Source: Natronolimnohabitans sp. A-GB9
Lineage (GTDB): Archaea; Halobacteriota; Halobacteria; Halobacteriales; Natrialbaceae
Direction: 5' to 3'
DNA: 64,000 nt
NCBI RefSeq assembly: GCF_030848565.1
Contig: NZ_JAVDDV010000002.1
Location: 248,001 to 312,000 of the forward strand
A program made the translations under genes and the position numbers. Within the stretch, counting starts at the first letter, position 1. Every line of letters begins with the position of its first letter. Below, one piece after another: positions 1-64,000 of the stretch. The notes beneath the pieces were generated by a model, which did no database searches, was not told the DNA's origin, and was given only the letters and a program-made list of their open reading frames with translations.

Positions 1-919
1 TGTTCGACGCCTCCGAGGCGACGACGCCGGTCTCGTTTCCGTCGCCAAAGCTGTCGGGGTCGTCGGAGCTTCGGACCGCCTCCGAGTAGGCGATGAAGTT
101 CGAGACGGTCGCGCCGGCGCCGGGAATCGAACCGATGACCATGCCGAGAAAGCCCGACTTGACCACCGTGATGGGACGTTTGAGTGTCGATACGATCCCC
201 GCCGAGACGCCACCGCCGATCCGGACGCCGTCCTCGGCGATGCCGCCCTCCTGGCCGGCGAGTTTCATCATCTCGGCGATCGCAAACAGACCGATGAGTA
301 CGGCGACGAAACTGACGCCGTCGTAGAGGAGCATCGAGTCCGTATACCGGTTGTCGAGGCTCATCGGCGCGGAGCCGACCGTCGTCACGAGCAGGCCGGC
401 GACGCCGGCGAGCAGGCCCTTGACGATCGAGCCGCGGGCAACGACGGTGATCATCGCGAGCCCGAGAATCGCGACGAGGAACCGCTCGGGCGTTCCGACG
501 GCGAGGACGACCTCGACCAAAAACGGCGAGAACAGCAACAACACGACGATCGTAAGCGCGCCGGCGATCGCCGATGCGGTCGCGGAGATCGACAGCGCCG
601 TCGCTGCCCGTCCCTGTTTCGACATCGGATAGCCGTCGAACATCGTCGCTGCCGACGACGACACGCCCGGTGTGTTGATGAGGATCGCGGCGATCGAGCC
701 GCCGTACATCGAACCGCTATAGACCCCGATCAACAGGATGATCGCGTTCGTCGGCTCCATCGGGAGCGTCAACGGCAGGATGATCGCCATCCCCAGCGGT
801 GGGCCCAGTCCCGGAAGGGCACCGACGACGATCCCGAGTAAAACCCCCATGACGACCCACGCCATCGTCTCGAGCGTAAACAGCGTCTCGGCTGCAGCGA
901 CGAACGTCTCGACGCTCAC
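1..919 (-). CDS. tctA: TctA-family transporter permease (partial)
   Basis: Large membrane subunit of a tripartite tricarboxylate transporter (TTT), which uses an ion gradient to import a carboxylate delivered by TctC. Translating the minus strand from a GTG at 919 gives a hydrophobic N-terminus with the family-typical glycine/proline-rich stretches GALPGLGPPLGMAIILP and YGGSIAAILINTPG, so the assignment is firm. The start overlaps the tctB stop as GTGA, indicating translational coupling in a tctC-tctB-tctA operon. The reading frame runs off the window edge after about 306 codons, so the C-terminal part is missing here. The substrate cannot be told from sequence; citrate and other di- or tricarboxylates are the usual ligands of the family. 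Confidence 0.9.
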   Translation of the reverse strand, partial: MSVETFVAAAETLFTLETMAWVVMGVLLGIVVGALPGLGPPLGMAIILPLTLPMEPTNAIILLIGVYSGSMYGGSIAAILINTPGVSSSAATMFDGYPMSKQGRAATALSISATASAIAGALTIVVLLLFSPFLVEVVLAVGTPERFLVAILGLAMITVVARGSIVKGLLAGVAGLLVTTVGSAPMSLDNRYTDSMLLYDGVSFVAVLIGLFAIAEMMKLAGQEGGIAEDGVRIGGGVSAGIVSTLKRPITVVKSGFLGMVIGSIPGAGATVSNFIAYSEAVRSSDDPDSFGDGNETGVVASEASN

Positions 920-1596
920 GCGGAACCACCCGTGAGAGCAGAGACGGCCACAAACGGGAGTTCAGGCAACACCGGGACGGGGAAGCGCCACTCCGTGTAC
1001 CACCCGACCGCGACCTCGGGCGTGACCAGGAGGAAAAAGACGTATGCGATCCCGAAACTCGAGGCGACGAGGGCGGTCGCCTTCGGCCAGGAGATGTCGG
1101 CCCAGAGTGCGTACAATGCGACGAAGATCGGCGTCGCGTACAACATCCCGATCGTGAACGTCAACACCATGTATACGACCGAGAGAACGCCAACGACTGC
1201 CGGCCCTCGCGGATCGTCGATGTCGTACGTGTAGGTGCCAGCGCTCTCTCGGTCGGAGTCAGCCTGCTCGTCATCGCTGGCGGCAACATCTTCCTCCACA
1301 TCGCCGGTCGAAACCATCTGTGTGGGGGAAGAGACGACCGAACGAATCGGTTCCGGAAGGTAGTTGCGCGCGAGCAAAAGCGCCGAGAGGACGACCGTCG
1401 CGCCGGCGGTCAGTCGCGGAAAGATGGCCGCCCCGGCAGAGAACTCCCGTGCGCCCCAGAACATGTACGCACCGGTGACGAAAAAGATCACCAGCAGGAC
1501 GTGCTCCATCGTCGGTCGTTCGCGAAGAACGATTTCGCCGACGTCTGCAAGTGCTGAGATCGCGTCCCGGAGTGTCCGTGATAATGTCGTTCCCAT
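916..1596 (-). CDS. tctB: TctB-family transporter small membrane subunit
   Basis: A 226-residue protein with four hydrophobic segments (about residues 32-50, 60-80, 135-155 and 165-185). This is the topology of the small, poorly conserved TctB subunit of tripartite tricarboxylate transporters. An acidic, hydrophilic loop of about 45 residues separates segments 2 and 3 and is a halophilic insertion. It sits between tctC (33 nt gap) and tctA (GTGA overlap). Identification rests mainly on the operon position and hydropathy. It would act as the partner of TctA in the cytoplasmic membrane. Confidence 0.82.
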   Translation of the reverse strand: MGTTLSRTLRDAISALADVGEIVLRERPTMEHVLLVIFFVTGAYMFWGAREFSAGAAIFPRLTAGATVVLSALLLARNYLPEPIRSVVSSPTQMVSTGDVEEDVAASDDEQADSDRESAGTYTYDIDDPRGPAVVGVLSVVYMVLTFTIGMLYATPIFVALYALWADISWPKATALVASSFGIAYVFFLLVTPEVAVGWYTEWRFPVPVLPELPFVAVSALTGGSA

Positions 1597-1629
1597 CGAG
1601 TGTAGAGATCCTTCGTCGACGGCGGAAAG

Positions 1630-2646
1630 CTACTCTTCGGCCGCTTCGACTCGTTGCTCGAACTCCTCGAAGTCGATGTTCTCCTCGAGATCGTCGAGTG
1701 CCTCCTCGAGGATCGTCTCGGTCTCGTCGAGATCGCCGTACTCGACGATGTTCCCGGTTTCTTCTTCCCACGCCGTGGTGTCGTCGTGCGTGGCCGCCAC
1801 CTCGATCGCATCGGCGATCTCGCGGCGGACCTCCACGGGTGTCCCCGGCGGCGCAACCTGCGTGAGTTCGAACTCGGCGATATACGAGAGGCTGTCGCCG
1901 TAGTTCGTGATCCGATCGATCTCCGGGAACGCCGGGATGTCGGTGTCCATCAGGCTTACGACTGCACTGACGTCGCCCGAGTTGACGGCCTCGATCGCCG
2001 ACGTGTTGGTCGCGATTCCGGCAGGCGCTTCGTCGGACATGACCGCTTCGTTGACGCCGTCACCGCCATCGAACGCGACGGCGTTGTCCCACTCGAGGTC
2101 GTAGTCGTCCCGGAGCAGATACGAGATGGCGTGACTGTCGTGGCCGACACCCTGATAGGCGAATCGCTCGAGTTCGCCGTCTGCGTAGGCGTCACGGAGT
2201 TCGCCGAAGTCGTCGATACCGTATTTGTCGTTGACGATAATCACGTAGCCGAAGACGCCGGAGTAGGCGATCGGTTCGAAGTTGGCGGGTTCCCAGTCGT
2301 CGATCGACCGGACGCGCCACCCGAACTGCCAGCTAGGCGTGTTGGCCGTTCCGAAGACGTACCCGTCGTCGGGCTGACTGTCGAGCCACTCCATCCCCCT
2401 GAGGCCGCCAGCGCCCGATTCGTTGTGGATTTCGATCGGTTCGCCGAGTGCGTCCTCCGCCAGCGGAGCGAGCTGTCGAGCGTACACGTCTGTTCCGCCG
2501 CCTTCCGACCAGGGAATCATCCACGTCAGCGAGTCGGAGGGGAACTCGCCGCTTGCCTGCCCATCGTCGAGACAGCCCGCGAGACCGGCAAGTGAGACTG
2601 CAGACGCAGCACCGATACCGTTCAGAAGATATTCTCGTCGATTCAC
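1630..2646 (-). CDS. tctC: TctC-family carboxylate-binding lipoprotein
   Basis: Extracytoplasmic substrate-binding subunit of the TTT system. The chosen GTG start at 2646 gives VNRREYLLNGIGAAS followed by the lipobox LAGC, a twin-arginine lipoprotein signal. An upstream ATG at 2694 would add 16 residues before the RR pair and is less likely. The mature part has family-typical features: WMIPWSEGGGTDVYARQLAP near the N-terminus and the NESGAGGLRG loop that contacts the ligand carboxylate. With 338 residues it has the normal length. It is first gene of the tctCBA operon. Confidence 0.88.
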   Translation of the reverse strand: MNRREYLLNGIGAASAVSLAGLAGCLDDGQASGEFPSDSLTWMIPWSEGGGTDVYARQLAPLAEDALGEPIEIHNESGAGGLRGMEWLDSQPDDGYVFGTANTPSWQFGWRVRSIDDWEPANFEPIAYSGVFGYVIIVNDKYGIDDFGELRDAYADGELERFAYQGVGHDSHAISYLLRDDYDLEWDNAVAFDGGDGVNEAVMSDEAPAGIATNTSAIEAVNSGDVSAVVSLMDTDIPAFPEIDRITNYGDSLSYIAEFELTQVAPPGTPVEVRREIADAIEVAATHDDTTAWEEETGNIVEYGDLDETETILEEALDDLEENIDFEEFEQRVEAAEE

Positions 2647-2730
2647 GACATTCCGTAGCCGCTGGTCGGGTGATAAGACTGGGCAACCCTGCAAGAGTTA
2701 CAGGTATTACGTACAAGCATGAGGAGTGAG

Positions 2731-2747
2731 ACCAATATTATATTGAC
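2731..2747 (-). promoter_or_regulatory. Candidate TATA region of the tctCBA operon
   Basis: An AT-rich, nearly palindromic block (AATATAATATT on the minus strand) lies in an otherwise GC-rich gap, about 85-100 nt upstream of the GTG chosen for tctC and about 40-50 nt upstream of the alternative ATG at 2694. It is the only TATA-like sequence in the gap. The distance implies a leader of some tens of nucleotides. Confidence 0.4.
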
Positions 2748-3018
2748 AAACACCCAAACTATGATCCGAAGACAACACATCCCATGATTTGCAGTCACAT
2801 CATCAGGACGGAGGCCGCGATTGGCGGTACAGATCGTCGCCACTGGACGTCAGTAATACCCGATCGCGCGCGGGGAGCGCGTTCGACGTGCCCACCGGAG
2901 CGAGCCTCGCGAACTGGCTGGCGGGGACCGGCGTGACCCGTGCGCCGGGCGATCGGTGTGGGAACAGGTTCGGTTGGGACGGTAGTTACAGCAATCCGTA
3001 CGACGGAGGGCGGTCCGT
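2748..3018. other. Non-coding gap with a repeat scar
   Basis: No convincing gene. GC-rich reading frames here lack a plausible start and continue antisense into the neighbouring PIN gene. Near 2985-3003 the sequence TTACAGCAATCCGTACGA resembles the right end of the dispersed hairpin family seen intact at 39655 and 52632, so a degraded copy may lie beside the 3' end of the PIN gene. Confidence 0.4.
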
Positions 3019-3693
3019 TCACTCGATCGTCCGCTTCGATTCCGAATCGACCGCCGTGAGATACTGCTCGAGCAGGTCGGGAAACTCCCGGCCGCGGATG
3101 TACCGCAGGCCGAAGTCCTCGGTCCAGTCGATGATTCCGTTGTCCTCGGTGACGACGCCGGCCTCGAGTTCCCGGGCGAGGATCAGCAGATCGAAGTCCT
3201 CGCGGGAGTCGAGAACACCGGTCCGCATCGCCCGACGGTACTTCTCACGGAGGTCCGAGACGATCGCGTCGATCTCGGTCATGTGTTCGTGGTCCTCGAG
3301 CGGTTCGTCGGCGGCCTCCTCGACCTCGCGGACGGCCTTCTCCGAGACTCGCAGGCCGCGATCGACACGATCGCTCATCTCATCGACGAAGCTGAAGACG
3401 ACGTTTGCGGGCACCGACACTTCGTATCGGTTGGGGTGTTTACGGATCACCCAGGTGTTGAGTTTCGAGTAGATCTCGTCGTCGACGTCGCGTGCCTCGA
3501 GCATCGTCGTTAGTTCGTCGTGGATCGTCGGCGGCACGTAACAGGAGATGCCGAGGTTGAGTCGGGCGTTGGCGATCAACTCGAGTAAGCGGAGCACGGC
3601 GTCCTCGAGGGACTCGTCGTCTCGGCGGATCTCGTCGGTGATAAACAGCGAGGTGTCGAGAACGAACCGTTGTTTGAACGCCTCGGTTGCCAT
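3019..3693 (-). CDS. RNA ligase partner protein (PIN domain)
   Basis: A 224-residue PIN-like protein. An N-terminal [12 protein letters not shown] supplies the first metal-binding Asp, and the C-terminal part carries [20 protein letters not shown] with the later acidic cluster. This matches the archaeal 'RNA ligase partner protein' family, which is linked in many genomes to the Pab1020-type RNA ligase. That ligase is encoded divergently 0.6 kb away at 4324. PIN domains are usually Mg-dependent ribonucleases, so a cleavage-and-religation pair is a reasonable inference, but the physiological substrate is unknown. A 51-nt gap separates it from the upstream hypothetical gene on the same strand. 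Confidence 0.85.
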
Positions 3694-3743
3694 GGCGTGA
3701 CGTTCGTTCCCGACGGGGAAATAAGTGGACCGTCGGTGGGACG

Positions 3744-4190
3744 TTAGGGATCAGGCTGGCGTTCGGGATCGGCACCCAACCCGGCTTCGGAGATGATCTC
3801 TGCACCCATCGAGGAGAGTTCGACGGAGACGTCGCCGGGGACGGCCTTACTGATCTCGTCGACGTTGCCAGCGAGGACCGTCAGGATATCGTCGGGGTTT
3901 GCGTACAACAGCATGTTTCCGTCCTGACCTTCGGCGACGAGTTGCGTGTCGTTGAGGACGATCTGGTCGTTCTGGATCGTCGCGGCGACGACGGGCAACG
4001 CCTCCGGCTTCCCCTGTTCGTCGTCCCGAACCTTCCGGATGTGGACGGCCTCGAGGTCGAGGACGTCCTTGTGCTCCTGGATCACTTCGGCACACTTGAC
4101 CATGTCTTCGAGGAGCTGGGACTTCTGGTGGCCGCCGTGACCGTCGTCGCCCTCGAGACAGTGCTGGCAGACGCGAAGTTCGAGTCGCAT
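3744..4190 (-). CDS. Conserved-looking hypothetical protein with N-terminal CxxC
   Basis: I do not recognise the family. Starting at the internal ATG at 4190 gives 148 residues beginning [21 protein letters not shown]. The CxxC and following His residues could bind a metal. The rest is a mixed alpha/beta, acidic sequence without membrane segments. An ATG further upstream (4256) would add a low-complexity extension and is less likely. The gene lies between the PIN partner protein and the RNA ligase, co-directional with the former, so an RNA-related role is possible but unsupported. Confidence 0.6.
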
Positions 4191-4323
4191 TGGCAGGCCG
4201 TTGGGACCGAACACCGATGAGAATTCCGCTTCGGGACCCCGAGGAGAACCGGCCACCGTCAGCTACCGACGTCCGCGTTCGTGGGAACGCGTTTTTTCCA
4301 TCGGCGCGTCGTAGGTCGGCCCT

Positions 4324-5451
4324 ATGAATGGGACGGAGTACCACAGGTTGCTCGGGATCGGCGAGTCAGCGTTCGAATCCCTCGAGGACCATCTCGAAGA
4401 GCGAAACTACGACGGACTGGAGTACCGCCACGTCCCGGACTACCGCCGGGGGGTCGAACGCGGGACGGTCCTGATCGACGGCGAGGTCGTCCGCGGCTTC
4501 CCGAAGGTCCCCCGAACGCTCGTGCTGTCGGACGGGATCCCCGAGCGGTTCTCGACGGTCGCCGATCGGATCGCCGTCGAGGAGAAGTTAAACGGCTACA
4601 ACGTACGGATAGCGCGAATCGACGGCGAGGAGCTTGCCTTCTCCCGAAGCGGAATGGTCTGTCCGTTTACGACCCGAATTATCGAGCGGCTGGTCGACCT
4701 CGAGCCTCTCTTCGAGACTCACCCGGAGGCGATGGTCTGTGGCGAGATGATCGGTCCCGAGAACCCATACACGGCCCACGACTATCCGGAGGTCGATTCG
4801 CTGGCGTTTCGGGCGTTCGACTGGCGCGACCGGGAGTCCGGCGACCCCCTGCCCGTCGAGGAGCGCCGCGAGCGGTACGAACGGTTCGAGATCCCGCAGA
4901 CGCGGCTGTTCGGTAGCTACGAGATCGAAACCGCGGCCGACGAGGTTCGTGAGATCGTCGAGACCCTCGACGACGACGGTCGAGAGGGAGTCGTGATGAA
5001 ATCACCCGAAGGTGTCGACCAACTTAAATATACGACGTCGGCAGCGAACCAGGACGACCTCGAGTTTGCGTTCTCGCTTCCCTTCGACTACGGGCAGGCG
5101 TTTATGTTCCGACGCCTCATCCGGGAGGGGTTCCAGGCCGTCGAGTGGAACGAATCCGACGCGGTCGCCCGGGAGCGAGCCCACGAACTCGGCGAAGCGA
5201 TCTTGCTCTCGATGCGAGAGACGATCGAAACCGTCGATGACGGCGAGGTCGTCGGCGAACGTCACACTGTCCGGGCCAGCCCCGAGACGGTCGACGTCCT
5301 CTTCGAGCATCTCCGCGGACAAGGCCTCCAACTCGAGATCGAAGCGGACCGGCGCGAGGACGGCGACCGCGTCTGTACGTTCCTCAAACGCACCCAGTCG
5401 ACCACCGACAAGACGCGAAACTACCTCGAGGGACACGTCGTCCAGGAGTGA
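4324..5451 (+). CDS. Archaeal ATP-dependent RNA ligase (Pab1020/Rnl3 type)
   Basis: A 375-residue nucleotidyltransferase. Ligase motif I is EEKLNGYNVR with the adenylated Lys at about residue 88. Motif III is MVCGEMIGPENPY, motif IV REGVVMKSPE and motif V QLKYTTSA. A C-terminal helical domain follows, as in the Pab1020-type RNA ligases, which join or circularise RNA ends. The enzyme first forms ligase-AMP and then activates the 5'-phosphate. The PIN-domain partner is encoded divergently nearby. The stop codon TGA (5449-5451) is also the first three bases of a dispersed hairpin repeat. Confidence 0.9.
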   Translation: MNGTEYHRLLGIGESAFESLEDHLEERNYDGLEYRHVPDYRRGVERGTVLIDGEVVRGFPKVPRTLVLSDGIPERFSTVADRIAVEEKLNGYNVRIARIDGEELAFSRSGMVCPFTTRIIERLVDLEPLFETHPEAMVCGEMIGPENPYTAHDYPEVDSLAFRAFDWRDRESGDPLPVEERRERYERFEIPQTRLFGSYEIETAADEVREIVETLDDDGREGVVMKSPEGVDQLKYTTSAANQDDLEFAFSLPFDYGQAFMFRRLIREGFQAVEWNESDAVARERAHELGEAILLSMRETIETVDDGEVVGERHTVRASPETVDVLFEHLRGQGLQLEIEADRREDGDRVCTFLKRTQSTTDKTRNYLEGHVVQE

Positions 5452-5525
5452 TACGGTCTCCTGTCGTCACTGACCGCCGATCGCCAGGACGGGGTCGGGG
5501 ATCGGTGGGACAGCAGTCCGTATGA
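5449..5525. repeat. Hairpin repeat, family 1, copy A
   Basis: A 77-bp imperfect inverted repeat running from TGATACGGTCTCCTGTCG to CAGCAGTCCGTATGA, with CCGCCGATCGCC in the left arm and a degraded counterpart in the right arm. Its first TGA is the stop codon of the RNA ligase. It fills the gap before the sugar-dehydrogenase gene and matches copies at 39655, 46037 and 52632. Confidence 0.8.
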
Positions 5526-5611
5526 AACGGACAGACGAGAGCGGGGACGAAGACGGATATCAGGCCGTCGTTCAAGTGGTCTCGCGGGCTAGTATCCGAC
5601 GGTGAGTCCCC

Positions 5612-6787
5612 ATTCCTACGCCTGAACACACCCGGCGATCTCTACTGGCGGCCGGCGTGACAGCAGGAACGCTCTCCCTCGCGGGCTGTACGGGCTTCCT
5701 GTCGGACGAGGAGTTCCCCGGCGAAGTCGAGACGGTGGCCGATGGATTGGTCCATCCCTGGGCCCTCGAGTTTCTCCCGGACGACGCCCGGCTGCTCGTC
5801 ACGGAGCGTGAGGGACGGCTGCGTCTGGTCGATCGTGACGACGGGACCGTCGAATCCGTCGACGGCACGCCGGACGTGTACGCGGCGGGACAGGGCGGTC
5901 TGCTCGACGTGGCGCTCGATCCGGATTTCGAGGCGGAGCCGTGGGTGTATCTGACCTACGCCGCGACGAACGACGACGGCGAGTCGGCGACACATCTCGG
6001 CCGCGGCCGCCTCGAGCCCGACGATCCCACGCTCGAGTCGTTCGAAGAGCTCTACGTGGCCGAACCGTTTGTCGACGACGACGGCCACTTCGGCTCCCGC
6101 GTCGTCTTCGGTCCGGACGGGGCGGTCTACGTGACGACGGGTGACCGCCAGTTCAAGGATTTCGGTCCGGACCACGTCTCACAGGACCTGACGAACGAAC
6201 TCGGTGCGACGCTCCGTCTCGAGCCCGACGGCTCGATCCCCGAGGACAACCCGTTCGTCGACGATGACGACGCCGCGGACGCGATCTACAGCTACGGCCA
6301 CCGCAACGCCCAGGGGATGACCGTCCATCCCGAGACCGACGAGCTCTGGCAAAGCGAACACGGCGAAGAGGACGGCGACGAGCTCAACGTGATCGAGGCG
6401 GGCGGAAACTACGGCTGGCCGATCGCCCACACCGGCTGTGAGTACGGGACCGACGACCCCGTCGGCGACGACCCCCACGATCGGGACGACGTGGTCGATC
6501 CGGTCTACTACTGGGAGTGTACGACCGGTGGCTTCCCACCAGCCGGGATGACGTTCTACGACGGCGACGCGTTTCCCGACTGGCAAGGCGACCTGTTCGT
6601 CGGGAATCTGGCCGGCGAGTATCTCGGTCGGTTCACCGTCGACGGCACCGACGTCGAGGAAGCCGACCGGTTGCTCGCCGACCGCGGCTTTCGAATCCGC
6701 GACGTGGCGGTTGCCCCCGAGACGGGCTCCCTCTTCGTCGCCGTCGACGACGCCGATGCACCCATCCTCAGGCTAACGCCGGAGTAG
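5612..6787 (+). CDS. PQQ-type sugar dehydrogenase, Tat lipoprotein (non-standard start)
   Basis: Six-bladed beta-propeller of the soluble aldose/glucose dehydrogenase family: GLVHPWALEFLPD, GQGGLLDVALDPDF, HFGSRVVFGPDGAVYVTTGD and GHRNAQGM are its typical repeats and site residues. It would oxidise sugars outside the membrane if PQQ is available. The usual GTG start at 5657 begins inside the signal peptide. Reading back in frame gives PTPEHTRRSLLAAG then VTAGTLSLAGC, a complete twin-arginine lipoprotein signal, but the only codon where Met is expected (5612) is ATT. No ATG, GTG or TTG occurs between the in-frame stop at 5603 and 5657. Either ATT initiates or the start codon is mutated or misread. 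Confidence 0.8.
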   Translation: MPTPEHTRRSLLAAGVTAGTLSLAGCTGFLSDEEFPGEVETVADGLVHPWALEFLPDDARLLVTEREGRLRLVDRDDGTVESVDGTPDVYAAGQGGLLDVALDPDFEAEPWVYLTYAATNDDGESATHLGRGRLEPDDPTLESFEELYVAEPFVDDDGHFGSRVVFGPDGAVYVTTGDRQFKDFGPDHVSQDLTNELGATLRLEPDGSIPEDNPFVDDDDAADAIYSYGHRNAQGMTVHPETDELWQSEHGEEDGDELNVIEAGGNYGWPIAHTGCEYGTDDPVGDDPHDRDDVVDPVYYWECTTGGFPPAGMTFYDGDAFPDWQGDLFVGNLAGEYLGRFTVDGTDVEEADRLLADRGFRIRDVAVAPETGSLFVAVDDADAPILRLTPE

Positions 6788-6860
6788 CGACTGGATCAGG
6801 TATGACGACTGTACATGGAGACGGCCGAGCCCCGCTCGAGTCAGCCTTCGTGACTACATG

Positions 6861-7544
6861 TCATTCTCCGTTCGTAGCGATCTCTCGGATCCGGTCGCTG
6901 CCGCGGTCGACGTAGCCGCCGTGATAACAGACGACGTGTTCGATCCCCCGGTCCGCAAGCGCCTCGAGGGACTCGAGTGCGCGATCCATATCGGCAGTAA
7001 ACGCCGGCTTCGGTCCCGATAGCGGTTCGTCGCCGTCGGCGACGAGCGCGTCCCCGGCGAGCAACAGCCCGTCGTCGGGAAAGAGCAACGAGACGTGACC
7101 GGGCGTGTGGCCGGGCGTCTCGAGGACCTCCATCGACCCCGCGAGCGTCGGGATTTGGACCCCCTCGACGAGTTCCAGATCGACGTCGACCGACGGATAT
7201 CGGTCGCCGTCGCTCTTGATCGGCGCACGCTCGCCGGTCACGTACGGCGCCTCCTCACGGTGGGTCGCGACGACCGCATCGACCGACTCGAGCAACTCGG
7301 CCAGGCCGCCGACGTGGTCGCGGTCGTGGTGGGTGAGGAGAACGAGCCAGATATCCTCGAGTTCGTAGCCCAGCGACCGGAGGTGCGTGCGAACGGCGTC
7401 GACGGCCCCTGCCGGCCCGACGTCGATCAACACGAGCCCGCGTTCCGTCTCGACGACCGTCGGCGTGATCGTGAGTTCGCGGTCATCGTACTCGATCGTA
7501 AACGGGAGCGTGTGGACGCCTACGTCGCGTTCGTCTTCCTGCAT
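6861..7544 (-). CDS. MBL-fold metallo-hydrolase
   Basis: Metallo-beta-lactamase-fold hydrolase of 227 residues, starting at ATG 7544 ([15 protein letters not shown]). The reading frame stays open for 129 more codons upstream, but that part is antisense to L21e and lacks domain character. The metal motif reads [10 protein letters not shown], so the second His of HxHxDH is Asp, a variant common in this superfamily. Later ligands are in [16 protein letters not shown] and the C-terminal CYHGG. The family includes glyoxalase-II-like and other hydrolases; the substrate cannot be predicted. It is divergently transcribed from the L21e operon. Confidence 0.82.
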
Positions 7545-7620
7545 ACTCGAGTCGTCCGTCCCCAGAACGAAATGGCTGTCCGTCCAGCCGCTTCGGACAG
7601 CGAGTCGAGCGAAGACGTGC

Positions 7621-7631
7621 GTTTTATAACC
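7621..7631 (+). promoter_or_regulatory. TATA box of the L21e-Rpo4 operon
   Basis: GTTTTATAAC lies about 33 nt upstream of the L21e ATG, within the 114-nt gap to the divergent MBL gene. The spacing fits a transcript with a very short leader, as is common in haloarchaea. Confidence 0.6.
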
Positions 7632-7658
7632 GTCACCGGTCAAGGGGGTCGTACGACT

Positions 7659-7967
7659 ATGCCGAACTCTAATGGCCCTCGTCAGGGAACTCGAGGCAAG
7701 CTGTCGAACGATCCGCGAGACCGTGGCACCTCCGCGCCACAGCGAGCGATTCAGGAGTACGAGGAAGGGGAGAAGGTCCACCTCAAGATCGACCCAAGCG
7801 TCCACAAGGGGCGATTCCACCCGCGCTTCGACGGACTGACCGGCGAAGTCGTCGGTAAACAGGGCGACGCCTTCAAGGTGCAGATCAACGACGGTGGCAA
7901 GGACAAGACCCTGATCGTCACCGCCGCGCACCTGCGTGCCCAGAACCAGGAGAAGTCCCGGATCTGA
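7659..7967 (+). CDS. rpl21e: 50S ribosomal protein L21e
   Basis: A 102-residue basic/acidic ribosomal protein with the L21e signature [14 protein letters not shown] near the N-terminus and [19 protein letters not shown] in the SH3-like barrel. It belongs to the large ribosomal subunit. The ATG at 7659 fits the TATA box at 7621; longer upstream frames are antisense to the MBL gene. It is followed after 6 nt by rpo4, the conserved archaeal arrangement. Confidence 0.97.
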
Positions 7968-7973
7968 GCCAGG

Positions 7974-8330
7974 ATGACGATCTTCAAGGAGATCGTCGAC
8001 GAGGAGTTCCTGACGGTCTCGGAGACGAAGGAGCTGCTCGCCGACATCGAAGCCGAACGCGCGTTAGACGAGGACCGCGAGCTCCCCTACGAGCTCGCCC
8101 GCGCGATCGAACACGCAAACCGGTTCGCCGTCCTCGAGCCCGAGGAAGCACAGGAGCTCGTCGACGACCTACGGGACCTCGAGAAGGTCGACGAGCCGAC
8201 GGCGTACAAGATCGCCAACCTCCTACCGCGCAACCGCGACGAACTCCGTTCGGTGTACGCACAGCAACGGTACTCGCTGTCCGGTGACGAACTCGACGAA
8301 ATCCTGGACGTCGTCGCGAAGTACGCCTGA
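7974..8330 (+). CDS. rpo4: DNA-directed RNA polymerase subunit Rpo4 (RpoF)
   Basis: A 118-residue helical protein with the HRDC-like core of the Rpb4/RpoF family: a SETKELL helix near the N-terminus and TAYKIANLLPRNRDELRSVY near the C-terminus. It forms the stalk of archaeal RNA polymerase with Rpo7, contacting nascent RNA and initiation factor TFE. Encoded directly after L21e and before the DUF655 gene, as in most euryarchaea. Confidence 0.95.
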   Translation: MTIFKEIVDEEFLTVSETKELLADIEAERALDEDRELPYELARAIEHANRFAVLEPEEAQELVDDLRDLEKVDEPTAYKIANLLPRNRDELRSVYAQQRYSLSGDELDEILDVVAKYA

Positions 8331-8343
8331 CGGCGGGCCGACT

Positions 8344-8352
8344 CTTTAAGTA
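8344..8352 (+). promoter_or_regulatory. Internal TATA-like element before the DUF655 gene
   Basis: TCTTTAAGT sits 25-33 nt upstream of the ATG at 8377 and favours that ATG over the one at 8365. It could give a secondary leaderless transcript starting inside the operon. Confidence 0.45.
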
Positions 8353-8376
8353 CGCCGTCGCCGTATGGTTATCTCA

Positions 8377-8973
8377 ATGACCGAATCCGATAGCGACGGG
8401 ACGGATGTCCGTCGCGCAGTCGTGTTGGACTACCTCGCACACGGGCTCTCGGACGACAGCCGTCCGCAGTACGAGAAGTCGCCGGCCGGCTACGCCCTCG
8501 AGACCGAGGATTTCGAACTCTATCAGGTCGCCTTCGACGAGGACGAACGGCTGACGATCGGTAGCGACGTCGTCATCGCGCCGTCCGAAGCGCGCGAGGT
8601 CGTCACCGAAGCACGACGGGTCGACTACGAGGACCTCTCTTCGGGCGCCCAGTCGGAACTCGAGTACGTCGTCGCCGATCTCGTCGAGGAAAACGAAGAG
8701 CGGTTCGTCGACTTCTACAACGACGCCCAGCCGATCACGCTGCGGCTTCACCAGCTGAACCTGCTGCCGGGAATCGGGAAGAAGCTCCGCAACGGGATCC
8801 TCGATGAACGCAAGCGCAAACCCTTCGAGAGCTTCGAGGAGCTCTCCGAGCGCGTCTCGGGACTACACGATCCCGACGAGATCCTCGTCGAACGCATCCT
8901 CGAGGAGTTACGTGACGACGACCTCAAATACCAGACGTTCGTTGGCCGACAGACCGAAGAACACGAGCAGTAA
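8377..8973 (+). CDS. DUF655 family HhH nucleic-acid-binding protein
   Basis: A 198-residue protein of the archaeal DUF655 family. The N-terminal OB-like part is followed by helix-hairpin-helix segments including LHQLNLLPGIGKKLRNGILDE. The exact function is unknown. Its constant position between rpo4 and rsmA in archaea, together with the HhH element, suggests binding to structured RNA or DNA. Start chosen at ATG 8377, which agrees with the TATA-like element; ATG 8365 would add four residues. Confidence 0.88.
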   Translation: MTESDSDGTDVRRAVVLDYLAHGLSDDSRPQYEKSPAGYALETEDFELYQVAFDEDERLTIGSDVVIAPSEAREVVTEARRVDYEDLSSGAQSELEYVVADLVEENEERFVDFYNDAQPITLRLHQLNLLPGIGKKLRNGILDERKRKPFESFEELSERVSGLHDPDEILVERILEELRDDDLKYQTFVGRQTEEHEQ

Positions 8974-9201
8974 GCGGTCGTCCCTGCCCCGTCGCCGCTC
9001 GACGGGGTTTTCGATCCATTCTCGGGCGTACAGTTTCCTTATCTCTACATTCAGGAAGAGGGTGTGAAATGGTATCGATGGTTTCGACACTCGTACTCGC
9101 AGCGGGTACCCGTCTCCCGTGACGGGCGTCCACGATGGAACGGAGACGTCCGCGAGCCCCAAGACGGTGCGTTTACACCGGCCCCGGCCCAAGCGGCGGC
9201 A

Positions 9202-10044
9202 ATGAGAGACCCAGACGCACTGATCGCCAGGGCGGGCGTCCGCGGCGATCCGGATCGCGACCAGCACTTCCTCGTCGACGACCGCGTTCTGGACCGACTG
9301 CCGACCTACCTCGAGGAGCTCGATGCCGACACGAGCCACGTCCTCGAGATCGGCGGCGGGACGGGCGCACTGACCGACCGACTGCTTTCGATCGCCGACG
9401 AGGTGACCGTCGTCGAACGCGACCGGAAACTCGCCGCGTTCTTACAGGAGGAGTTCCGCGAGGAGATCGACGCCGATCGACTGACGGTGATCGAAGGCGA
9501 CGCCCTCGAGGCCGACCTGCCCGATTTTACGGCGTCGGTCTCGAACCTACCCTACGGCGTCTCGAGTGAGATCACCTTTCGACTGTTGCCCGAGGGGCGG
9601 CCGCTCGTCTTGATGTTCCAACAGGAGTTCGCCGAGCGGATGGTCGCCGAGCCCGGCACCAGCGAGTACGGCCGGCTCTCGGTGTCGACCCAACACTACG
9701 CCGACGTCGAACTCGTCGAGTCGATTCCCAAGGAGGCGTTTTCCCCGCCGCCGGCCGTCCAGAGCGCAGTCGTCAGACTCGAGCCCCGCGATCCCGAGTA
9801 CGACGTCGACGACGAGGACTTCTTCCTGCGGTTCGTCAAGGCGCTGTTCACCCAGCGGCGGAAGACGATCAGGAACGCGATCCGGAACACGGCCCACATC
9901 TCGGGGCTCGAAGACCCCGACGCGGTCGTCGAGGCGGCCGACGAGGACGTCCTGGGAAAGCGGGCAGACGCGATGGCACCGGCGGAGTTCGCCGCGCTGG
10001 CACGGCTCGCGGCCGACGTTGGCGAACCCGGCGACGGCCAGTGA
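9202..10044 (+). CDS. rsmA: 16S rRNA dimethyladenosine transferase (RsmA/KsgA/Dim1)
   Basis: SAM-dependent enzyme that dimethylates two adjacent adenosines in the 3'-terminal hairpin of 16S rRNA. Visible signatures: DQHFLVDDRVLDRL, SAM motif I VLEIGGGTGALTDRL, VVERD, and the catalytic NLPYGVSSEI. The C-terminal helical domain (FTQRRKTIRNAIRN) is intact. The ATG at 9202 gives 280 residues, the usual length. The longer open frame from 9064 has no family similarity. Confidence 0.95.
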   Translation: MRDPDALIARAGVRGDPDRDQHFLVDDRVLDRLPTYLEELDADTSHVLEIGGGTGALTDRLLSIADEVTVVERDRKLAAFLQEEFREEIDADRLTVIEGDALEADLPDFTASVSNLPYGVSSEITFRLLPEGRPLVLMFQQEFAERMVAEPGTSEYGRLSVSTQHYADVELVESIPKEAFSPPPAVQSAVVRLEPRDPEYDVDDEDFFLRFVKALFTQRRKTIRNAIRNTAHISGLEDPDAVVEAADEDVLGKRADAMAPAEFAALARLAADVGEPGDGQ

Positions 10045-10166
10045 CCGGCGGGAGCGTCGATAACCACCGTTCAGCAGAAGTGCCTCGAGAACGGCTCACA
10101 GTCCCGGTAGCGACCGACGGATACTCATAGCTGCACGGCCCATTCGCTCGAGAGACGAGACAGATC

Positions 10167-11333
10167 ATGTCCACACTTCTGGCGGCGCTCGATCGATTGG
10201 CCGACGCGTTCGGGACGAACTTCCGAATCGCGATGACGATCGCGGCAGTCGGCTTTCTGCTCGCCGTGTTGCTGTCTTACCGTCGCATTCAGGGGTGGCT
10301 AAACGAGCGCACCAAGCCACTGTACAGCGATATTCTGTCGACGGCGATCCTCATCGGCACCTGTGTGCTATCGTTGACCGTCGTGTTGAGCGTCTGGGAG
10401 CTGACCGACGACATCTATACGGTCTACTCGGAGGAACTCGGTCTCGGCGAGGGAGTCATCGTCCAGGCGGCCGTGACGTTCATCCTCGTCATTGGGACGC
10501 TCATCCTCACGCGGTTCGTCAAGCGCCTCCTGAACGAAGTGTTAGGATCGGCGTCGGCCGTCACCGACCACCAACGCGAGATCACCCACCGCGTTTCGCA
10601 GGTGATCATCTGGTCGGTGTCGCTGGTCGTGATCTCAGGCGTCTGGGTCGACGACCTCGGTGGACTGCTCGTCGGGGCAGGGTTCCTCGGAATCGTCGTC
10701 GGTATCGCCGCCCAGCAGACGCTCGGGACGGTCCTCTCGGGATTCGTTCTAATGTTCGATCGCCCCTTCGAAATCGGCGACTGGATCGAAGTCGAAGGCT
10801 ACGAGGGGATCGTCACCGATATCTCGATCGTCAACACCCGCATCCAGTCGTTCGACGGCGAGTACATCATGGTCCCGAACGACGTCATCTCCTCGAGTAT
10901 GGTGACCAACCGCTCGAAGCGGGGCCGTCTGCGCGTCGAGATCGACGTCGGCGTCGACTACGAGAGCGACCCCGAACGGGCCGCCGACCTCGCACGGGAG
11001 ACGGTCGAAGAACTCGACGCCCCGTTGACCGCGCCGTCGCCACAGGTCGTGACCAAGGAGTTCGGGGACTCGGCGGTCGTCCTCGGCGTTCGGTTCTGGA
11101 TTGACAACCCGAGCGCCAGGCGATACACGCGCGCCCGAACGGCCGCGATCCACGAGATCAAGTCCGCCTTCGAGGATGCGGGCATCACGATCCCCTATCC
11201 GCAACGGGAACTGTCAGGTCGGGCCGAGACCGGCGGCTTCCGAATCAGCAGCGATAGAGCACACGCAGAGAGCAACGATTCCGCCGACCGAACCACGGAG
11301 ACGAATCCAAACATGCCTACGGAGGACGATTAG
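10167..11333 (+). CDS. MscS-family mechanosensitive channel
   Basis: A 388-residue small-conductance mechanosensitive channel. Five hydrophobic segments lie in roughly residues 20-190, followed by the pore-lining helix GLLVGAGFLGIVVGIAAQQT, the beta domain start GFVLMFDRPFEIGDWIEVEG and YIMVPNDVISSS. The C-terminal tail is hydrophilic and acidic. It would release osmolytes on hypo-osmotic shock, an obvious need for a halophile. The stop TAG is followed with no gap by the ATG of the methyltransferase, so the two are probably cotranslated. Confidence 0.92.
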   Translation: MSTLLAALDRLADAFGTNFRIAMTIAAVGFLLAVLLSYRRIQGWLNERTKPLYSDILSTAILIGTCVLSLTVVLSVWELTDDIYTVYSEELGLGEGVIVQAAVTFILVIGTLILTRFVKRLLNEVLGSASAVTDHQREITHRVSQVIIWSVSLVVISGVWVDDLGGLLVGAGFLGIVVGIAAQQTLGTVLSGFVLMFDRPFEIGDWIEVEGYEGIVTDISIVNTRIQSFDGEYIMVPNDVISSSMVTNRSKRGRLRVEIDVGVDYESDPERAADLARETVEELDAPLTAPSPQVVTKEFGDSAVVLGVRFWIDNPSARRYTRARTAAIHEIKSAFEDAGITIPYPQRELSGRAETGGFRISSDRAHAESNDSADRTTETNPNMPTEDD

Positions 11334-11915
11334 ATGGGACTCGAGGAGCAACGTGACGTCGATACGGACGTCTACCAGCCAGCCGAAGACTCGTACTTGC
11401 TCGCCGACGCCGCCTGCGAACGACTCGCCGACGCCGACGAGACGGATCGCGTCCTCGAGGTCGGAACCGGGTCGGGCTACGTGGCAAGTCGAATCGACGC
11501 GGAGACGCCAGCCCGTGTGGTCGCCGCGGATCTGAACCCGCACGCGGTTCGTCAGGCTCGCGAGGAGGGACTCGAGGTCGTCCGTGCCGACCTCGTCGCC
11601 ACCTTCGCCGACGACGCGTTCGACGCCGTCGTCTTCAACCCGCCGTACTTGCCGACCGATCCGGACAACGAGTGGGACGACTGGATGGAGCGTGCCCTGT
11701 CCGGCGGCGAGGACGGTCGGGCCGTCATCGATCCCTTCCTCGAGTCGGTCGGCCGCGTGGTCGCACCCGACGGCGCCGTCTACGTGCTCGTCAGTAGCCT
11801 CACCGGCGTCGACGAGGTCGTCGAGGAGGCCGGCGAACACGGATTCAGCGCGGTCGCCGTCACCGACGAGTCGTTCCCATTCGAGACGCTGACGGTGCTG
11901 AAACTGGTCCGGTAG
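11334..11915 (+). CDS. HemK2/Mtq2-type protein N5-glutamine methyltransferase
   Basis: A compact 193-residue Rossmann methyltransferase with QPAEDSYLLADA, SAM motif VLEVGTGSGYVASRI and the catalytic FNPPYLPTD. The short length without an N-terminal helical domain marks the archaeal/eukaryotic Mtq2 branch, which methylates the GGQ glutamine of release factor aRF1. It lies at the end of the L21e-Rpo4-DUF655-RsmA run, where HemK homologues are commonly found in archaea. Confidence 0.9.
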   Translation: MGLEEQRDVDTDVYQPAEDSYLLADAACERLADADETDRVLEVGTGSGYVASRIDAETPARVVAADLNPHAVRQAREEGLEVVRADLVATFADDAFDAVVFNPPYLPTDPDNEWDDWMERALSGGEDGRAVIDPFLESVGRVVAPDGAVYVLVSSLTGVDEVVEEAGEHGFSAVAVTDESFPFETLTVLKLVR

Positions 11916-12032
11916 ATCCACGGTTCTCGATCGGCCTAACACGCCAACTGTTCCGTGTGCAAAGCTACCTCGAATCGATCGTCGAGATCGGAAGAACCTG
12001 CAAAAATTACTGTAGTGTATTACGGAGGATGG

Positions 12033-12041
12033 AAAATATTA
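12033..12041 (+). promoter_or_regulatory. TATA box of the methionine synthase pair
   Basis: AAAATATTA, about 30-38 nt before the ATG at 12071, in the AT-rich end of a 155-nt gap. It supports the 12071 start over an upstream frame opening at 11957. Confidence 0.55.
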
Positions 12042-12070
12042 AGCGTCGGTATAGCCTAGCCAGGTCTACG

Positions 12071-13072
12071 ATGACTGAGTACGTCTCGACCACGCCGGGG
12101 CTGTATCCGCTTCCGGACTGGGCGAAAGACGATCTTTCGGATCTGAAGGGACACCAGAAACACGACCTCATCAGCGGCGACGAGGGCGAAGAGATCACGG
12201 CGGCCTACGAGGAGGCCCGCCAAGAAGTGATCGGCGTCCAGGAGGAGGCGGGTCTCGACCGGATCGTCGAGGGCCAGCTGCGCTGGGACGACATGCTCGC
12301 GCATCCGCTTGCCGTCCACGACAACGTCGAAACGCGCGGGATCGTCCGCTACTACGACAACAATAACTTCTACCGCGAACCCGTCGTCCAGGGCGAACTG
12401 GACGCTTCGGGCGACGTCGCCAACGAACTCGAGTCCGCGGCCGCGGTGACCGACGGCGACCTGCAGGCGGTTCTGCCGGGTCCGTACTCGCTTGCTGATC
12501 TCGCGACCGACGAACAGTACGGTGACGACGCCGAGTTCCTCGGCGCTATCGCCGACTTCCTCGAGGCCGAAGCCGAGGCCTTCCCCGAGGTCGAGACGCT
12601 GTTCCTCCTCGAACCCTCGCTCGTCGAGAACGCTCCCGAGGACGGCCAAGACGAACGCGCGAGCGAAGCGATCGATCAGGTCGCAACCGCCGTCGACGCC
12701 GACGTCGTCGTCCAGCCCTACTGGGGCGCACTCGAGGAGAAGGTCTACGCCCACCTGCTCGATGCCGACATCGACGCGGTCGGCTTCGACTTCGTCGCCA
12801 ACCAGGACGACAACCTCTACAACATCCAGGAGTACGGTGCGACCGACGACGCCGCACTCGGGCTCGCCGACGGGCAGAACACGCTCGTCGAGGACCCCGA
12901 GGCGATTCGCGACCGCGTCGAGTGGGTCGAAGACAAACTGCAGGTTACCGAATTCGAGACGGTCTATCTGACCACGAACACGGAGACGTTCTACCTGCCC
13001 TACGGCAAGTTCGAGGAGAAACTCGAGGTCCTTGCCGAAGCCGCTGAACTCGCGGAGGTGAAAGCAGCATGA
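12071..13072 (+). CDS. MetE-like methionine synthase family protein (first of a pair)
   Basis: A 333-residue TIM-barrel protein of the MetE/UROD-like family. It contains the LPGPYSLADLATDE segment that corresponds to the substrate loop of MetE-type enzymes, but the Zn ligand pattern HxC...C seen in the next gene is not evident. It may be a partner or substrate-presenting paralogue. The last codons overlap the start of the next gene as ATGA, and a GGAGGTG site at 13054-13060 serves that gene. Confidence 0.8.
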   Translation: MTEYVSTTPGLYPLPDWAKDDLSDLKGHQKHDLISGDEGEEITAAYEEARQEVIGVQEEAGLDRIVEGQLRWDDMLAHPLAVHDNVETRGIVRYYDNNNFYREPVVQGELDASGDVANELESAAAVTDGDLQAVLPGPYSLADLATDEQYGDDAEFLGAIADFLEAEAEAFPEVETLFLLEPSLVENAPEDGQDERASEAIDQVATAVDADVVVQPYWGALEEKVYAHLLDADIDAVGFDFVANQDDNLYNIQEYGATDDAALGLADGQNTLVEDPEAIRDRVEWVEDKLQVTEFETVYLTTNTETFYLPYGKFEEKLEVLAEAAELAEVKAA

Positions 13073-14142
13073 GCAACGAGAACAAAGATCAGTTCCGACC
13101 GGAGGATCACGACAACGACCACTTCCTGCTGACGACCGTCGTCGGCTCCTACCCCAAGCCCAAGTGGCTCAACCGCGCGAAGGAGCTCTACGAGGACCCC
13201 GACCACGGCTTCGACGAAGAGGACTGGCAGGAAGCGAAAGACGACGCCGCCCGCCTGATCACGCAGGAACACGAGCGTGCGGGACTCGACGCCGTCGTCG
13301 ACGGCGAGATGCGGCGCAACGAGATGGTCGAGTTCTTCGCCCACCGCATCGAGGGCTACGAGTTCAACGGCCCGGTCAAGGTCTGGGGCCACAACTACTT
13401 CGACAAGCCAAGCGTCGTCAGCGACGTCGAGTACACCGACTCCTGGCTCGTCGACGAGTACGAGTTCACCGCAAGCGCCACCGACCGTCCCGTGAAGGTG
13501 CCGATCACCGGCCCCTACACGCTCGCCAGCTGGTCCTTTAACGAGGCCTACGAGGACGACGAGGAACTCACCTACGCGCTCGCCGACCTCGTCAACGAGG
13601 AGATCGAGAAACTCGTCGAGGCCGGCGCTCGCTACATCCAGATCGACGAGCCCGCACTGGCGACCACGCCCGACGACCACGCTATCGTCGGCGAGGCACT
13701 CGAGCACATCGTCGACGACATCCCGGAGGAGGTCCGCATCGGTCTGCACGTCTGTTACGGTGACTACTCCCGGATCTACCCCGAGATCCTCGAGTTCCCC
13801 GTCGACGAGTTCGACCTAGAGCTCGCCAACGGCGACTACGACCAGCTCGACGTCTTCAAAGATCCCGAGTTCACCGCGGATCTGGCACTCGGCGTCACCG
13901 ACGTCCACGTCGCCGAGGTCGAGTCCGTCGAGCAGATCGAGGAAAACATCAAGAAGGGTCTCGAGGTCGTCCCACCGGAGCAGCTGGTCGTCTCGCCCGA
14001 CTGTGGCGTGAAACTGCTGCCCCGTGAGGTCGCCTACGGCAAGATGGAGAACATGGTCGAAGCGGCTCGGAACGTCGAAGCCGATCTGGACGCGGGCAAC
14101 ATCGACATCGAACGCGAGACGCCGACACCGGCCGACGACTGA
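13069..14142 (+). CDS. metE: Core methionine synthase (MetE catalytic domain type)
   Basis: A 357-residue cobalamin-independent-type methionine synthase corresponding only to the catalytic C-terminal barrel of bacterial MetE. Evidence: TTVVGSYPKPKWL at the start, VDGEMRRNEMVEFF, ITGPYTLASWSF, QIDEPAL, the Zn ligands in GLHVCYGDY and the distal Cys in VSPDCGVKLLP. Archaeal core enzymes of this type lack the folate-binding N-terminal domain, so the methyl donor may be a corrinoid or another pterin carrier. Overlaps the upstream gene by ATGA. Confidence 0.88.
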   Translation: MSNENKDQFRPEDHDNDHFLLTTVVGSYPKPKWLNRAKELYEDPDHGFDEEDWQEAKDDAARLITQEHERAGLDAVVDGEMRRNEMVEFFAHRIEGYEFNGPVKVWGHNYFDKPSVVSDVEYTDSWLVDEYEFTASATDRPVKVPITGPYTLASWSFNEAYEDDEELTYALADLVNEEIEKLVEAGARYIQIDEPALATTPDDHAIVGEALEHIVDDIPEEVRIGLHVCYGDYSRIYPEILEFPVDEFDLELANGDYDQLDVFKDPEFTADLALGVTDVHVAEVESVEQIEENIKKGLEVVPPEQLVVSPDCGVKLLPREVAYGKMENMVEAARNVEADLDAGNIDIERETPTPADD

Positions 14143-14380
14143 GACGGACACCTGTAACGGTTTCTCGGCACAACGCAGACGAACCACGGTTGTGCCGGCC
14201 CCGACTTCTATTCGCGATCCGAACAGTTCGTAGTAGAAACGTTCGCTTTACTTTAGTTACGATACTATTGTATATATTCGTAGAAGTGGGGAATGAGCAC
14301 ACGGATCGACGACGTGACTGTTACCTGGTAACCCAAATGTCTAAAAATACATACATAGCTCCTGTCCCTACCGGGAACTG
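14143..14380. other. Intergenic region with promoter-like AT blocks
   Basis: No gene. A short TGAGACGGACACCTGT, starting on the metE stop codon (14140), resembles the left end of hairpin family 1. AT-rich blocks at about 14260-14280 (ATTGTATATATTC) and 14343-14355 (AAAAATACATAC) are TATA-like. The second sits about 26-38 nt before the nitroreductase ATG and is its likely promoter. Confidence 0.45.
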
Positions 14381-14998
14381 ATGCAACAGTCCCCTGTCGA
14401 TCGACACAGTCTCCACGAGGACGCCGCCGAACACCGCGACCCCGAGTGCGACGTCGAACCCCTCTTCGTCAACCGCTGGTCGCCGTACGCGATGACCGGC
14501 GAACCCCTCCCGGAAGAGGAGATCCGCCCGCTGTTCGAGGCCGCGCGCTGGGCGCCCTCGGCGTACAACAACCAGCACTGGCGGTTCGTCTACGCCACGC
14601 GTGAGGACGAGGAGTGGGAGACGTTCGTCGACCTGCTCTTCGAAGGAAATCAGGCGTGGGCGACGGACGCGGCGGTCCTCGGCGTCATCGTCTCGAAGAC
14701 GACGTTCGATCACAACGGCGAACCGGCACCGACACACTCCTTCGACACCGGCGCAGCCTGGCAGAACCTCGCACTCGAGGGTGCTCGTCGCGGGTTGGCC
14801 GTCCACGGGATGGCTGGGTTCGACTACGAGCGTGCAGCCAAGGAACTCGACGTCCCCGAGGTGTTCGCGGTCGAAGCCATGTTCGCGGTCGGCGAGCGCG
14901 CGTCGCCGGAGACGCTGCCGGAAGACCTCCGGGAACGCGAACAGCCAAGCGGCCGCAAACCACTCGAGGAGATCGTCCACCGGGGTAGTTTCGAGTAG
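14381..14998 (+). CDS. Nitroreductase family protein
   Basis: A 205-residue FMN-dependent oxidoreductase. The FMN-phosphate-binding segment is RWSPYAMTGEPLPEEEI and the active-site loop EAARWAPSAYNNQHWRF. The C-terminal SGRKPLEEIVHRG closes the fold. Members reduce nitro compounds, quinones or flavins with NAD(P)H; the natural substrate is unknown. Expressed alone from a probable leaderless promoter. Confidence 0.88.
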   Translation: MQQSPVDRHSLHEDAAEHRDPECDVEPLFVNRWSPYAMTGEPLPEEEIRPLFEAARWAPSAYNNQHWRFVYATREDEEWETFVDLLFEGNQAWATDAAVLGVIVSKTTFDHNGEPAPTHSFDTGAAWQNLALEGARRGLAVHGMAGFDYERAAKELDVPEVFAVEAMFAVGERASPETLPEDLREREQPSGRKPLEEIVHRGSFE

Positions 14999-15105
14999 GT
15001 CGCCCTCTCGAGTTGTATGGCACAGCGACACGCTTCCATTTTCGGCGTCCTCGAGCCGTTGATTCGGACTCGAGTGCAGACGACCAACAGACCGAACCGT
15101 GTCGC

Positions 15106-15939
15106 TTAGCGCTCCGGCTCTTCGAACGTGAAAAATCGTGCGTCGCAGTCGGGACAGAACAGTTTCTCCGAGGGCGTCCCGCCGACCGGCGTCACCTCGC
15201 CACAGCAACTCGAGCGCGAGACAGTCAGTTCGCCGTCACAGAGCGGACACTGCTCGAGGAGCGTCCGCAGCGGCCGGCCGGCGGCGCGGCGGATCGCAGC
15301 CGACTCGACGTGGGGCTCGAGGGCGCGTCCGGCGGCGAGCTCTGCGACGGCGATGCCGCGAGGCAGCGTCGTGAGGGCGCCACTGCCACGATCGAGGACG
15401 AGTACCGATCGGTTCCACCCCCGTCGCGTGCGGACGGCGACCGACGGCTCGGTTCGTCGGTCGGCAATCCGGGCGAGATCCGCGAGATCAGCCTCACGCA
15501 GCGTTCGCATCTCCCGGCGCCAGTCCTCGCGAACGTCTGGATCGAGCCGGATCTCGCCGCCGTCGGAAACGACGACGCCGGCCTCGAGGAGTGCAGTGAG
15601 GACCTCGTCGCCGGTCGGCGACGCCGACATAGCATCAGCACCGGCACTCGAGTCCGAAAGCGATCCCGCCGTGTCTGGGACGCCGTGGTCGAACGGATCG
15701 ACCGGCAGCGCCGCGACGAGCGACGGCGCGATCCGTGGCGTGTACGGAACGACGTAGCCGCGGAGCCCGATCGCGAGGGCTCCGCCGACGGCGACTACAC
15801 CCGCAGCGAGGCGTCGACCCAGAAGCGCCAACGCCCCGACGACAGCCGCGAGCAAGACACCGTTCGTGATCGTACACGGGAAACACCGGTTCTCACCGGT
15901 GTATTCGGGCCGGCGGAGCCGGTCGAAGAGGTCGATCAT
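15106..15939 (-). CDS. Membrane protein with C-terminal zinc ribbon (haloarchaeal)
   Basis: Family not named with certainty. The 277-residue protein starts with EYTGENRCFPCTITN (a CxxC), then two hydrophobic segments (about residues 28-65), a long soluble acidic domain, and a C-terminal zinc ribbon with CPLCDGEL, SSCCGEV and FCPDCDARF. The topology suggests a membrane-anchored cytoplasmic nucleic-acid- or metal-binding module. It is divergent from trmB, sharing a 198-nt gap. Confidence 0.65.
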   Translation of the reverse strand: MIDLFDRLRRPEYTGENRCFPCTITNGVLLAAVVGALALLGRRLAAGVVAVGGALAIGLRGYVVPYTPRIAPSLVAALPVDPFDHGVPDTAGSLSDSSAGADAMSASPTGDEVLTALLEAGVVVSDGGEIRLDPDVREDWRREMRTLREADLADLARIADRRTEPSVAVRTRRGWNRSVLVLDRGSGALTTLPRGIAVAELAAGRALEPHVESAAIRRAAGRPLRTLLEQCPLCDGELTVSRSSCCGEVTPVGGTPSEKLFCPDCDARFFTFEEPER

Positions 15940-15995
15940 ACGGCGTTCGTTTCGCTCCGATCCTCTTCAGTGTACGGTGGCGACAACAGGTTTTT

Positions 15996-16010
15996 ACAAC
16001 GCGTGTTATA
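15996..16010. promoter_or_regulatory. Candidate TrmB operator upstream of trmB
   Basis: ACAACGCGTGTTATA, an imperfect palindrome overlapping the TATA-like TTATATTT of the trmB side. It agrees at 12 of 15 positions with ACAACGGCTGTTGTA at 17382, upstream of the ABC operon. Sharing between the regulator gene and the adjacent transporter suggests autoregulation. No binding data. Confidence 0.45.
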
Positions 16011-16137
16011 TTTCTCAACTGATGAACGGCCACGAGCCGCCTTCCGGACACCCTGTATCGACTTCCAGCCGGCGACGTCGGTCGCCGCCGATCGTCACCC
16101 GAATCGGCCGTGAAACGAACCGCAAACGGTGACCGAA

Positions 16138-17214
16138 ATGGAGAGCGACGAACTCACCGAGACCCTCGAGGACGCGGGACTCTCACCGTATCAGGCCGAC
16201 GCGTTCGTGACGCTGCTCGAACTCGGCTCCGCGTCGGCGACGGACGTCGCACAGGCCAGTTCGGTTCCGGATCCGCGCATCTACGACGTACTCCGGGGAC
16301 TCGAGGACCAAGGCTACATCGAGACGTACGAACAGGACAGCCTCCATGCCCGGGCCCACGATCCGGCGGAAGTGCTCGCGGACCTGCGCTCGCGGGCGGA
16401 TCGGTTCCAGACCGCGGCCGACGAGATCGAGGATCGGTGGAGCCGACCGGACATCGAGGAACACAAGGTGAGCATCGTCAAGCGGCTCGATACGGTGCTC
16501 GACCAGGCCGAGGAGTCGATTCGATCCGCCACGAACCAGGTCCAGATCGGACTGACACCCGCACAGTTCGACGAGCTCGCGGACGCCCTCGAGACAGCCC
16601 GTGAGAACGGCGCCGACGTCAAGGTCTGTCTGGTCCCGTCGGTCGACACCGAAATGGATCTCCCCTCGGCGGACGCGCTCGCCCGTGCCTGTACGGAAGC
16701 GCGACACCGGAGCGTTCCGTCGCCGTTTCTGGCGCTGATCGACCGCTCCCGGACGTGTTTCGCGCCCCACGGCGAGTCGACCAACGAGTACGGCGTCATC
16801 GTCAACGATCGAACCCACGCGTACGTCTTCAACTGGTACTTCCAGACCTGTCTCTGGGAGGTCCAGGAGACGATCCACTCGAACCGACGTGACGAGCCGC
16901 CGATTACGTACGTCGACCTCCGGCGTTGTCTCAGGGACGTCGAACCCCTCCTCGAGGAGGGTGCGACGATCGAGATGACGATCGACGCCCTCGAAACCGA
17001 CTCCGGCCGAGAGGTGACCCGACGGGGAACGATCGCCGACGTCACGTACGCCGGCGTCTCCACCGACGACGAACGGATCACGCCGCTGTCCCAGCTCGCA
17101 GGCAAGGCCTCGCTCACGCTCGAGACCGGCGACGAGCGCTACACTGTCGGCGGCTGGGGAGCGATGCTCGAGGACCTCGAAGCGACCCGACTCACGATCG
17201 AGTCGATCGACTGA
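16138..17214 (+). CDS. TrmB-family sugar-responsive transcriptional regulator
   Basis: A 358-residue regulator. The N-terminal winged helix reads LEDAGLSPYQADAFVTLLEL, then a coiled-coil linker (about residues 80-110), a phospholipase-D-like core and the C-terminal sugar-binding domain of TrmB. A GTG three codons upstream (16129) is an alternative start. TrmB proteins repress or activate sugar transport and gluconeogenic genes depending on the bound sugar. Its position just before the ABC operon, and the shared 15-bp palindrome, make that operon the likely target. Confidence 0.9.
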   Translation: MESDELTETLEDAGLSPYQADAFVTLLELGSASATDVAQASSVPDPRIYDVLRGLEDQGYIETYEQDSLHARAHDPAEVLADLRSRADRFQTAADEIEDRWSRPDIEEHKVSIVKRLDTVLDQAEESIRSATNQVQIGLTPAQFDELADALETARENGADVKVCLVPSVDTEMDLPSADALARACTEARHRSVPSPFLALIDRSRTCFAPHGESTNEYGVIVNDRTHAYVFNWYFQTCLWEVQETIHSNRRDEPPITYVDLRRCLRDVEPLLEEGATIEMTIDALETDSGREVTRRGTIADVTYAGVSTDDERITPLSQLAGKASLTLETGDERYTVGGWGAMLEDLEATRLTIESID

Positions 17215-17381
17215 GACGGACCGTTGTACTGACGGATAGCGATCCGTACGACGGCGCTCTCGAATTTATTTTCGACGCGACATTTCGGAGAGCCGTATCT
17301 GTGGCGTAGCGATCCGGAAAGCAGCTGAGAGAGTAGCGAGGAGTGAACAGACACGGTTTTCGGAGATAATATCTCTAGTTA

Positions 17382-17396
17382 ACAACGGCTGTTGTA
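17382..17396. promoter_or_regulatory. Candidate TrmB operator upstream of the sugar ABC operon
   Basis: ACAACGGCTGTTGTA, 14 bp upstream of the TATA box at 17410. Closely matches the site before trmB (15996). The position just upstream of the TATA/BRE region would suit either activation or interference with TFB recruitment. Confidence 0.5.
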
Positions 17397-17409
17397 CTAC
17401 ACCATCAGG

Positions 17410-17417
17410 TATAAATA
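17410..17417 (+). promoter_or_regulatory. TATA box of the sugar ABC operon
   Basis: TATAAATA, 25-32 nt upstream of the ATG at 17442, giving a leaderless or near-leaderless transcript. Confidence 0.7.
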
Positions 17418-17441
17418 GTAATAACAATCATTGTACTTTAT

Positions 17442-18893
17442 ATGGGTGACAAGACTTCACAAGCAACTGACCGAATCGACGCGAACGTCTCGCGACGGAC
17501 GTTCGTCAAAGCAGCCGGAGCGACCGGCGCGGCGACCGGTCTCGCCGGCTGTATCTACGGAGAAACCGATGCCGACGGCGTCGTCTGGGGGTTCGATCCG
17601 GACGCGTCCGCCGACGTCGGCGACGAGATCAAGGACCTGTTCTACGACGCCGGGCTGGACGAGGATATCGAGTTCCAGTTCCAGGCTGGTGACGAGGACA
17701 CCGGTGCCCGCCGGGACAACTACACGAACATCCTCGAGGCGGGTGAGACCCAACCGGACCTGTTCCTGATGGACAACGGCTGGGTGAACGTCTTCATCCA
17801 GCGCGGCCACGCTGCCAACCTGAGCGATGAACTCGACGACGACGAACTCGAGCGCATCGACGAGGAGTACTTCGAGCAGTTCACGGAGACGGCACGCGAC
17901 CCGGAGACGGGCGATCTGTACGGTGTTCCGCTGTTCCCGGACTTCGCGACGATGCAGTACCGCAAGGACTTCGCGCGCGAGGCCGGCTACGACGACGAGG
18001 ACTTCGAGGAGTGGGCGACCGAGCCCATGACCTGGGAGGAGTGGGCGGAGATCACCGAAGACATCGTCGACAGCTCCGAGGCCGACTACGGACTGGCCTC
18101 GCAGTTCGACGTCTACGAGGGCACCGCCTGCTGTTCCTGGAACGAGGTCATGACCTCCTGGGGCGGGGCCTACTTCGGCGGCGAGGAGAACCTGTTCGGG
18201 CCCGTCGGCGACCGACCGGTAACGATCGACGAGGACGAGTTCGTCGACGCCTTGCGGATGCTCCGGACGTTCGTCGCCGACGAACACGACGAGGACACGC
18301 TCGAGGAGTATCCGACCGGACTCATGTCGACCGAGGTCACCTCCATGATAGAACAGGGCGCACTCGACGCGGTTGCCAACGGGAACGCCGTCATGCAGCG
18401 AAACTGGCCGTTCGCCATCACGGCGATGGGCGAGGACCTCGGCACCGACGACTACGGCGTCATGCCGATGCCGTATGCAGTCTCCGAAGACGAGGCCGCT
18501 CAGCCGGGCGCCGGCGGCACGACCTCCGCACTCGGCGGCTGGCACATCGTCCTCAACCCCAACGCCGAGAACAAGGAAGCGGCACTCGAGATCATCCGAA
18601 CGGCGATGACCGACGAGGTCAACCTCGGCCTGCTCGATATCTGGGGCTGGCTTCCGCCCAAGCCGGAGCTATTCGAGTCCCAGGAGGCCGAGGAGATGGA
18701 GATCATCGGCGAGTACATGGAAACCCTACGCATCGCCGGCGAGAACGCCATGCCGCGGCCGGTGACCGACGTCTGGTCGAATCAGGCTAGCTACATCGCC
18801 GAGGAGGTAAACGGCGCGATCTCCGGCGACAAGTCGCCGGACGACGCGGCCGCCGACTTACAAGAAAGTCTCGAAGACATCGAAGACAGATAA
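17442..18893 (+). CDS. Sugar ABC transporter substrate-binding lipoprotein
   Basis: A 483-residue extracytoplasmic binding protein of the MalE-type (family 1) class. The Tat lipoprotein signal has SRRTFVKAAGATGAATG followed by the lipobox LAGC at about residues 33-36. The mature protein has typical elements: a QPDLFLMDNGWVNVFIQRG loop, YGVPLFPDFATMQYRKD, and the EQGALDAVANGNAVMQRNW hinge. First gene of an operon with two permeases, ATPase and a small membrane protein. The sugar is not predictable; the downstream oxidoreductases and isomerase suggest a sugar or polyol that needs oxidation or epimerisation. Confidence 0.9.
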   Translation: MGDKTSQATDRIDANVSRRTFVKAAGATGAATGLAGCIYGETDADGVVWGFDPDASADVGDEIKDLFYDAGLDEDIEFQFQAGDEDTGARRDNYTNILEAGETQPDLFLMDNGWVNVFIQRGHAANLSDELDDDELERIDEEYFEQFTETARDPETGDLYGVPLFPDFATMQYRKDFAREAGYDDEDFEEWATEPMTWEEWAEITEDIVDSSEADYGLASQFDVYEGTACCSWNEVMTSWGGAYFGGEENLFGPVGDRPVTIDEDEFVDALRMLRTFVADEHDEDTLEEYPTGLMSTEVTSMIEQGALDAVANGNAVMQRNWPFAITAMGEDLGTDDYGVMPMPYAVSEDEAAQPGAGGTTSALGGWHIVLNPNAENKEAALEIIRTAMTDEVNLGLLDIWGWLPPKPELFESQEAEEMEIIGEYMETLRIAGENAMPRPVTDVWSNQASYIAEEVNGAISGDKSPDDAAADLQESLEDIEDR

Positions 18894-18896
18894 CAG

Positions 18897-19916
18897 ATGA
18901 GCACCGAAGAGCAGCTGCCCGGCCAGGTCACTCGGTCAGAGCGGTCCGGCCCGGTCGTCACAGCCACGCGCTGGATGGAGAATCTCGGCGAGACGGGTTT
19001 TGCGTACCTCCTGTTGACGCCCGTGTTCCTCCTGTTGGGAACGATCGCGTTGTACCCGCTGTTGCGGACCTTCGAGATGTCGCTGTACCAGAACATTCTC
19101 GCTGCGACGGAGTCGGAGTTCGTCGGGCTCGAGAACTACGTCGCGCTCTTTACCGGCGGGGCGGACACGGCACTCCCGGGAACCACCACGTTCCTGCCCG
19201 GACTCGAGACCAGCGGGAGTTTCCCCTTCGTTCACGTCGAGGGGCTGTTGCGAAGCGCGCTCGTGGTGACGCTGATTTTCACCCTCGTGAGCGTCTTCTT
19301 CGAGACGATCATTGGCTTCGGCCAGGCGCTGGTACTCGACCAGGAGTTTCGCGGACGCCGACTCGTTCGTGTCGCGGTCATCATCCCGTGGGCCGTGCCG
19401 ATCGTCATCCAGGGAATGATGTTCTATCTGATGTTCAATCCACAGACCGGGTTCTTGACCGAGTACCTCGCAAACCTCGGACTCGTCGCGGGCACGAACA
19501 CGTTCAACGACCCGCTCAGTTCGCTGGTCATCATCACCATCGCGGACATCTGGAAGACGTCGGCGTTCATGGCGTTGCTGATCCTCGCCGGCCTCCAGAG
19601 TATCGACCGGAACCTGTACGAAGTCGCCCGCGTCGCCGGCGCCTCCCGCTGGCAGCAGTTCAAGCTGATCACGTTCCCGCTTGTCCTCCCGACGCTCGGG
19701 ATCGCGATCCTCTTCCGGACGATCGACGCGATGCGCGTCTACGGGTTGATCGACGCGACCGCCGGCTGTACCACCGTCCCGTCGCTGTCGTGTATGGTCG
19801 TCGAAACGTTCAACCAGAGCCGCGGGCTCGCCTCCGCGATCGCGTTCGTGACGGCGGGACTCATCGGGATCGCCGTCTCGATCGTCATCTACCAGCAGTA
19901 CAAGGAGGGGTTCTGA
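18897..19916 (+). CDS. Sugar ABC transporter permease (MalF type)
   Basis: A 339-residue permease with six predicted membrane segments (first about residues 35-57). The EAA loop near the C-terminus reads YEVARVAGASRWQQFKLITF with the conserved Gly, and contacts the ATPase. Starts 3 nt after the binding-protein stop and is followed by the second permease with one nucleotide between, so the genes are tightly coupled. Confidence 0.92.
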   Translation: MSTEEQLPGQVTRSERSGPVVTATRWMENLGETGFAYLLLTPVFLLLGTIALYPLLRTFEMSLYQNILAATESEFVGLENYVALFTGGADTALPGTTTFLPGLETSGSFPFVHVEGLLRSALVVTLIFTLVSVFFETIIGFGQALVLDQEFRGRRLVRVAVIIPWAVPIVIQGMMFYLMFNPQTGFLTEYLANLGLVAGTNTFNDPLSSLVIITIADIWKTSAFMALLILAGLQSIDRNLYEVARVAGASRWQQFKLITFPLVLPTLGIAILFRTIDAMRVYGLIDATAGCTTVPSLSCMVVETFNQSRGLASAIAFVTAGLIGIAVSIVIYQQYKEGF

Positions 19917-19917
19917 G

Positions 19918-20925
19918 ATGGCTGGCAACGAACACGACCACGAGAAGACCACCATCGAGGGCGGCCCCCTCGAGCGATGGACCCGCGGCGTCATCACCGA
20001 GCCGGAAAAGCGCAATCGCCTCTACCGGGCGCTGTTTTACGTCGCCACGGGTTTTTTCCTCGTGACGACGCTGTTCCCGTTCTACTGGCTGCTGGTGCTG
20101 GCGGTGACGCCGAACAGTCAGATCCTCCAGGGCGACTGGGAGATCTCGATCGGGGTGCTCCCCTTCGACATCCCGCTGCCGACCCCACAGGAGTTCAACG
20201 TCTACGCCTTCGTCGAGGTGTTCCAGGAGATTCCGTTCCACCTCTACGTGTTCAACAGCTTCGTGCTCGCGACCGTGACGACGATCATCGTCCTGATGAT
20301 CGCGAGCCTCGCCGGCTACGTGTTCGGTCGCCTCGAGTTCCCGGGCCGTGGCCCGCTCATGCTCGCGGTGTTGATGATCTCGTACTTCCCCCCGGCGGCG
20401 TTTCTGATTCCGCTGTTCGACGCGTTCCTCGGGAACGCCGTCGTGGTCCCGTTCCTTGGGATCGAGCTGTTCGAAGCGCCGCGGCTGGTGAACACGCCGG
20501 GATCGATGATCATGCCGTTTAGCGCGCTGTTCCTGCCGCTTGCCATCTTCATCCTCACGACGTTCTACGCGCAGATTCCGGACGGTCTCGAGGACGCCGC
20601 CCGCGTCGAGGGGACCACGCGGCTTGGCGCGCTGTTTCGGGTCATCATGCCGCTGTCTGCACCCGGCGTTGCGACCGCAGCGGTGCTTACGTTCATCGCG
20701 GTCTACAACGAGTACTTCTTCAGCTCGATCATGGCGCTTGGCAACGAGCCCCACCAGTGGTCGCCGCTGGTCGGCGGGATCCTCAGCTACCAGGACCAGT
20801 ATACGACCGAGTTCAACCTGATGGCGGCCGCGAGCATCGTCGGGGTCATCCCCGTCGTGATCATCGTGGTCGTCGCCCAGGAGAAGATCGTCAGCGGACT
20901 CACCGCAGGAGCGCTCAAAGAGTAG
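19918..20925 (+). CDS. Sugar ABC transporter permease (MalG type)
   Basis: A 335-residue permease with a hydrophilic N-terminal tail of about 40 residues, six membrane segments and the EAA motif LEDAARVEGTTRLGALFRVI. Pairs with the MalF-type subunit to form the translocation pore. Sits between permease 1 and the ATPase (27-nt gap). Confidence 0.92.
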   Translation: MAGNEHDHEKTTIEGGPLERWTRGVITEPEKRNRLYRALFYVATGFFLVTTLFPFYWLLVLAVTPNSQILQGDWEISIGVLPFDIPLPTPQEFNVYAFVEVFQEIPFHLYVFNSFVLATVTTIIVLMIASLAGYVFGRLEFPGRGPLMLAVLMISYFPPAAFLIPLFDAFLGNAVVVPFLGIELFEAPRLVNTPGSMIMPFSALFLPLAIFILTTFYAQIPDGLEDAARVEGTTRLGALFRVIMPLSAPGVATAAVLTFIAVYNEYFFSSIMALGNEPHQWSPLVGGILSYQDQYTTEFNLMAAASIVGVIPVVIIVVVAQEKIVSGLTAGALKE

Positions 20926-20952
20926 CTACCAATCGATTTCCACTCACAACAT

Positions 20953-22155
20953 ATGGCACGAGTAACACTCGACAACGTCACGAAACGCTACAACGACGTC
21001 GTTGCAGTCGACGACATGAACCTCGAGATCGAGGACGGCGAATTCATCTGTCTCGTCGGTCCCTCGGGGTGTGGGAAGTCGACGACGATGGAGACAGTCG
21101 CTGGACTGACCAAACCGACGAGCGGAACGATTCACATCGGAGACACCGAGGTCACGAACCTCCCACCGAAAGACCGCGGGGTCGCGATGGTCTTCCAGAA
21201 CATCGCGCTGTTCCCCCACATGGACGTCTACGACAACATCTCGTTTGGGCTCCGCCTCCGGGACTTCGACACAGACGAGATCGATCGTCGCGTTGAGGAG
21301 GCAGCCGAGGTCGTCCAGCTCCAGGGCATGCTCGATCGGATGCCCGACGAGCTCTCCGGCGGCCAACAACAGCGGGTCGCGATCGCCCGCGCGATCGTCC
21401 GCGAGCCCGCGGTCTTCCTGATGGACGAGCCGCTTGCGAACCTAGACGCCAAACTCCGGGTCCACATGCGGACGGAACTCCAGCGGCTCCACAAACAACT
21501 CGACACGACGATCATCTACGTCACCCACGACCAGGCCGAGGCGATGACGATGAGCGATCGGATCGCCGTCGTCAACGACGGCCAGCTCCAGCAGATCGAT
21601 CCGCCGCTGGTCTGTTACAACGAGCCAGCGAACCTGTTCGTCGCGGGCTTTATCGGATCGCCATCGATGAATTTCGTCGAAGGCGAACTGACCACAGACG
21701 GCCTCGAGACCGAATACTTCGACCTCGAGTTCGACGTCGACGACCTCGACGCCGCGCCCGGAGACACCGTCACGATGGGGATCCGGCCCGAAGACATCTA
21801 CCCGGCCACACAGGCCGAGTCGCTCGCGACGGCGTCGTCGACGGTCGACGCGACGTCGGACGTCCTCGAGCCGATGGGCGACGAGATCTTCGTCTATCTG
21901 GCACTCGACGACGCAAACGAGGAGACGATGTCCGACGAGGGTGCCTCGAGGGCCTCGAATCAGTTGCTGATGAGCGTCGATCCCGACTCACGGATCGAGG
22001 CAGATGACGCGGTCAGCGTCGCCTTCGACCGATCGAAACTCCACCTGTTCGATACGGCCTCGGGGGAGGCGATCACCCACGGGGTCGAAGCGGAGCCGTC
22101 GGCGAAGCGAGCGAGCGCGACGGCCGAGGCCGACTCGGGGGGCCAACATGAGTGA
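20953..22155 (+). CDS. Sugar ABC transporter ATPase (MalK/UgpC type)
   Basis: A 400-residue ATPase: Walker A GPSGCGKST, Q-loop region FQNIALFPHMDVYDNI, signature LSGGQQQR, Walker B VFLMDEPLANLD and the switch His in YVTHDQAEAM. The C-terminal TOBE/OB regulatory domain begins around residue 240 and contains an acidic insertion. It energises import by the two permeases. The final codons overlap the start of a 67-residue membrane protein by 8 nt. Confidence 0.93.
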   Translation: MARVTLDNVTKRYNDVVAVDDMNLEIEDGEFICLVGPSGCGKSTTMETVAGLTKPTSGTIHIGDTEVTNLPPKDRGVAMVFQNIALFPHMDVYDNISFGLRLRDFDTDEIDRRVEEAAEVVQLQGMLDRMPDELSGGQQQRVAIARAIVREPAVFLMDEPLANLDAKLRVHMRTELQRLHKQLDTTIIYVTHDQAEAMTMSDRIAVVNDGQLQQIDPPLVCYNEPANLFVAGFIGSPSMNFVEGELTTDGLETEYFDLEFDVDDLDAAPGDTVTMGIRPEDIYPATQAESLATASSTVDATSDVLEPMGDEIFVYLALDDANEETMSDEGASRASNQLLMSVDPDSRIEADDAVSVAFDRSKLHLFDTASGEAITHGVEAEPSAKRASATAEADSGGQHE

Positions 22156-22351
22156 CCTCGTTCCGATCGTCTACTACGGCGGCGCGACGGTCCTGTTTTT
22201 CTTCTGGATCTACGGGATCGTCTCGTTCGCACTCGACGTCAAGAACAAGTTCGTCCCCGCACTGAAGCAGTATCGCCACAACCGAGCGAAACGCAAACGA
22301 CGCCAACAACAAGAAGATGAGCGAGCCGAGAAAGAAGAGCAGTTGTACTGA
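22148..22351 (+). CDS. Small membrane protein of the sugar ABC operon
   Basis: A 67-residue protein with one strong hydrophobic segment (VPIVYYGGATVLFFFWIYG, about residues 5-32) and a highly charged Lys/Arg/Glu-rich tail. The ATG lies inside the end of the ATPase gene, the usual sign of translational coupling. No family recognised. The position and topology suggest an accessory subunit that binds the transporter or assists its assembly. Confidence 0.65.
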   Translation: MSDLVPIVYYGGATVLFFFWIYGIVSFALDVKNKFVPALKQYRHNRAKRKRRQQQEDERAEKEEQLY

Positions 22352-22414
22352 TCGCCGAACCGCCGTTCGACGAACGGGATCGATCGATCGACGACCGATG
22401 GAGGTGCGATAACC

Positions 22415-23488
22415 GTGCCGTCGACGCCCGTTCGAACCGGTATCGTCGGCCTCGGGAACATCGGCCACCACCACGTCGAACGCCTCGTCGAGCAGAACGC
22501 GACGCTCGTCGGGGGGATGGACGTCTCGGCCGAGGCGCGCCAACAGTTCGCACGCCGGTACGACGTCGACGTTTACGAGGACCACCACGCGCTCTACGAC
22601 GACGTCGACGCGGTCATCATCACCACGCCAAACCGGTTCCACGAGGAGTACGCCATCGACGCCTTCGAGCGTAACATCCACGTCCTCTTGGAGAAGCCGC
22701 TTGCCCACACCGTCGAGAGCGCCGAGCGGATCGCCGCCACCGCGGCCGACTCCGACGGCGTCTGTATGGTTGGGTTCAACAACCGGTTCTTAAACGCCGT
22801 GAAGCTGATCACGGACCGCATCGAGCGCGGCGAACTCGGCGACATAACACACATCGAGGCCAACTACGTGCGTCGCCGGGGTGTCCCGGGCCGTGGCTCG
22901 TGGTTTACGCGTCGCGAGATTTCCGGCGGCGGCGCGCTCATCGACCTCGGCGTCCACGCCATCGACCTCTCGCTGTACCTGCTTGGCTACCCCGATGCCG
23001 AGGAGGTCTCGGGGATCACCCGTTCCGAGTTCGGCTCCCGCGAGGACTATACCTACCTCGAGATGTGGGGTGAAGACGCCGGGCCCGAAGCGTTCGACGT
23101 CGACGATTCGGCCAGCGCGTTCATCCGGTGTGCCGGCGACCGAACGGTCAGCCTCGAGGTCGCGTGGGCGACGAACCGACCGCCGACCCACGAGTTCGTC
23201 GTCCGCGGAACCGAAGCCGCCGCCACGTTCGACCTCCTCTCGGGCGACCTCTCGATCCACTCGGCGAGTGCGGACGGCACCGACCACCTGGCGGATACGA
23301 CCATCGAGACTCGAGAGAACGACACCCACGCCGACGAGCAGGCGGCGTTTTTCGACGCGATCGCCGAGGGCGGGGACGCCGGCTCCAGCGTCGCGGAGGC
23401 GCTGACCGTCCAGCGAATCGTCGACGGTATCTACCGCTCGAGCGAGACGGGACGGGCAGTTACGCTCGACGGCGCTGGCAAACACTGA
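22415..23488 (+). CDS. Gfo/Idh/MocA family oxidoreductase (1)
   Basis: A 357-residue NAD(P)-dependent sugar or cyclitol dehydrogenase. Rossmann motif GIVGLGNIGHHHVERL, the catalytic-region LEKPLAHT, and GGGALIDLGVHAIDL in the second domain. The GTG start at 22415 is preceded by GGAGGT (22400-22405) with 9-nt spacing, which decides the start. Lies 63 nt after the small membrane protein and probably belongs to the same operon. The substrate is presumably derived from the imported sugar. Confidence 0.9.
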   Translation: MPSTPVRTGIVGLGNIGHHHVERLVEQNATLVGGMDVSAEARQQFARRYDVDVYEDHHALYDDVDAVIITTPNRFHEEYAIDAFERNIHVLLEKPLAHTVESAERIAATAADSDGVCMVGFNNRFLNAVKLITDRIERGELGDITHIEANYVRRRGVPGRGSWFTRREISGGGALIDLGVHAIDLSLYLLGYPDAEEVSGITRSEFGSREDYTYLEMWGEDAGPEAFDVDDSASAFIRCAGDRTVSLEVAWATNRPPTHEFVVRGTEAAATFDLLSGDLSIHSASADGTDHLADTTIETRENDTHADEQAAFFDAIAEGGDAGSSVAEALTVQRIVDGIYRSSETGRAVTLDGAGKH

Positions 23489-23506
23489 GTACACGGCTCC
23501 GCTCTA

Positions 23507-23533
23507 TTTTTACTATCAAAGATAGAAATTTAT
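23507..23533 (+). promoter_or_regulatory. Terminator-like T-tract followed by TATA box
   Basis: TTTTT at 23507-23511 and the small inverted repeat CTATC/GATAG (23513-23525) lie just after the first oxidoreductase gene. AAATTTAT at 23526-23533 then sits 28 nt before the ATG of the isomerase gene at 23561. This looks like termination of one transcript and a leaderless start of the next. Confidence 0.5.
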
Positions 23534-23560
23534 TTCTCTGCGGGAACGCTACCGGTTCGC

Positions 23561-24529
23561 ATGGAGATCGGAGTTCACACGCCACCGTTAGCGGACGAAT
23601 CGCTCGAGGGGGCACTCACGTACCTCTCGGACATCGGTGTCGACGCGATCGAACCGGGCGTCGGCGGCCATCCTGGCGACGACCACCTCGTCCGTCGGGA
23701 GTATCTCGACGACGAAGATGCACAGGCGGAGTTACACGCGCTCCTCGAGGAGTACGAGATGCGGATCAGCGCGCTGGCGACGCACAACAACCCGCTCCAT
23801 CCCGACGAAGAACGCGCAGAGACGGCCGATACCGAACTTCGTGAAGCGATCCAGCTCGCCGCCCAACTCGAGGTAGGGACGGTCACCTGTTTCTCGGGGC
23901 TGCCCGCCGGCGGCCCCGACGACGACGTCCCGAACTGGATCACTGCCCCCTGGCCGCCCGAACACGACGACGCCCTCGAGTACCAGTGGGACGTCGCCGT
24001 CGACTACTGGGGGGATCTCGCGGAGTACGCCGACGACCACGGCGTCGACCTCGCCATCGAGATGCACCCGAACATGCTGGTCTACGAACCCCACGGCATG
24101 GCCCGCCTTCGTGAGGAGACCAACGAGCGAGTCGGCGCGAACTTCGATCCCTCCCACCTCTACTGGCAGGGGATCTCGATCACCGACGCGATCCGTTATC
24201 TCGGCGAACGCGACGCGATTCATCACGTCCACGCCAAAGATACGAAGGTCTACGAGGAACAGGCCCGCGAGAAAGGCGTCCTCGATACGACCGCTTACGA
24301 CGACGAGCCCAACCGCTCGTGGCTCTTCCGGTCGGTCGGCTACGGCCACGGCGAAGACCACTGGAAAGACGTCGTCTCGACGCTTCGAATGGTCGGCTAC
24401 GACGGCGCTCTGAGCATCGAACACGAAGACTCCCTCACCAGCTCCCGGGAAGGACTCGAAAAGGCCGTCGAACTCCTCGAGCGGGCCCTCTTCCGAGAGC
24501 AGCCCGGCGAGGCCTACTGGGCCGAGTGA
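23561..24529 (+). CDS. Sugar phosphate isomerase/epimerase family TIM-barrel protein
   Basis: A 322-residue member of the xylose-isomerase-like TIM barrel group. Metal-binding acidic residues are visible in DLAIEMHPNML, VGANFDPSHLYWQG, IHHVHAKDTK and ALSIEHED, the four-ligand pattern of this family. It could epimerise or isomerise keto sugars or inosose. Surrounded by three Gfo/Idh/MocA genes. Its TGA stop (24527) is the first triplet of a 114-bp hairpin repeat. Confidence 0.88.
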   Translation: MEIGVHTPPLADESLEGALTYLSDIGVDAIEPGVGGHPGDDHLVRREYLDDEDAQAELHALLEEYEMRISALATHNNPLHPDEERAETADTELREAIQLAAQLEVGTVTCFSGLPAGGPDDDVPNWITAPWPPEHDDALEYQWDVAVDYWGDLAEYADDHGVDLAIEMHPNMLVYEPHGMARLREETNERVGANFDPSHLYWQGISITDAIRYLGERDAIHHVHAKDTKVYEEQAREKGVLDTTAYDDEPNRSWLFRSVGYGHGEDHWKDVVSTLRMVGYDGALSIEHEDSLTSSREGLEKAVELLERALFREQPGEAYWAE

Positions 24530-24640
24530 TACTGTCGGACAGCAGTCAGTGACCCGTCGGTCGCGAATTCGCGGCCGTCACCGTCGGCGACGGCCGCAGT
24601 AGTGCGACCGACCGGTGAATAGTGCTGTCTGACGGTATGA
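24527..24640. repeat. Hairpin repeat, family 1 variant, copy K
   Basis: A 114-bp inverted repeat starting on the stop codon. Outer arms are TGATACTGTCGGACAGCA and, at the other end, TGCTGTCTGACGGTATGA (16 of 18 complementary). The centre holds GGTCGCGAATTCGCGGCC and more palindromic sequence. A related copy lies at 26228. Confidence 0.75.
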
Positions 24641-24715
24641 CCGACCGCGCGACCGGTCACAGGTCCGCGTCGGATGACACAAACCTCTAACTACACCTAT
24701 TGTGAATGAATACGC

Positions 24716-25843
24716 ATGACGCTCGAAGTCGGCGTGCTCGGCTATCGATTCATGGGACAGGCTCACGCAAACGCCATGGCGCGACTTCCGATGTTCTTCC
24801 CGGACGCGCCCGACGTCGAACGGGCCGTCTTGGTCGGCCGCAACGAGGACGAACTCGCCGATGCGGCCGACCGATTCGGCTTCGAATCGACGGCGACCGA
24901 CTGGGCCGACGTCGTCGACGACGTCGACGTCTTCTACAACCTCGGACCGAACCACATCCACGCCGAGCCCTCGATCGCTGCCCTCGGGGCCGGAACGCCG
25001 GTTTTCTGTGAGAAGCCGCTGGCACCGACCCTCGAAGATGCGGAGGCGATGGCGACGGCGGCCCGCGAGGCCGGCGACGACGTCCCCGCCGGCTGTGCCT
25101 TCAACTACCGGTTCGTCCCGGCGATTCAGTACGCCAAGCAGCTGCTCGACGAGGGCGAACTCGGCGAGATCCGCCACGTCCGTGGCCGGTACCTCCAGGA
25201 CTGGCTTGTCGATCCCGAGGCGCCGTGGTCGTGGCGTCTCGACGAAGAACTGGCCGGCTCGGGCGTACTCGGCGACCTCGGTGCGCACACGGTCGACCTG
25301 CTGCGGTTTCTCGTCGGCGACGACGATATCGCGGGCGGGATGGAACGCGTCAGCGGCCACCTGCAGACGTTCGTCGACGAACGTCCCGTGGAGGGAAGCG
25401 ACGGCGAGACTCGAGCCGTGACCGTCGACGACGCCTACTCGGCCCAGCTCGAGTTCGAAAACGGCGCGATGGGTACACTCGAGGCCTCTCGCTTCGCGAC
25501 CGGCCACAAGAACGATCACACGATCGAGATCCACGGCTCGGAGGGCAGTCTGCGGTTCTCGCTCGAGCGGCTGAACGAACTCGAACTGCACCGTGACGGC
25601 GATCGTGGCTACGAGACGGTTCTGGTGACCGACGAAGACGACCCCTACGTCGATCACTGGTGGCCACCGGGCCACGTACTCGGCTGGGAGCATACGTTCG
25701 TCCACGAGAACTACGAGTTCCTGAGCGCAGTCGAGTCGGGAAGCGAATTCGCGCCGAGCTTCCAGGATGGGCTGGCCGCCCAGCGCGTCCTCGCAGCGAT
25801 CGAGAAGAGCGACGCTCGCGGCGAGTGGGTCACGATCGAGTAG
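24716..25843 (+). CDS. Gfo/Idh/MocA family oxidoreductase (2)
   Basis: A 375-residue NAD(P)-dependent dehydrogenase. N-terminal Rossmann segment GVLGYRFMGQAHANAM, catalytic CEKPLAPTLEDAEAM, FNYRFVPAIQYAKQL and GSGVLGDLGAHTVDLLRF. Residues around YLQDWLVDPEAPWSWRLD form the substrate loop. Transcribed alone between two hairpin-containing gaps. Differs clearly from the copies at 22415 and 26446, so each probably acts on a different step or isomer. Confidence 0.9.
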   Translation: MTLEVGVLGYRFMGQAHANAMARLPMFFPDAPDVERAVLVGRNEDELADAADRFGFESTATDWADVVDDVDVFYNLGPNHIHAEPSIAALGAGTPVFCEKPLAPTLEDAEAMATAAREAGDDVPAGCAFNYRFVPAIQYAKQLLDEGELGEIRHVRGRYLQDWLVDPEAPWSWRLDEELAGSGVLGDLGAHTVDLLRFLVGDDDIAGGMERVSGHLQTFVDERPVEGSDGETRAVTVDDAYSAQLEFENGAMGTLEASRFATGHKNDHTIEIHGSEGSLRFSLERLNELELHRDGDRGYETVLVTDEDDPYVDHWWPPGHVLGWEHTFVHENYEFLSAVESGSEFAPSFQDGLAAQRVLAAIEKSDARGEWVTIE

Positions 25844-26445
25844 CGACGCAGCGACTCACGTCTTTCGACCGTCACCGGTCACGAGTCGGGACAACGACGG
25901 CTCGAGGACAGTTGTGCTGAAGCCCGGGCGGGGGCGGGAACCCGCCCTGGGGTGAGAGACATGAGCTAACTCGAAGCGGGGGCGAGTCCACTTCCGAGCG
26001 ATCCGGGCACGAACGCACGCAATCGGCTGGTCAGCGCGTCGTGGTGTCGGTGGAGCGTGTACCCGGCGGGGCCTTCCGTCCCCGCATCCGGAACAATGCA
26101 GGTTCCACCCATTGTTATGCAGGTACTTGGAGTAGCGTAGACAGTTCAAACCATTCACAGGCACTGGATAATGCGATTACAGCGTCGTCTTTGATCGATT
26201 TTGGGTCACCCTTCCAGAAGAGCTACTGGTACTGTCAGACGCCAGTACAACGTCGGTCACGAATTCGCGACCGATCGTCGAATCGTGCTGTCCGACAGTA
26301 TCAGCAGTCCGTATCAGTCGTTGCTATCGTCTCGTCCGGTCGAAGCGAGGATCTGACCTGGACGAGCGACTGTCAGTGGAACCGACACGCAGGCCTGCCC
26401 ACGACGCCCGTAGAGGGATACGGCTGGGGGCCATGCTACCGAGCC
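25844..26445. other. 600-bp gap with repeats and no gene
   Basis: An open frame runs through 26041-26445 but is low in acidic residues and lacks domain character, unlike true genes here. The gap contains a GC hairpin near 25925-25950 (GGGCGGG, 8-nt loop, CCCGCCC), a family-1 variant repeat at 26228-26302 and a family-1 right-end fragment (GCAGTCCGTATCAG) directly after it. It looks like an accumulation site of decayed repeats or a mobile-element scar. Confidence 0.5.
26228..26302. repeat. Hairpin repeat, family 1 variant, copy L
   Basis: About 75 bp: GGTACTGTCAGACGCCAGTA on the left and TGCTGTCCGACAGTATCA on the right, with GGTCACGAATTCGCGACC in the centre. Same layout as the copy at 24527. 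Followed immediately by a right-end fragment of the main family. Confidence 0.65.
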
Positions 26446-27459
26446 ATGCACGACACCCCCGAGGAACCGCTACGGATCGGAATCGTCGGGCTGGGATATA
26501 TCGGCACGACCGTCGGCGAACAGTTCCACCGCCACGCGGACGCGACGGTCCGGGCACTGTGCGATCTCGATACCGAGGGACTAACAGCGGTCGGCTCCCG
26601 GTTCGACGTCCCGTCGGAGCGGCGCTACACCGAGTACACGACGATGCTCGAGGACGAGCCGCTCGACGCGGTGCTCGTCGGAACACCGCATACGCTCCAC
26701 TACGAGCAGGTCGTTGCAGCCCTCGAGAGAGGGTGTCACGTCTACTGTGACAAGCCGTTGACGACCGACCTCGAGCGGGCACGCGACCTCACCGAGCGCG
26801 CACAACGGTCCGACGAGACACTGATGGTCGGCTACCAGCGACACCTCCAGACGGCGTTTCGGACCGCAAGAGAGCGGTTCGCCGACGAGGCGCCAAACTG
26901 GGTGACTGCATCGATCACCCAGGACTGGATCGACGACTCACAGGGGACCTGGCGACTCGATCCGGAGCTCTCCGGGGGTGGATTCCTCTACGATACCGGC
27001 AGTCACGTCCTCGACGGCGTGCTCTGGACGACCGGTCTCGAGCCCGAATCCGTCACGGCGAGCATGGACTTTCACGACGACGACGAGCGGATCGATCACC
27101 GCGCCCACCTCGACGTTCGGTTCACAAACGGCGCGACCGGCACGTTCTCGTTTTACGGCGACGCCCCATCGGTCCGCGAACACGTCCACTGCTGGGACGA
27201 CGACGGCGCCGTCTACCTCGAGGGACGCCAGTGGGGATCGCGGAAACTGACGGAGATCGACGCCGATGCGGGCGAGTACGACCCGTACATCGACGTCCGT
27301 ACCGAGCAGACGCGAGCCGACGCCTTCCTCGAGAGCGTCCGATCGGGTGCCGACCCACCGGCGACCGCTCGCGATGCCCTCCGGGTGACGGCCCTGACGG
27401 AGGCGGCATACGAGGCCGCCCGAACCGGGACTCGAATCGACGTTCCACGAGCAGAGTAA
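26446..27459 (+). CDS. Gfo/Idh/MocA family oxidoreductase (3)
   Basis: A 337-residue NAD(P)-dependent dehydrogenase. Rossmann GIVGLGYIGTTVGEQF, the CDKPLTTDLERARDL catalytic segment with Asp-Lys-Pro in place of the usual Glu-Lys-Pro, GYQRHLQTAFRTARE and GGGFLYDTGSHVLDG. Start set at ATG 26446, since the longer frame upstream is non-coding in character. Third enzyme of this family in the sugar module. Confidence 0.88.
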   Translation: MHDTPEEPLRIGIVGLGYIGTTVGEQFHRHADATVRALCDLDTEGLTAVGSRFDVPSERRYTEYTTMLEDEPLDAVLVGTPHTLHYEQVVAALERGCHVYCDKPLTTDLERARDLTERAQRSDETLMVGYQRHLQTAFRTARERFADEAPNWVTASITQDWIDDSQGTWRLDPELSGGGFLYDTGSHVLDGVLWTTGLEPESVTASMDFHDDDERIDHRAHLDVRFTNGATGTFSFYGDAPSVREHVHCWDDDGAVYLEGRQWGSRKLTEIDADAGEYDPYIDVRTEQTRADAFLESVRSGADPPATARDALRVTALTEAAYEAARTGTRIDVPRAE

Positions 27460-27746
27460 TCCGGCTCGAACCGCTTCGAGAAGTGACCCGATACTCGATG
27501 AAAACGACGCCCGGAAACCGGTTTATCGGCAACTACTACAGAACGCCCGATAGAGAGCGACCCCGCCGACGTCTTGCGATTATACGGCCGTTACTCCGCT
27601 CGAGCCACCGGATCGTGTCAACAGTTCACTCGCTACTCGAGCGACACGACGAAAACGTCTCGAACGGCGGGTAAGAAACCCATAGTTGATCACCGCTTTC
27701 GGTTACAAGCCGGATAACTACAACTGGTCCGGGATATCGATCCAGT
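27460..27746. other. Intergenic region, nothing recognised
   Basis: 287 bp between the third oxidoreductase and the small zinc-ribbon gene. No RNA gene, repeat or clear TATA box seen; the last 80 bp are moderately AT-rich and must hold the promoter of the next gene. Confidence 0.4.
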
Positions 27747-27962
27747 ATGATCACCTGCAGTAACTGCGAGACCGCCCAATTCCTGCAGATAACACAGAGC
27801 CGGGTCTACTTCGAAGACGGCGAGATGATAAACGAGATCTCAGAGACCTACGAGTGTACGCTCTGTGGCGCGACCGGCCAGTACGTCTACGACGAAGATC
27901 GAGACACCGAGACCGTCACCGGCGATGTCGAGCTCACGACCGAACGGCCGAAGTTCGCCTGA
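27747..27962 (+). CDS. Small zinc-ribbon protein
   Basis: A 71-residue protein with two CxxC pairs (TCSNCET near residues 3-9 and YECTLCGATGQ near residues 35-45), the spacing of a single zinc ribbon. No other domain. Small proteins of this type are frequent in haloarchaea and most have no assigned function. It converges on the gas-vesicle gvpM gene. Confidence 0.7.
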   Translation: MITCSNCETAQFLQITQSRVYFEDGEMINEISETYECTLCGATGQYVYDEDRDTETVTGDVELTTERPKFA

Positions 27963-28108
27963 TCCTCCGGCGTCCACTCTCGACGGCAGCATCGCCCCCG
28001 GCCCGTCTCGATCCGTATCGCTGTCGCGGTCTTCGATTTCACTCGAGTTCATCAGCAGTTACGCCAGCCGCACCTCTCAGAGACGGCAATTGTGCGGTTC
28101 GGAACCGT

Positions 28109-28438
28109 TCACGTGGCTTCGTCTTCGTTCCGGTCGACGGGACGATCCGCTTCGTGTCGACTGCCGACCCCGAGCTCCTCGAGTCCATCCGCTTCTCGAT
28201 GCCGGACGTCTTTGTGCTGACGGCGGGTGATCGCCGTCTGCCTGCGTTCGACGTCCCACTCCTCGAAGAGGCCGTACTCGTTCATCGTCTCCATACCGGC
28301 GATCGCGGCCGTGAGTTTGAGCCCGACCAGCGGGATCCCCGCGACCGAGACGATCACGTCCGCGCGGAGGACGGCGCCGTCCCGGAGCACCACGTCGAGT
28401 ACGTCGACGAGCGTCTCCTCGTTCTTTTTCGGCATCAT
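28109..28438 (-). CDS. gvpM: Gas vesicle protein GvpM
   Basis: A 109-residue protein of the GvpA-related GvpA/J/M family. The core TLVDVLDVVLRDGAVLRADV followed by IVSVAGIPLVGLKL matches the amphipathic GvpA fold. The C-terminal 40 residues are a hydrophilic tail. GvpM and GvpJ are minor, hydrophobic proteins thought to help nucleate the vesicle. Start ATG 28438 overlaps the gvpL stop by ATGA. Last gene of the gvpF-M transcript. Confidence 0.88.
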   Translation of the reverse strand: MMPKKNEETLVDVLDVVLRDGAVLRADVIVSVAGIPLVGLKLTAAIAGMETMNEYGLFEEWDVERRQTAITRRQHKDVRHREADGLEELGVGSRHEADRPVDRNEDEAT

Positions 28439-29385
28439 GGCTGGATCTGCGTGTCCGTCGGTTCCTCGTCGCCACCCAGTTCCGGCGCGAAGGTGTACGG
28501 CGGCCACGGACCCGTAAATCGGACCTCGAACCCGTCGTTGTCCGCGACGTCGTCTAGCACCGAGCCGACGGCACCCTCGTCGTCCTCGTGGGCGAGCAGG
28601 GTCAGTCGACACAGCGTTTCGCCGTCGTCCTCGCTTCCACCCGTCACCTCCTCGGCCAGCGACGCACTCGGTGACCGCTCGAGAGCGTGGACCTCGCGGG
28701 CGTGGTCGTCGAGCCGGGTCCGCAGATCGCTCGTGATCGACTCACGGCGGGCCGCCCGCAGTTCGGTCAGTCGCTGGTCGAACTTCTTCTCCAGCAGGAA
28801 CGAGGTTCCCTCGCCGGCGTCGTCGATCCGATCGGCCAGCTTCTGGAGGCGTTCGTCGTGCTCGACCAGCGCCTCGTCGTCGATCGGATCGATCTCGACG
28901 ACCTCGACGCGATACTCCCAGTGGCCAGCCAGCTCGGACAGCGCTCGCTCGAGCATGTCCGATTCCTCGCTGAGCCACTCGCGGACACCTGTGTCGTCGC
29001 CCTGGAGGATCGTGTCGAACTGGAACGGGATCGGCGTGCCGAAGGCCTCGCCGGCCTCGTCGACGACCGTCTGATGGCGGACGAGCCAGCGTCTGATCTG
29101 TGCGAGATCAGCCGAGTCGTAGATCCCGTCGGTCTCGTGGACGACGGCACCGATCCCGTCCTCGACGACGACCGAAACGGGTTCCCCGTCGACGCCGGTC
29201 GTCTCGAGGGCTGCGTTCGCCGTGTCCTCGTCGTCGACGCGGACGATACAGTAGAGGTATCGTCCCTCCTCGAACTCGGGGAGGTCGAGGTCGGCCTCCT
29301 CGACGGCCGCTTCGATCTCTTCGAGATCTTCGAGCGAGTCGACGTCCTCGAGATCCTCGAGATCGTTTGCGCGCTCGGAACTCAC
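28435..29385 (-). CDS. gvpL: Gas vesicle protein GvpL (GvpL/GvpF family)
   Basis: A 316-residue GvpF/L-family protein. An acidic N-terminal extension of about 38 residues precedes the core beginning [12 protein letters not shown]. Other core segments are [14 protein letters not shown] and the C-terminal [16 protein letters not shown], the hallmark ending of the family. GvpL is regarded as an assembly hub that contacts many other Gvp proteins. Overlaps gvpK and gvpM by four bases at each end. Confidence 0.93.
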
Positions 29386-29726
29386 TGCTCCTCACCCCCA
29401 AACACGGAGTAGCCGGGCTTGTCGATGGCCTGGGGGTCGCCCTGGAGCTGCTCGATCGCGTCGTTGACCAGCCCATCCAGGTCGCCGCGAAGATCGTCGA
29501 CGCCCTCCTCGATCCCCTCGTCTTCCTTGAGCTGTTCGATCTCTGCCTCGATCGACGCGAGCTGGCTACCGAGGCGCTCTATCTCCTCGTCGGAGAGATT
29601 CCCCGACTCCATGCGTCGGACCGCCTCACGCTCGAGTGCGTCGATCAGGATCTCGACGACGGTGATGACGAGGGTAACGAGCCCCTGTCGTGCATCCTCG
29701 CCGTCGCCGACGTCGATCGATTTCAT
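29382..29726 (-). CDS. gvpK: Gas vesicle protein GvpK
   Basis: A 114-residue Gvp[29 protein letters not shown] is split by helix breaks but recognisable, followed by [13 protein letters not shown], the family-conserved segment. It is an accessory protein needed for vesicle formation. Both ends overlap neighbours by ATGA. Confidence 0.92.
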
Positions 29727-30301
29727 GCGTCGTTGCCCTCCGTCGCGGTCTCATCGGATTCGTCCGACTCGTCCGACGGCTCGTCGCTCTCGGTATCGCT
29801 CTCGTCGTCATCGTCGCTGAGCAGGTCGAACCCGCCGCTGGTCGGCTGGTCCGGGTCGGGACGTGCACCGACGTGTGCCGTTCCTCGCTCGGGCATCTCG
29901 TAGCTGGCGTCGTTCCCGCCGTCGCTCGAGGCCTCGCCGCTCGTTTCAGCGTCGCTCTCGCCGTCCGAACCGTCCTCGTAGGCCTCGTCTGGAGTCACGT
30001 TGACGCTCCGTGTCGGATCGATCGCCGGCCGCGGGCGCTCCATCTCTGCGATTTCCGGATCGTCGACCGCCGCAGCGACCCGGCGCATGTCGGTTCCCTC
30101 GGGGAACTCGAGGCCGTACTTCGCGGCGGTCTCGAAGGAGGCGATGGCGGCCCGTACCTGGACACCGAGCAGCTGCGTGTCGCCGATCGAGACGGCGATG
30201 TCGGCGTTGATGACGATCCCCTTGTCGAGTAACATTTCGACGACCTCGGCGAGGTCGGCCTTCTGGCGGCTCGGCTGGAAGTCATCGACCATCGCACTCA
30301 C
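29723..30301 (-). CDS. gvpJ: Gas vesicle protein GvpJ with long acidic tail
   Basis: The first 75 residues are GvpA-like ([22 protein letters not shown], then [20 protein letters not shown]). The remaining 115 residues form an Asp/Ser/Glu-rich, probably disordered tail, making the protein (192 residues) longer than classical GvpJ. An ATG three codons downstream (30292) is an alternative start. The 5' end overlaps the preceding 32-codon ORF by 20 nt. Confidence 0.9.
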
Positions 30302-30380
30302 CTCCGCTCTGGCCGCTTCGGACGGCGATATCGGTCGGCTGGCTCACCTCGAGTCGTCGGCGCTGTGTTCGCTCAGTCAT
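30282..30380 (-). CDS. 32-residue basic ORF in the gvpI position
   Basis: MTERTQRRRLEVSQPTDIAV and 12 further residues; Arg-rich at the N-terminus. It overlaps the upstream gene by 8 nt (ATG inside its end) and gvpJ by 20 nt, a tight coupling that suggests real translation. Its place between the gvpH side and gvpJ is that of gvpI, which encodes a basic protein in other haloarchaea, but I cannot confirm homology from such a short sequence. Confidence 0.4.
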   Translation of the reverse strand: MTERTQRRRLEVSQPTDIAVRSGQSGGECDGR

Positions 30381-31302
30381 GGTTTTGCCTCCGTTTTTCC
30401 CGCTCGATCTCGAACCGACGGCCGTAGATGCGCTTTCGGGTGGGTGCCGTCGAGAGTTTGACCTGCTGTGGCACCGTGGAGTGACGGACGCCACTGCCGA
30501 GATCGCCCCGCTCGGTCGGGATCGTCGCCGCCGCGGTCGGATTCCGCGAGTTCGTGCTGGTGTCCTGGCGGCGCATCTTCTCGCGGTTTTTCTCGTAGAG
30601 TCGCTCGAACTTCTCGTGGGTCTCGAGCAACGCCCAGCGGAAGGCGTCGATGCCTTTCATCGCCTGTTGCTGGATGGCGACCTGATAGGCCTCGGGATCG
30701 CTCTCGACGTCGATATCGCCGAGTACTTGGGAGGGCTCGACGTCTACGTCGTCCAGTTCGTCGAGCAGGTCGCCATCGCCGTCGACGACTCCGTCCTCAC
30801 CAACCAGTCCGTCGTCCTCGTCGCGGACCGTGTCGGCGGCCTCCTCGATCATACTCGCATCCTCGCCGTCGTCGGCCAGGTCGTCGACGGCGTCCTCGAG
30901 TTCACGTTTCTGTTGCCAGAGCGCGCCCATATCGGCCGCATTCCACGCGTTCAACAGGTTGATCGCCCGGAACAGCTGCGTGAAATCGACGAGATCGGTC
31001 ACGCCGGTGTCCTCGTCGGTCAGTACGTCGGGAATCTCGCCGGCTTCGATCGCGGCGAGGAGTTCGTCGCCCTCGACGGCCTCCGGTAGGTCACTGAAGT
31101 CGACGGTCTCGAGCAGTTCTTTGGTCTCTTGAACGACCCGCACGAGCGTGTCGACATCACCCAGTACCGACTCGAGCGTATCGTCGTCGAGGTCGTCGAT
31201 TCGCTCGACGCCCCCGAGACACTCCTCGACGTTCTCGAGACAGTCCTCGGCCTCGTCGAGCAGGGCATCGAAATCCTCCCCGCCGGTCGTCGTGTCACTC
31301 AT
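30373..31302 (-). CDS. Gas-vesicle-cluster protein of unknown family (gvpI position)
   Basis: A 309-residue protein between gvpH and gvpJ. The first 200 residues are acidic and helical (LLDEAEDCLENVEECLGGVE, FTQLFRAINLLNAWNAADMG). The last 60 switch to a strongly basic composition ending RKRIYGRRFEIEREKRRQNH. The basic C-terminus could correspond to GvpI, which is basic in other species, fused to a helical domain, but this is inference. It overlaps gvpH and the next ORF by 8 nt each, so it is clearly part of the operon. Confidence 0.6.
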   Translation of the reverse strand: MSDTTTGGEDFDALLDEAEDCLENVEECLGGVERIDDLDDDTLESVLGDVDTLVRVVQETKELLETVDFSDLPEAVEGDELLAAIEAGEIPDVLTDEDTGVTDLVDFTQLFRAINLLNAWNAADMGALWQQKRELEDAVDDLADDGEDASMIEEAADTVRDEDDGLVGEDGVVDGDGDLLDELDDVDVEPSQVLGDIDVESDPEAYQVAIQQQAMKGIDAFRWALLETHEKFERLYEKNREKMRRQDTSTNSRNPTAAATIPTERGDLGSGVRHSTVPQQVKLSTAPTRKRIYGRRFEIEREKRRQNHD

Positions 31303-32107
31303 CGTCGTCCTCCGTCTCGCTCATCGAGTTCGCGTTCGCCGTCTCGCCGTCCCCGGCCGAAGCCGGTTCGATGCGGACGGTAAGAACGCCGTTTTTGATC
31401 GACGCGTCGGCGTTGCGGTCGCGCCAGGGGACGTCGATCCGGTCGAGTTCGCTGCCGGAGACGGCGACGACGAGCGTCGAATCGTCGAAGCCGACGGTGA
31501 CGTCGTCCGGGTCGGTCCCGGCGACGTCGGCAGTGACCAGCAGTTCCGTCTCGTCCCGGCGGACCGTCAGATGATGATCGGACGAGGGTGGCGATCGACG
31601 TCTCCTAGAGCGCGATCGGTCGCGGTCCCGCCGGCGCCGATCCCGACCGTCGTCGCCGCCAGCAGGACCTCGTTCGAACCGCGATCCGTCGCCGAGGTCC
31701 TCGCCCGAGCGGATCGAGATGTCGTAATCGAGGACCGTCCGATCGCTCCGGCGACGCCCCGACAACGAGTCGCCGCCCTCGAGCGATTCGAGGGCCGACA
31801 GCAGACTCGAGAGCCAATGACCACCATCGTCGCCGCGGTCGTCAGCGGCGCCGGTCCGTGGGCCGGTATCGGGGCCGACACGGCCGCTCGGGCGCCCCTC
31901 GGACGGATCACGATCGGTCGTTTCTCCGTCGTCCGACGGCTCGGGATCGTCAGTCGACACCTCGTCCGACGTGTCGTCTGCCGAGTCCGCGTCGTCGGCT
32001 ACGTCAGGATCGTCGATCGGGACGTCGGTTCGCTTCTCGTCTCCGTCGTCGTACTCGTCGCTCGATTCGTCGCGTCGGTCGTCGGGCGTGTGATCGTCAG
32101 TTGGCAT
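31295..32107 (-). CDS. gvpH: Gas vesicle protein GvpH (Hsp20-like)
   Basis: A 270-residue GvpH. About 90 acidic, disordered residues come first, then WLSSLLSALESLEG, an Arg-rich linker (residues 150-175) and a C-terminal alpha-crystallin/Hsp20-type beta domain: LLVTADVAGTDPDDVTVGF, then KNGVLTVRIEP. The latter is the classic small heat-shock ending. GvpH is thought to chaperone or modulate vesicle assembly. Starts on the last base of gvpG. Confidence 0.9.
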   Translation of the reverse strand: MPTDDHTPDDRRDESSDEYDDGDEKRTDVPIDDPDVADDADSADDTSDEVSTDDPEPSDDGETTDRDPSEGRPSGRVGPDTGPRTGAADDRGDDGGHWLSSLLSALESLEGGDSLSGRRRSDRTVLDYDISIRSGEDLGDGSRFERGPAGGDDGRDRRRRDRDRSRSRRRRSPPSSDHHLTVRRDETELLVTADVAGTDPDDVTVGFDDSTLVVAVSGSELDRIDVPWRDRNADASIKNGVLTVRIEPASAGDGETANANSMSETEDDDE

Positions 32108-32361
32108 CAGGATTTCACCTCCACGCGGCCGCTGGTGAGTCGCTCGTGGACGTCGCGGGCGATCTCGATCTCCTCCTCTAGCTCGGCCTTTCGCTCGCGG
32201 TACTCCGCTTCGGAGCGCTCGCCGAGTTCGTACAGCAACTGGTTCTCCTTGAGTTCGTCCTCGAGGGCGTCGATGTCGTACATCTCGTTCAACGCCATCG
32301 TGTGCAGCGTGTCGACGATGCCGACGAAAGGACGAACGAGGAGATCGTCGAGGATGAACAT
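32107..32361 (-). CDS. gvpG: Gas vesicle protein GvpG
   Basis: An 84-residue helical protein: [19 protein letters not shown] at the start, then a charged coiled-coil with [18 protein letters not shown]. This is the typical GvpG pattern and size. It interacts with GvpF/L in assembly. Two nucleotides separate it from gvpF. Confidence 0.92.
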
Positions 32362-32363
32362 GG

Positions 32364-32984
32364 TTATCGCTGGGCGCCGATCTTGACGTCGACGAAGCTG
32401 TACGGTGCGAACGGCCCGGTGTATCGGAACATGAGATCGTCGTACTCGTCTTCGAGGTCGACGACCGCTTCGTCGAAGGCCTCGCGGTCGTCGCGGTCGA
32501 CGAGATAGGATCGGTTGAGGACGAGCCGATCGCTGAACATGTCGTTGGGGACGGACTGGGCGGCGATGGGTTCGAGGCGATCGGCGACGGCCTCCTCGAT
32601 CACGTCGTCGACGTCGGCGTCTTCCTCGCGGACGACTTTGAGTCCGAGTTCGATCCGGCCGTCGATGTCGTTCATTGCGCGCCGGAACGCCGGTCTGGCG
32701 CCACGGAGGACGTTCTTCAGCGCTCGATCGCTCTCGAAGGCCATCCCGAACTGCATGGGAACGATCGTCCGCCCGCCGTCCCGATCCATGATCTCCCGGA
32801 GCACGTCGTCGTGTCGCTGTGCGTCCTCGTCGGTCTCTTCGGGATCTGTGGTATCGATGTCGGAGACGACGGCGTTGAGCCGTCGATGCGAGACCGTATA
32901 GACCCGGTCCGCGCCGCCGACGGCGTCGGTTTCGAACTCGACGGGTTCGTCGGCCATGACGCCGTAGACGTACCGGTTCGTCAT
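32364..32984 (-). CDS. gvpF: Gas vesicle protein GvpF
   Basis: A 206-residue GvpF/L family protein. Begins [14 protein letters not shown], has [17 protein letters not shown] in the middle and ends with [15 protein letters not shown]. The start was placed at ATG 32984; the frame is open further upstream but enters GC-rich sequence of the divergent promoter region. First gene of the gvpF-M operon; GvpF contacts GvpA and other accessory Gvps. Confidence 0.93.
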
Positions 32985-33311
32985 CGGTCGATCACCCGCC
33001 GATCGAACGGCGTAGTCGTCGCTGCTCGTGCCCGCAAACGCGGGCCCGGTTCCTCGGCAGTGGTCTCGAGATGGATCGATCGGACGGATATCATGGGAAC
33101 GGGAATCGAGTACCCACACGGAAGCGGTCGGATTCGGCGTCAGCGATCGTCTCCAGCGGGTACTCGAGGAACTCGTCGTGATGGATTCGGGCGCCCGACG
33201 GGTGATGGTGGTGCTTGCAGGCGCAGCCCAGACGACGGAAGCGGTCTCGAGACGGCGGCTTGCAGTCGCAGCGCCAGCCGTGTTACGAGGCAAGATGCAA
33301 TCCACCTGTGT
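32985..33311. promoter_or_regulatory. Divergent promoter region between gvpF and gvpA
   Basis: 327 bp with no gene of its own. In model haloarchaea this gap would hold divergent promoters under control of the GvpE activator. I see no strong TATA box; TTACGAGG at about 33282-33289 is a weak candidate for gvpA. The absence of gvpD/gvpE in the window leaves the regulation open. Confidence 0.5.
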
Positions 33312-33602
33312 ATGGCACCAACATCAGGTCGGCGACCCGACTCCTCGAGTCTCGCGGAGGTACTGGACCGCATCCTCGACAAGGGTGTCGTCATCGACGT
33401 CTGGGCGCGTATCTCAGTCGTCGGGATCGAACTCCTGACGATCGAAGCCCGCGTCGTCGTCGCCTCCGTCGACACCTTCCTGCACTACGCGGAGGAGATC
33501 GCAAAAATTGAGCAAGCCACCGCAGAGGGCGACCTCGAAGAGCTAGAGGAGCTCGAGGTCGAACCACGTCCGGAATCGTCACCCAGGTCCGCCACTGAAT
33601 AA
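33312..33602 (+). CDS. gvpA: Gas vesicle major structural protein GvpA
   Basis: A 96-residue GvpA, the hydrophobic protein that forms the ribbed vesicle wall. The core [20 protein letters not shown] and [20 protein letters not shown] is nearly invariant across haloarchaea. It has a slightly longer N-terminus ([13 protein letters not shown]) and an acidic tail. Followed after 6 nt by gvpN, with no gvpC between. Confidence 0.97.
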
Positions 33603-33608
33603 CCCTCC

Positions 33609-34631
33609 ATGGCCGACGATTCTTCGCGCAAGCGCAAGGTCAGAGGTCGGAAAATCAGAAGCGACCGTTCCATGAAGGAAGGACGGCGCGCGAAGAAAGA
33701 ACTGGCCCGCAAGGCGCCGGCGAGGGAACGAAACGGCGACAGTCCGCTCTCCGATCCCGAGGACGTCGTCCCCGAGCCGTTCGTCGAGACCGACGCCGTC
33801 GCCACGCTTCGGCGGCGGATCACTGGCTGGCTCGAGGCGGACCAGCCGGTTCACCTGATCGGTCCGACGGGCTGTGGGAAGACGGCGCTTGCGCTGTCGG
33901 CGGCCGCTCAGCGAGATCGGCCGGTCGTCTGGCTGAACGGTGACGAGGCCGTCGACACGGCCGCGCTCGTCGGCGATCACGCCGGCGGCGAGCGCTACAC
34001 GGAGGACGATCGATTCGTCAGCGGCGTCAGCAAGCAGACCGAGATCGTCCGCGAGCGCTGGGTCGACAACCCGCTGTCGGTCGCCGTTCGGGAGGGCGCG
34101 ACGCTCGTCTACAACGAGTTCTCGCGCAGCGACCCCGCCGCCCACAACGTCTTGCTCTCGGTGTTCGAGGAAGGCGTCTTAGAGCGGCCGGGGAAACGCG
34201 GCGCGGATCGCACGATCGACGTTCGCCCGGAGTTCCGGGCGATCCTGACTTCGAACGACGTCGAGTACGCTGGCGTCCACCGCCAGCAGGACGCGCTGCT
34301 CGATCGGTTCGTCGGCGTCCACGTCGACTACTACGACGCAGAGACCGAACGCGAGATCGTCAAGTCCCACGTCGATCTGGCCGACGCGGACGTCGAGCGG
34401 ATCGTCGAGGTGATGCGATCGCTGCGCGACGAACTCGATCTCGTCGTCGGCACGCGGGCCGCCATCACGGCGGCGAAGGGACTGGCCGTCTTCGCCGGCA
34501 ACGGCGAGAACGGCGAGTTCAGCGACGAGTTACTCGCGGACGTCTTCATGGACGTCCTCGTGCCGAAGATCGCCGGCGAGGGACCGGAGGACGTCTCGCA
34601 GCTACGAACGCGGATCGCCGAGTCGCTCTGA
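33609..34631 (+). CDS. gvpN: Gas vesicle protein GvpN (AAA+ ATPase)
   Basis: A 340-residue MoxR-like AAA+ ATPase with Walker A GPTGCGKTA and Walker B-like TLVYNEFSRS, then LTSNDVEYAG (sensor 1). An Arg/Lys-rich N-terminal 45 residues is unusual for such an acidic proteome. GvpN enhances vesicle growth, presumably by ATP-driven remodelling. Follows gvpA directly and precedes gvpO by 72 nt. Confidence 0.94.
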   Translation: MADDSSRKRKVRGRKIRSDRSMKEGRRAKKELARKAPARERNGDSPLSDPEDVVPEPFVETDAVATLRRRITGWLEADQPVHLIGPTGCGKTALALSAAAQRDRPVVWLNGDEAVDTAALVGDHAGGERYTEDDRFVSGVSKQTEIVRERWVDNPLSVAVREGATLVYNEFSRSDPAAHNVLLSVFEEGVLERPGKRGADRTIDVRPEFRAILTSNDVEYAGVHRQQDALLDRFVGVHVDYYDAETEREIVKSHVDLADADVERIVEVMRSLRDELDLVVGTRAAITAAKGLAVFAGNGENGEFSDELLADVFMDVLVPKIAGEGPEDVSQLRTRIAESL

Positions 34632-34703
34632 CTCGATTCGATCCCCGTGCAAAGCGGCGCCACGATCAGGAGAAGCAGCGACAACCGACGAGGACACGAG
34701 CCA

Positions 34704-35273
34704 ATGGCCGAAGCCGATACGGAAGAGACGGAGCAAGCCCAAGAGCAGTGCAAGGCACTGACAGAGGACGGAGAGCGCTGCTCGCGGCCGGCTCAGGACG
34801 GCGACTTCTGCTACCAACATGACGAGAGTGATCCAACCGTGAGTGACAGTCAAACAGTCGAAGACGAACAGGACGAACAACAGGAAACCGAGGGAGCCGG
34901 CGGAAGCCAGTCACAGACCCAAAGCGAAGAGCTCGGAACGGTCGATATGACCGCCGAAGAGAAGACCGACCCCGAGTCGGTCGACGCGGAAGCCGACACC
35001 GACCACGACGAAATCGCGGGCGTCCTCGCGGTTCGGCGAACCGTCCAGTCGACGGCCGGCGAACTCATCGGCCGCGAGTTCGACGCCGTCAGCGAGATCG
35101 CGCCGACCGACGACGGCTGGCGCGCGGTCGTCGAGGTCGTCGAACGGCGGGCCGTTCCCGATACCCAGGACATCATCGGCCGCTACGAGATCGAACTCGA
35201 CGAGGACGCGACCGTCCACGGCTACCGACGACTCGACCGCTACCGACGCGGAGACACGCAGGCATTCGAATAG
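34704..35273 (+). CDS. gvpO: Gas vesicle protein GvpO with N-terminal zinc-binding motif
   Basis: The C-terminal 95 residues are GvpO: VRRTVQSTAGELIGREFDAV, then IGRYEIELDEDATVHGYRRL. It is preceded by a Cys/His motif, CKALTEDGERC with CSRPAQDGDFCYQH, near residues 14-38 (C-x8-10-C-x8-C-x2-H), then a Gln/Glu-rich linker. That motif resembles small DUF5763-like zinc modules. ATG 34704 chosen; total 189 residues. GvpO is required for vesicle formation in haloarchaea. Confidence 0.88.
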   Translation: MAEADTEETEQAQEQCKALTEDGERCSRPAQDGDFCYQHDESDPTVSDSQTVEDEQDEQQETEGAGGSQSQTQSEELGTVDMTAEEKTDPESVDAEADTDHDEIAGVLAVRRTVQSTAGELIGREFDAVSEIAPTDDGWRAVVEVVERRAVPDTQDIIGRYEIELDEDATVHGYRRLDRYRRGDTQAFE

Positions 35274-35308
35274 CACTCGATCGCACGATGACTGTGCGAT
35301 CGGTGTGC
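35273..35308. terminator. Hairpin at the gvpO 3' end (family 2 fragment)
   Basis: GCACTCGATCGCAC and GTGCGATCGGTGTGC form a 14-bp stem with a 7-nt loop, starting on the last base of the gvpO stop codon. The right arm matches part of the 86-bp element at 60767, so it is a fragment of that repeat that could now act as a terminator. Confidence 0.55.
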
Positions 35309-35383
35309 ATTACCGTTCATACGATCACCTGTAGGCATACTGTTGGACAGCACTATTCGACGATCGTCAGAGACGGGTCGGCG

Positions 35384-35833
35384 CTATAGTTCTGTACCGC
35401 ACTCCGGACAAACGAGTGTAAAGCCATCGTCGGCCGGAACTGCTTTCATGTTGTCATGTCCGCACTCGGGGCATTCCTGGGCGACGCGAACGTCCTCGCT
35501 GTCGCGAGGTGCACCCATGGCATACGCCACTAATTCGCCGTTCGATGCGTTCTCGCCCGTCTGGAACTCACCCGGTGCGAACCGGATCGCTTCACCTTCG
35601 CCGACGGTGATCTCGTCGTCTACCGTTTCGAATTTCGCTTCCCCCTCGACGATGAGGAATACCTCTTCCTGATCCATGTGGGTGTGAACCATCTTCGAGA
35701 ACTTCTCGCCGGGCTCGAGCCGGAAATAATTAATCGAGAAGTCGCTCGTCCCGAGGTGATCCGACAGCCCACGAACATCGACGTCTCGTCCAAACGCACC
35801 CGGTTCGACATCGTCAACAGAGACTTTCTCCAT
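35384..35833 (-). CDS. Cupin protein with C-terminal zinc ribbon
   Basis: A 149-residue protein. Residues 20-105 form a cupin barrel: YFRLEPGEKFSKMVHTHMDQEEVFLIVEGE carries the metal ligands (split here: KMVHTHMDQEEVFLIVEGE). Residues 115-149 hold a zinc ribbon, ECPECGHDN and LVCPECGTE. The ribbon may contact nucleic acid or protein. A TATA box (ATATAGATATTT on the minus strand, about 35860-35875) lies 30-40 nt before the ATG. Confidence 0.8.
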   Translation of the reverse strand: MEKVSVDDVEPGAFGRDVDVRGLSDHLGTSDFSINYFRLEPGEKFSKMVHTHMDQEEVFLIVEGEAKFETVDDEITVGEGEAIRFAPGEFQTGENASNGELVAYAMGAPRDSEDVRVAQECPECGHDNMKAVPADDGFTLVCPECGTEL

Positions 35834-36294
35834 ACGTGGAACGAAGGGCCGTCGCGTGAAATATCTATATATTGCGCTAATGGGACAAGTGGACACGACA
35901 GTACACTGGCGGACAGCAGTCCGGAACCGAACGAGCCGGCAATCCGGACAATCTCCGGACAACCGACGAAACAGCGGGCGCGAAAAGCGGTATTGACTTT
36001 CAGTGGCTACGATAACGAGCTGGGCTTCTCGATCCGTACGAAAGGGGCTCCGCGAGCGAGTCCTCGGTCTCATAGGGATTATCGTAGGAGTCCATAGTTT
36101 CTCCCCGACGAACGGTGACACGGCATCGACAGACGGGCGTTAGATTCTGCGGTTGGCTACGATAATCCCTATCAGCTGTAGTAGGCGTGTTCCGCCTCTC
36201 GAAGTCGACGTTACGAGCCAAGACCTGTCGACGATTCGGACCGATCGCGGCCGATCCAGCAAGCTATTTCCGCATCCGACGGCGCGGTTCGTGT
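35834..36294. other. Gap upstream of mutS with an inverted repeat
   Basis: 461 bp without a credible gene. Holds the cupin promoter near 35867 and a perfect 16-bp inverted repeat (36072-36087 and 36157-36172). A third partial copy of its core, CTACGATAA, lies at 36007. Confidence 0.5.
36072..36172. repeat. Perfect 16-bp inverted repeat upstream of mutS
   Basis: ATAGGGATTATCGTAG at 36072-36087 and its exact complement CTACGATAATCCCTAT at 36157-36172, separated by 69 bp. It may be the ends of a small decayed element or a long stem-loop. Confidence 0.65.
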
Positions 36295-38994
36295 ATGGAT
36301 CCGGCGCTTGGCCCTCCCGCAGAGATGGCCGAGAAACGCGACGAGCTGACGCCGATGATGGCGCAGTACCACGATCTCTGTAACCGCTACGACGACGCGA
36401 TCGTCCTCTTTCAGGTCGGCGACTTCTACGAGACCTTCTGTGGCGCCGCCGAACGCACCGCGCGGCTGCTCGAGATCACCCTGACCAGCCGCGAGGATTC
36501 GACCGGCGAGTATCCGATGGCCGGGATTCCGATCGACAACGCCGAGTCGTACATCGAGGAGTTGCTCGAGGCCGGCTACCGGGTCGCCGTCGCCGACCAG
36601 GTCGAAGAGCCCGGCGAGACCTCGGGTGTCGTCGAGCGTGCGGTCACGCGGGTGATCACGCCCGGCACGCTCACCGAGGACGAACTGCTCGCCGGCGACG
36701 ACAACAACTTCGTCGCGGCGCTGGCCCGGAACGGCGACTCGCTGGGACTTGCCCTACTCGACGTCTCGACCGGCGATTTCCTCGCGACGAGTTCGACGTC
36801 GGAATCGGCGATCGAGGACGAAGTGAGTCGCTTCGCTCCCTCGGAGGCCGTCGTCGGTCCCGACGCGCCCACCGATCCCGTCCCCGACGACTGTATGGTC
36901 ACGCCGTTCGACGCCCGCGCGTTCGATCGCGAGCGGGCCGGCGAGAAGCTCTCGGCGTACTTCCGAAACCGCGACACCTTGCTCGCCAGCGACGCCGAAA
37001 TCCGAGCCTGTGGGGCCTTGCTCGCCTACGCGGAGTACGTCCGTGGCGGCGAACACGAGGGCGAGCGCGGCGATGGGAGCGACCGAGATGGGGACGACGG
37101 CGTCGACCTCGAGGGGCCGACCGAACGTCTCGAGTACATCACACGACTCACCCGATACGACCCCCGCAAGTACCTGCTGTTGGACGCCGTCGCCCTGCGG
37201 AGCCTCGAGTTGTTCGAGCCACGGTCGGTCCACGGCCGGGACGAGGCGACGCTCGTCGGCGTCCTCGACGAGACGGCAAGCGCTCTCGGCGGCCGAAAAC
37301 TCAGGGACTGGCTCCGCCGGCCGCTGCTCGATCCCAGCCGGATCGAGGCGCGCCACGACGCGGTCGCGGAGCTGAAACGAAGCGTCCGGGAACGAGAGCG
37401 ACTTCACGAACTGCTACGGGACGTTTACGATCTGGAGCGGCTGATCGGACGGATCTCCCGCGAACGCGCCAACGCGCGAGACCTGCGATCGCTGCGGGAC
37501 ACGCTGGCGGTCGTCCCTGATATCCGCGAGCAACTCGCCGACGCCGACTGCGACCGGCTGTGTGAACTCCACGAGCGACTCGATCCGCTCGCTGACGTCC
37601 GCGAGCTGATCGACGACGCGATCGTCACCGACCCACCGATCGAGATCACCGAGGGTGGGATCATCGCCGAGGGGTACGACGACGACCTCGACGAACTCCG
37701 ACGAACCGCACGCGACGGTGAGCAATGGATCGACGACCTCGAGCAGCGAGAGCGCGAACGGACCGGAGTCGACTCGCTGAAGGTCGGACACAACTCGGTC
37801 CACGGCTACTACATCGAGGTGACGAACCCCAACCTCGATGCGGTCCCGGAGAACTACCAGCGCCGGCAGACGCTGAAAAACTCCGAGCGGTTCGTCACAC
37901 CGGCGTTGAAAGAGCGCGAGGACGAGATCGTCGGCGCAAAGCAGCGTGCGGACGAACGCGAGTACGAACTGTTCCGCGAAGTCCGACGCGAGATCGCCAA
38001 GGACGTCGAGCGCGTCCAGGCTCTCGCCGACGCGGTCGCGACCCTGGACGCGCTCGTCTCGCTTGCGACCGTCGCCGCCCAGTACGATTACTGTCGACCC
38101 GAGATCCTCGAGCGCGACGGCCGGGACGGACTCGAGATCGATATCGAGGGCGGTCGCCACCCCGTCGTCGAACGGACCCAGGAGTCGTTCGTTCCGAACG
38201 ACGCCCGACTGACGAACGACCGCCGAGTAGCGGTGATCACGGGTCCGAACATGTCGGGGAAGTCGACGTACATGCGCCAGGTCGCCCAGATCGTCCTGCT
38301 CGCACAGGTCGGCAGCTTCGTCCCGGCGACGACGGCGCGACTCACCCCCGTCGGTCGGATCTTTACCCGCGTCGGCGCAAGCGACGACATCGCAGGCGGC
38401 CGCTCGACCTTTATGGTCGAGATGGACGAACTCGCGACGATCCTGCGTGAGGCCGACGAGCACTCACTCGTGTTATTAGACGAGGTCGGCCGCGGGACGT
38501 CGACGGCCGACGGCCTCGCCATCGCCCAGGCGATCACCGAACACGTTCACGACGAGGTCGGCGCGACGACGCTCTTTGCGACCCACCACCATCCGCTGAC
38601 GGAACTGGCGGCGGACCTCGAGGCCGCCTTCACGCTTCACTTCGAGGTCGAACAGACCGACGGCGAGGTCGTCTTCCATCACGAGATCGCCCCCGGTGCG
38701 GCGACGGGCTCCTACGGCGTCGAGGTCGCGACGGCTGCGGGGGTTCCCGAGACCGTCGTCGAACGCTCTCGCGAACTGGTCGCCGAGGCGGCCGACGACG
38801 ATCGGACACTCGAGGGAGCGACCGACTCACCACCTTCGTCTGCTGACGAGACGTCCCCGTCACAGGCGACTGCCGACGGCGGAGACGTGCCGACCGACGT
38901 CGCCGCCGAACTCCGAGGGCTCGACCTCGCCCACCTCACGCCCGTCGAGGCGCTGACGGAACTCGATCGGCTGAAACGGATGATCGAGGAGTAG
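36295..38994 (+). CDS. mutS: DNA mismatch repair protein MutS
   Basis: An 899-residue MutS1. The mismatch-binding FYE motif lies in [20 protein letters not shown] near residue 45. The connector, lever ([20 protein letters not shown]) and clamp domains follow, then the ATPase: Walker [10 protein letters not shown] near residue 650, Walker [15 protein letters not shown] and [11 protein letters not shown]. It recognises base mismatches as a dimer. ATG 36295 chosen; ATG 36325 would also keep all domains. No mutL in the window; nucS lies 0.7 kb downstream. Confidence 0.95.
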
Positions 38995-39173
38995 CCAACG
39001 GGACTTCGAACTCGAGTGTCCTTACCCCGTCTCCCTCGAGACGCCCCACTGTAAGTTTCTTCCGCCCGATCGTGGAACGGGTATCCGCGGCGATCGTTGG
39101 TCTCGGCTCGCTCGGCGCCGTCCGGCTCCAATCGCGAGTCCCGTCCGAGGCCGACGGTACGGAGGTAACAGGA

Positions 39174-39635
39174 ATGACAGACCTGACGATGACGAGCCCC
39201 GAATTCGACGACGGAGAACGGATTCCCGACCGGTACGGCTACGAGGCCGACAACGTCAATCCGCCACTCGAGATCGACGGCGTACCCGACGCCGCCGAGA
39301 CGCTGGCGCTGATCGTGGACGATCCCGACGCGGTCGAACCCGCCGGCAAGGTGTGGGATCACTGGGTCGTCTGGAACGTTCCGGCCGACGAGACGACGAT
39401 CTCCGAGGACTGGAGCCCCGACGACGTCGGCGCCGAAGAAGGAACGAACGACTTCGGAGAGCCCGGCTACGGCGGTCCGAACCCGCCGGACAAGGAACAC
39501 ACCTACCGGTTTACGGTCTTCGCGGTGAACAATACGGTCGATCCGGGCACGAACGCCGACGCGGACGCTCTCAGGGACGCGATGGAAGGCCACACCGTCG
39601 CGCAGGCGACCCTCGAGGGGACGTATCCCGCCTGA
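39174..39635 (+). CDS. YbhB/YbcL family (PEBP-like) protein
   Basis: A 153-residue phosphatidylethanolamine-binding-protein-fold protein. SPEFDDGERIPDRYGYEADN, then NPPLEIDGVPDAAETLALIV, VWDHWVVWNVP (ligand-pocket His) and the GYGGPNPPD loop. Bacterial and archaeal YbhB/YbcL functions are unclear. The start at 39174 is fixed by GGAGGT at 39161-39166, seven bases upstream; the longer frame from 39072 lacks this. Convergent with nucS across a hairpin repeat. Confidence 0.9.
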   Translation: MTDLTMTSPEFDDGERIPDRYGYEADNVNPPLEIDGVPDAAETLALIVDDPDAVEPAGKVWDHWVVWNVPADETTISEDWSPDDVGAEEGTNDFGEPGYGGPNPPDKEHTYRFTVFAVNNTVDPGTNADADALRDAMEGHTVAQATLEGTYPA

Positions 39636-39654
39636 TCGGCGCCTCGCCGGCTAC

Positions 39655-39738
39655 TGATACGGTCTACTGGAGTCACGTACCGCCGATCGCCGACCCGTCC
39701 TGGCGATCGGCGGGACATCGGTACCGCAGTCCGTATGA
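39655..39738. repeat. Hairpin repeat, family 1, copy B
   Basis: 84 bp from TGATACGGTCTACTGG to GCAGTCCGTATGA. It contains perfect 12-bp arms CCGCCGATCGCC (39680-39691) and GGCGATCGGCGG (39702-39713). It occupies the convergent gap between the PEBP-like gene and nucS, one base from the nucS stop codon. Confidence 0.85.
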
Positions 39739-39739
39739 T

Positions 39740-40528
39740 CTACGCCGTCGGCTCGAGCGAGACGAACTCGAGGCCGTGCTCGACGAGGAGCCGATCGGCC
39801 CGGTCAGTCACGGAGGGTGCGACGAGGATCCCGCGCACGTCGGCACCGGCGTGGAGGTCACGTTCGAGGGCGTCGACGTATCGGCGCAACTGGCCGACCG
39901 CGTCCGGGCCGACGCGGCGGCGCTTGAGCTCGACGACGACCGTCCGTCCCGCGGTGTCCTCGCCGTAGATGTCGACGGCTCCCGCGGGCGTGTCCCGTTC
40001 GGTCGCAAGCGGCGTGAAGCCGGGCTCGAGCAAGCTCGGCTCCTCGAGGATCCGACGGCGGAGGTCTTCTTCGGTCCCGGACAGCGATAGGTCGTTCTCG
40101 TCGGTCCCCGAGAACGCCGAGACCTGGAGCACGCGCTGGAAACGAACGCGGAGACGCTCGTCGGGCGTCGAGCGAGCGCTCTCGAGGACGAGGGCATCCA
40201 CGTCTGTGGTCCCGTCGTCGTCGTCGGTCGCCTCGGGGCCCTCACAGAAGACGTCGTGCTCACAGCCCGGCGGCTGCCAGTTGACCGGCTGCTGGCCTTC
40301 GTCGGTATGAACCAGTGCCGCGCCGTCGGGTTTGAGCATGACGTGACGGTCACCCGCCTCGAGCGTACTCGAGGCTCGCCCCTCGTAGTCGACGGTACAG
40401 CGGCCGAAGACAGTCACGAGCGCCTCGCGCTCGATCCCGTCGGCGATGGCCTCGCAGGCGGCCGAAAGCGTTGGCTGCTCGAGAGAGACGACCTGCGAGG
40501 ACTGCGATGGCGATGTCCCGGAGGTCAC
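39740..40528 (-). CDS. nucS: Mismatch/branched-DNA endonuclease NucS (EndoMS)
   Basis: A 262-residue NucS. The N-terminal dimerisation domain (CTVDYEGRASSTLEAGDRHV, VMLKPDGAALVH, PVNWQPPGC) is followed by a PD-(D/E)xK nuclease domain with GAVDIYGED and VVVELKRRRVGPDAVGQLRR. EndoMS/NucS cuts both strands at mismatches in archaea and Actinobacteria. It has an acidic halophilic insertion of about 30 residues in the linker. Convergent with the PEBP-like gene. Confidence 0.93.
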   Translation of the reverse strand: MTSGTSPSQSSQVVSLEQPTLSAACEAIADGIEREALVTVFGRCTVDYEGRASSTLEAGDRHVMLKPDGAALVHTDEGQQPVNWQPPGCEHDVFCEGPEATDDDDGTTDVDALVLESARSTPDERLRVRFQRVLQVSAFSGTDENDLSLSGTEEDLRRRILEEPSLLEPGFTPLATERDTPAGAVDIYGEDTAGRTVVVELKRRRVGPDAVGQLRRYVDALERDLHAGADVRGILVAPSVTDRADRLLVEHGLEFVSLEPTA

Positions 40529-40664
40529 TGACCCGTCCTAGCCAGCGGTCGAATAAAAGGACCCCGGACCGACGAACGAGCGATTTCGAGCCCGACAACG
40601 GTGTGACAACTGGTATCGGAGATGACGAGGGTTTATTCGTCCGCATCTCCGAAGTCGGGACACG

Positions 40665-41273
40665 ATGACGTCCGATCCGACCCGGCGCCGCGTACTACAG
40701 CTTACTGGAGCCGGAGCGACCGCATCCCTCGCCGGCTGTACCGGACTGCTCGATGGAAACGGTGAACTCGAGGCCGACGAGGAACCGGACATCGATCCGG
40801 AGGAAGGTATCACCGCGGCCGTCCAGCCGCCCGAAGCGGAACTGATGGAGCTCCAGCAGGACGTCATGTCCGACGTCGAAGCAGGAGATGTCAGTCAGGA
40901 AGAAGCACAAGCGGAGGTCATGGAGCGACAGAACGAGCTGTTCATGTCGCGGTCGATCGAGTTCGAATCGACGATCGCGGATATCGACGATCTCACCGTC
41001 GAGGCCGCGATCGGTGAGATGGGCGCGTTCTTGCTTTCGGGCTCGGACGAGCGGATGGTCGAACTGCTTCGTGACGGGGATGTCAACGCGTTGCTCCCCG
41101 GTGAGGAGTACGCGGCCGCATTGGAATCGGGAGAGGAAACACCGCCCGAGGCCGAACCCGAACCCGAACCCGAACCCGAACCCGAGCCGGACGAGGACGT
41201 CGACGACGACGACGGAGACGATGAAGACGACAGCGACGATGAAGACGACAGCGGCGACGAAGACGACGACTGA
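40665..41273 (+). CDS. Acidic Tat lipoprotein with Glu-Pro repeats
   Basis: A 202-residue putative lipoprotein of unknown function. Signal TRRRVLQLTGAGATASLAGC has the twin arginines and lipobox. A helical central domain (residues 45-150) is followed by a Glu-Pro repeat and an Asp-rich tail of about 40 residues. Such tails keep halophilic surface proteins soluble. Its TGA stop is directly next to the TCA (TGA on the minus strand) of the following convergent gene. Confidence 0.75.
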   Translation: MTSDPTRRRVLQLTGAGATASLAGCTGLLDGNGELEADEEPDIDPEEGITAAVQPPEAELMELQQDVMSDVEAGDVSQEEAQAEVMERQNELFMSRSIEFESTIADIDDLTVEAAIGEMGAFLLSGSDERMVELLRDGDVNALLPGEEYAAALESGEETPPEAEPEPEPEPEPEPDEDVDDDDGDDEDDSDDEDDSGDEDDD

Positions 41274-41756
41274 TCACTCGACGGTAAAGGGACTCTCGCG
41301 TTCGGTCCAGTTCCAGCCCGGGAGCCGTTCCTGAAAGCCAGCCGCAAGCGCCGCCTCGAGATCGTCGACACCCGCGTTCTCGTCGGCGTCGCCGTGGACC
41401 TGCAGATCGGCGTAGTGAAAGGTCGCCTCGCCGAGCGTTCGCAGGGGCTGTGTTCCGGCGATCGTTCCGGCCAGCTCCCGGCCGAGGATCTCGTCGACGA
41501 CGAAGCCGGGATAGTCGCCATCGACGTCGAGTTCTCGGAGGATCGCGACCAGCGCAGCGACGTTGACGGCCAGATCCCCGTCCGCGAAGACGGCGTCGAC
41601 CTCCGTCTTGTACTGGTCGGTGGTGACACAGTCGACGTCGGTCTCGAAGATCGAACCGAGGTCGTCACGAACGTCGTTGATGATCGGAACGACAGTTTCG
41701 GCGCGGTCGCTGACCCAGTCTCGTTCGGCAGCGACACGTTCCGGTGTCAGGTGCAT
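41274..41756 (-). CDS. Conserved hypothetical protein (haloarchaeal)
   Basis: A 160-residue soluble acidic protein starting MHLTPERVAAERDWVSDRAE; no family recognised. It is mostly helical with no Cys pairs beyond one Cys (VDCVTTDQYKTE). It ends back-to-back with the lipoprotein gene and is divergent from aCPSF1. Confidence 0.65.
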   Translation of the reverse strand: MHLTPERVAAERDWVSDRAETVVPIINDVRDDLGSIFETDVDCVTTDQYKTEVDAVFADGDLAVNVAALVAILRELDVDGDYPGFVVDEILGRELAGTIAGTQPLRTLGEATFHYADLQVHGDADENAGVDDLEAALAAGFQERLPGWNWTERESPFTVE

Positions 41757-42091
41757 ACGCGCCGTTCGTGACGAACGGCCCTGGGTTTTGCGAAGGCTTT
41801 TATACTACGCAAGGAATAGCGTCGAACAAGCGGGTTCTCCCTGGAATCTTCCCGCAGACCAGGACGACCGACCTGGGAGCGTATCCGTCGCGACACGGTT
41901 TCACACAGGATGATCCGGGACACGAGACGTCTTGTGCCGTTCTTCGTGGACGGCCAGTCGAAACGGTATCTCCGGGACACTCGAGTTCCGGTGACCGTCG
42001 ATCCGATATCGACACCGTCCGGACTCTCCGAACACCGTTCAGACACGTTCGCTCCCCGGCGGCGAGTACACGCGAGCCACAATCGGCGATT
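41757..42091. promoter_or_regulatory. Long leader/promoter region of aCPSF1
   Basis: 335 bp. The only clear TATA box, CTTTTATAC at about 41797-41805, lies some 290 bp upstream of the aCPSF1 ATG and could serve it with a long leader, or the divergent gene. The frame is open across the gap, but the sequence is Arg/Ser-rich and shows no domain before residue 117. Confidence 0.45.
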
Positions 42092-44026
42092 ATGAGTACT
42101 GTAGAGCAGCAACTCGACGATCTGAAAGCAGAGATCACGAGCGAGTTACCGAGCGATATCTCGGTCTCCTCGGTGAAATACGAAGGCCCAGAAGTGGTGG
42201 TCTACACGCGAGATCCGAAGAAGTTCGCCCAGCAGGGCGATCTCGTACGACAACTCGCGAGCAAGCTTCGCAAGCGGATCACCGTCCGTCCCGACCCGAG
42301 CGTTCTCGCGCGGCCCGACGAGGCCCGCGAGGAGATCATGAACGTCATCCCCGAAGAGGCGGGTGTCACCGATCTTGATTTCCACGCCGACACCGGCGAA
42401 GTCGTCATCGAGGCCGAAAAGCCCGGCATGGTCATCGGCCGCCACGGCTCGACGCTCCGTGAGATCACCAAAACCGTCGGCTGGACGCCGGAAGTCGTCC
42501 GGACGCCACCGATCGAGTCCTCGACGGTCTCGAACGTCCGGAGCTTCCTCAAACAGGAACGCGACGAGCGTCGTGACATCTTGGAGAAAGTCGGCCGACA
42601 GATCCACCGCGAGGAGATGTCCGACGACGAGTACGTCCGCATCTCCACGCTTGGCTGCTGTCGCGAGGTCGGACGGGCTTCCTTTATCCTCTCGACGCCC
42701 GAAACGCGGATCCTCATCGACTGCGGCGACAAGCCCGGTGCCGAAGGCGAAGTCCCCTATCTCCACGCGCCCGAGGCGCTGGGTGCCGGTCCCCAGACGA
42801 TCGACGCCGTCGTCCTCACGCACGCCCACCTCGACCACTCCGCACTCATCCCGCTGTTGTTCAAGTACGGGTACGACGGGCCGATTTACTGTACCGAGCC
42901 CACCCGCGACCTGATGGGGCTGCTGACACTCGACTACCTCGACGTCGCGGCCAAGGAGGGACGGACGCCACCCTACGACAGCGAACAGGTCCGCGAAGCG
43001 ATCAAACACACCATCCCCCTCGAGTACGGCGACGTCACGGATATCGCCCCCGACGTCAAGCTCACGTTCCACAACGCCGGGCACATTCTGGGCTCCGCAG
43101 TGAGCCACTTCCACATCGGCGACGGCCTCTACAACGTCGCCTTCTCCGGCGACATCCACTACGAGGACACGCGTCTGTTCAACGGCGCGGTCAACGACTT
43201 CCCCCGCGTCGAAACGCTCGTCCTCGAGTCGACCTACGGTGGCCGTAACGACTACCAGACCGACCAGGAGGACTCAGAGCGCAAGCTAAAACAGGTGATC
43301 AAGGATACCTACGAGCGCGACGGGAAAGTCCTCATTCCGGCGTTCGCGGTCGGCCGCTCCCAGGAGATCATGCTCGTCTTAGAGGAGGCGATGCGCGAAG
43401 GCGATATTCCGTCGATGCCGGTCCACCTCGACGGAATGATCTGGGAGGCGACGGCGATTCATACCACCTACCCCGAGTACCTGCGTGACGAACTGCGCGA
43501 CCGGATCTTCCACGAGGACGAGAACCCGTTCCTCGCCGAGGAGTTCAACCACATCGACGGCGGCGAGGAGGAACGCCAGGAGGTCGCCGACGGTGGTCCC
43601 TGTATTATTCTCTCGACGTCCGGTATGGTGACCGGCGGCCCGATCATGTCCTGGCTCAGCCACATCGGTCCCGATCCAGACTCGTCGCTGGTCTTCGTCG
43701 GCTATCAGGCTCAGGGAACCCTCGGCCGACGTATCCAGAACGGCTGGGACGAGATCCCGACCAGCGAAGTCGGCGCCATGGGCGGCAACAACGGCCGCGG
43801 CACGCTCGATCTCAACGTCAACGTCGAGACCGTCGACGGCTTCTCCGGCCACGCCGACCGCGCCGGCCTCGAGAACTTCGTGAAGACGATGAACCCGCGC
43901 CCCGAGAAGGTACTGTGTGTCCACGGCGACGAACGCTCCACACAGGACCTCTCCTCCGCGCTCTATCACGAGTACGACATGCGGACCTTCGCGCCGAAGA
44001 ACCTCGAGACCTTCCGCTTCTTGTAA
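42092..44026 (+). CDS. Archaeal CPSF ribonuclease / transcription termination factor aCPSF1 (FttA)
   Basis: A 644-residue beta-CASP ribonuclease. Two N-terminal KH domains (second with GMVIGRHGSTLREITK) precede a metallo-beta-lactamase domain with VLTHAHLDHSALIPL (Zn ligands H244, H246, D248, H249) and NAGHILGSAV, the beta-CASP insertion (LIPAFAVGRSQEIMLVLEEA) and the C-terminal VDGFSGHADR and CVHGDERS. It cuts nascent RNA downstream of genes and ends transcription. ATG 42092 fits the usual length. Confidence 0.95.
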   Translation: MSTVEQQLDDLKAEITSELPSDISVSSVKYEGPEVVVYTRDPKKFAQQGDLVRQLASKLRKRITVRPDPSVLARPDEAREEIMNVIPEEAGVTDLDFHADTGEVVIEAEKPGMVIGRHGSTLREITKTVGWTPEVVRTPPIESSTVSNVRSFLKQERDERRDILEKVGRQIHREEMSDDEYVRISTLGCCREVGRASFILSTPETRILIDCGDKPGAEGEVPYLHAPEALGAGPQTIDAVVLTHAHLDHSALIPLLFKYGYDGPIYCTEPTRDLMGLLTLDYLDVAAKEGRTPPYDSEQVREAIKHTIPLEYGDVTDIAPDVKLTFHNAGHILGSAVSHFHIGDGLYNVAFSGDIHYEDTRLFNGAVNDFPRVETLVLESTYGGRNDYQTDQEDSERKLKQVIKDTYERDGKVLIPAFAVGRSQEIMLVLEEAMREGDIPSMPVHLDGMIWEATAIHTTYPEYLRDELRDRIFHEDENPFLAEEFNHIDGGEEERQEVADGGPCIILSTSGMVTGGPIMSWLSHIGPDPDSSLVFVGYQAQGTLGRRIQNGWDEIPTSEVGAMGGNNGRGTLDLNVNVETVDGFSGHADRAGLENFVKTMNPRPEKVLCVHGDERSTQDLSSALYHEYDMRTFAPKNLETFRFL

Positions 44027-44349
44027 GCTTCGCGACGCTTCGGCGCTCGCCAGTTTTCCACTACGGCTCGCGGATCCGCGCCACGCCGGGTCCCGTTCTG
44101 TCCCGTCCGTGATACGAAACGCTATTCATCAGTGTCGCCGACCCCCGACCCGACGCGACCGCTGGTCGCCTGGCGGCAAGAGCGGAGCCGAACGGCGCAG
44201 AGACGTCGATACTCGAACACGGCGATGGGAAGGGCTCAGAAGAGCTGTTTCGGGACATACTCGAGACGAGTTCCCGACGTGACCGCGACCCGTCTTGCGG
44301 TCGCGCCGGCATTGACGGACAGCGGCCCGTATCAATCGATGGAGCGCTT
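44027..44349. other. Convergent gap with a repeat fragment
   Basis: 323 bp between aCPSF1 and bluB, which converge. No gene seen. Near 44312-44335, TGACGGACAGCGGCCCGTATCA looks like a degraded right end of hairpin family 1 (written here as 20 bases: ACGGACAGCGGCCCGTATCA). Confidence 0.4.
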
Positions 44350-45024
44350 CTACTCGGTCTCGTTATCCGTGGCCGCCTCGCCCTCCCAGCGTTCCTCGTG
44401 GACGAGCGTCTCGACGTCGAGACGGTCGCGCCACCCCTCCTGCTGGAGGACCGGTTCGTCCGGAAACCCACCCTCGGGATAGCCCAGACAGAGGTAAGCG
44501 ATCGGCTTGACGTGTGGTGGAACGTCGAGTACTTCCTGAAGCTCGTAGGGGTAGAGGACGCTCACCCAGCCGACACCGATCCCCTCCGCTCGAGCGGCCA
44601 GCCAGAGGTTCTGAACCGCAAGACACGTCGAGTAGACGTCGGTTCGTTTCATCGAACTTCGGCCGAGGACGTGGGGGGCACCTCGCGTCGGGTCACAGGT
44701 GACACAGATGTTGACCGGCGACTCGCGAATCCCCTCGAGTTTCAGGTCGGCGAACTCACTCCGGCGCGGTTCCTCGTAGGCTTCTCGGGCGGCAGCGATC
44801 GCTCTGTCGGCGATTTCGGCGATTTCGGCTTTCGTCTCGTCGTCGCGGACGACCACGAGATCCCACGGCTGTGAGAAGCCGACGCTGGGCGCGTGGTGGG
44901 CGGCCTCGAGGAGGCGCTCGAGGACGTCCTCGGGGATCGGGTCGTCGCGAAACCGTCGGATATCACGGCGAGCGTAGATGGTCTTGTAGACCGCATCCCG
45001 CTCGGCGTCCGTGAATGAAACCAT
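44350..45024 (-). CDS. bluB: 5,6-dimethylbenzimidazole synthase (BluB)
   Basis: A 224-residue flavin-destructase of the nitroreductase fold. YARRDIRRFRDDPIP, PSVGFSQPWDLVVVRD, PHVLGRSSMKRTDVYSTCLA and AEGIGVGWVSVLYP match BluB rather than ordinary nitroreductases. BluB cleaves FMNH2 with oxygen to make the lower ligand of vitamin B12. It lies alone, 113 nt downstream of nth. Confidence 0.88.
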   Translation of the reverse strand: MVSFTDAERDAVYKTIYARRDIRRFRDDPIPEDVLERLLEAAHHAPSVGFSQPWDLVVVRDDETKAEIAEIADRAIAAAREAYEEPRRSEFADLKLEGIRESPVNICVTCDPTRGAPHVLGRSSMKRTDVYSTCLAVQNLWLAARAEGIGVGWVSVLYPYELQEVLDVPPHVKPIAYLCLGYPEGGFPDEPVLQQEGWRDRLDVETLVHEERWEGEAATDNETE

Positions 45025-45137
45025 CGTTTACCACGTTCAACCTATATTTCATAAATCCGCTGGTCGGAGGCCATCCCAAATCGGGATCGGTGAATTCGAT
45101 CGAGTGATATCGCGGACTGGTCGAGAACTCACTCGAC

Positions 45138-45968
45138 TCAGTCGGCCGTTTCGTCCCCGTCCGGTGTGTCGGCCGGATCGACGACCTCGCCGGTCTCGGG
45201 ATAGACGCCGACCTGCTCGCAGACGTCCGCCATCGGACAGGCTTCCGGATCCTCGAGACAGGCCGGCTTGCGCGCGCTGCAGTATTCGCGGCCGAACTGG
45301 ATCGTCGCCGTGTGACCGAACCCACACTTCGCGGCGGGAACGTCGCGCTCGAGGACGGCCCTGACCGCCTCGTGGTCGGCCGCCGACGGGGCGATCCCCA
45401 TGCGGCGATAGATCCGATGGACGTGTGTGTCGACGGGGAAGACGCCACCGCGACCGCCCGCAAACAGCAACACACAGTCGGCAGTCTTCGGCCCAACGCC
45501 TCGTACCTCGAGAAGCGTCTCGCGGACCGTCTCCGGGTCGGCGTCCTTGACGAACGCGTCGAACTCCGTGACGGAGCCAAACTCCGCTTTGACCCACTCC
45601 GCGGTGTCGATGATGATCTCGGACTTCTGGTTGTAGAGTCCGGCGGAGCTGATCGTCTCGGCGAGCGTCGACCGGTCGGCGTCGGCGAGCGACTCGGCCA
45701 GGTCGACGTCGTCGTCGTTGTAGCGCTCGATCAGCGCGTCGTGGGCCGGCTGGCTGGCCTTGTCGCTCGTGTTCTGGCTCAGGATAGTACGGACGAGACA
45801 GGTGAAGGCGTCCTGGCCGCCGTAGGTCTTCTCCCAGTACAGTTCGCCCAGTCGATCGACGACCTCCTCCGCGCGGGTATCGGCGGTCGCTGGATCGAAC
45901 TCGGCTGCGACGCCACCACCCTCGACGCCGCCGCTGATGTTGACCGCTGGCTCCTGATCGTCGCTCAT
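45138..45968 (-). CDS. nth: Endonuclease III (DNA glycosylase/AP lyase)
   Basis: A 276-residue Nth-type enzyme. TILSQNTSDKASQPAHDALI, HhH motif LLEVRGVGPKTADCVLLF with the catalytic Lys, and the catalytic Asp in FPVDTHVHRIYRRMG. A C-terminal Cys cluster (KCGFGH, CSARKPAC, ACPMADVC) binds a 4Fe-4S centre. It removes oxidised pyrimidines. Start at ATG 45968; an upstream ATG adds a basic stretch of 16 residues. Confidence 0.92.
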   Translation of the reverse strand: MSDDQEPAVNISGGVEGGGVAAEFDPATADTRAEEVVDRLGELYWEKTYGGQDAFTCLVRTILSQNTSDKASQPAHDALIERYNDDDVDLAESLADADRSTLAETISSAGLYNQKSEIIIDTAEWVKAEFGSVTEFDAFVKDADPETVRETLLEVRGVGPKTADCVLLFAGGRGGVFPVDTHVHRIYRRMGIAPSAADHEAVRAVLERDVPAAKCGFGHTATIQFGREYCSARKPACLEDPEACPMADVCEQVGVYPETGEVVDPADTPDGDETAD

Positions 45969-46036
45969 ACGATATCTTCGAACCAGCAGGACAAAACGAC
46001 GACGGAATATCGGCAAACGGGTACGCGATCGACGAT

Positions 46037-46120
46037 ATCGTACGGATCGTTACTCAATCACCGCCGATCGCCGACCCGTATCTGGCGACCGGCGAGACAC
46101 CGTTACAACGATCCGTATCA
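46037..46120. repeat. Hairpin repeat, family 1, copy C
   Basis: Roughly 84 bp from CGTACGGATCGTTACTC to GTTACAACGATCCGTATCA. Both arms carry ACGGATCGTTA/TAACGATCCGT-like sequences where other copies have a different pair, so the arms have changed together. The final TCA is the stop codon of the DUF371 gene (minus strand). Confidence 0.8.
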
Positions 46121-46531
46121 CTCCACGCGGATCGTCACCGTCGCCTCGGCGCCGTCGGCCAGCGCGGCGACGAGATCGCGGTCGAATCCCGCCGCGGCGA
46201 ACTCGGCGTCGTTTACGATCGTCCGATCGTCGATATAGTCGCTGGTCCGACCCACCGCGCTGCGCTCGTTCGTGAACTCGAGGTCGGGATCGCCCCGTCC
46301 GGTCACCGAATCTCGGTGGCCGTCGGCCTCGATTTCGACGGTGATCGTCGCGTCCCGATCCTGACACGCGTCGACGAACGCGGGATCGAAGTCAGCCGGC
46401 GCACGATCGGCCTCGACCGCGAGAATGCAGTCACCGGCGGGCGTGAGATAGTCGTCGGTCGTCACCTCGAACGTACTCGAGTGCTCGGCGGAGACGTTCT
46501 CGTGGCCTCGAGCGTGGATGATCTCTTCCAT
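46118..46531 (-). CDS. DUF371 family protein
   Basis: A 137-residue archaeal DUF371 protein. MEEIIHARGHENVSAEHSST followed by FEVTTDDYLTPAGDCILAVE is the conserved start, and the C-terminal half is beta-rich. Function unknown. The reading frame opens 30 codons earlier, but ATG 46531 starts exactly at the conserved region. Divergent from the histidine kinase. Confidence 0.85.
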   Translation of the reverse strand: MEEIIHARGHENVSAEHSSTFEVTTDDYLTPAGDCILAVEADRAPADFDPAFVDACQDRDATITVEIEADGHRDSVTGRGDPDLEFTNERSAVGRTSDYIDDRTIVNDAEFAAAGFDRDLVAALADGAEATVTIRVE

Positions 46532-46648
46532 GTCCGGCGGTTCGTTGCCTGCCAGAAAACGGCCTCGAAGTCCGTCGATCGGCCGATCCGTCGGAAATCG
46601 ACCATGTAGCACAACGCCCATTACCGTGACCTCGAATGGGAGTGTACA

Positions 46649-48817
46649 GTGGTCGCCCGAAACCGTCTTCGCTCCCCAACCGGTGCGAGGCGTGCAATCG
46701 GCGTCCTCGGCGGACTGTACATCGCCCTCGCCGTCGGCTTAGCGCTCGTACAGCTCCGGCAGGGAACGCCGTTGGGAAACGTCGTCATCGTCACACTGCT
46801 CATCGTGATCCCCGGGTTCGGGCTCAGTTACGGAAGCCAGTGGCTCTCCCGGTCCGACATCGATCCCGAGTTCTACCCGACCGTGTTCCGCTGGTGTCTC
46901 GGAGGTTTCGGAGCGATAGCGAGTATACTCGTGCTCTATCACCTCCAGCCTGCCGGAGGGATCACCACGCCGGAAACGACGTCGTCGATCCTGACCGCAC
47001 TCGGTACGCTCGCAGGCTTTGCCGTGGGTTCCCACGATGGACGAGCTAAAACCCGAACCCGAGAGCTCGAGCAACGCAATCGAGAACTCGAGAAGACGCA
47101 GGCGAAACTCGAGGAGACGGTCCAGCGACTCGAAGAGACGAACATCCAGCTCGAGGGCTCGAACGAGCGTCTCGAGCGCTACAGGGAGTACACCGACGAA
47201 GTGTTGGATTCGATCCACGACGTCTTCTACGTTCTCGAAGCAGACGGCACGCTGGTCCGGTGGAACGAGAGCCTCGAAGCGGCTACCGGCTACGACAACG
47301 CGGACATTTCGTCGATGACCGCCGCGGAGTTTTTCACACCAGACGACAGCGAACGGGTCACGGCGGCGGTTGCAGAGGGGTTCGAAACCGGAAGCGTACA
47401 GCTCGAGGCGAACCTGCTCACCAGCGACGGTGAGCGGATCCCTTACGAGTTCGCCGCGTCGAAACTCGAGACCCCCGCGGGCGAGTCAGTGCTCGCCGGC
47501 ATCGGACGCGACATCTCCGAACGCAAAACGCGAGAGCGAACACTCGAGAAGCGAGCCCACCAGCAACGGGTCGTGGCCGACCTCGGTCAGTTCGCACTCG
47601 AGACCGACGACCTCGACGAACTCATGCGCGAAGCGAGCCGAAAGGTGGCCGCCGTCCTCGACACCGACTACTGCAAAGTGCTCGACCTCGACACGGAGAG
47701 CGAGGCGCTTCTGCTTCGTCAGGGCGTCGGCTGGAACGACGGCCTCGTCGGTGAGGCGACGGTGTCGGCCGTCGAAGCGAACTCCCAGGCCGCGTACACC
47801 CTCGAGGCCGACCGTCCGGTCGTCGTCGAGGATCTCGAGAGCGAAACGCGGTTCAGTGGTCCCCAGCTGTTGCGGGATCACGACGTCCACAGCGGGGTCA
47901 GCACCGTCATCGGACCGTTCGACGAGCCATGGGGGATCCTGGGCATCCACGACACCGAACGGCGGACGTTTACCGAAGATGACGTCACGTTCGTCAAAAG
48001 CGTCGCCAACGTCCTGGCCGAAGCGATCGAGCGCCGCCAGTACCGGGACGAACTCGAGACGTTGATCGACGACCTCGAGGAGTCCAACGTCCGTCTCGAA
48101 GAATCGAACGAGCGGTTAGAGCAGTTCGCCTACGCCGCCAGCCACGACCTGCAGGAGCCGCTGCGAATGGTGTCGACCTATCTGCAACTGATCGAGCGCC
48201 GCTACGGCGACGAACTCGACGAGGAGGGCGAGGAGTTCCTCGAATTCGCCGTCGACGGCGCCGATCGTATGCGTTCGATGGTCGACGGGTTACTCCAGTA
48301 CGCACGCGTCGAAACGGGCGGCGAACCGTTCGAGCCCGTCGATCTCGAGGCCGTCCTCGAGGGCGCTCGTGAGGATCTCCGGATGCGTATCGAGGAAAGC
48401 GACGCCGAGATCACTGTCGATACGCTGCCACGTGTCGAGGGAGACAGCGGACAGTTACGACAGGTGTTCCAGAATCTGTTGTCGAACGCGATCCGGTACA
48501 GCGGTGACGAGCCACCGCGAGTACACGTCTCCGCCGAACGAAACGGGACGGAGTGGACGGTCTCGGTAACCGACGCGGGAATCGGTATCGATCCGGACGA
48601 TCAGGAACTGATCTTCGAGATCTTCGAGGGGTTACCCGGTGACGACGAGTACGTGGGGACTGGGATCGGCCTCGCCGTCTGTGAACGAATCGTCGAACGC
48701 CACGGCGGCGAAATCTGGGTCGACTCCGAACCCGGTTCCGGGGCGACGTTTTCCTTTACGCTCCCGGCAGCGACCGACGATCGACCGCCGTCAGTCGAGA
48801 CGGAACGCCGTCACTGA
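46649..48817 (+). CDS. Sensor histidine kinase with PAS and GAF domains
   Basis: A 722-residue membrane kinase. Four N-terminal hydrophobic segments (residues 14-135), a coiled coil (about 138-182), a PAS domain (185-295: VFYVLEADGTLVRWNESLEA), a GAF domain (305-460), a second coiled coil, HisKA with the phospho-acceptor H499 in YAASHDLQEPLRMVSTYL, then HATPase_c (NLLSNAIRY, VTDAGIGID, GTGIGLAV). It lacks a receiver domain. The signal is unknown. Starts with GTG; stop TGA is followed by GACGG as in other repeat-linked genes. Confidence 0.93.
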   Translation: MVARNRLRSPTGARRAIGVLGGLYIALAVGLALVQLRQGTPLGNVVIVTLLIVIPGFGLSYGSQWLSRSDIDPEFYPTVFRWCLGGFGAIASILVLYHLQPAGGITTPETTSSILTALGTLAGFAVGSHDGRAKTRTRELEQRNRELEKTQAKLEETVQRLEETNIQLEGSNERLERYREYTDEVLDSIHDVFYVLEADGTLVRWNESLEAATGYDNADISSMTAAEFFTPDDSERVTAAVAEGFETGSVQLEANLLTSDGERIPYEFAASKLETPAGESVLAGIGRDISERKTRERTLEKRAHQQRVVADLGQFALETDDLDELMREASRKVAAVLDTDYCKVLDLDTESEALLLRQGVGWNDGLVGEATVSAVEANSQAAYTLEADRPVVVEDLESETRFSGPQLLRDHDVHSGVSTVIGPFDEPWGILGIHDTERRTFTEDDVTFVKSVANVLAEAIERRQYRDELETLIDDLEESNVRLEESNERLEQFAYAASHDLQEPLRMVSTYLQLIERRYGDELDEEGEEFLEFAVDGADRMRSMVDGLLQYARVETGGEPFEPVDLEAVLEGAREDLRMRIEESDAEITVDTLPRVEGDSGQLRQVFQNLLSNAIRYSGDEPPRVHVSAERNGTEWTVSVTDAGIGIDPDDQELIFEIFEGLPGDDEYVGTGIGLAVCERIVERHGGEIWVDSEPGSGATFSFTLPAATDDRPPSVETERRH

Positions 48818-48921
48818 GACGGAGCCCTGTACCGATTACCCGGCCCATCCTGGGACGGTCACGGGTGTGCCAGCACCGACCGACAGCAGCCCGAATGCGT
48901 CGGTCGCCGTCTTCGAGTCCC

Positions 48922-50265
48922 CTAGACCAGACTCGCACCGTCGAACTCGCCGCGGCTGTACTCGACGTCCAGCAGATCGAGGATCGTCGGCGTGATATCG
49001 AAGAGGTCGGCGTCGCCGATCGTCGCGTCGGGATGGTCGATGAACAACGCGGTGTCGTCGAAGCTGTGCATTCCGTTTCGCGGGCCGGACGTGAAGACGT
49101 CGGAATCCGCTTTGAAGCCGGATTTGAGGTCGAAGCCCTTGTTCGGGATCGCGACCAGATCCGGCGCGATGTCGTCGTGATCGCCGCGGAACGCGGCCTC
49201 CTTCTCGACGACGCGGTCGACGACCTCGTTGCCGTCCGGCCCCTCGAGTGCCTCGAGTTCGGCCTTGAGTTCGTCGCGGACCGCATCGTACTCTTCCTCG
49301 GGGACCGAGCCACGCGGTTCGCGGCCCTCGAGATTGATGTAGAACCGACCAGGAATGAACGAGTATGCCCGCGTGTCGTCGGCGATGTCGCCCAGTTCCT
49401 CGGGGTCGTCGGTTCGGAAGGAGAGCCACCCCTCCTCCCGAAGCCACTCGTTGAAGTGGACTTCGTAGTCCAGGCTGGTAAAGCCGTGGTCGGAGGCGAC
49501 GATCAGGGTAACGTCTTCGGGAAGTGTCTCTCGGAGACGACCGATGTAGTCGTCGACCTTTCGATAGAATTCGACGAATTCGTCTTTGTACTCGCCGTCG
49601 CGTTCGTAATCCTTGAACAGGAAGTGGTTGACCCGGTCGGTCGTCATGAAGACGCCGAAAAACAGCTCCCAGTCGTCCTCCTCGATGTACCGTTTGAACG
49701 CCTCGAAGCGGGCGTCGAGGGTCGCGTGGGCGTCCTCGATGAACTCGGCTTTGTCCTCCTGGTGACCGAGTTTCGGATTGACGTCGATCCGGTAGTCGAT
49801 CGACTCGAGATAGTCACGAACGTCGTCGGGGTAGGCGGCCTTCTCAAGGTCCGGCGAAAGAAAGCCCGAGACCATTCGCTGGACGTTCCGCTGTGGGGGG
49901 AAGGTAACGGGAACGTTCATCACGGTCGCTCGTCGGCCATCCTCCTGGACGCGGTCCCAGACGCGGTCGGCCTGGACTTCCTGGCCCATCGGGACGTAGG
50001 TGTCGTAGGTTCCGACCTCCCGGTCCTGGAAGCCGTAGACGCCCGTTTCACCGGGGTTCACACCGGTCGTCAGTGCCGGCCAGCAGGCGCTGGATTCGGG
50101 CGGAACGATACTCGAGATTTCGCCCGCGGTTCCGTCCTCGGCGAGCGCTGCGAAGTTAGGAAACAGGTCTTCGTTTTCCGATAAGAGACTGTACGGCACG
50201 CCGTCGACCCCAATAAATGCGACGCGGGGGGTGTCGTCGCCCCGCAATCGATCGAACAGACCCAT
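48922..50265 (-). CDS. Alkaline-phosphatase-superfamily hydrolase (phosphodiesterase/pyrophosphatase type)
   Basis: A 447-residue AP-superfamily protein: FIGVDGVPYSLLSE supplies the first metal Asp, PPESSACWPALTTGVNPGE the nucleophile region, MTTDRVNHFLF and VASDHGFTSLDYEVHFNEWL further ligands. This resembles the nucleotide pyrophosphatase/AP3A hydrolase and archaeal 'predicted AP superfamily' group. No signal peptide, so it is cytoplasmic. The substrate is unknown. ATG 50265 (MGLFDRLRGDD) chosen over 50292. Confidence 0.85.
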   Translation of the reverse strand: MGLFDRLRGDDTPRVAFIGVDGVPYSLLSENEDLFPNFAALAEDGTAGEISSIVPPESSACWPALTTGVNPGETGVYGFQDREVGTYDTYVPMGQEVQADRVWDRVQEDGRRATVMNVPVTFPPQRNVQRMVSGFLSPDLEKAAYPDDVRDYLESIDYRIDVNPKLGHQEDKAEFIEDAHATLDARFEAFKRYIEEDDWELFFGVFMTTDRVNHFLFKDYERDGEYKDEFVEFYRKVDDYIGRLRETLPEDVTLIVASDHGFTSLDYEVHFNEWLREEGWLSFRTDDPEELGDIADDTRAYSFIPGRFYINLEGREPRGSVPEEEYDAVRDELKAELEALEGPDGNEVVDRVVEKEAAFRGDHDDIAPDLVAIPNKGFDLKSGFKADSDVFTSGPRNGMHSFDDTALFIDHPDATIGDADLFDITPTILDLLDVEYSRGEFDGASLV

Positions 50266-50464
50266 GGCCGTGGGTAGTTCAACCGTATACAAGAAGGTTC
50301 GTTTCGGGACACTATATTGAGAATATCTGGGACACGTTCACGAATACGCGGACTGTCCAACGGCGTCGACACGACGAGCGTGACGTGCCTCGAGCGACGG
50401 GCGATAGAACGGGTGCGAGCGCGACGACAGCGATATCTGCCGCCTTCGGGCGACAAAAACGGGA

Positions 50465-50599
50465 CTACTCGTCGGAGTCGTCGTTTTCGGCAGCGTCGAA
50501 GTTCGTCGGGACGACCGTCAGGTGGTTCATACCGACGCCGGCATCGGTACAGTCGTCCTCGTCGGTCGGCGTTCGGGTGGGTCGGTTGGATGCTGCCAT
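50465..50599 (-). CDS. 44-residue small acidic protein
   Basis: MAASNRPTRTPTDEDDCTDA then GVGMNHLTVVPTNFDAAEND and four more residues. It has its own TATA-like element (TAATTTTAA on the minus strand, about 24-34 nt upstream) and a 17-bp palindrome just upstream, so it is probably a real gene despite the size. I do not recognise a family. A single Cys; no membrane segment. Confidence 0.55.
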   Translation of the reverse strand: MAASNRPTRTPTDEDDCTDAGVGMNHLTVVPTNFDAAENDDSDE

Positions 50600-50641
50600 G
50601 ACAACTCATCGTTGGTCGGCAGACGGGTTAAAATTACCCAT

Positions 50642-50658
50642 GCTCATAATGCATGAGC
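50642..50658. promoter_or_regulatory. Palindrome upstream of the 44-residue gene
   Basis: GCTCAT-AATGC-ATGAGC, perfect 6-bp arms, located about 43-59 nt upstream of the small gene's ATG and just upstream of its TATA-like element. This is a typical activator or repressor position in archaea. Confidence 0.5.
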
Positions 50659-50759
50659 GAAACGGGTGTCGATAACTCCGGTGTATCCGGTGGTGACTGT
50701 GAGGACAGAACGAACGCGTTCGACGGCGGCGCACCCTAAAAAACGAACGAACGGATGAA

Positions 50760-51293
50760 TTACTCGAAGTTCTCTTCGTAGAGGTCCTGGGCGTGTTCGA
50801 TCGCGTCGTATGCGGCCTGCTTGTCCTCCCAGCCCAGGGTTTCGACTTCCTTGCCTTCCTCTAAGTTCTTGTACGTCGCGAAGAACTCGTCGATCTCGTC
50901 GAGTTGCTGCTGTGGGATGTCGTCGAGGTCTTCGATGTGATCGTACCGCGGGTCCTCGGACGGCACCGCGATGACCTTATCGTCTTGCTCGCCGTCGTCG
51001 TCCATCTTCATCAGAGCGACGGGACGAGCCTCGATGACACAGCCGGGGAACGTCTGGTCTTCGACGAGCACGAGGACGTCGAAGGGGTCCTCGTCGTCGT
51101 AGTAGGACTGCGGGATGAAGCCGTAGTCGCTCGGATAGTGAACGTTGCTGTGGAGCACGCGATCGAGGACGACGCCGGGAACGTCCTTGTCGTACTCGTA
51201 TTTGTTTCGCTCGCCTTTGAGACACTCGACGACGGCGTAGATCTCTTCTGGCGGGTTCGGTCCGGTCTCGAGGTCTTCCCAGAGATTGACCAT
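50760..51293 (-). CDS. ppa: Inorganic pyrophosphatase
   Basis: A 177-residue family I (soluble) pyrophosphatase, hydrolysing PPi to two phosphates. NKYEYDKDVPGVVLDRVLHS, YPSDYGFIPQSYYDDEDPFD then VLVLVEDQ, and the DPRYDHIEDLDD loop carry the Mg-binding Asp/Glu set. The upstream frame to 51521 is a shadow; ATG 51293 matches the family length. A T-rich TATA candidate (GTACTTTTTGA, minus strand) lies near 51320. Confidence 0.95.
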   Translation of the reverse strand: MVNLWEDLETGPNPPEEIYAVVECLKGERNKYEYDKDVPGVVLDRVLHSNVHYPSDYGFIPQSYYDDEDPFDVLVLVEDQTFPGCVIEARPVALMKMDDDGEQDDKVIAVPSEDPRYDHIEDLDDIPQQQLDEIDEFFATYKNLEEGKEVETLGWEDKQAAYDAIEHAQDLYEENFE

Positions 51294-51468
51294 GTACCCG
51301 GAACTGCAACGGTGGATCAAAAAGTACTTTCGTAATCGACTGTCATCTTCCACATGACGGTTACCAGATACCCAACGATGAACTCCGGGCGAAACCACCA
51401 GTGTCCGGCGACGTCGCAACCGATCGACGACGAGTTGATCGGCCGATCGCAGGGAATAGTTGACAAGT

Positions 51469-51479
51469 CTTAAATAGTC
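51469..51479 (+). promoter_or_regulatory. TATA box of the PadR regulator gene
   Basis: CTTAAATAGT, about 20-30 nt before the ATG at 51499, suggests a leaderless transcript divergent from ppa. Confidence 0.6.
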
Positions 51480-51498
51480 TGGTGACATTTGCACAAGT

Positions 51499-51858
51499 AT
51501 GTCAGAGGCACAATCAATCACCGGCGAACAGAGTATTGCGCGCGAACTTACGGCGTTTCAGACCAACATCCTCACGATCCTCGCCAAAGAGCCGATGTAC
51601 GGCCTGGCGATCAAGCGTGAACTCGAGGACTACTACGGAACGGAAGTAAACCACGGACGCCTCTACCCGAACCTCGACGAGCTCGTCGAACTCGGCTTAG
51701 TCGAAAAGAGCGAACTCGACAAGCGAACCAACCAGTACTCGCTGACCGACGACGGCTACGAGGCCGTCCTCGACGGCATCCAGTGGTCGCTCTCGAAGAT
51801 CGTCACCGACGACGAGCGCGCCGACGAGATCAGCGAGATCGTCGACGACAGCTACTAA
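51499..51858 (+). CDS. PadR-family transcriptional regulator
   Basis: A 119-residue winged-helix protein. TAFQTNILTILAKEPMYGLA, IKRELEDYYGTEVNHGRLYP and NLDELVELGLVEKSELDKRT are the PadR DNA-binding domain; a short C-terminal helix follows. Its ligand and targets are unknown. It is a one-gene unit, divergent from ppa and convergent with the rnhA operon. Confidence 0.88.
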   Translation: MSEAQSITGEQSIARELTAFQTNILTILAKEPMYGLAIKRELEDYYGTEVNHGRLYPNLDELVELGLVEKSELDKRTNQYSLTDDGYEAVLDGIQWSLSKIVTDDERADEISEIVDDSY

Positions 51859-51912
51859 CCGACAGCCACAGCCGCAAACCCACCAGAACCACCAGTTGCG
51901 GTTGCAGTCGCG

Positions 51913-52560
51913 TTACCGGTCCTGTCGGTCAGGAACCGGTTTTCCGGCCGTCTCGTAGACGAATTCGATCGAGTCGTCGATAGCCGCTCGCTGAGCGGCC
52001 GACGGCCACGCGTTTCTAACGAAGTACTCGGTCCGAAACTCCCGTAGCTCCGCGGCCGTCAGCTCTTCGATCCGTTTCGCGTAGTGGTTTCCGACGAAAT
52101 CTGCCAGTACGGCGGCGTTGTCGCCGTGGACGTCGCCGTGGCGTTCTCGAACCCGATCGACGAGTTCACGGTTGTGGTCGTCGACGTCGTCCCAGTCGTC
52201 GGGATCGCCCGTTCCCTCGAGCGGAATCTCGACCGCCCGAGAGGTGTCCTCGATTCGATCCGTACGGATGACGCCCTCGTCGGCGTCGCGCCACTCCGCA
52301 GGATAGAGAACGAGCGTGTCGTCGCCGTCGTCGTCACGGATCCGCGCGGTGAACTTGTACTCCTCGAGAAGCGTCGCTCGCCGTTGGACGTAGGCATCGG
52401 CCTCGTTCTCGTCCGGCGTCCGTCGAGCCAATCGGGTCAGTCGTTCGGCCTCGTCGATGACCTCGGTAGGGAGCTCCCCCGTCTCGGACGCTTCCGTCGT
52501 CGCCTCGGATGCGTCGAACTCCTGGTCGGCGTCCTCGAGCGATTCGTTCGATTCGGTCAT
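51913..52560 (-). CDS. RnhA operon protein (haloarchaeal conserved)
   Basis: A 215-residue acidic soluble protein found next to RNase HI in haloarchaea. It has LPTEVIDEAERLTRLARRTP, an RDDDGDDTLVLYPAEWRD segment, and a C-terminal helical domain ending in EFRTEYFVRNAWPSAAQRAA. No biochemical role known; the link to rnhA suggests nucleic-acid metabolism. A hairpin repeat separates it from rnhA. Confidence 0.75.
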   Translation of the reverse strand: MTESNESLEDADQEFDASEATTEASETGELPTEVIDEAERLTRLARRTPDENEADAYVQRRATLLEEYKFTARIRDDDGDDTLVLYPAEWRDADEGVIRTDRIEDTSRAVEIPLEGTGDPDDWDDVDDHNRELVDRVRERHGDVHGDNAAVLADFVGNHYAKRIEELTAAELREFRTEYFVRNAWPSAAQRAAIDDSIEFVYETAGKPVPDRQDR

Positions 52561-52631
52561 ACACCTGCGTACGCACTCGAGGGCTTTTCCCTTGCTGGTC
52601 TCGCTTCCGTCTGCTGTCGTCCCACGGTGTC

Positions 52632-52716
52632 TTATACGGTCTACTGTAGTCACTGACCGCCGATCGCCGACTCCGTTCTGGCGACCGGCGGTAAACAGTT
52701 ACAGCAGTCCGTATCA
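52632..52716. repeat. Hairpin repeat, family 1, copy D
   Basis: 85 bp from TTATACGGTCTACTGTAGTC to ACAGCAGTCCGTATCA, with CCGCCGATCGCC on the left and GGCGACCGGCGG on the right (one G-T-type change). The last TCA is the rnhA stop codon on the minus strand. Confidence 0.85.
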
Positions 52717-53307
52717 GGCCTCGTCTAACGCCTCGTTGACGAGCCCGTCCGCACGGTCGTTGACCTCTCGGGGGACGTACTCGAGGGTCCACTCGTCGAA
52801 GTTCGAGAGCAGTTCGTGGACGGTGACGCGCTTTGCCCGGAGTTCGGGGTTGTTGGTGTCGTACTCCCCGCGGACCTGTTTGACGATCAGTTCGGAGTCA
52901 CCGCGTACGTGAACTTCGTCGTAGCCGTAGTCGCGAGCAGCCTCAAGCCCCGCGATCAGCGCTTCGTACTCGGCCTGATTGTTGGTCGCCGTCCCGATCG
53001 TCTCGCCGTTTTCGGCGACGATGCCGTCGCCGGTGACGATCACCCAGCCGATCGCGGCCGGCCCGGGGTTCCCACGCGACCCGCCGTCGAAGTAGACGTG
53101 TGCGCGGCCGCCGTCTTCCCGCAACAGGGCTTCGATATCCTGTGGGTTCGATCCCTGGATCACGACCTTGTCGTCGTAGGCGACAGCCGTCGCTGACCGA
53201 CGGCTCGCACGCCAGCGTTCGTGGTCCGTGTTACCGGACTCGACCGACACACCTGCCTCCTCGAGTCGTTCTCGAGCCGCCTCGACGTCACACTCGATAA
53301 CCGGCAT
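52714..53307 (-). CDS. rnhA: Ribonuclease HI
   Basis: A 197-residue RNase HI, removing RNA from RNA-DNA hybrids. An N-terminal 65-residue extension of haloarchaeal type precedes the catalytic core. Acidic catalytic residues lie in HVYFDGGSRGNPGPAAIGW, NNQAEYEALIAGLEAA, VRGDSELIVKQVRGEY and VNDRADGLVNEAL. The domain lacks the basic protrusion. Stop codon is inside a hairpin repeat. Confidence 0.95.
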   Translation of the reverse strand: MPVIECDVEAARERLEEAGVSVESGNTDHERWRASRRSATAVAYDDKVVIQGSNPQDIEALLREDGGRAHVYFDGGSRGNPGPAAIGWVIVTGDGIVAENGETIGTATNNQAEYEALIAGLEAARDYGYDEVHVRGDSELIVKQVRGEYDTNNPELRAKRVTVHELLSNFDEWTLEYVPREVNDRADGLVNEALDEA

Positions 53308-53434
53308 TCGTCGCTGCTATCGACTCGACTGGGATAAAGGCTTTCCGGTTCCAAATCGTAAACTCGGCCCGAGAAACGCTGTATCTGCCGATTTCGGGGA
53401 GTTAGGTTCAGCAGCGTGAAACAGTTACCAAACA

Positions 53435-53442
53435 CTTATATA
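53435..53442 (+). promoter_or_regulatory. TATA box of the TFB gene
   Basis: CTTATATA with the preceding AAACA as a BRE-like element, 28-35 nt before the ATG at 53470. A second AT block (ACTATAAAAG) lies only 8-17 nt from the ATG and is too close. Confidence 0.65.
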
Positions 53443-53469
53443 CTGTGGTGATACTACTATAAAAGTGCG

Positions 53470-61977: not shown

Positions 61978-62889
61978 ATGGCATACCACGATCCCGGCAC
62001 CGACGATCCACTCGACCTCCGGGGTGTCGTTCCGCCGACGGTCACCGCGTTTCACGACGACGAGTCGGTCGACTACGAGACGACGGCCGAACACGCCCGC
62101 TTCGTCGTCGACCGGGGCGTCCACGGCGTCTTTCCGCTGGGGACCAACGGCGAGTTCCCACTGCTAACGGGTGGGGAACGCGAGGGCGTCGTCGAGGCTG
62201 TCGTCGACGAGGTCGGCGGCGAGGTCCCCGTCATCGCCGGCGTGGGCGCGCCGAGTACCTACGAGACCGTTACCCACGCCGAACACGCCGCGGCCGCCGG
62301 CGCCGACGGCATCGTCGTCGTGACGCCCTACTACTATCCGATCGATCACGAGGCCGCGCTCACCCACTACCGGCGGGTCGCCGAGGCCGTCTCCCTCCCA
62401 GTGTACGTCTATCACATTCCCAGCAAGACCGGCAACGAACTCTCCCTCGAGACGCTTGCCGATCTTGCCGCGGTCGACGGGATCGCCGGCGTCAAGGACT
62501 CGAGCAAGGACGTCCCGTGGCTCGCCCAGGCGACCGACGCCCACCCCGAACTGACCTTCCTCGCGGGATCGGACTCGCTTCTGTTTACGGGCCTCGAGAT
62601 CGGCTGTTCAGGGCTGGTCAGCGCCGTCGCGAACGTCTTTCCGGAACTGGTCGTCGACGTCTACGAGGCCTACGACGACGGCGACGAGGACCGCGCTCGA
62701 ACGCTCCAGAGTCGCGTCTTCGACGTCCGCGACGCGTTCAAAACCGGTGGTGCCTACATGTCCGGCGTCAAGACCGCGCTTCGCATGCGCGAGTTCGATG
62801 CTGGCCCGCTTCGCAGCCCGCTCCGGCTGAAAGACGACGAGTCGACGGCGGCGATGCGCGATCGACTCACGGAACTCGAGGTGCTCTAA
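61978..62889 (+). CDS. DapA-family aldolase (likely KDG/KDPG aldolase)
   Basis: A 303-residue class I aldolase/lyase of the dihydrodipicolinate-synthase family. GVVPPTVTAFHDDESVDYET, PLGTNGEFPLLTGGEREGVV, VTPYYYPIDHEAAL, YVYHIPSKTGN and the Schiff-base Lys in GIAGVKDSSKDVPW are visible. In haloarchaea, a member of this family cleaves 2-keto-3-deoxy-(6-phospho)gluconate. Closeness to gdh and gfcR favours that role over lysine synthesis. The TAA stop overlaps the convergent stop of the lipoprotein gene. Confidence 0.85.
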   Translation: MAYHDPGTDDPLDLRGVVPPTVTAFHDDESVDYETTAEHARFVVDRGVHGVFPLGTNGEFPLLTGGEREGVVEAVVDEVGGEVPVIAGVGAPSTYETVTHAEHAAAAGADGIVVVTPYYYPIDHEAALTHYRRVAEAVSLPVYVYHIPSKTGNELSLETLADLAAVDGIAGVKDSSKDVPWLAQATDAHPELTFLAGSDSLLFTGLEIGCSGLVSAVANVFPELVVDVYEAYDDGDEDRARTLQSRVFDVRDAFKTGGAYMSGVKTALRMREFDAGPLRSPLRLKDDESTAAMRDRLTELEVL

Positions 62890-63992
62890 TAAAGCGATCG
62901 CGTCCGAACGGTACCGGTGAGGACGAGCGCACGTCCCTCGTCGCTGACCGAGTAGTCCTCGAGGGTCGCCCACTCGTCGCCGACGTCGCGATTGGCTTCG
63001 ACGTGGTCACGAAGCGCCTCCGCGTCGGCGTTCCCCTCGCTGTCGTACAGCAGTACATCGACGATGTCGGTCGTCTCGCCGTCGATCTCCCGCGATGATG
63101 CTTCTCCCATGAGTCCGGTCTCCCAGTCATCGTGCTCTGTATCGAACTGCTCTTCGAACTGCTCACGCTGTGCTTCAGGCAGTTCGTCGATCGAGTCGTA
63201 TCGGTGACCGTACTGGCTTTCGAACGCGTTCTCGATCGTCCGCGGCTCGGACACGTTCCCGCTCACGGTGGCACCCGACTCGAGCGGGTCGAGTAACGCC
63301 TCGGCGTCGTCATCGGTCCAGCGGTCGTCCCCGTCTACGCGGGCGTCGATCGTCGCTTCGAGGGCTGCGACCGGATCGACGAGGCTGCCACCGGTCGCCT
63401 CAATAACGGAGTTGTCACGAACAGCTACCCCGAGTCCGTCGATCTCGTAGCAGTCGAACGACTCGTACTCGCCCTCACTCGAGAGCTCCTGATCGTCGTC
63501 ATCGCCGTACTCGTCGTCGACCCACTGTTCGAGACTCTCCTCGACGTCGTCGGGGTCGAACGATCCAGAGAGGATCGTGACGTCTATTGCCGTTCCAGTC
63601 GTGTTTTCGCCGTTGTACTCGACTGTCTGTGTAAGTTGCCAATCGATTTCCGTCGCCGTGACGCCGGCCCTGCTACGCGACTCACTCTCGATACTGAGCG
63701 CGCCGTGCCCGCCGTAGGGATCCGTCGCTTCCTCGTTGTCGACAAACGCCTCGGGAGCGATGTAGACGAACGACCGATCGCGTCGCTCGATGTCGTCGAT
63801 CTCGTCGTCAGAATCCGTCTCGAGGATATCGCCGAGAGAGGGATCGACGAGCCACTGCTCGAGGGCCGCGCCATCGTCGTCACCGATAACCGGGAGGCTA
63901 CCCGTACAGCCGGCCAGTCCGACAGCACCGAGCGTGGCAAGTCCTGCAGCTCCGTCTCGAACGAAATCCCGTCGTGAACGCTCTCCGTTCAT
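62886..63992 (-). CDS. Large acidic Tat lipoprotein of unknown function
   Basis: A 368-residue protein. Signal SRRDFVRDGAAGLATLGAVG then LAGCTG. The mature region has no recognised domain; it is beta-rich and acidic (LEQWLVDPSLGDILETDSDD) with a possible repeat of EQWVDDEYGD-type segments. It is probably anchored on the outside of the membrane. Its 5' end lies only eight bases from the window edge, but the ATG and signal are complete. Confidence 0.75.
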   Translation of the reverse strand: MNGERSRRDFVRDGAAGLATLGAVGLAGCTGSLPVIGDDDGAALEQWLVDPSLGDILETDSDDEIDDIERRDRSFVYIAPEAFVDNEEATDPYGGHGALSIESESRSRAGVTATEIDWQLTQTVEYNGENTTGTAIDVTILSGSFDPDDVEESLEQWVDDEYGDDDDQELSSEGEYESFDCYEIDGLGVAVRDNSVIEATGGSLVDPVAALEATIDARVDGDDRWTDDDAEALLDPLESGATVSGNVSEPRTIENAFESQYGHRYDSIDELPEAQREQFEEQFDTEHDDWETGLMGEASSREIDGETTDIVDVLLYDSEGNADAEALRDHVEANRDVGDEWATLEDYSVSDEGRALVLTGTVRTRSLY

Positions 63993-64000
63993 TGTCGTAT

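Follow-up and report, generated by a model that had tools for sequence, protein, structure and literature searches.

A probable MITE-like mobile element at stop codons of a haloarchaeal genome

Hairpin repeats in the window

We analyzed a stretch of 64,000 nucleotides (the window) from Natronolimnohabitans sp. A-GB9 (GCF_030848565.1, contig NZ_JAVDDV010000002.1, positions 248,001 to 312,000), in which a first-pass annotation had reported four near-full copies of a hairpin repeat starting on the stop codons of neighboring genes (Table 1). All four copies were found in place, and each is predicted by folding to form a long hairpin (-34.7 to -42.2 kcal/mol). Gene identities came from a protein-family search of the translations, and the gene coordinates confirm that the RNA ligase, DUF371, and RNase H genes each have an edge triplet of the repeat as their stop, and that the fourth reported copy (copy 2) lies one base short of the nucS stop. 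Three shorter starts had likewise been placed correctly, each at the stop of its gene (metE-like, trmB, and histidine kinase). Judged by their sequence, we read these three as degenerate relatives, the one at 14140 as a truncated copy from a sister sub-family. An Rfam search of the window gave no match above the gathering score, and a tRNA search of the window found none.

Table 1. Repeat copies, their flanking triplets, and adjoining genes in the window
Feature	Position	Strand	Remark
RNA ligase gene	4324-5451	+	Pfam RNA_ligase; stop carries copy 1
Copy 1, left TNA duplication TGA	5449-5451	+	RNA ligase gene stop codon
Copy 1, element core	5452-5522	+	71 bp; internal deletion
Copy 1, right TNA duplication TGA	5523-5525	+	
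metE-like gene TGA stop, then putative truncated relative of the CCGGCGCAACCG sub-family	14140-14200	+	right end not located, so end coordinate approximate
trmB TGA stop, then putative 34-bp end-to-end deletion derivative, then CGA	17212-17251	+	
Copy 2, left TNA duplication TGA	39655-39657	+	intergenic; no called gene's stop codon
Copy 2, element core	39658-39735	+	78 bp
Copy 2, right TNA duplication TGA	39736-39738	+	one base before nucS stop
nucS gene	39740-40528	-	adjoins copy 2; stop CTA/TAG at 39740-39742
Copy 3, distal flank TCG	46038-46040	+	read as TCA duplicate, decayed
Copy 3, element core	46041-46117	+	77 bp
Copy 3, gene-side TNA (TCA)	46118-46120	-	DUF371 stop codon
DUF371 gene	46118-46531	-	stop carries copy 3
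Histidine kinase gene TGA stop, then putative 78-bp degenerate relative (48818-48895), then TGC	48815-48898	+	
Copy 4, distal flank TTA	52632-52634	+	
Copy 4, element core	52635-52713	+	79 bp; 100.4 bits
Copy 4, gene-side TNA (TCA)	52714-52716	-	RNase H gene stop codon
RNase H-type gene (rnhA)	52714-53307	-	stop carries copy 4

The element and its target-site duplication

The element is about 79 bp long and has the form TACGG[A/T]CT[G/C]CTGT ... ACAG[C/G]AG[A/T]CCGTA, with a long palindrome inside. As in MITEs, it carries terminal inverted repeats (TACGG(T)CT.CTGT against the reverse complement TACGG(A)CTGCTGT in alignment A2), is too short for coding, and is present in many copies. A search of the home genome with a model of the element listed matches at no fewer than 148 distinct places, to which the window copy at 5449 is additional, giving at least 149 copies, far above the chance expectation. 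The element was detected in 54 of the 119 genomes sampled.

Identical triplets flank 91 of the 148 listed home-genome copies (TCA/TCA 55, TGA/TGA 34, and TAA/TAA 2), a target-site duplication as expected of MITEs, and one of the 3-bp TNA type that marks the IS1031 group. Permuting the flanks 20,000 times gave a mean of 46.9 identical pairs and a maximum of 66, and in the 102 copies with TNA on each side the middle base was common to both sides 91 times. The inverted combinations TGA/TCA and TCA/TGA together occurred in just 4 of the 148 listed copies, and the triplets are therefore not a prolongation of the palindrome. Thus, the edge TGA or TCA that had been counted as part of the repeat is a target-site duplication around the 79-bp element. 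We read the 57 listed copies lacking an identical pair, 7 of which have TNA on neither side, as decayed. Identical triplets also flanked 40 of 47 copies in a second genome, G064, and 19 of 25 in a third, G014, where 3 of 25 copies had TCA/TGA flanks; these counts cover 72 of 78 distinct places, with six weaker, mostly sister-type places omitted. The TNA target lies in a palindromic context, approximately GWC-TSA-GWC, which is visible at non-stop sites too.

Clean empty sites came from within the home genome. The joined flanks of the copy at position 17424 of contig C4 match two other places without a gap over 90 and 89 bp (96.7% and 94.4% identity), with one triplet, TGC, where the element would lie between two. 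The copy at position 95830 of contig C1 lies inside a dispersed repeat, and 23 other places match across its junction at 74-81% identity, all with a single TGA. Window sites aligned across species were mostly gapped near the junction. The DUF371 gene end was free of the element in all 28 related loci listed (16 with a TGA stop), and a model search of 75 related loci found no element at the DUF371 stop. Synteny in genus g5 allowed one site to be followed, with no element in the eight relatives listed, the intergenic DNA being too diverged to give the exact junction; a second site coincides with a rearrangement breakpoint. We conclude that the repeats are very probably copies of a MITE-like mobile element, non-autonomous and about 79 bp long, that inserts at TNA with a 3-bp duplication.

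Preference for stop codons

Tabulated genome-wide, 70 of the 148 listed copies abut a stop codon exactly, which bears out the association first noticed in the window; comparable non-coding TSA sites lie at a stop codon in 7.6-10.6% of cases. Genes were called with a purpose-written codon-usage script and not with a published tool. Occupied stops comprised 69 TGA, 3 TAA, and no TAG (n = 72), against 220 TGA, 89 TAA, and 107 TAG among 416 free stops. The share of copies at stops was 22/47 in G064 and 6/25 in G014. Called genes overlap an element at their ends by one base at most. None of the 148 listed copies lies within a called gene, which is partly built in, as an insertion would split the gene. 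Placing all copies at gene 3' ends was too strong, since 16 of the 148 lie between divergent genes.

The flanks show that the element inserts at a TNA triplet, chiefly TGA or TCA in a GWC-TSA-GWC-like context, and duplicates 3 bp. An enzyme working in trans may recognize the element ends. On either strand, TNA includes the stop codons TGA and TAA, and genes of the home genome often finish GAC/GTC-TGA, so stop codons would be good targets; because the duplication would rebuild the stop, the protein would be unharmed and the insertion could persist. Of the two explanations originally offered, insertion at a preferred target stood in kind but not in detail: the target is TNA, and the TACGG taken for it belongs to the element.

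A target matrix built from non-stop sites predicts 17-26% of copies at stops, and 45% (40/88) were observed (P 5e-5 against 26%; odds ratio about 4.7; 88 of the 91 identical-triplet copies, with the TAA pairs and one short flank omitted). The GWC-TSA-GWC preference, which resembles haloarchaeal gene ends, thus explains part of the excess, and the rest is probably due to the neutrality of the rebuilt stop. The gene-side triplet at these sites is a stop by selection of the sites, and its better conservation was not used as evidence.

The same excess could be expected if the enzyme, or the element through it, had evolved to recognize gene ends, with stops as the true target and not a by-product of TNA and selection. 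G064, where the high-scoring copies appear to be recent, has an equal share, which fits this account. However, purifying selection against other intergenic insertions would yield an equal excess, the palindromic motif appears at non-stop sites as well, and the stop share is alike in high-, middle-, and low-scoring copies (14/35, 30/62, and 26/51). We consider such recognition unlikely. A broader proposal, to which we give slightly more credence but hold only tentatively, is a transposition system tuned to gene ends, in which a putative enzyme not of the IS1031 type, and perhaps of a new kind, would read GWC-TSA-GWC, and the elements would form a superfamily with exchangeable central stems using stops as a safe harbor across haloarchaea. 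In such a system the 9-bp palindrome would imitate the way haloarchaeal genes most often end, and the stop would be rebuilt by the 3-bp duplication.

The second explanation offered at the outset was that the hairpins are stop-plus-terminator cassettes, retained at gene ends for transcription termination or protection of mRNA 3' ends. Strong hairpins do adjoin stops, and 56 of the 148 listed copies lie between convergent genes, an arrangement that accounts for 44 of 304 element-free gene pairs. A hairpin ended 59% of transcripts in a Haloferax volcanii reporter according to PMC7237163. Termination would not, however, require the avoidance of TAG, and no cassette is needed to account for it because TAG is not TNA. 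TTTT was absent from the gene-sense strand of all 70 elements at stops, which thus lack a U-tract. It occurred within 100 bases beyond the element in 29% of cases, compared with 15% at the 175 TGA stops used as controls (TTTTT, 10% and 7%), so the native termination signal may lie there. Among 84 copies of exactly 79 bp, stems were no more stable at stops (mean z -0.06, 37 copies) than elsewhere (-0.01, 47 copies; P 0.98), and 78 of the 148 listed copies lie away from called stops. The cassette reading is therefore not supported, and we regard it as very improbable, though the elements may have some terminating effect in vivo.

A further reading takes the copies for palindromic units of the REP or IS200/IS605 type (PATE-like) that move as single strands. 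Such units would also be short, intergenic palindromes in many copies, but PATEs are described in PMC3119063 without terminal inverted repeats or target duplications, and we give this assignment almost no credence since the element has both.

The mobilizing enzyme and known systems

No enzyme that moves the element was found in scans for PF01609, DUF4096, and the end motif. At PF01609 transposase loci we looked for ends resembling TACGG and for inverted ends flanked by a 3-bp duplication; none of 12 home-genome loci, and none of 30 of the 82 matches from five relatives, had element ends. Insertion sequences with guessable ends were rejected as partners, as their ends differ (for example, GGCTCTGGTGAATC or TGCTTCGTAGGACCGCTA). 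An IS1031-type transposase consists of DUF4096 plus DDE. DUF4096 was not found in the home genome, and of 101 family genomes one gave a weak match and none a match over the cut-off; an IS1031-type transposase bearing the element's ends was thus not found in the lineage. In a set of 11 genomes 17 element ends were joined to a non-family interior in place of the usual stem, and in a set of 14 genomes 10 were; no multi-copy insertion sequence was among them, and they were other short palindromes, nested insertions, or single ends. One promising lead, a copy at a contig end, was dismissed: inside an element lay an unrelated end of insertion-sequence type (GTACGTGTTTAGCCC). A loose end-pair scan gave 176 candidates, which are mostly chance, as only 13 had identical triplets, 22 lay at stops, and 52 lay inside genes.

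The element illustrates near-harmless mobility in a gene-dense genome, in which the target triplet is a stop codon and the duplication restores it. Gene-end repeats of this kind are easily mistaken for terminators; comparing direct with inverted flanks, together with the stop-type test (TAG unused), separates a mobile element from a terminator and is usable on other repeats. The elements are markers of haloarchaeal genome history and point to a mobilizing enzyme. If the stop preference were true targeting, the system might be turned into a means of adding DNA at the ends of genes while sparing proteins.

RUP, Correia, and ERIC elements target TA. The ends and target of the present element differ from those of BOX/RUP/SPRITE, REPs, Correia, and ERIC, the target as these are generally described. 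Like it, the pneumococcal BOX/RUP/SPRITE and REPs are small repeated intergenic elements, and the former are bunched and insert into one another, with no stop-codon mechanism described in the available part of PMC10969869. The IS1031 group of the IS5 family prefers 5'-TNA-3' with an exclusive 3-bp duplication, features shared with the element, whose TACGG ends are unlike the one IS1031-group end quoted in the accessible text of PMC12016507.

The remaining comparisons draw on the available portion of PMC3119063. Haloquadratum SMR-A/B are like the element in size (80-110 bp), inverted terminal repeats, target preference, and lack of a related transposon, but SMRs make no target duplication, and the element, with its 3-bp TNA duplication, is not one of them; SMR-A prefers IS605-type elements and PATEs, whereas the present element prefers gene ends. 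In Haloquadratum walsbyi, MITE ends match known transposons, whereas no transposon with the present element's ends was found, and a preference for stop codons, seen here, is not described for those MITEs in that portion. Mobile MITEs are known without a working transposase in the same genome, and those of H. walsbyi are, like the element, short, non-coding, and present in many copies, with terminal inverted repeats, a target duplication, and insertion into other repeats (PMC3119063).

Target triplets and empty sites

The host, a haloarchaeal genome of 4.3 Mb in 72 contigs, was searched with a covariance model built from 28 copies of the element with their flanks left out, and the best 150 matches gave 148 distinct places. 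All four near-full copies that the first-pass annotation had described in the window were present (see table); the one at 5449 is absent from the 148 places, which brings the family to at least 149 members. A BLAST query with one copy was also run, and the best 40 of its 315 candidates were scored.

Read in element orientation, the core is TACGG...CCGTA. The terminal TGA/TCA, previously taken as the end of the repeat itself, is instead a directly repeated triplet outside this core in 91 of the 148 copies (TCA/TCA in 55, TGA/TGA in 34, and TAA/TAA in 2). In 20,000 trials with right flanks shuffled between copies, identical pairs averaged 46.9 and never exceeded 66. TNA occurs on at least one flank in 141/148 copies, and the middle base is common to both flanks in 91 of the 102 copies with TNA at both sides. 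Inverted combinations, as a longer palindrome would give, were found in only 4/148. Two relatives behaved alike, with identical triplets in 40/47 copies of genome G064 and in 19/25 of genome G014 (one being TTA/TTA), where three copies have TCA/TGA. Direct repeats of this kind are the signature of target duplication over 3 bp, and these data show that the element inserts at TNA and duplicates the triplet.

For every one of the 148 copies, we also joined the two flanks and compared the result with the home genome and other fetched DNA. The C4:17424 site has element-free versions on contigs C56 and C1, ungapped over the junction (90 bp at 96.7% and 89 bp at 94.4% identity, respectively), with TGC vs TGA at the occupied site. 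Copy C1:95830 is embedded in a second dispersed repeat, and 23 other home-genome places of this repeat span the junction with one TGA only (74-81% identity). At none of 75 loci retrieved by a search with the DUF371 protein did the covariance model find an element at the DUF371 stop; in the 28 loci inspected, which include some from the same species, the gene ends plainly at its stop codon (TGA 16, TAG 10, TAA 2).

Coordinates of the element copies and associated repeats
Feature	Position	Remarks
Near-full copy	window 5449	
Near-full copy	window 39655	
Near-full copy	window 46037	adjoins the DUF371 stop
Near-full copy	window 52632	
Degenerate relative, 78 bp	window 55122-55199	TCG on both flanks
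Second dispersed repeat, ~110-120 bp	window 24523-24647	TGATACTGTCGGACAGCAGTCAGT...CGGTCGCGAATTCGCGGCCGTC...; 22 more home-genome places; target of the element
Third dispersed repeat	C4:17424; C56:61926-62015 (L109); C1:307304-307392 (L088)	CTAGTGGCGGTCCACGCCTG.ACTGCTGGGTCGAA...; hosts the element at C4:17424
Central loop in either orientation	e.g. C34:27522 vs C12:314583	GACCCCGTCC vs GGATGGGGTC, as if inverted inside the stem
Element plus adjacent repeat	G064 L189:995-1226 vs G122, G005, G148	at a synteny break between congeneric species

Excess at TGA stops

With genes around the copies called by codon usage over 509 kb, the stop-codon preference proposed from the window was borne out genome-wide: the flanking triplet is the exact stop of a gene in 70/148 copies, two of which have stops at both sides (72 stops). 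Among the 148 copies, no called gene ended 2-4 bases from the element or read more than one base into it. None lies within a called gene; to some extent this follows from the method, since an insertion would split the gene. Over these stretches with elements masked, 219/2895 non-coding TCA/TGA sites (7.6%) are stops, a share that becomes 10.6% when the 100-bp regions ahead of start codons are excluded.

Of the 88 TSA copies whose triplets are identical and whose context is complete, 40 (45%) are at stops. A palindromic site preference, ~cgWC-TSA-GWcg, is seen at the 48 non-stop sites too. Weighting sites by this motif raises the expectation for stops to 17% with a matrix built on the non-coding side and to 26% with one built on non-stop sites. 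The observed share exceeds both (P 5e-5 vs 26%; a logistic fit gives an odds ratio of ~4.7). Occupied stops are TGA in 69 cases, TAA in 3, and TAG in 0, and the free stops number 220, 89, and 107, respectively. These counts show an excess at TGA stops, preferred over TAA (P 1e-7), and an avoidance of TAG (P 5e-10). Among the top-listed copies of the relatives, with six weaker places left out, 22/47 are at stops in G064 (7.8-11.3% expected) and 6/25 in G014 (4-5% expected).

Relatives and sub-families

Matches at E <=1e-6 occur in 54/119 sampled genomes, the home genome counted, and 48 of the 54 belong to the same family. G064 holds many near-identical copies, which suggests recent movement there. 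Sister sub-families differ in the central stem (e.g. CCGGCGCAACCGCGACCCGGG) while keeping the ends and the TNA duplications, and some of their copies are also at stops. We read the three TGAGACGG starts of the first-pass annotation as degenerate relatives of this kind. Three weak relatives were seen among plasmid records, and no relative among phage records.

Several same-sized hairpins with different ends (TACGGTCGGTTGT, TACTGCCGGCTGT), the two ends matching one another within each copy, were seen in L276, a locus of the MAG Halobacteriales archaeon QS_5_68_33. An insertion-sequence-like end (GTAYGTGTTTAGCCC...; loci L205, L218-L237) is present in 17/101 genomes of the family, in G064 frequently at the ends of contigs, and one copy lies within an element.

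Termination, insertion, and known systems

That the hairpins are kept at gene ends as stop-plus-terminator cassettes is not supported. Hairpin termination is possible in Haloferax volcanii (PMC7237163), and archaeal termination is described as depending on U-tracts, with a hairpin not strictly needed (PMC8716108). TTTT is missing from the gene strand of all 70 stop-associated elements. Within 100 bases past the element, TTTT occurs in 29% vs 15% of 175 control TGA stops, and TTTTT in 10% vs 7%. Among the 84 copies with a length of exactly 79 bp, both the 37 at stops and the 47 elsewhere have stems as stable as those of random mutants of the consensus that match the copies in column variability. 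Convergent gene pairs are enriched (56/148 copies vs 44/304 element-free pairs); selection against promoter insertions predicts this as well.

For insertion with triplet duplication, we propose that an enzyme acting in trans would cut at the element ends. Insertion into a TGA stop would re-form the stop at the element edge and thus leave the protein unchanged, and most insertions elsewhere may be removed by selection; part of the excess at stops may instead reflect true targeting. Judged by title or abstract opening, searches of mostly open-access literature listed no paper on this family or on stop-codon insertion with a rebuilt stop, and 'stop codon' is absent from the main text of a review of MITEs in prokaryotes from 2024 (PMC10969869). 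Small mobile repeats and MITEs are known from haloarchaea (PMC3119063), and TNA targets with 3-bp duplications are reported for the IS1031 group (PMC12016507).
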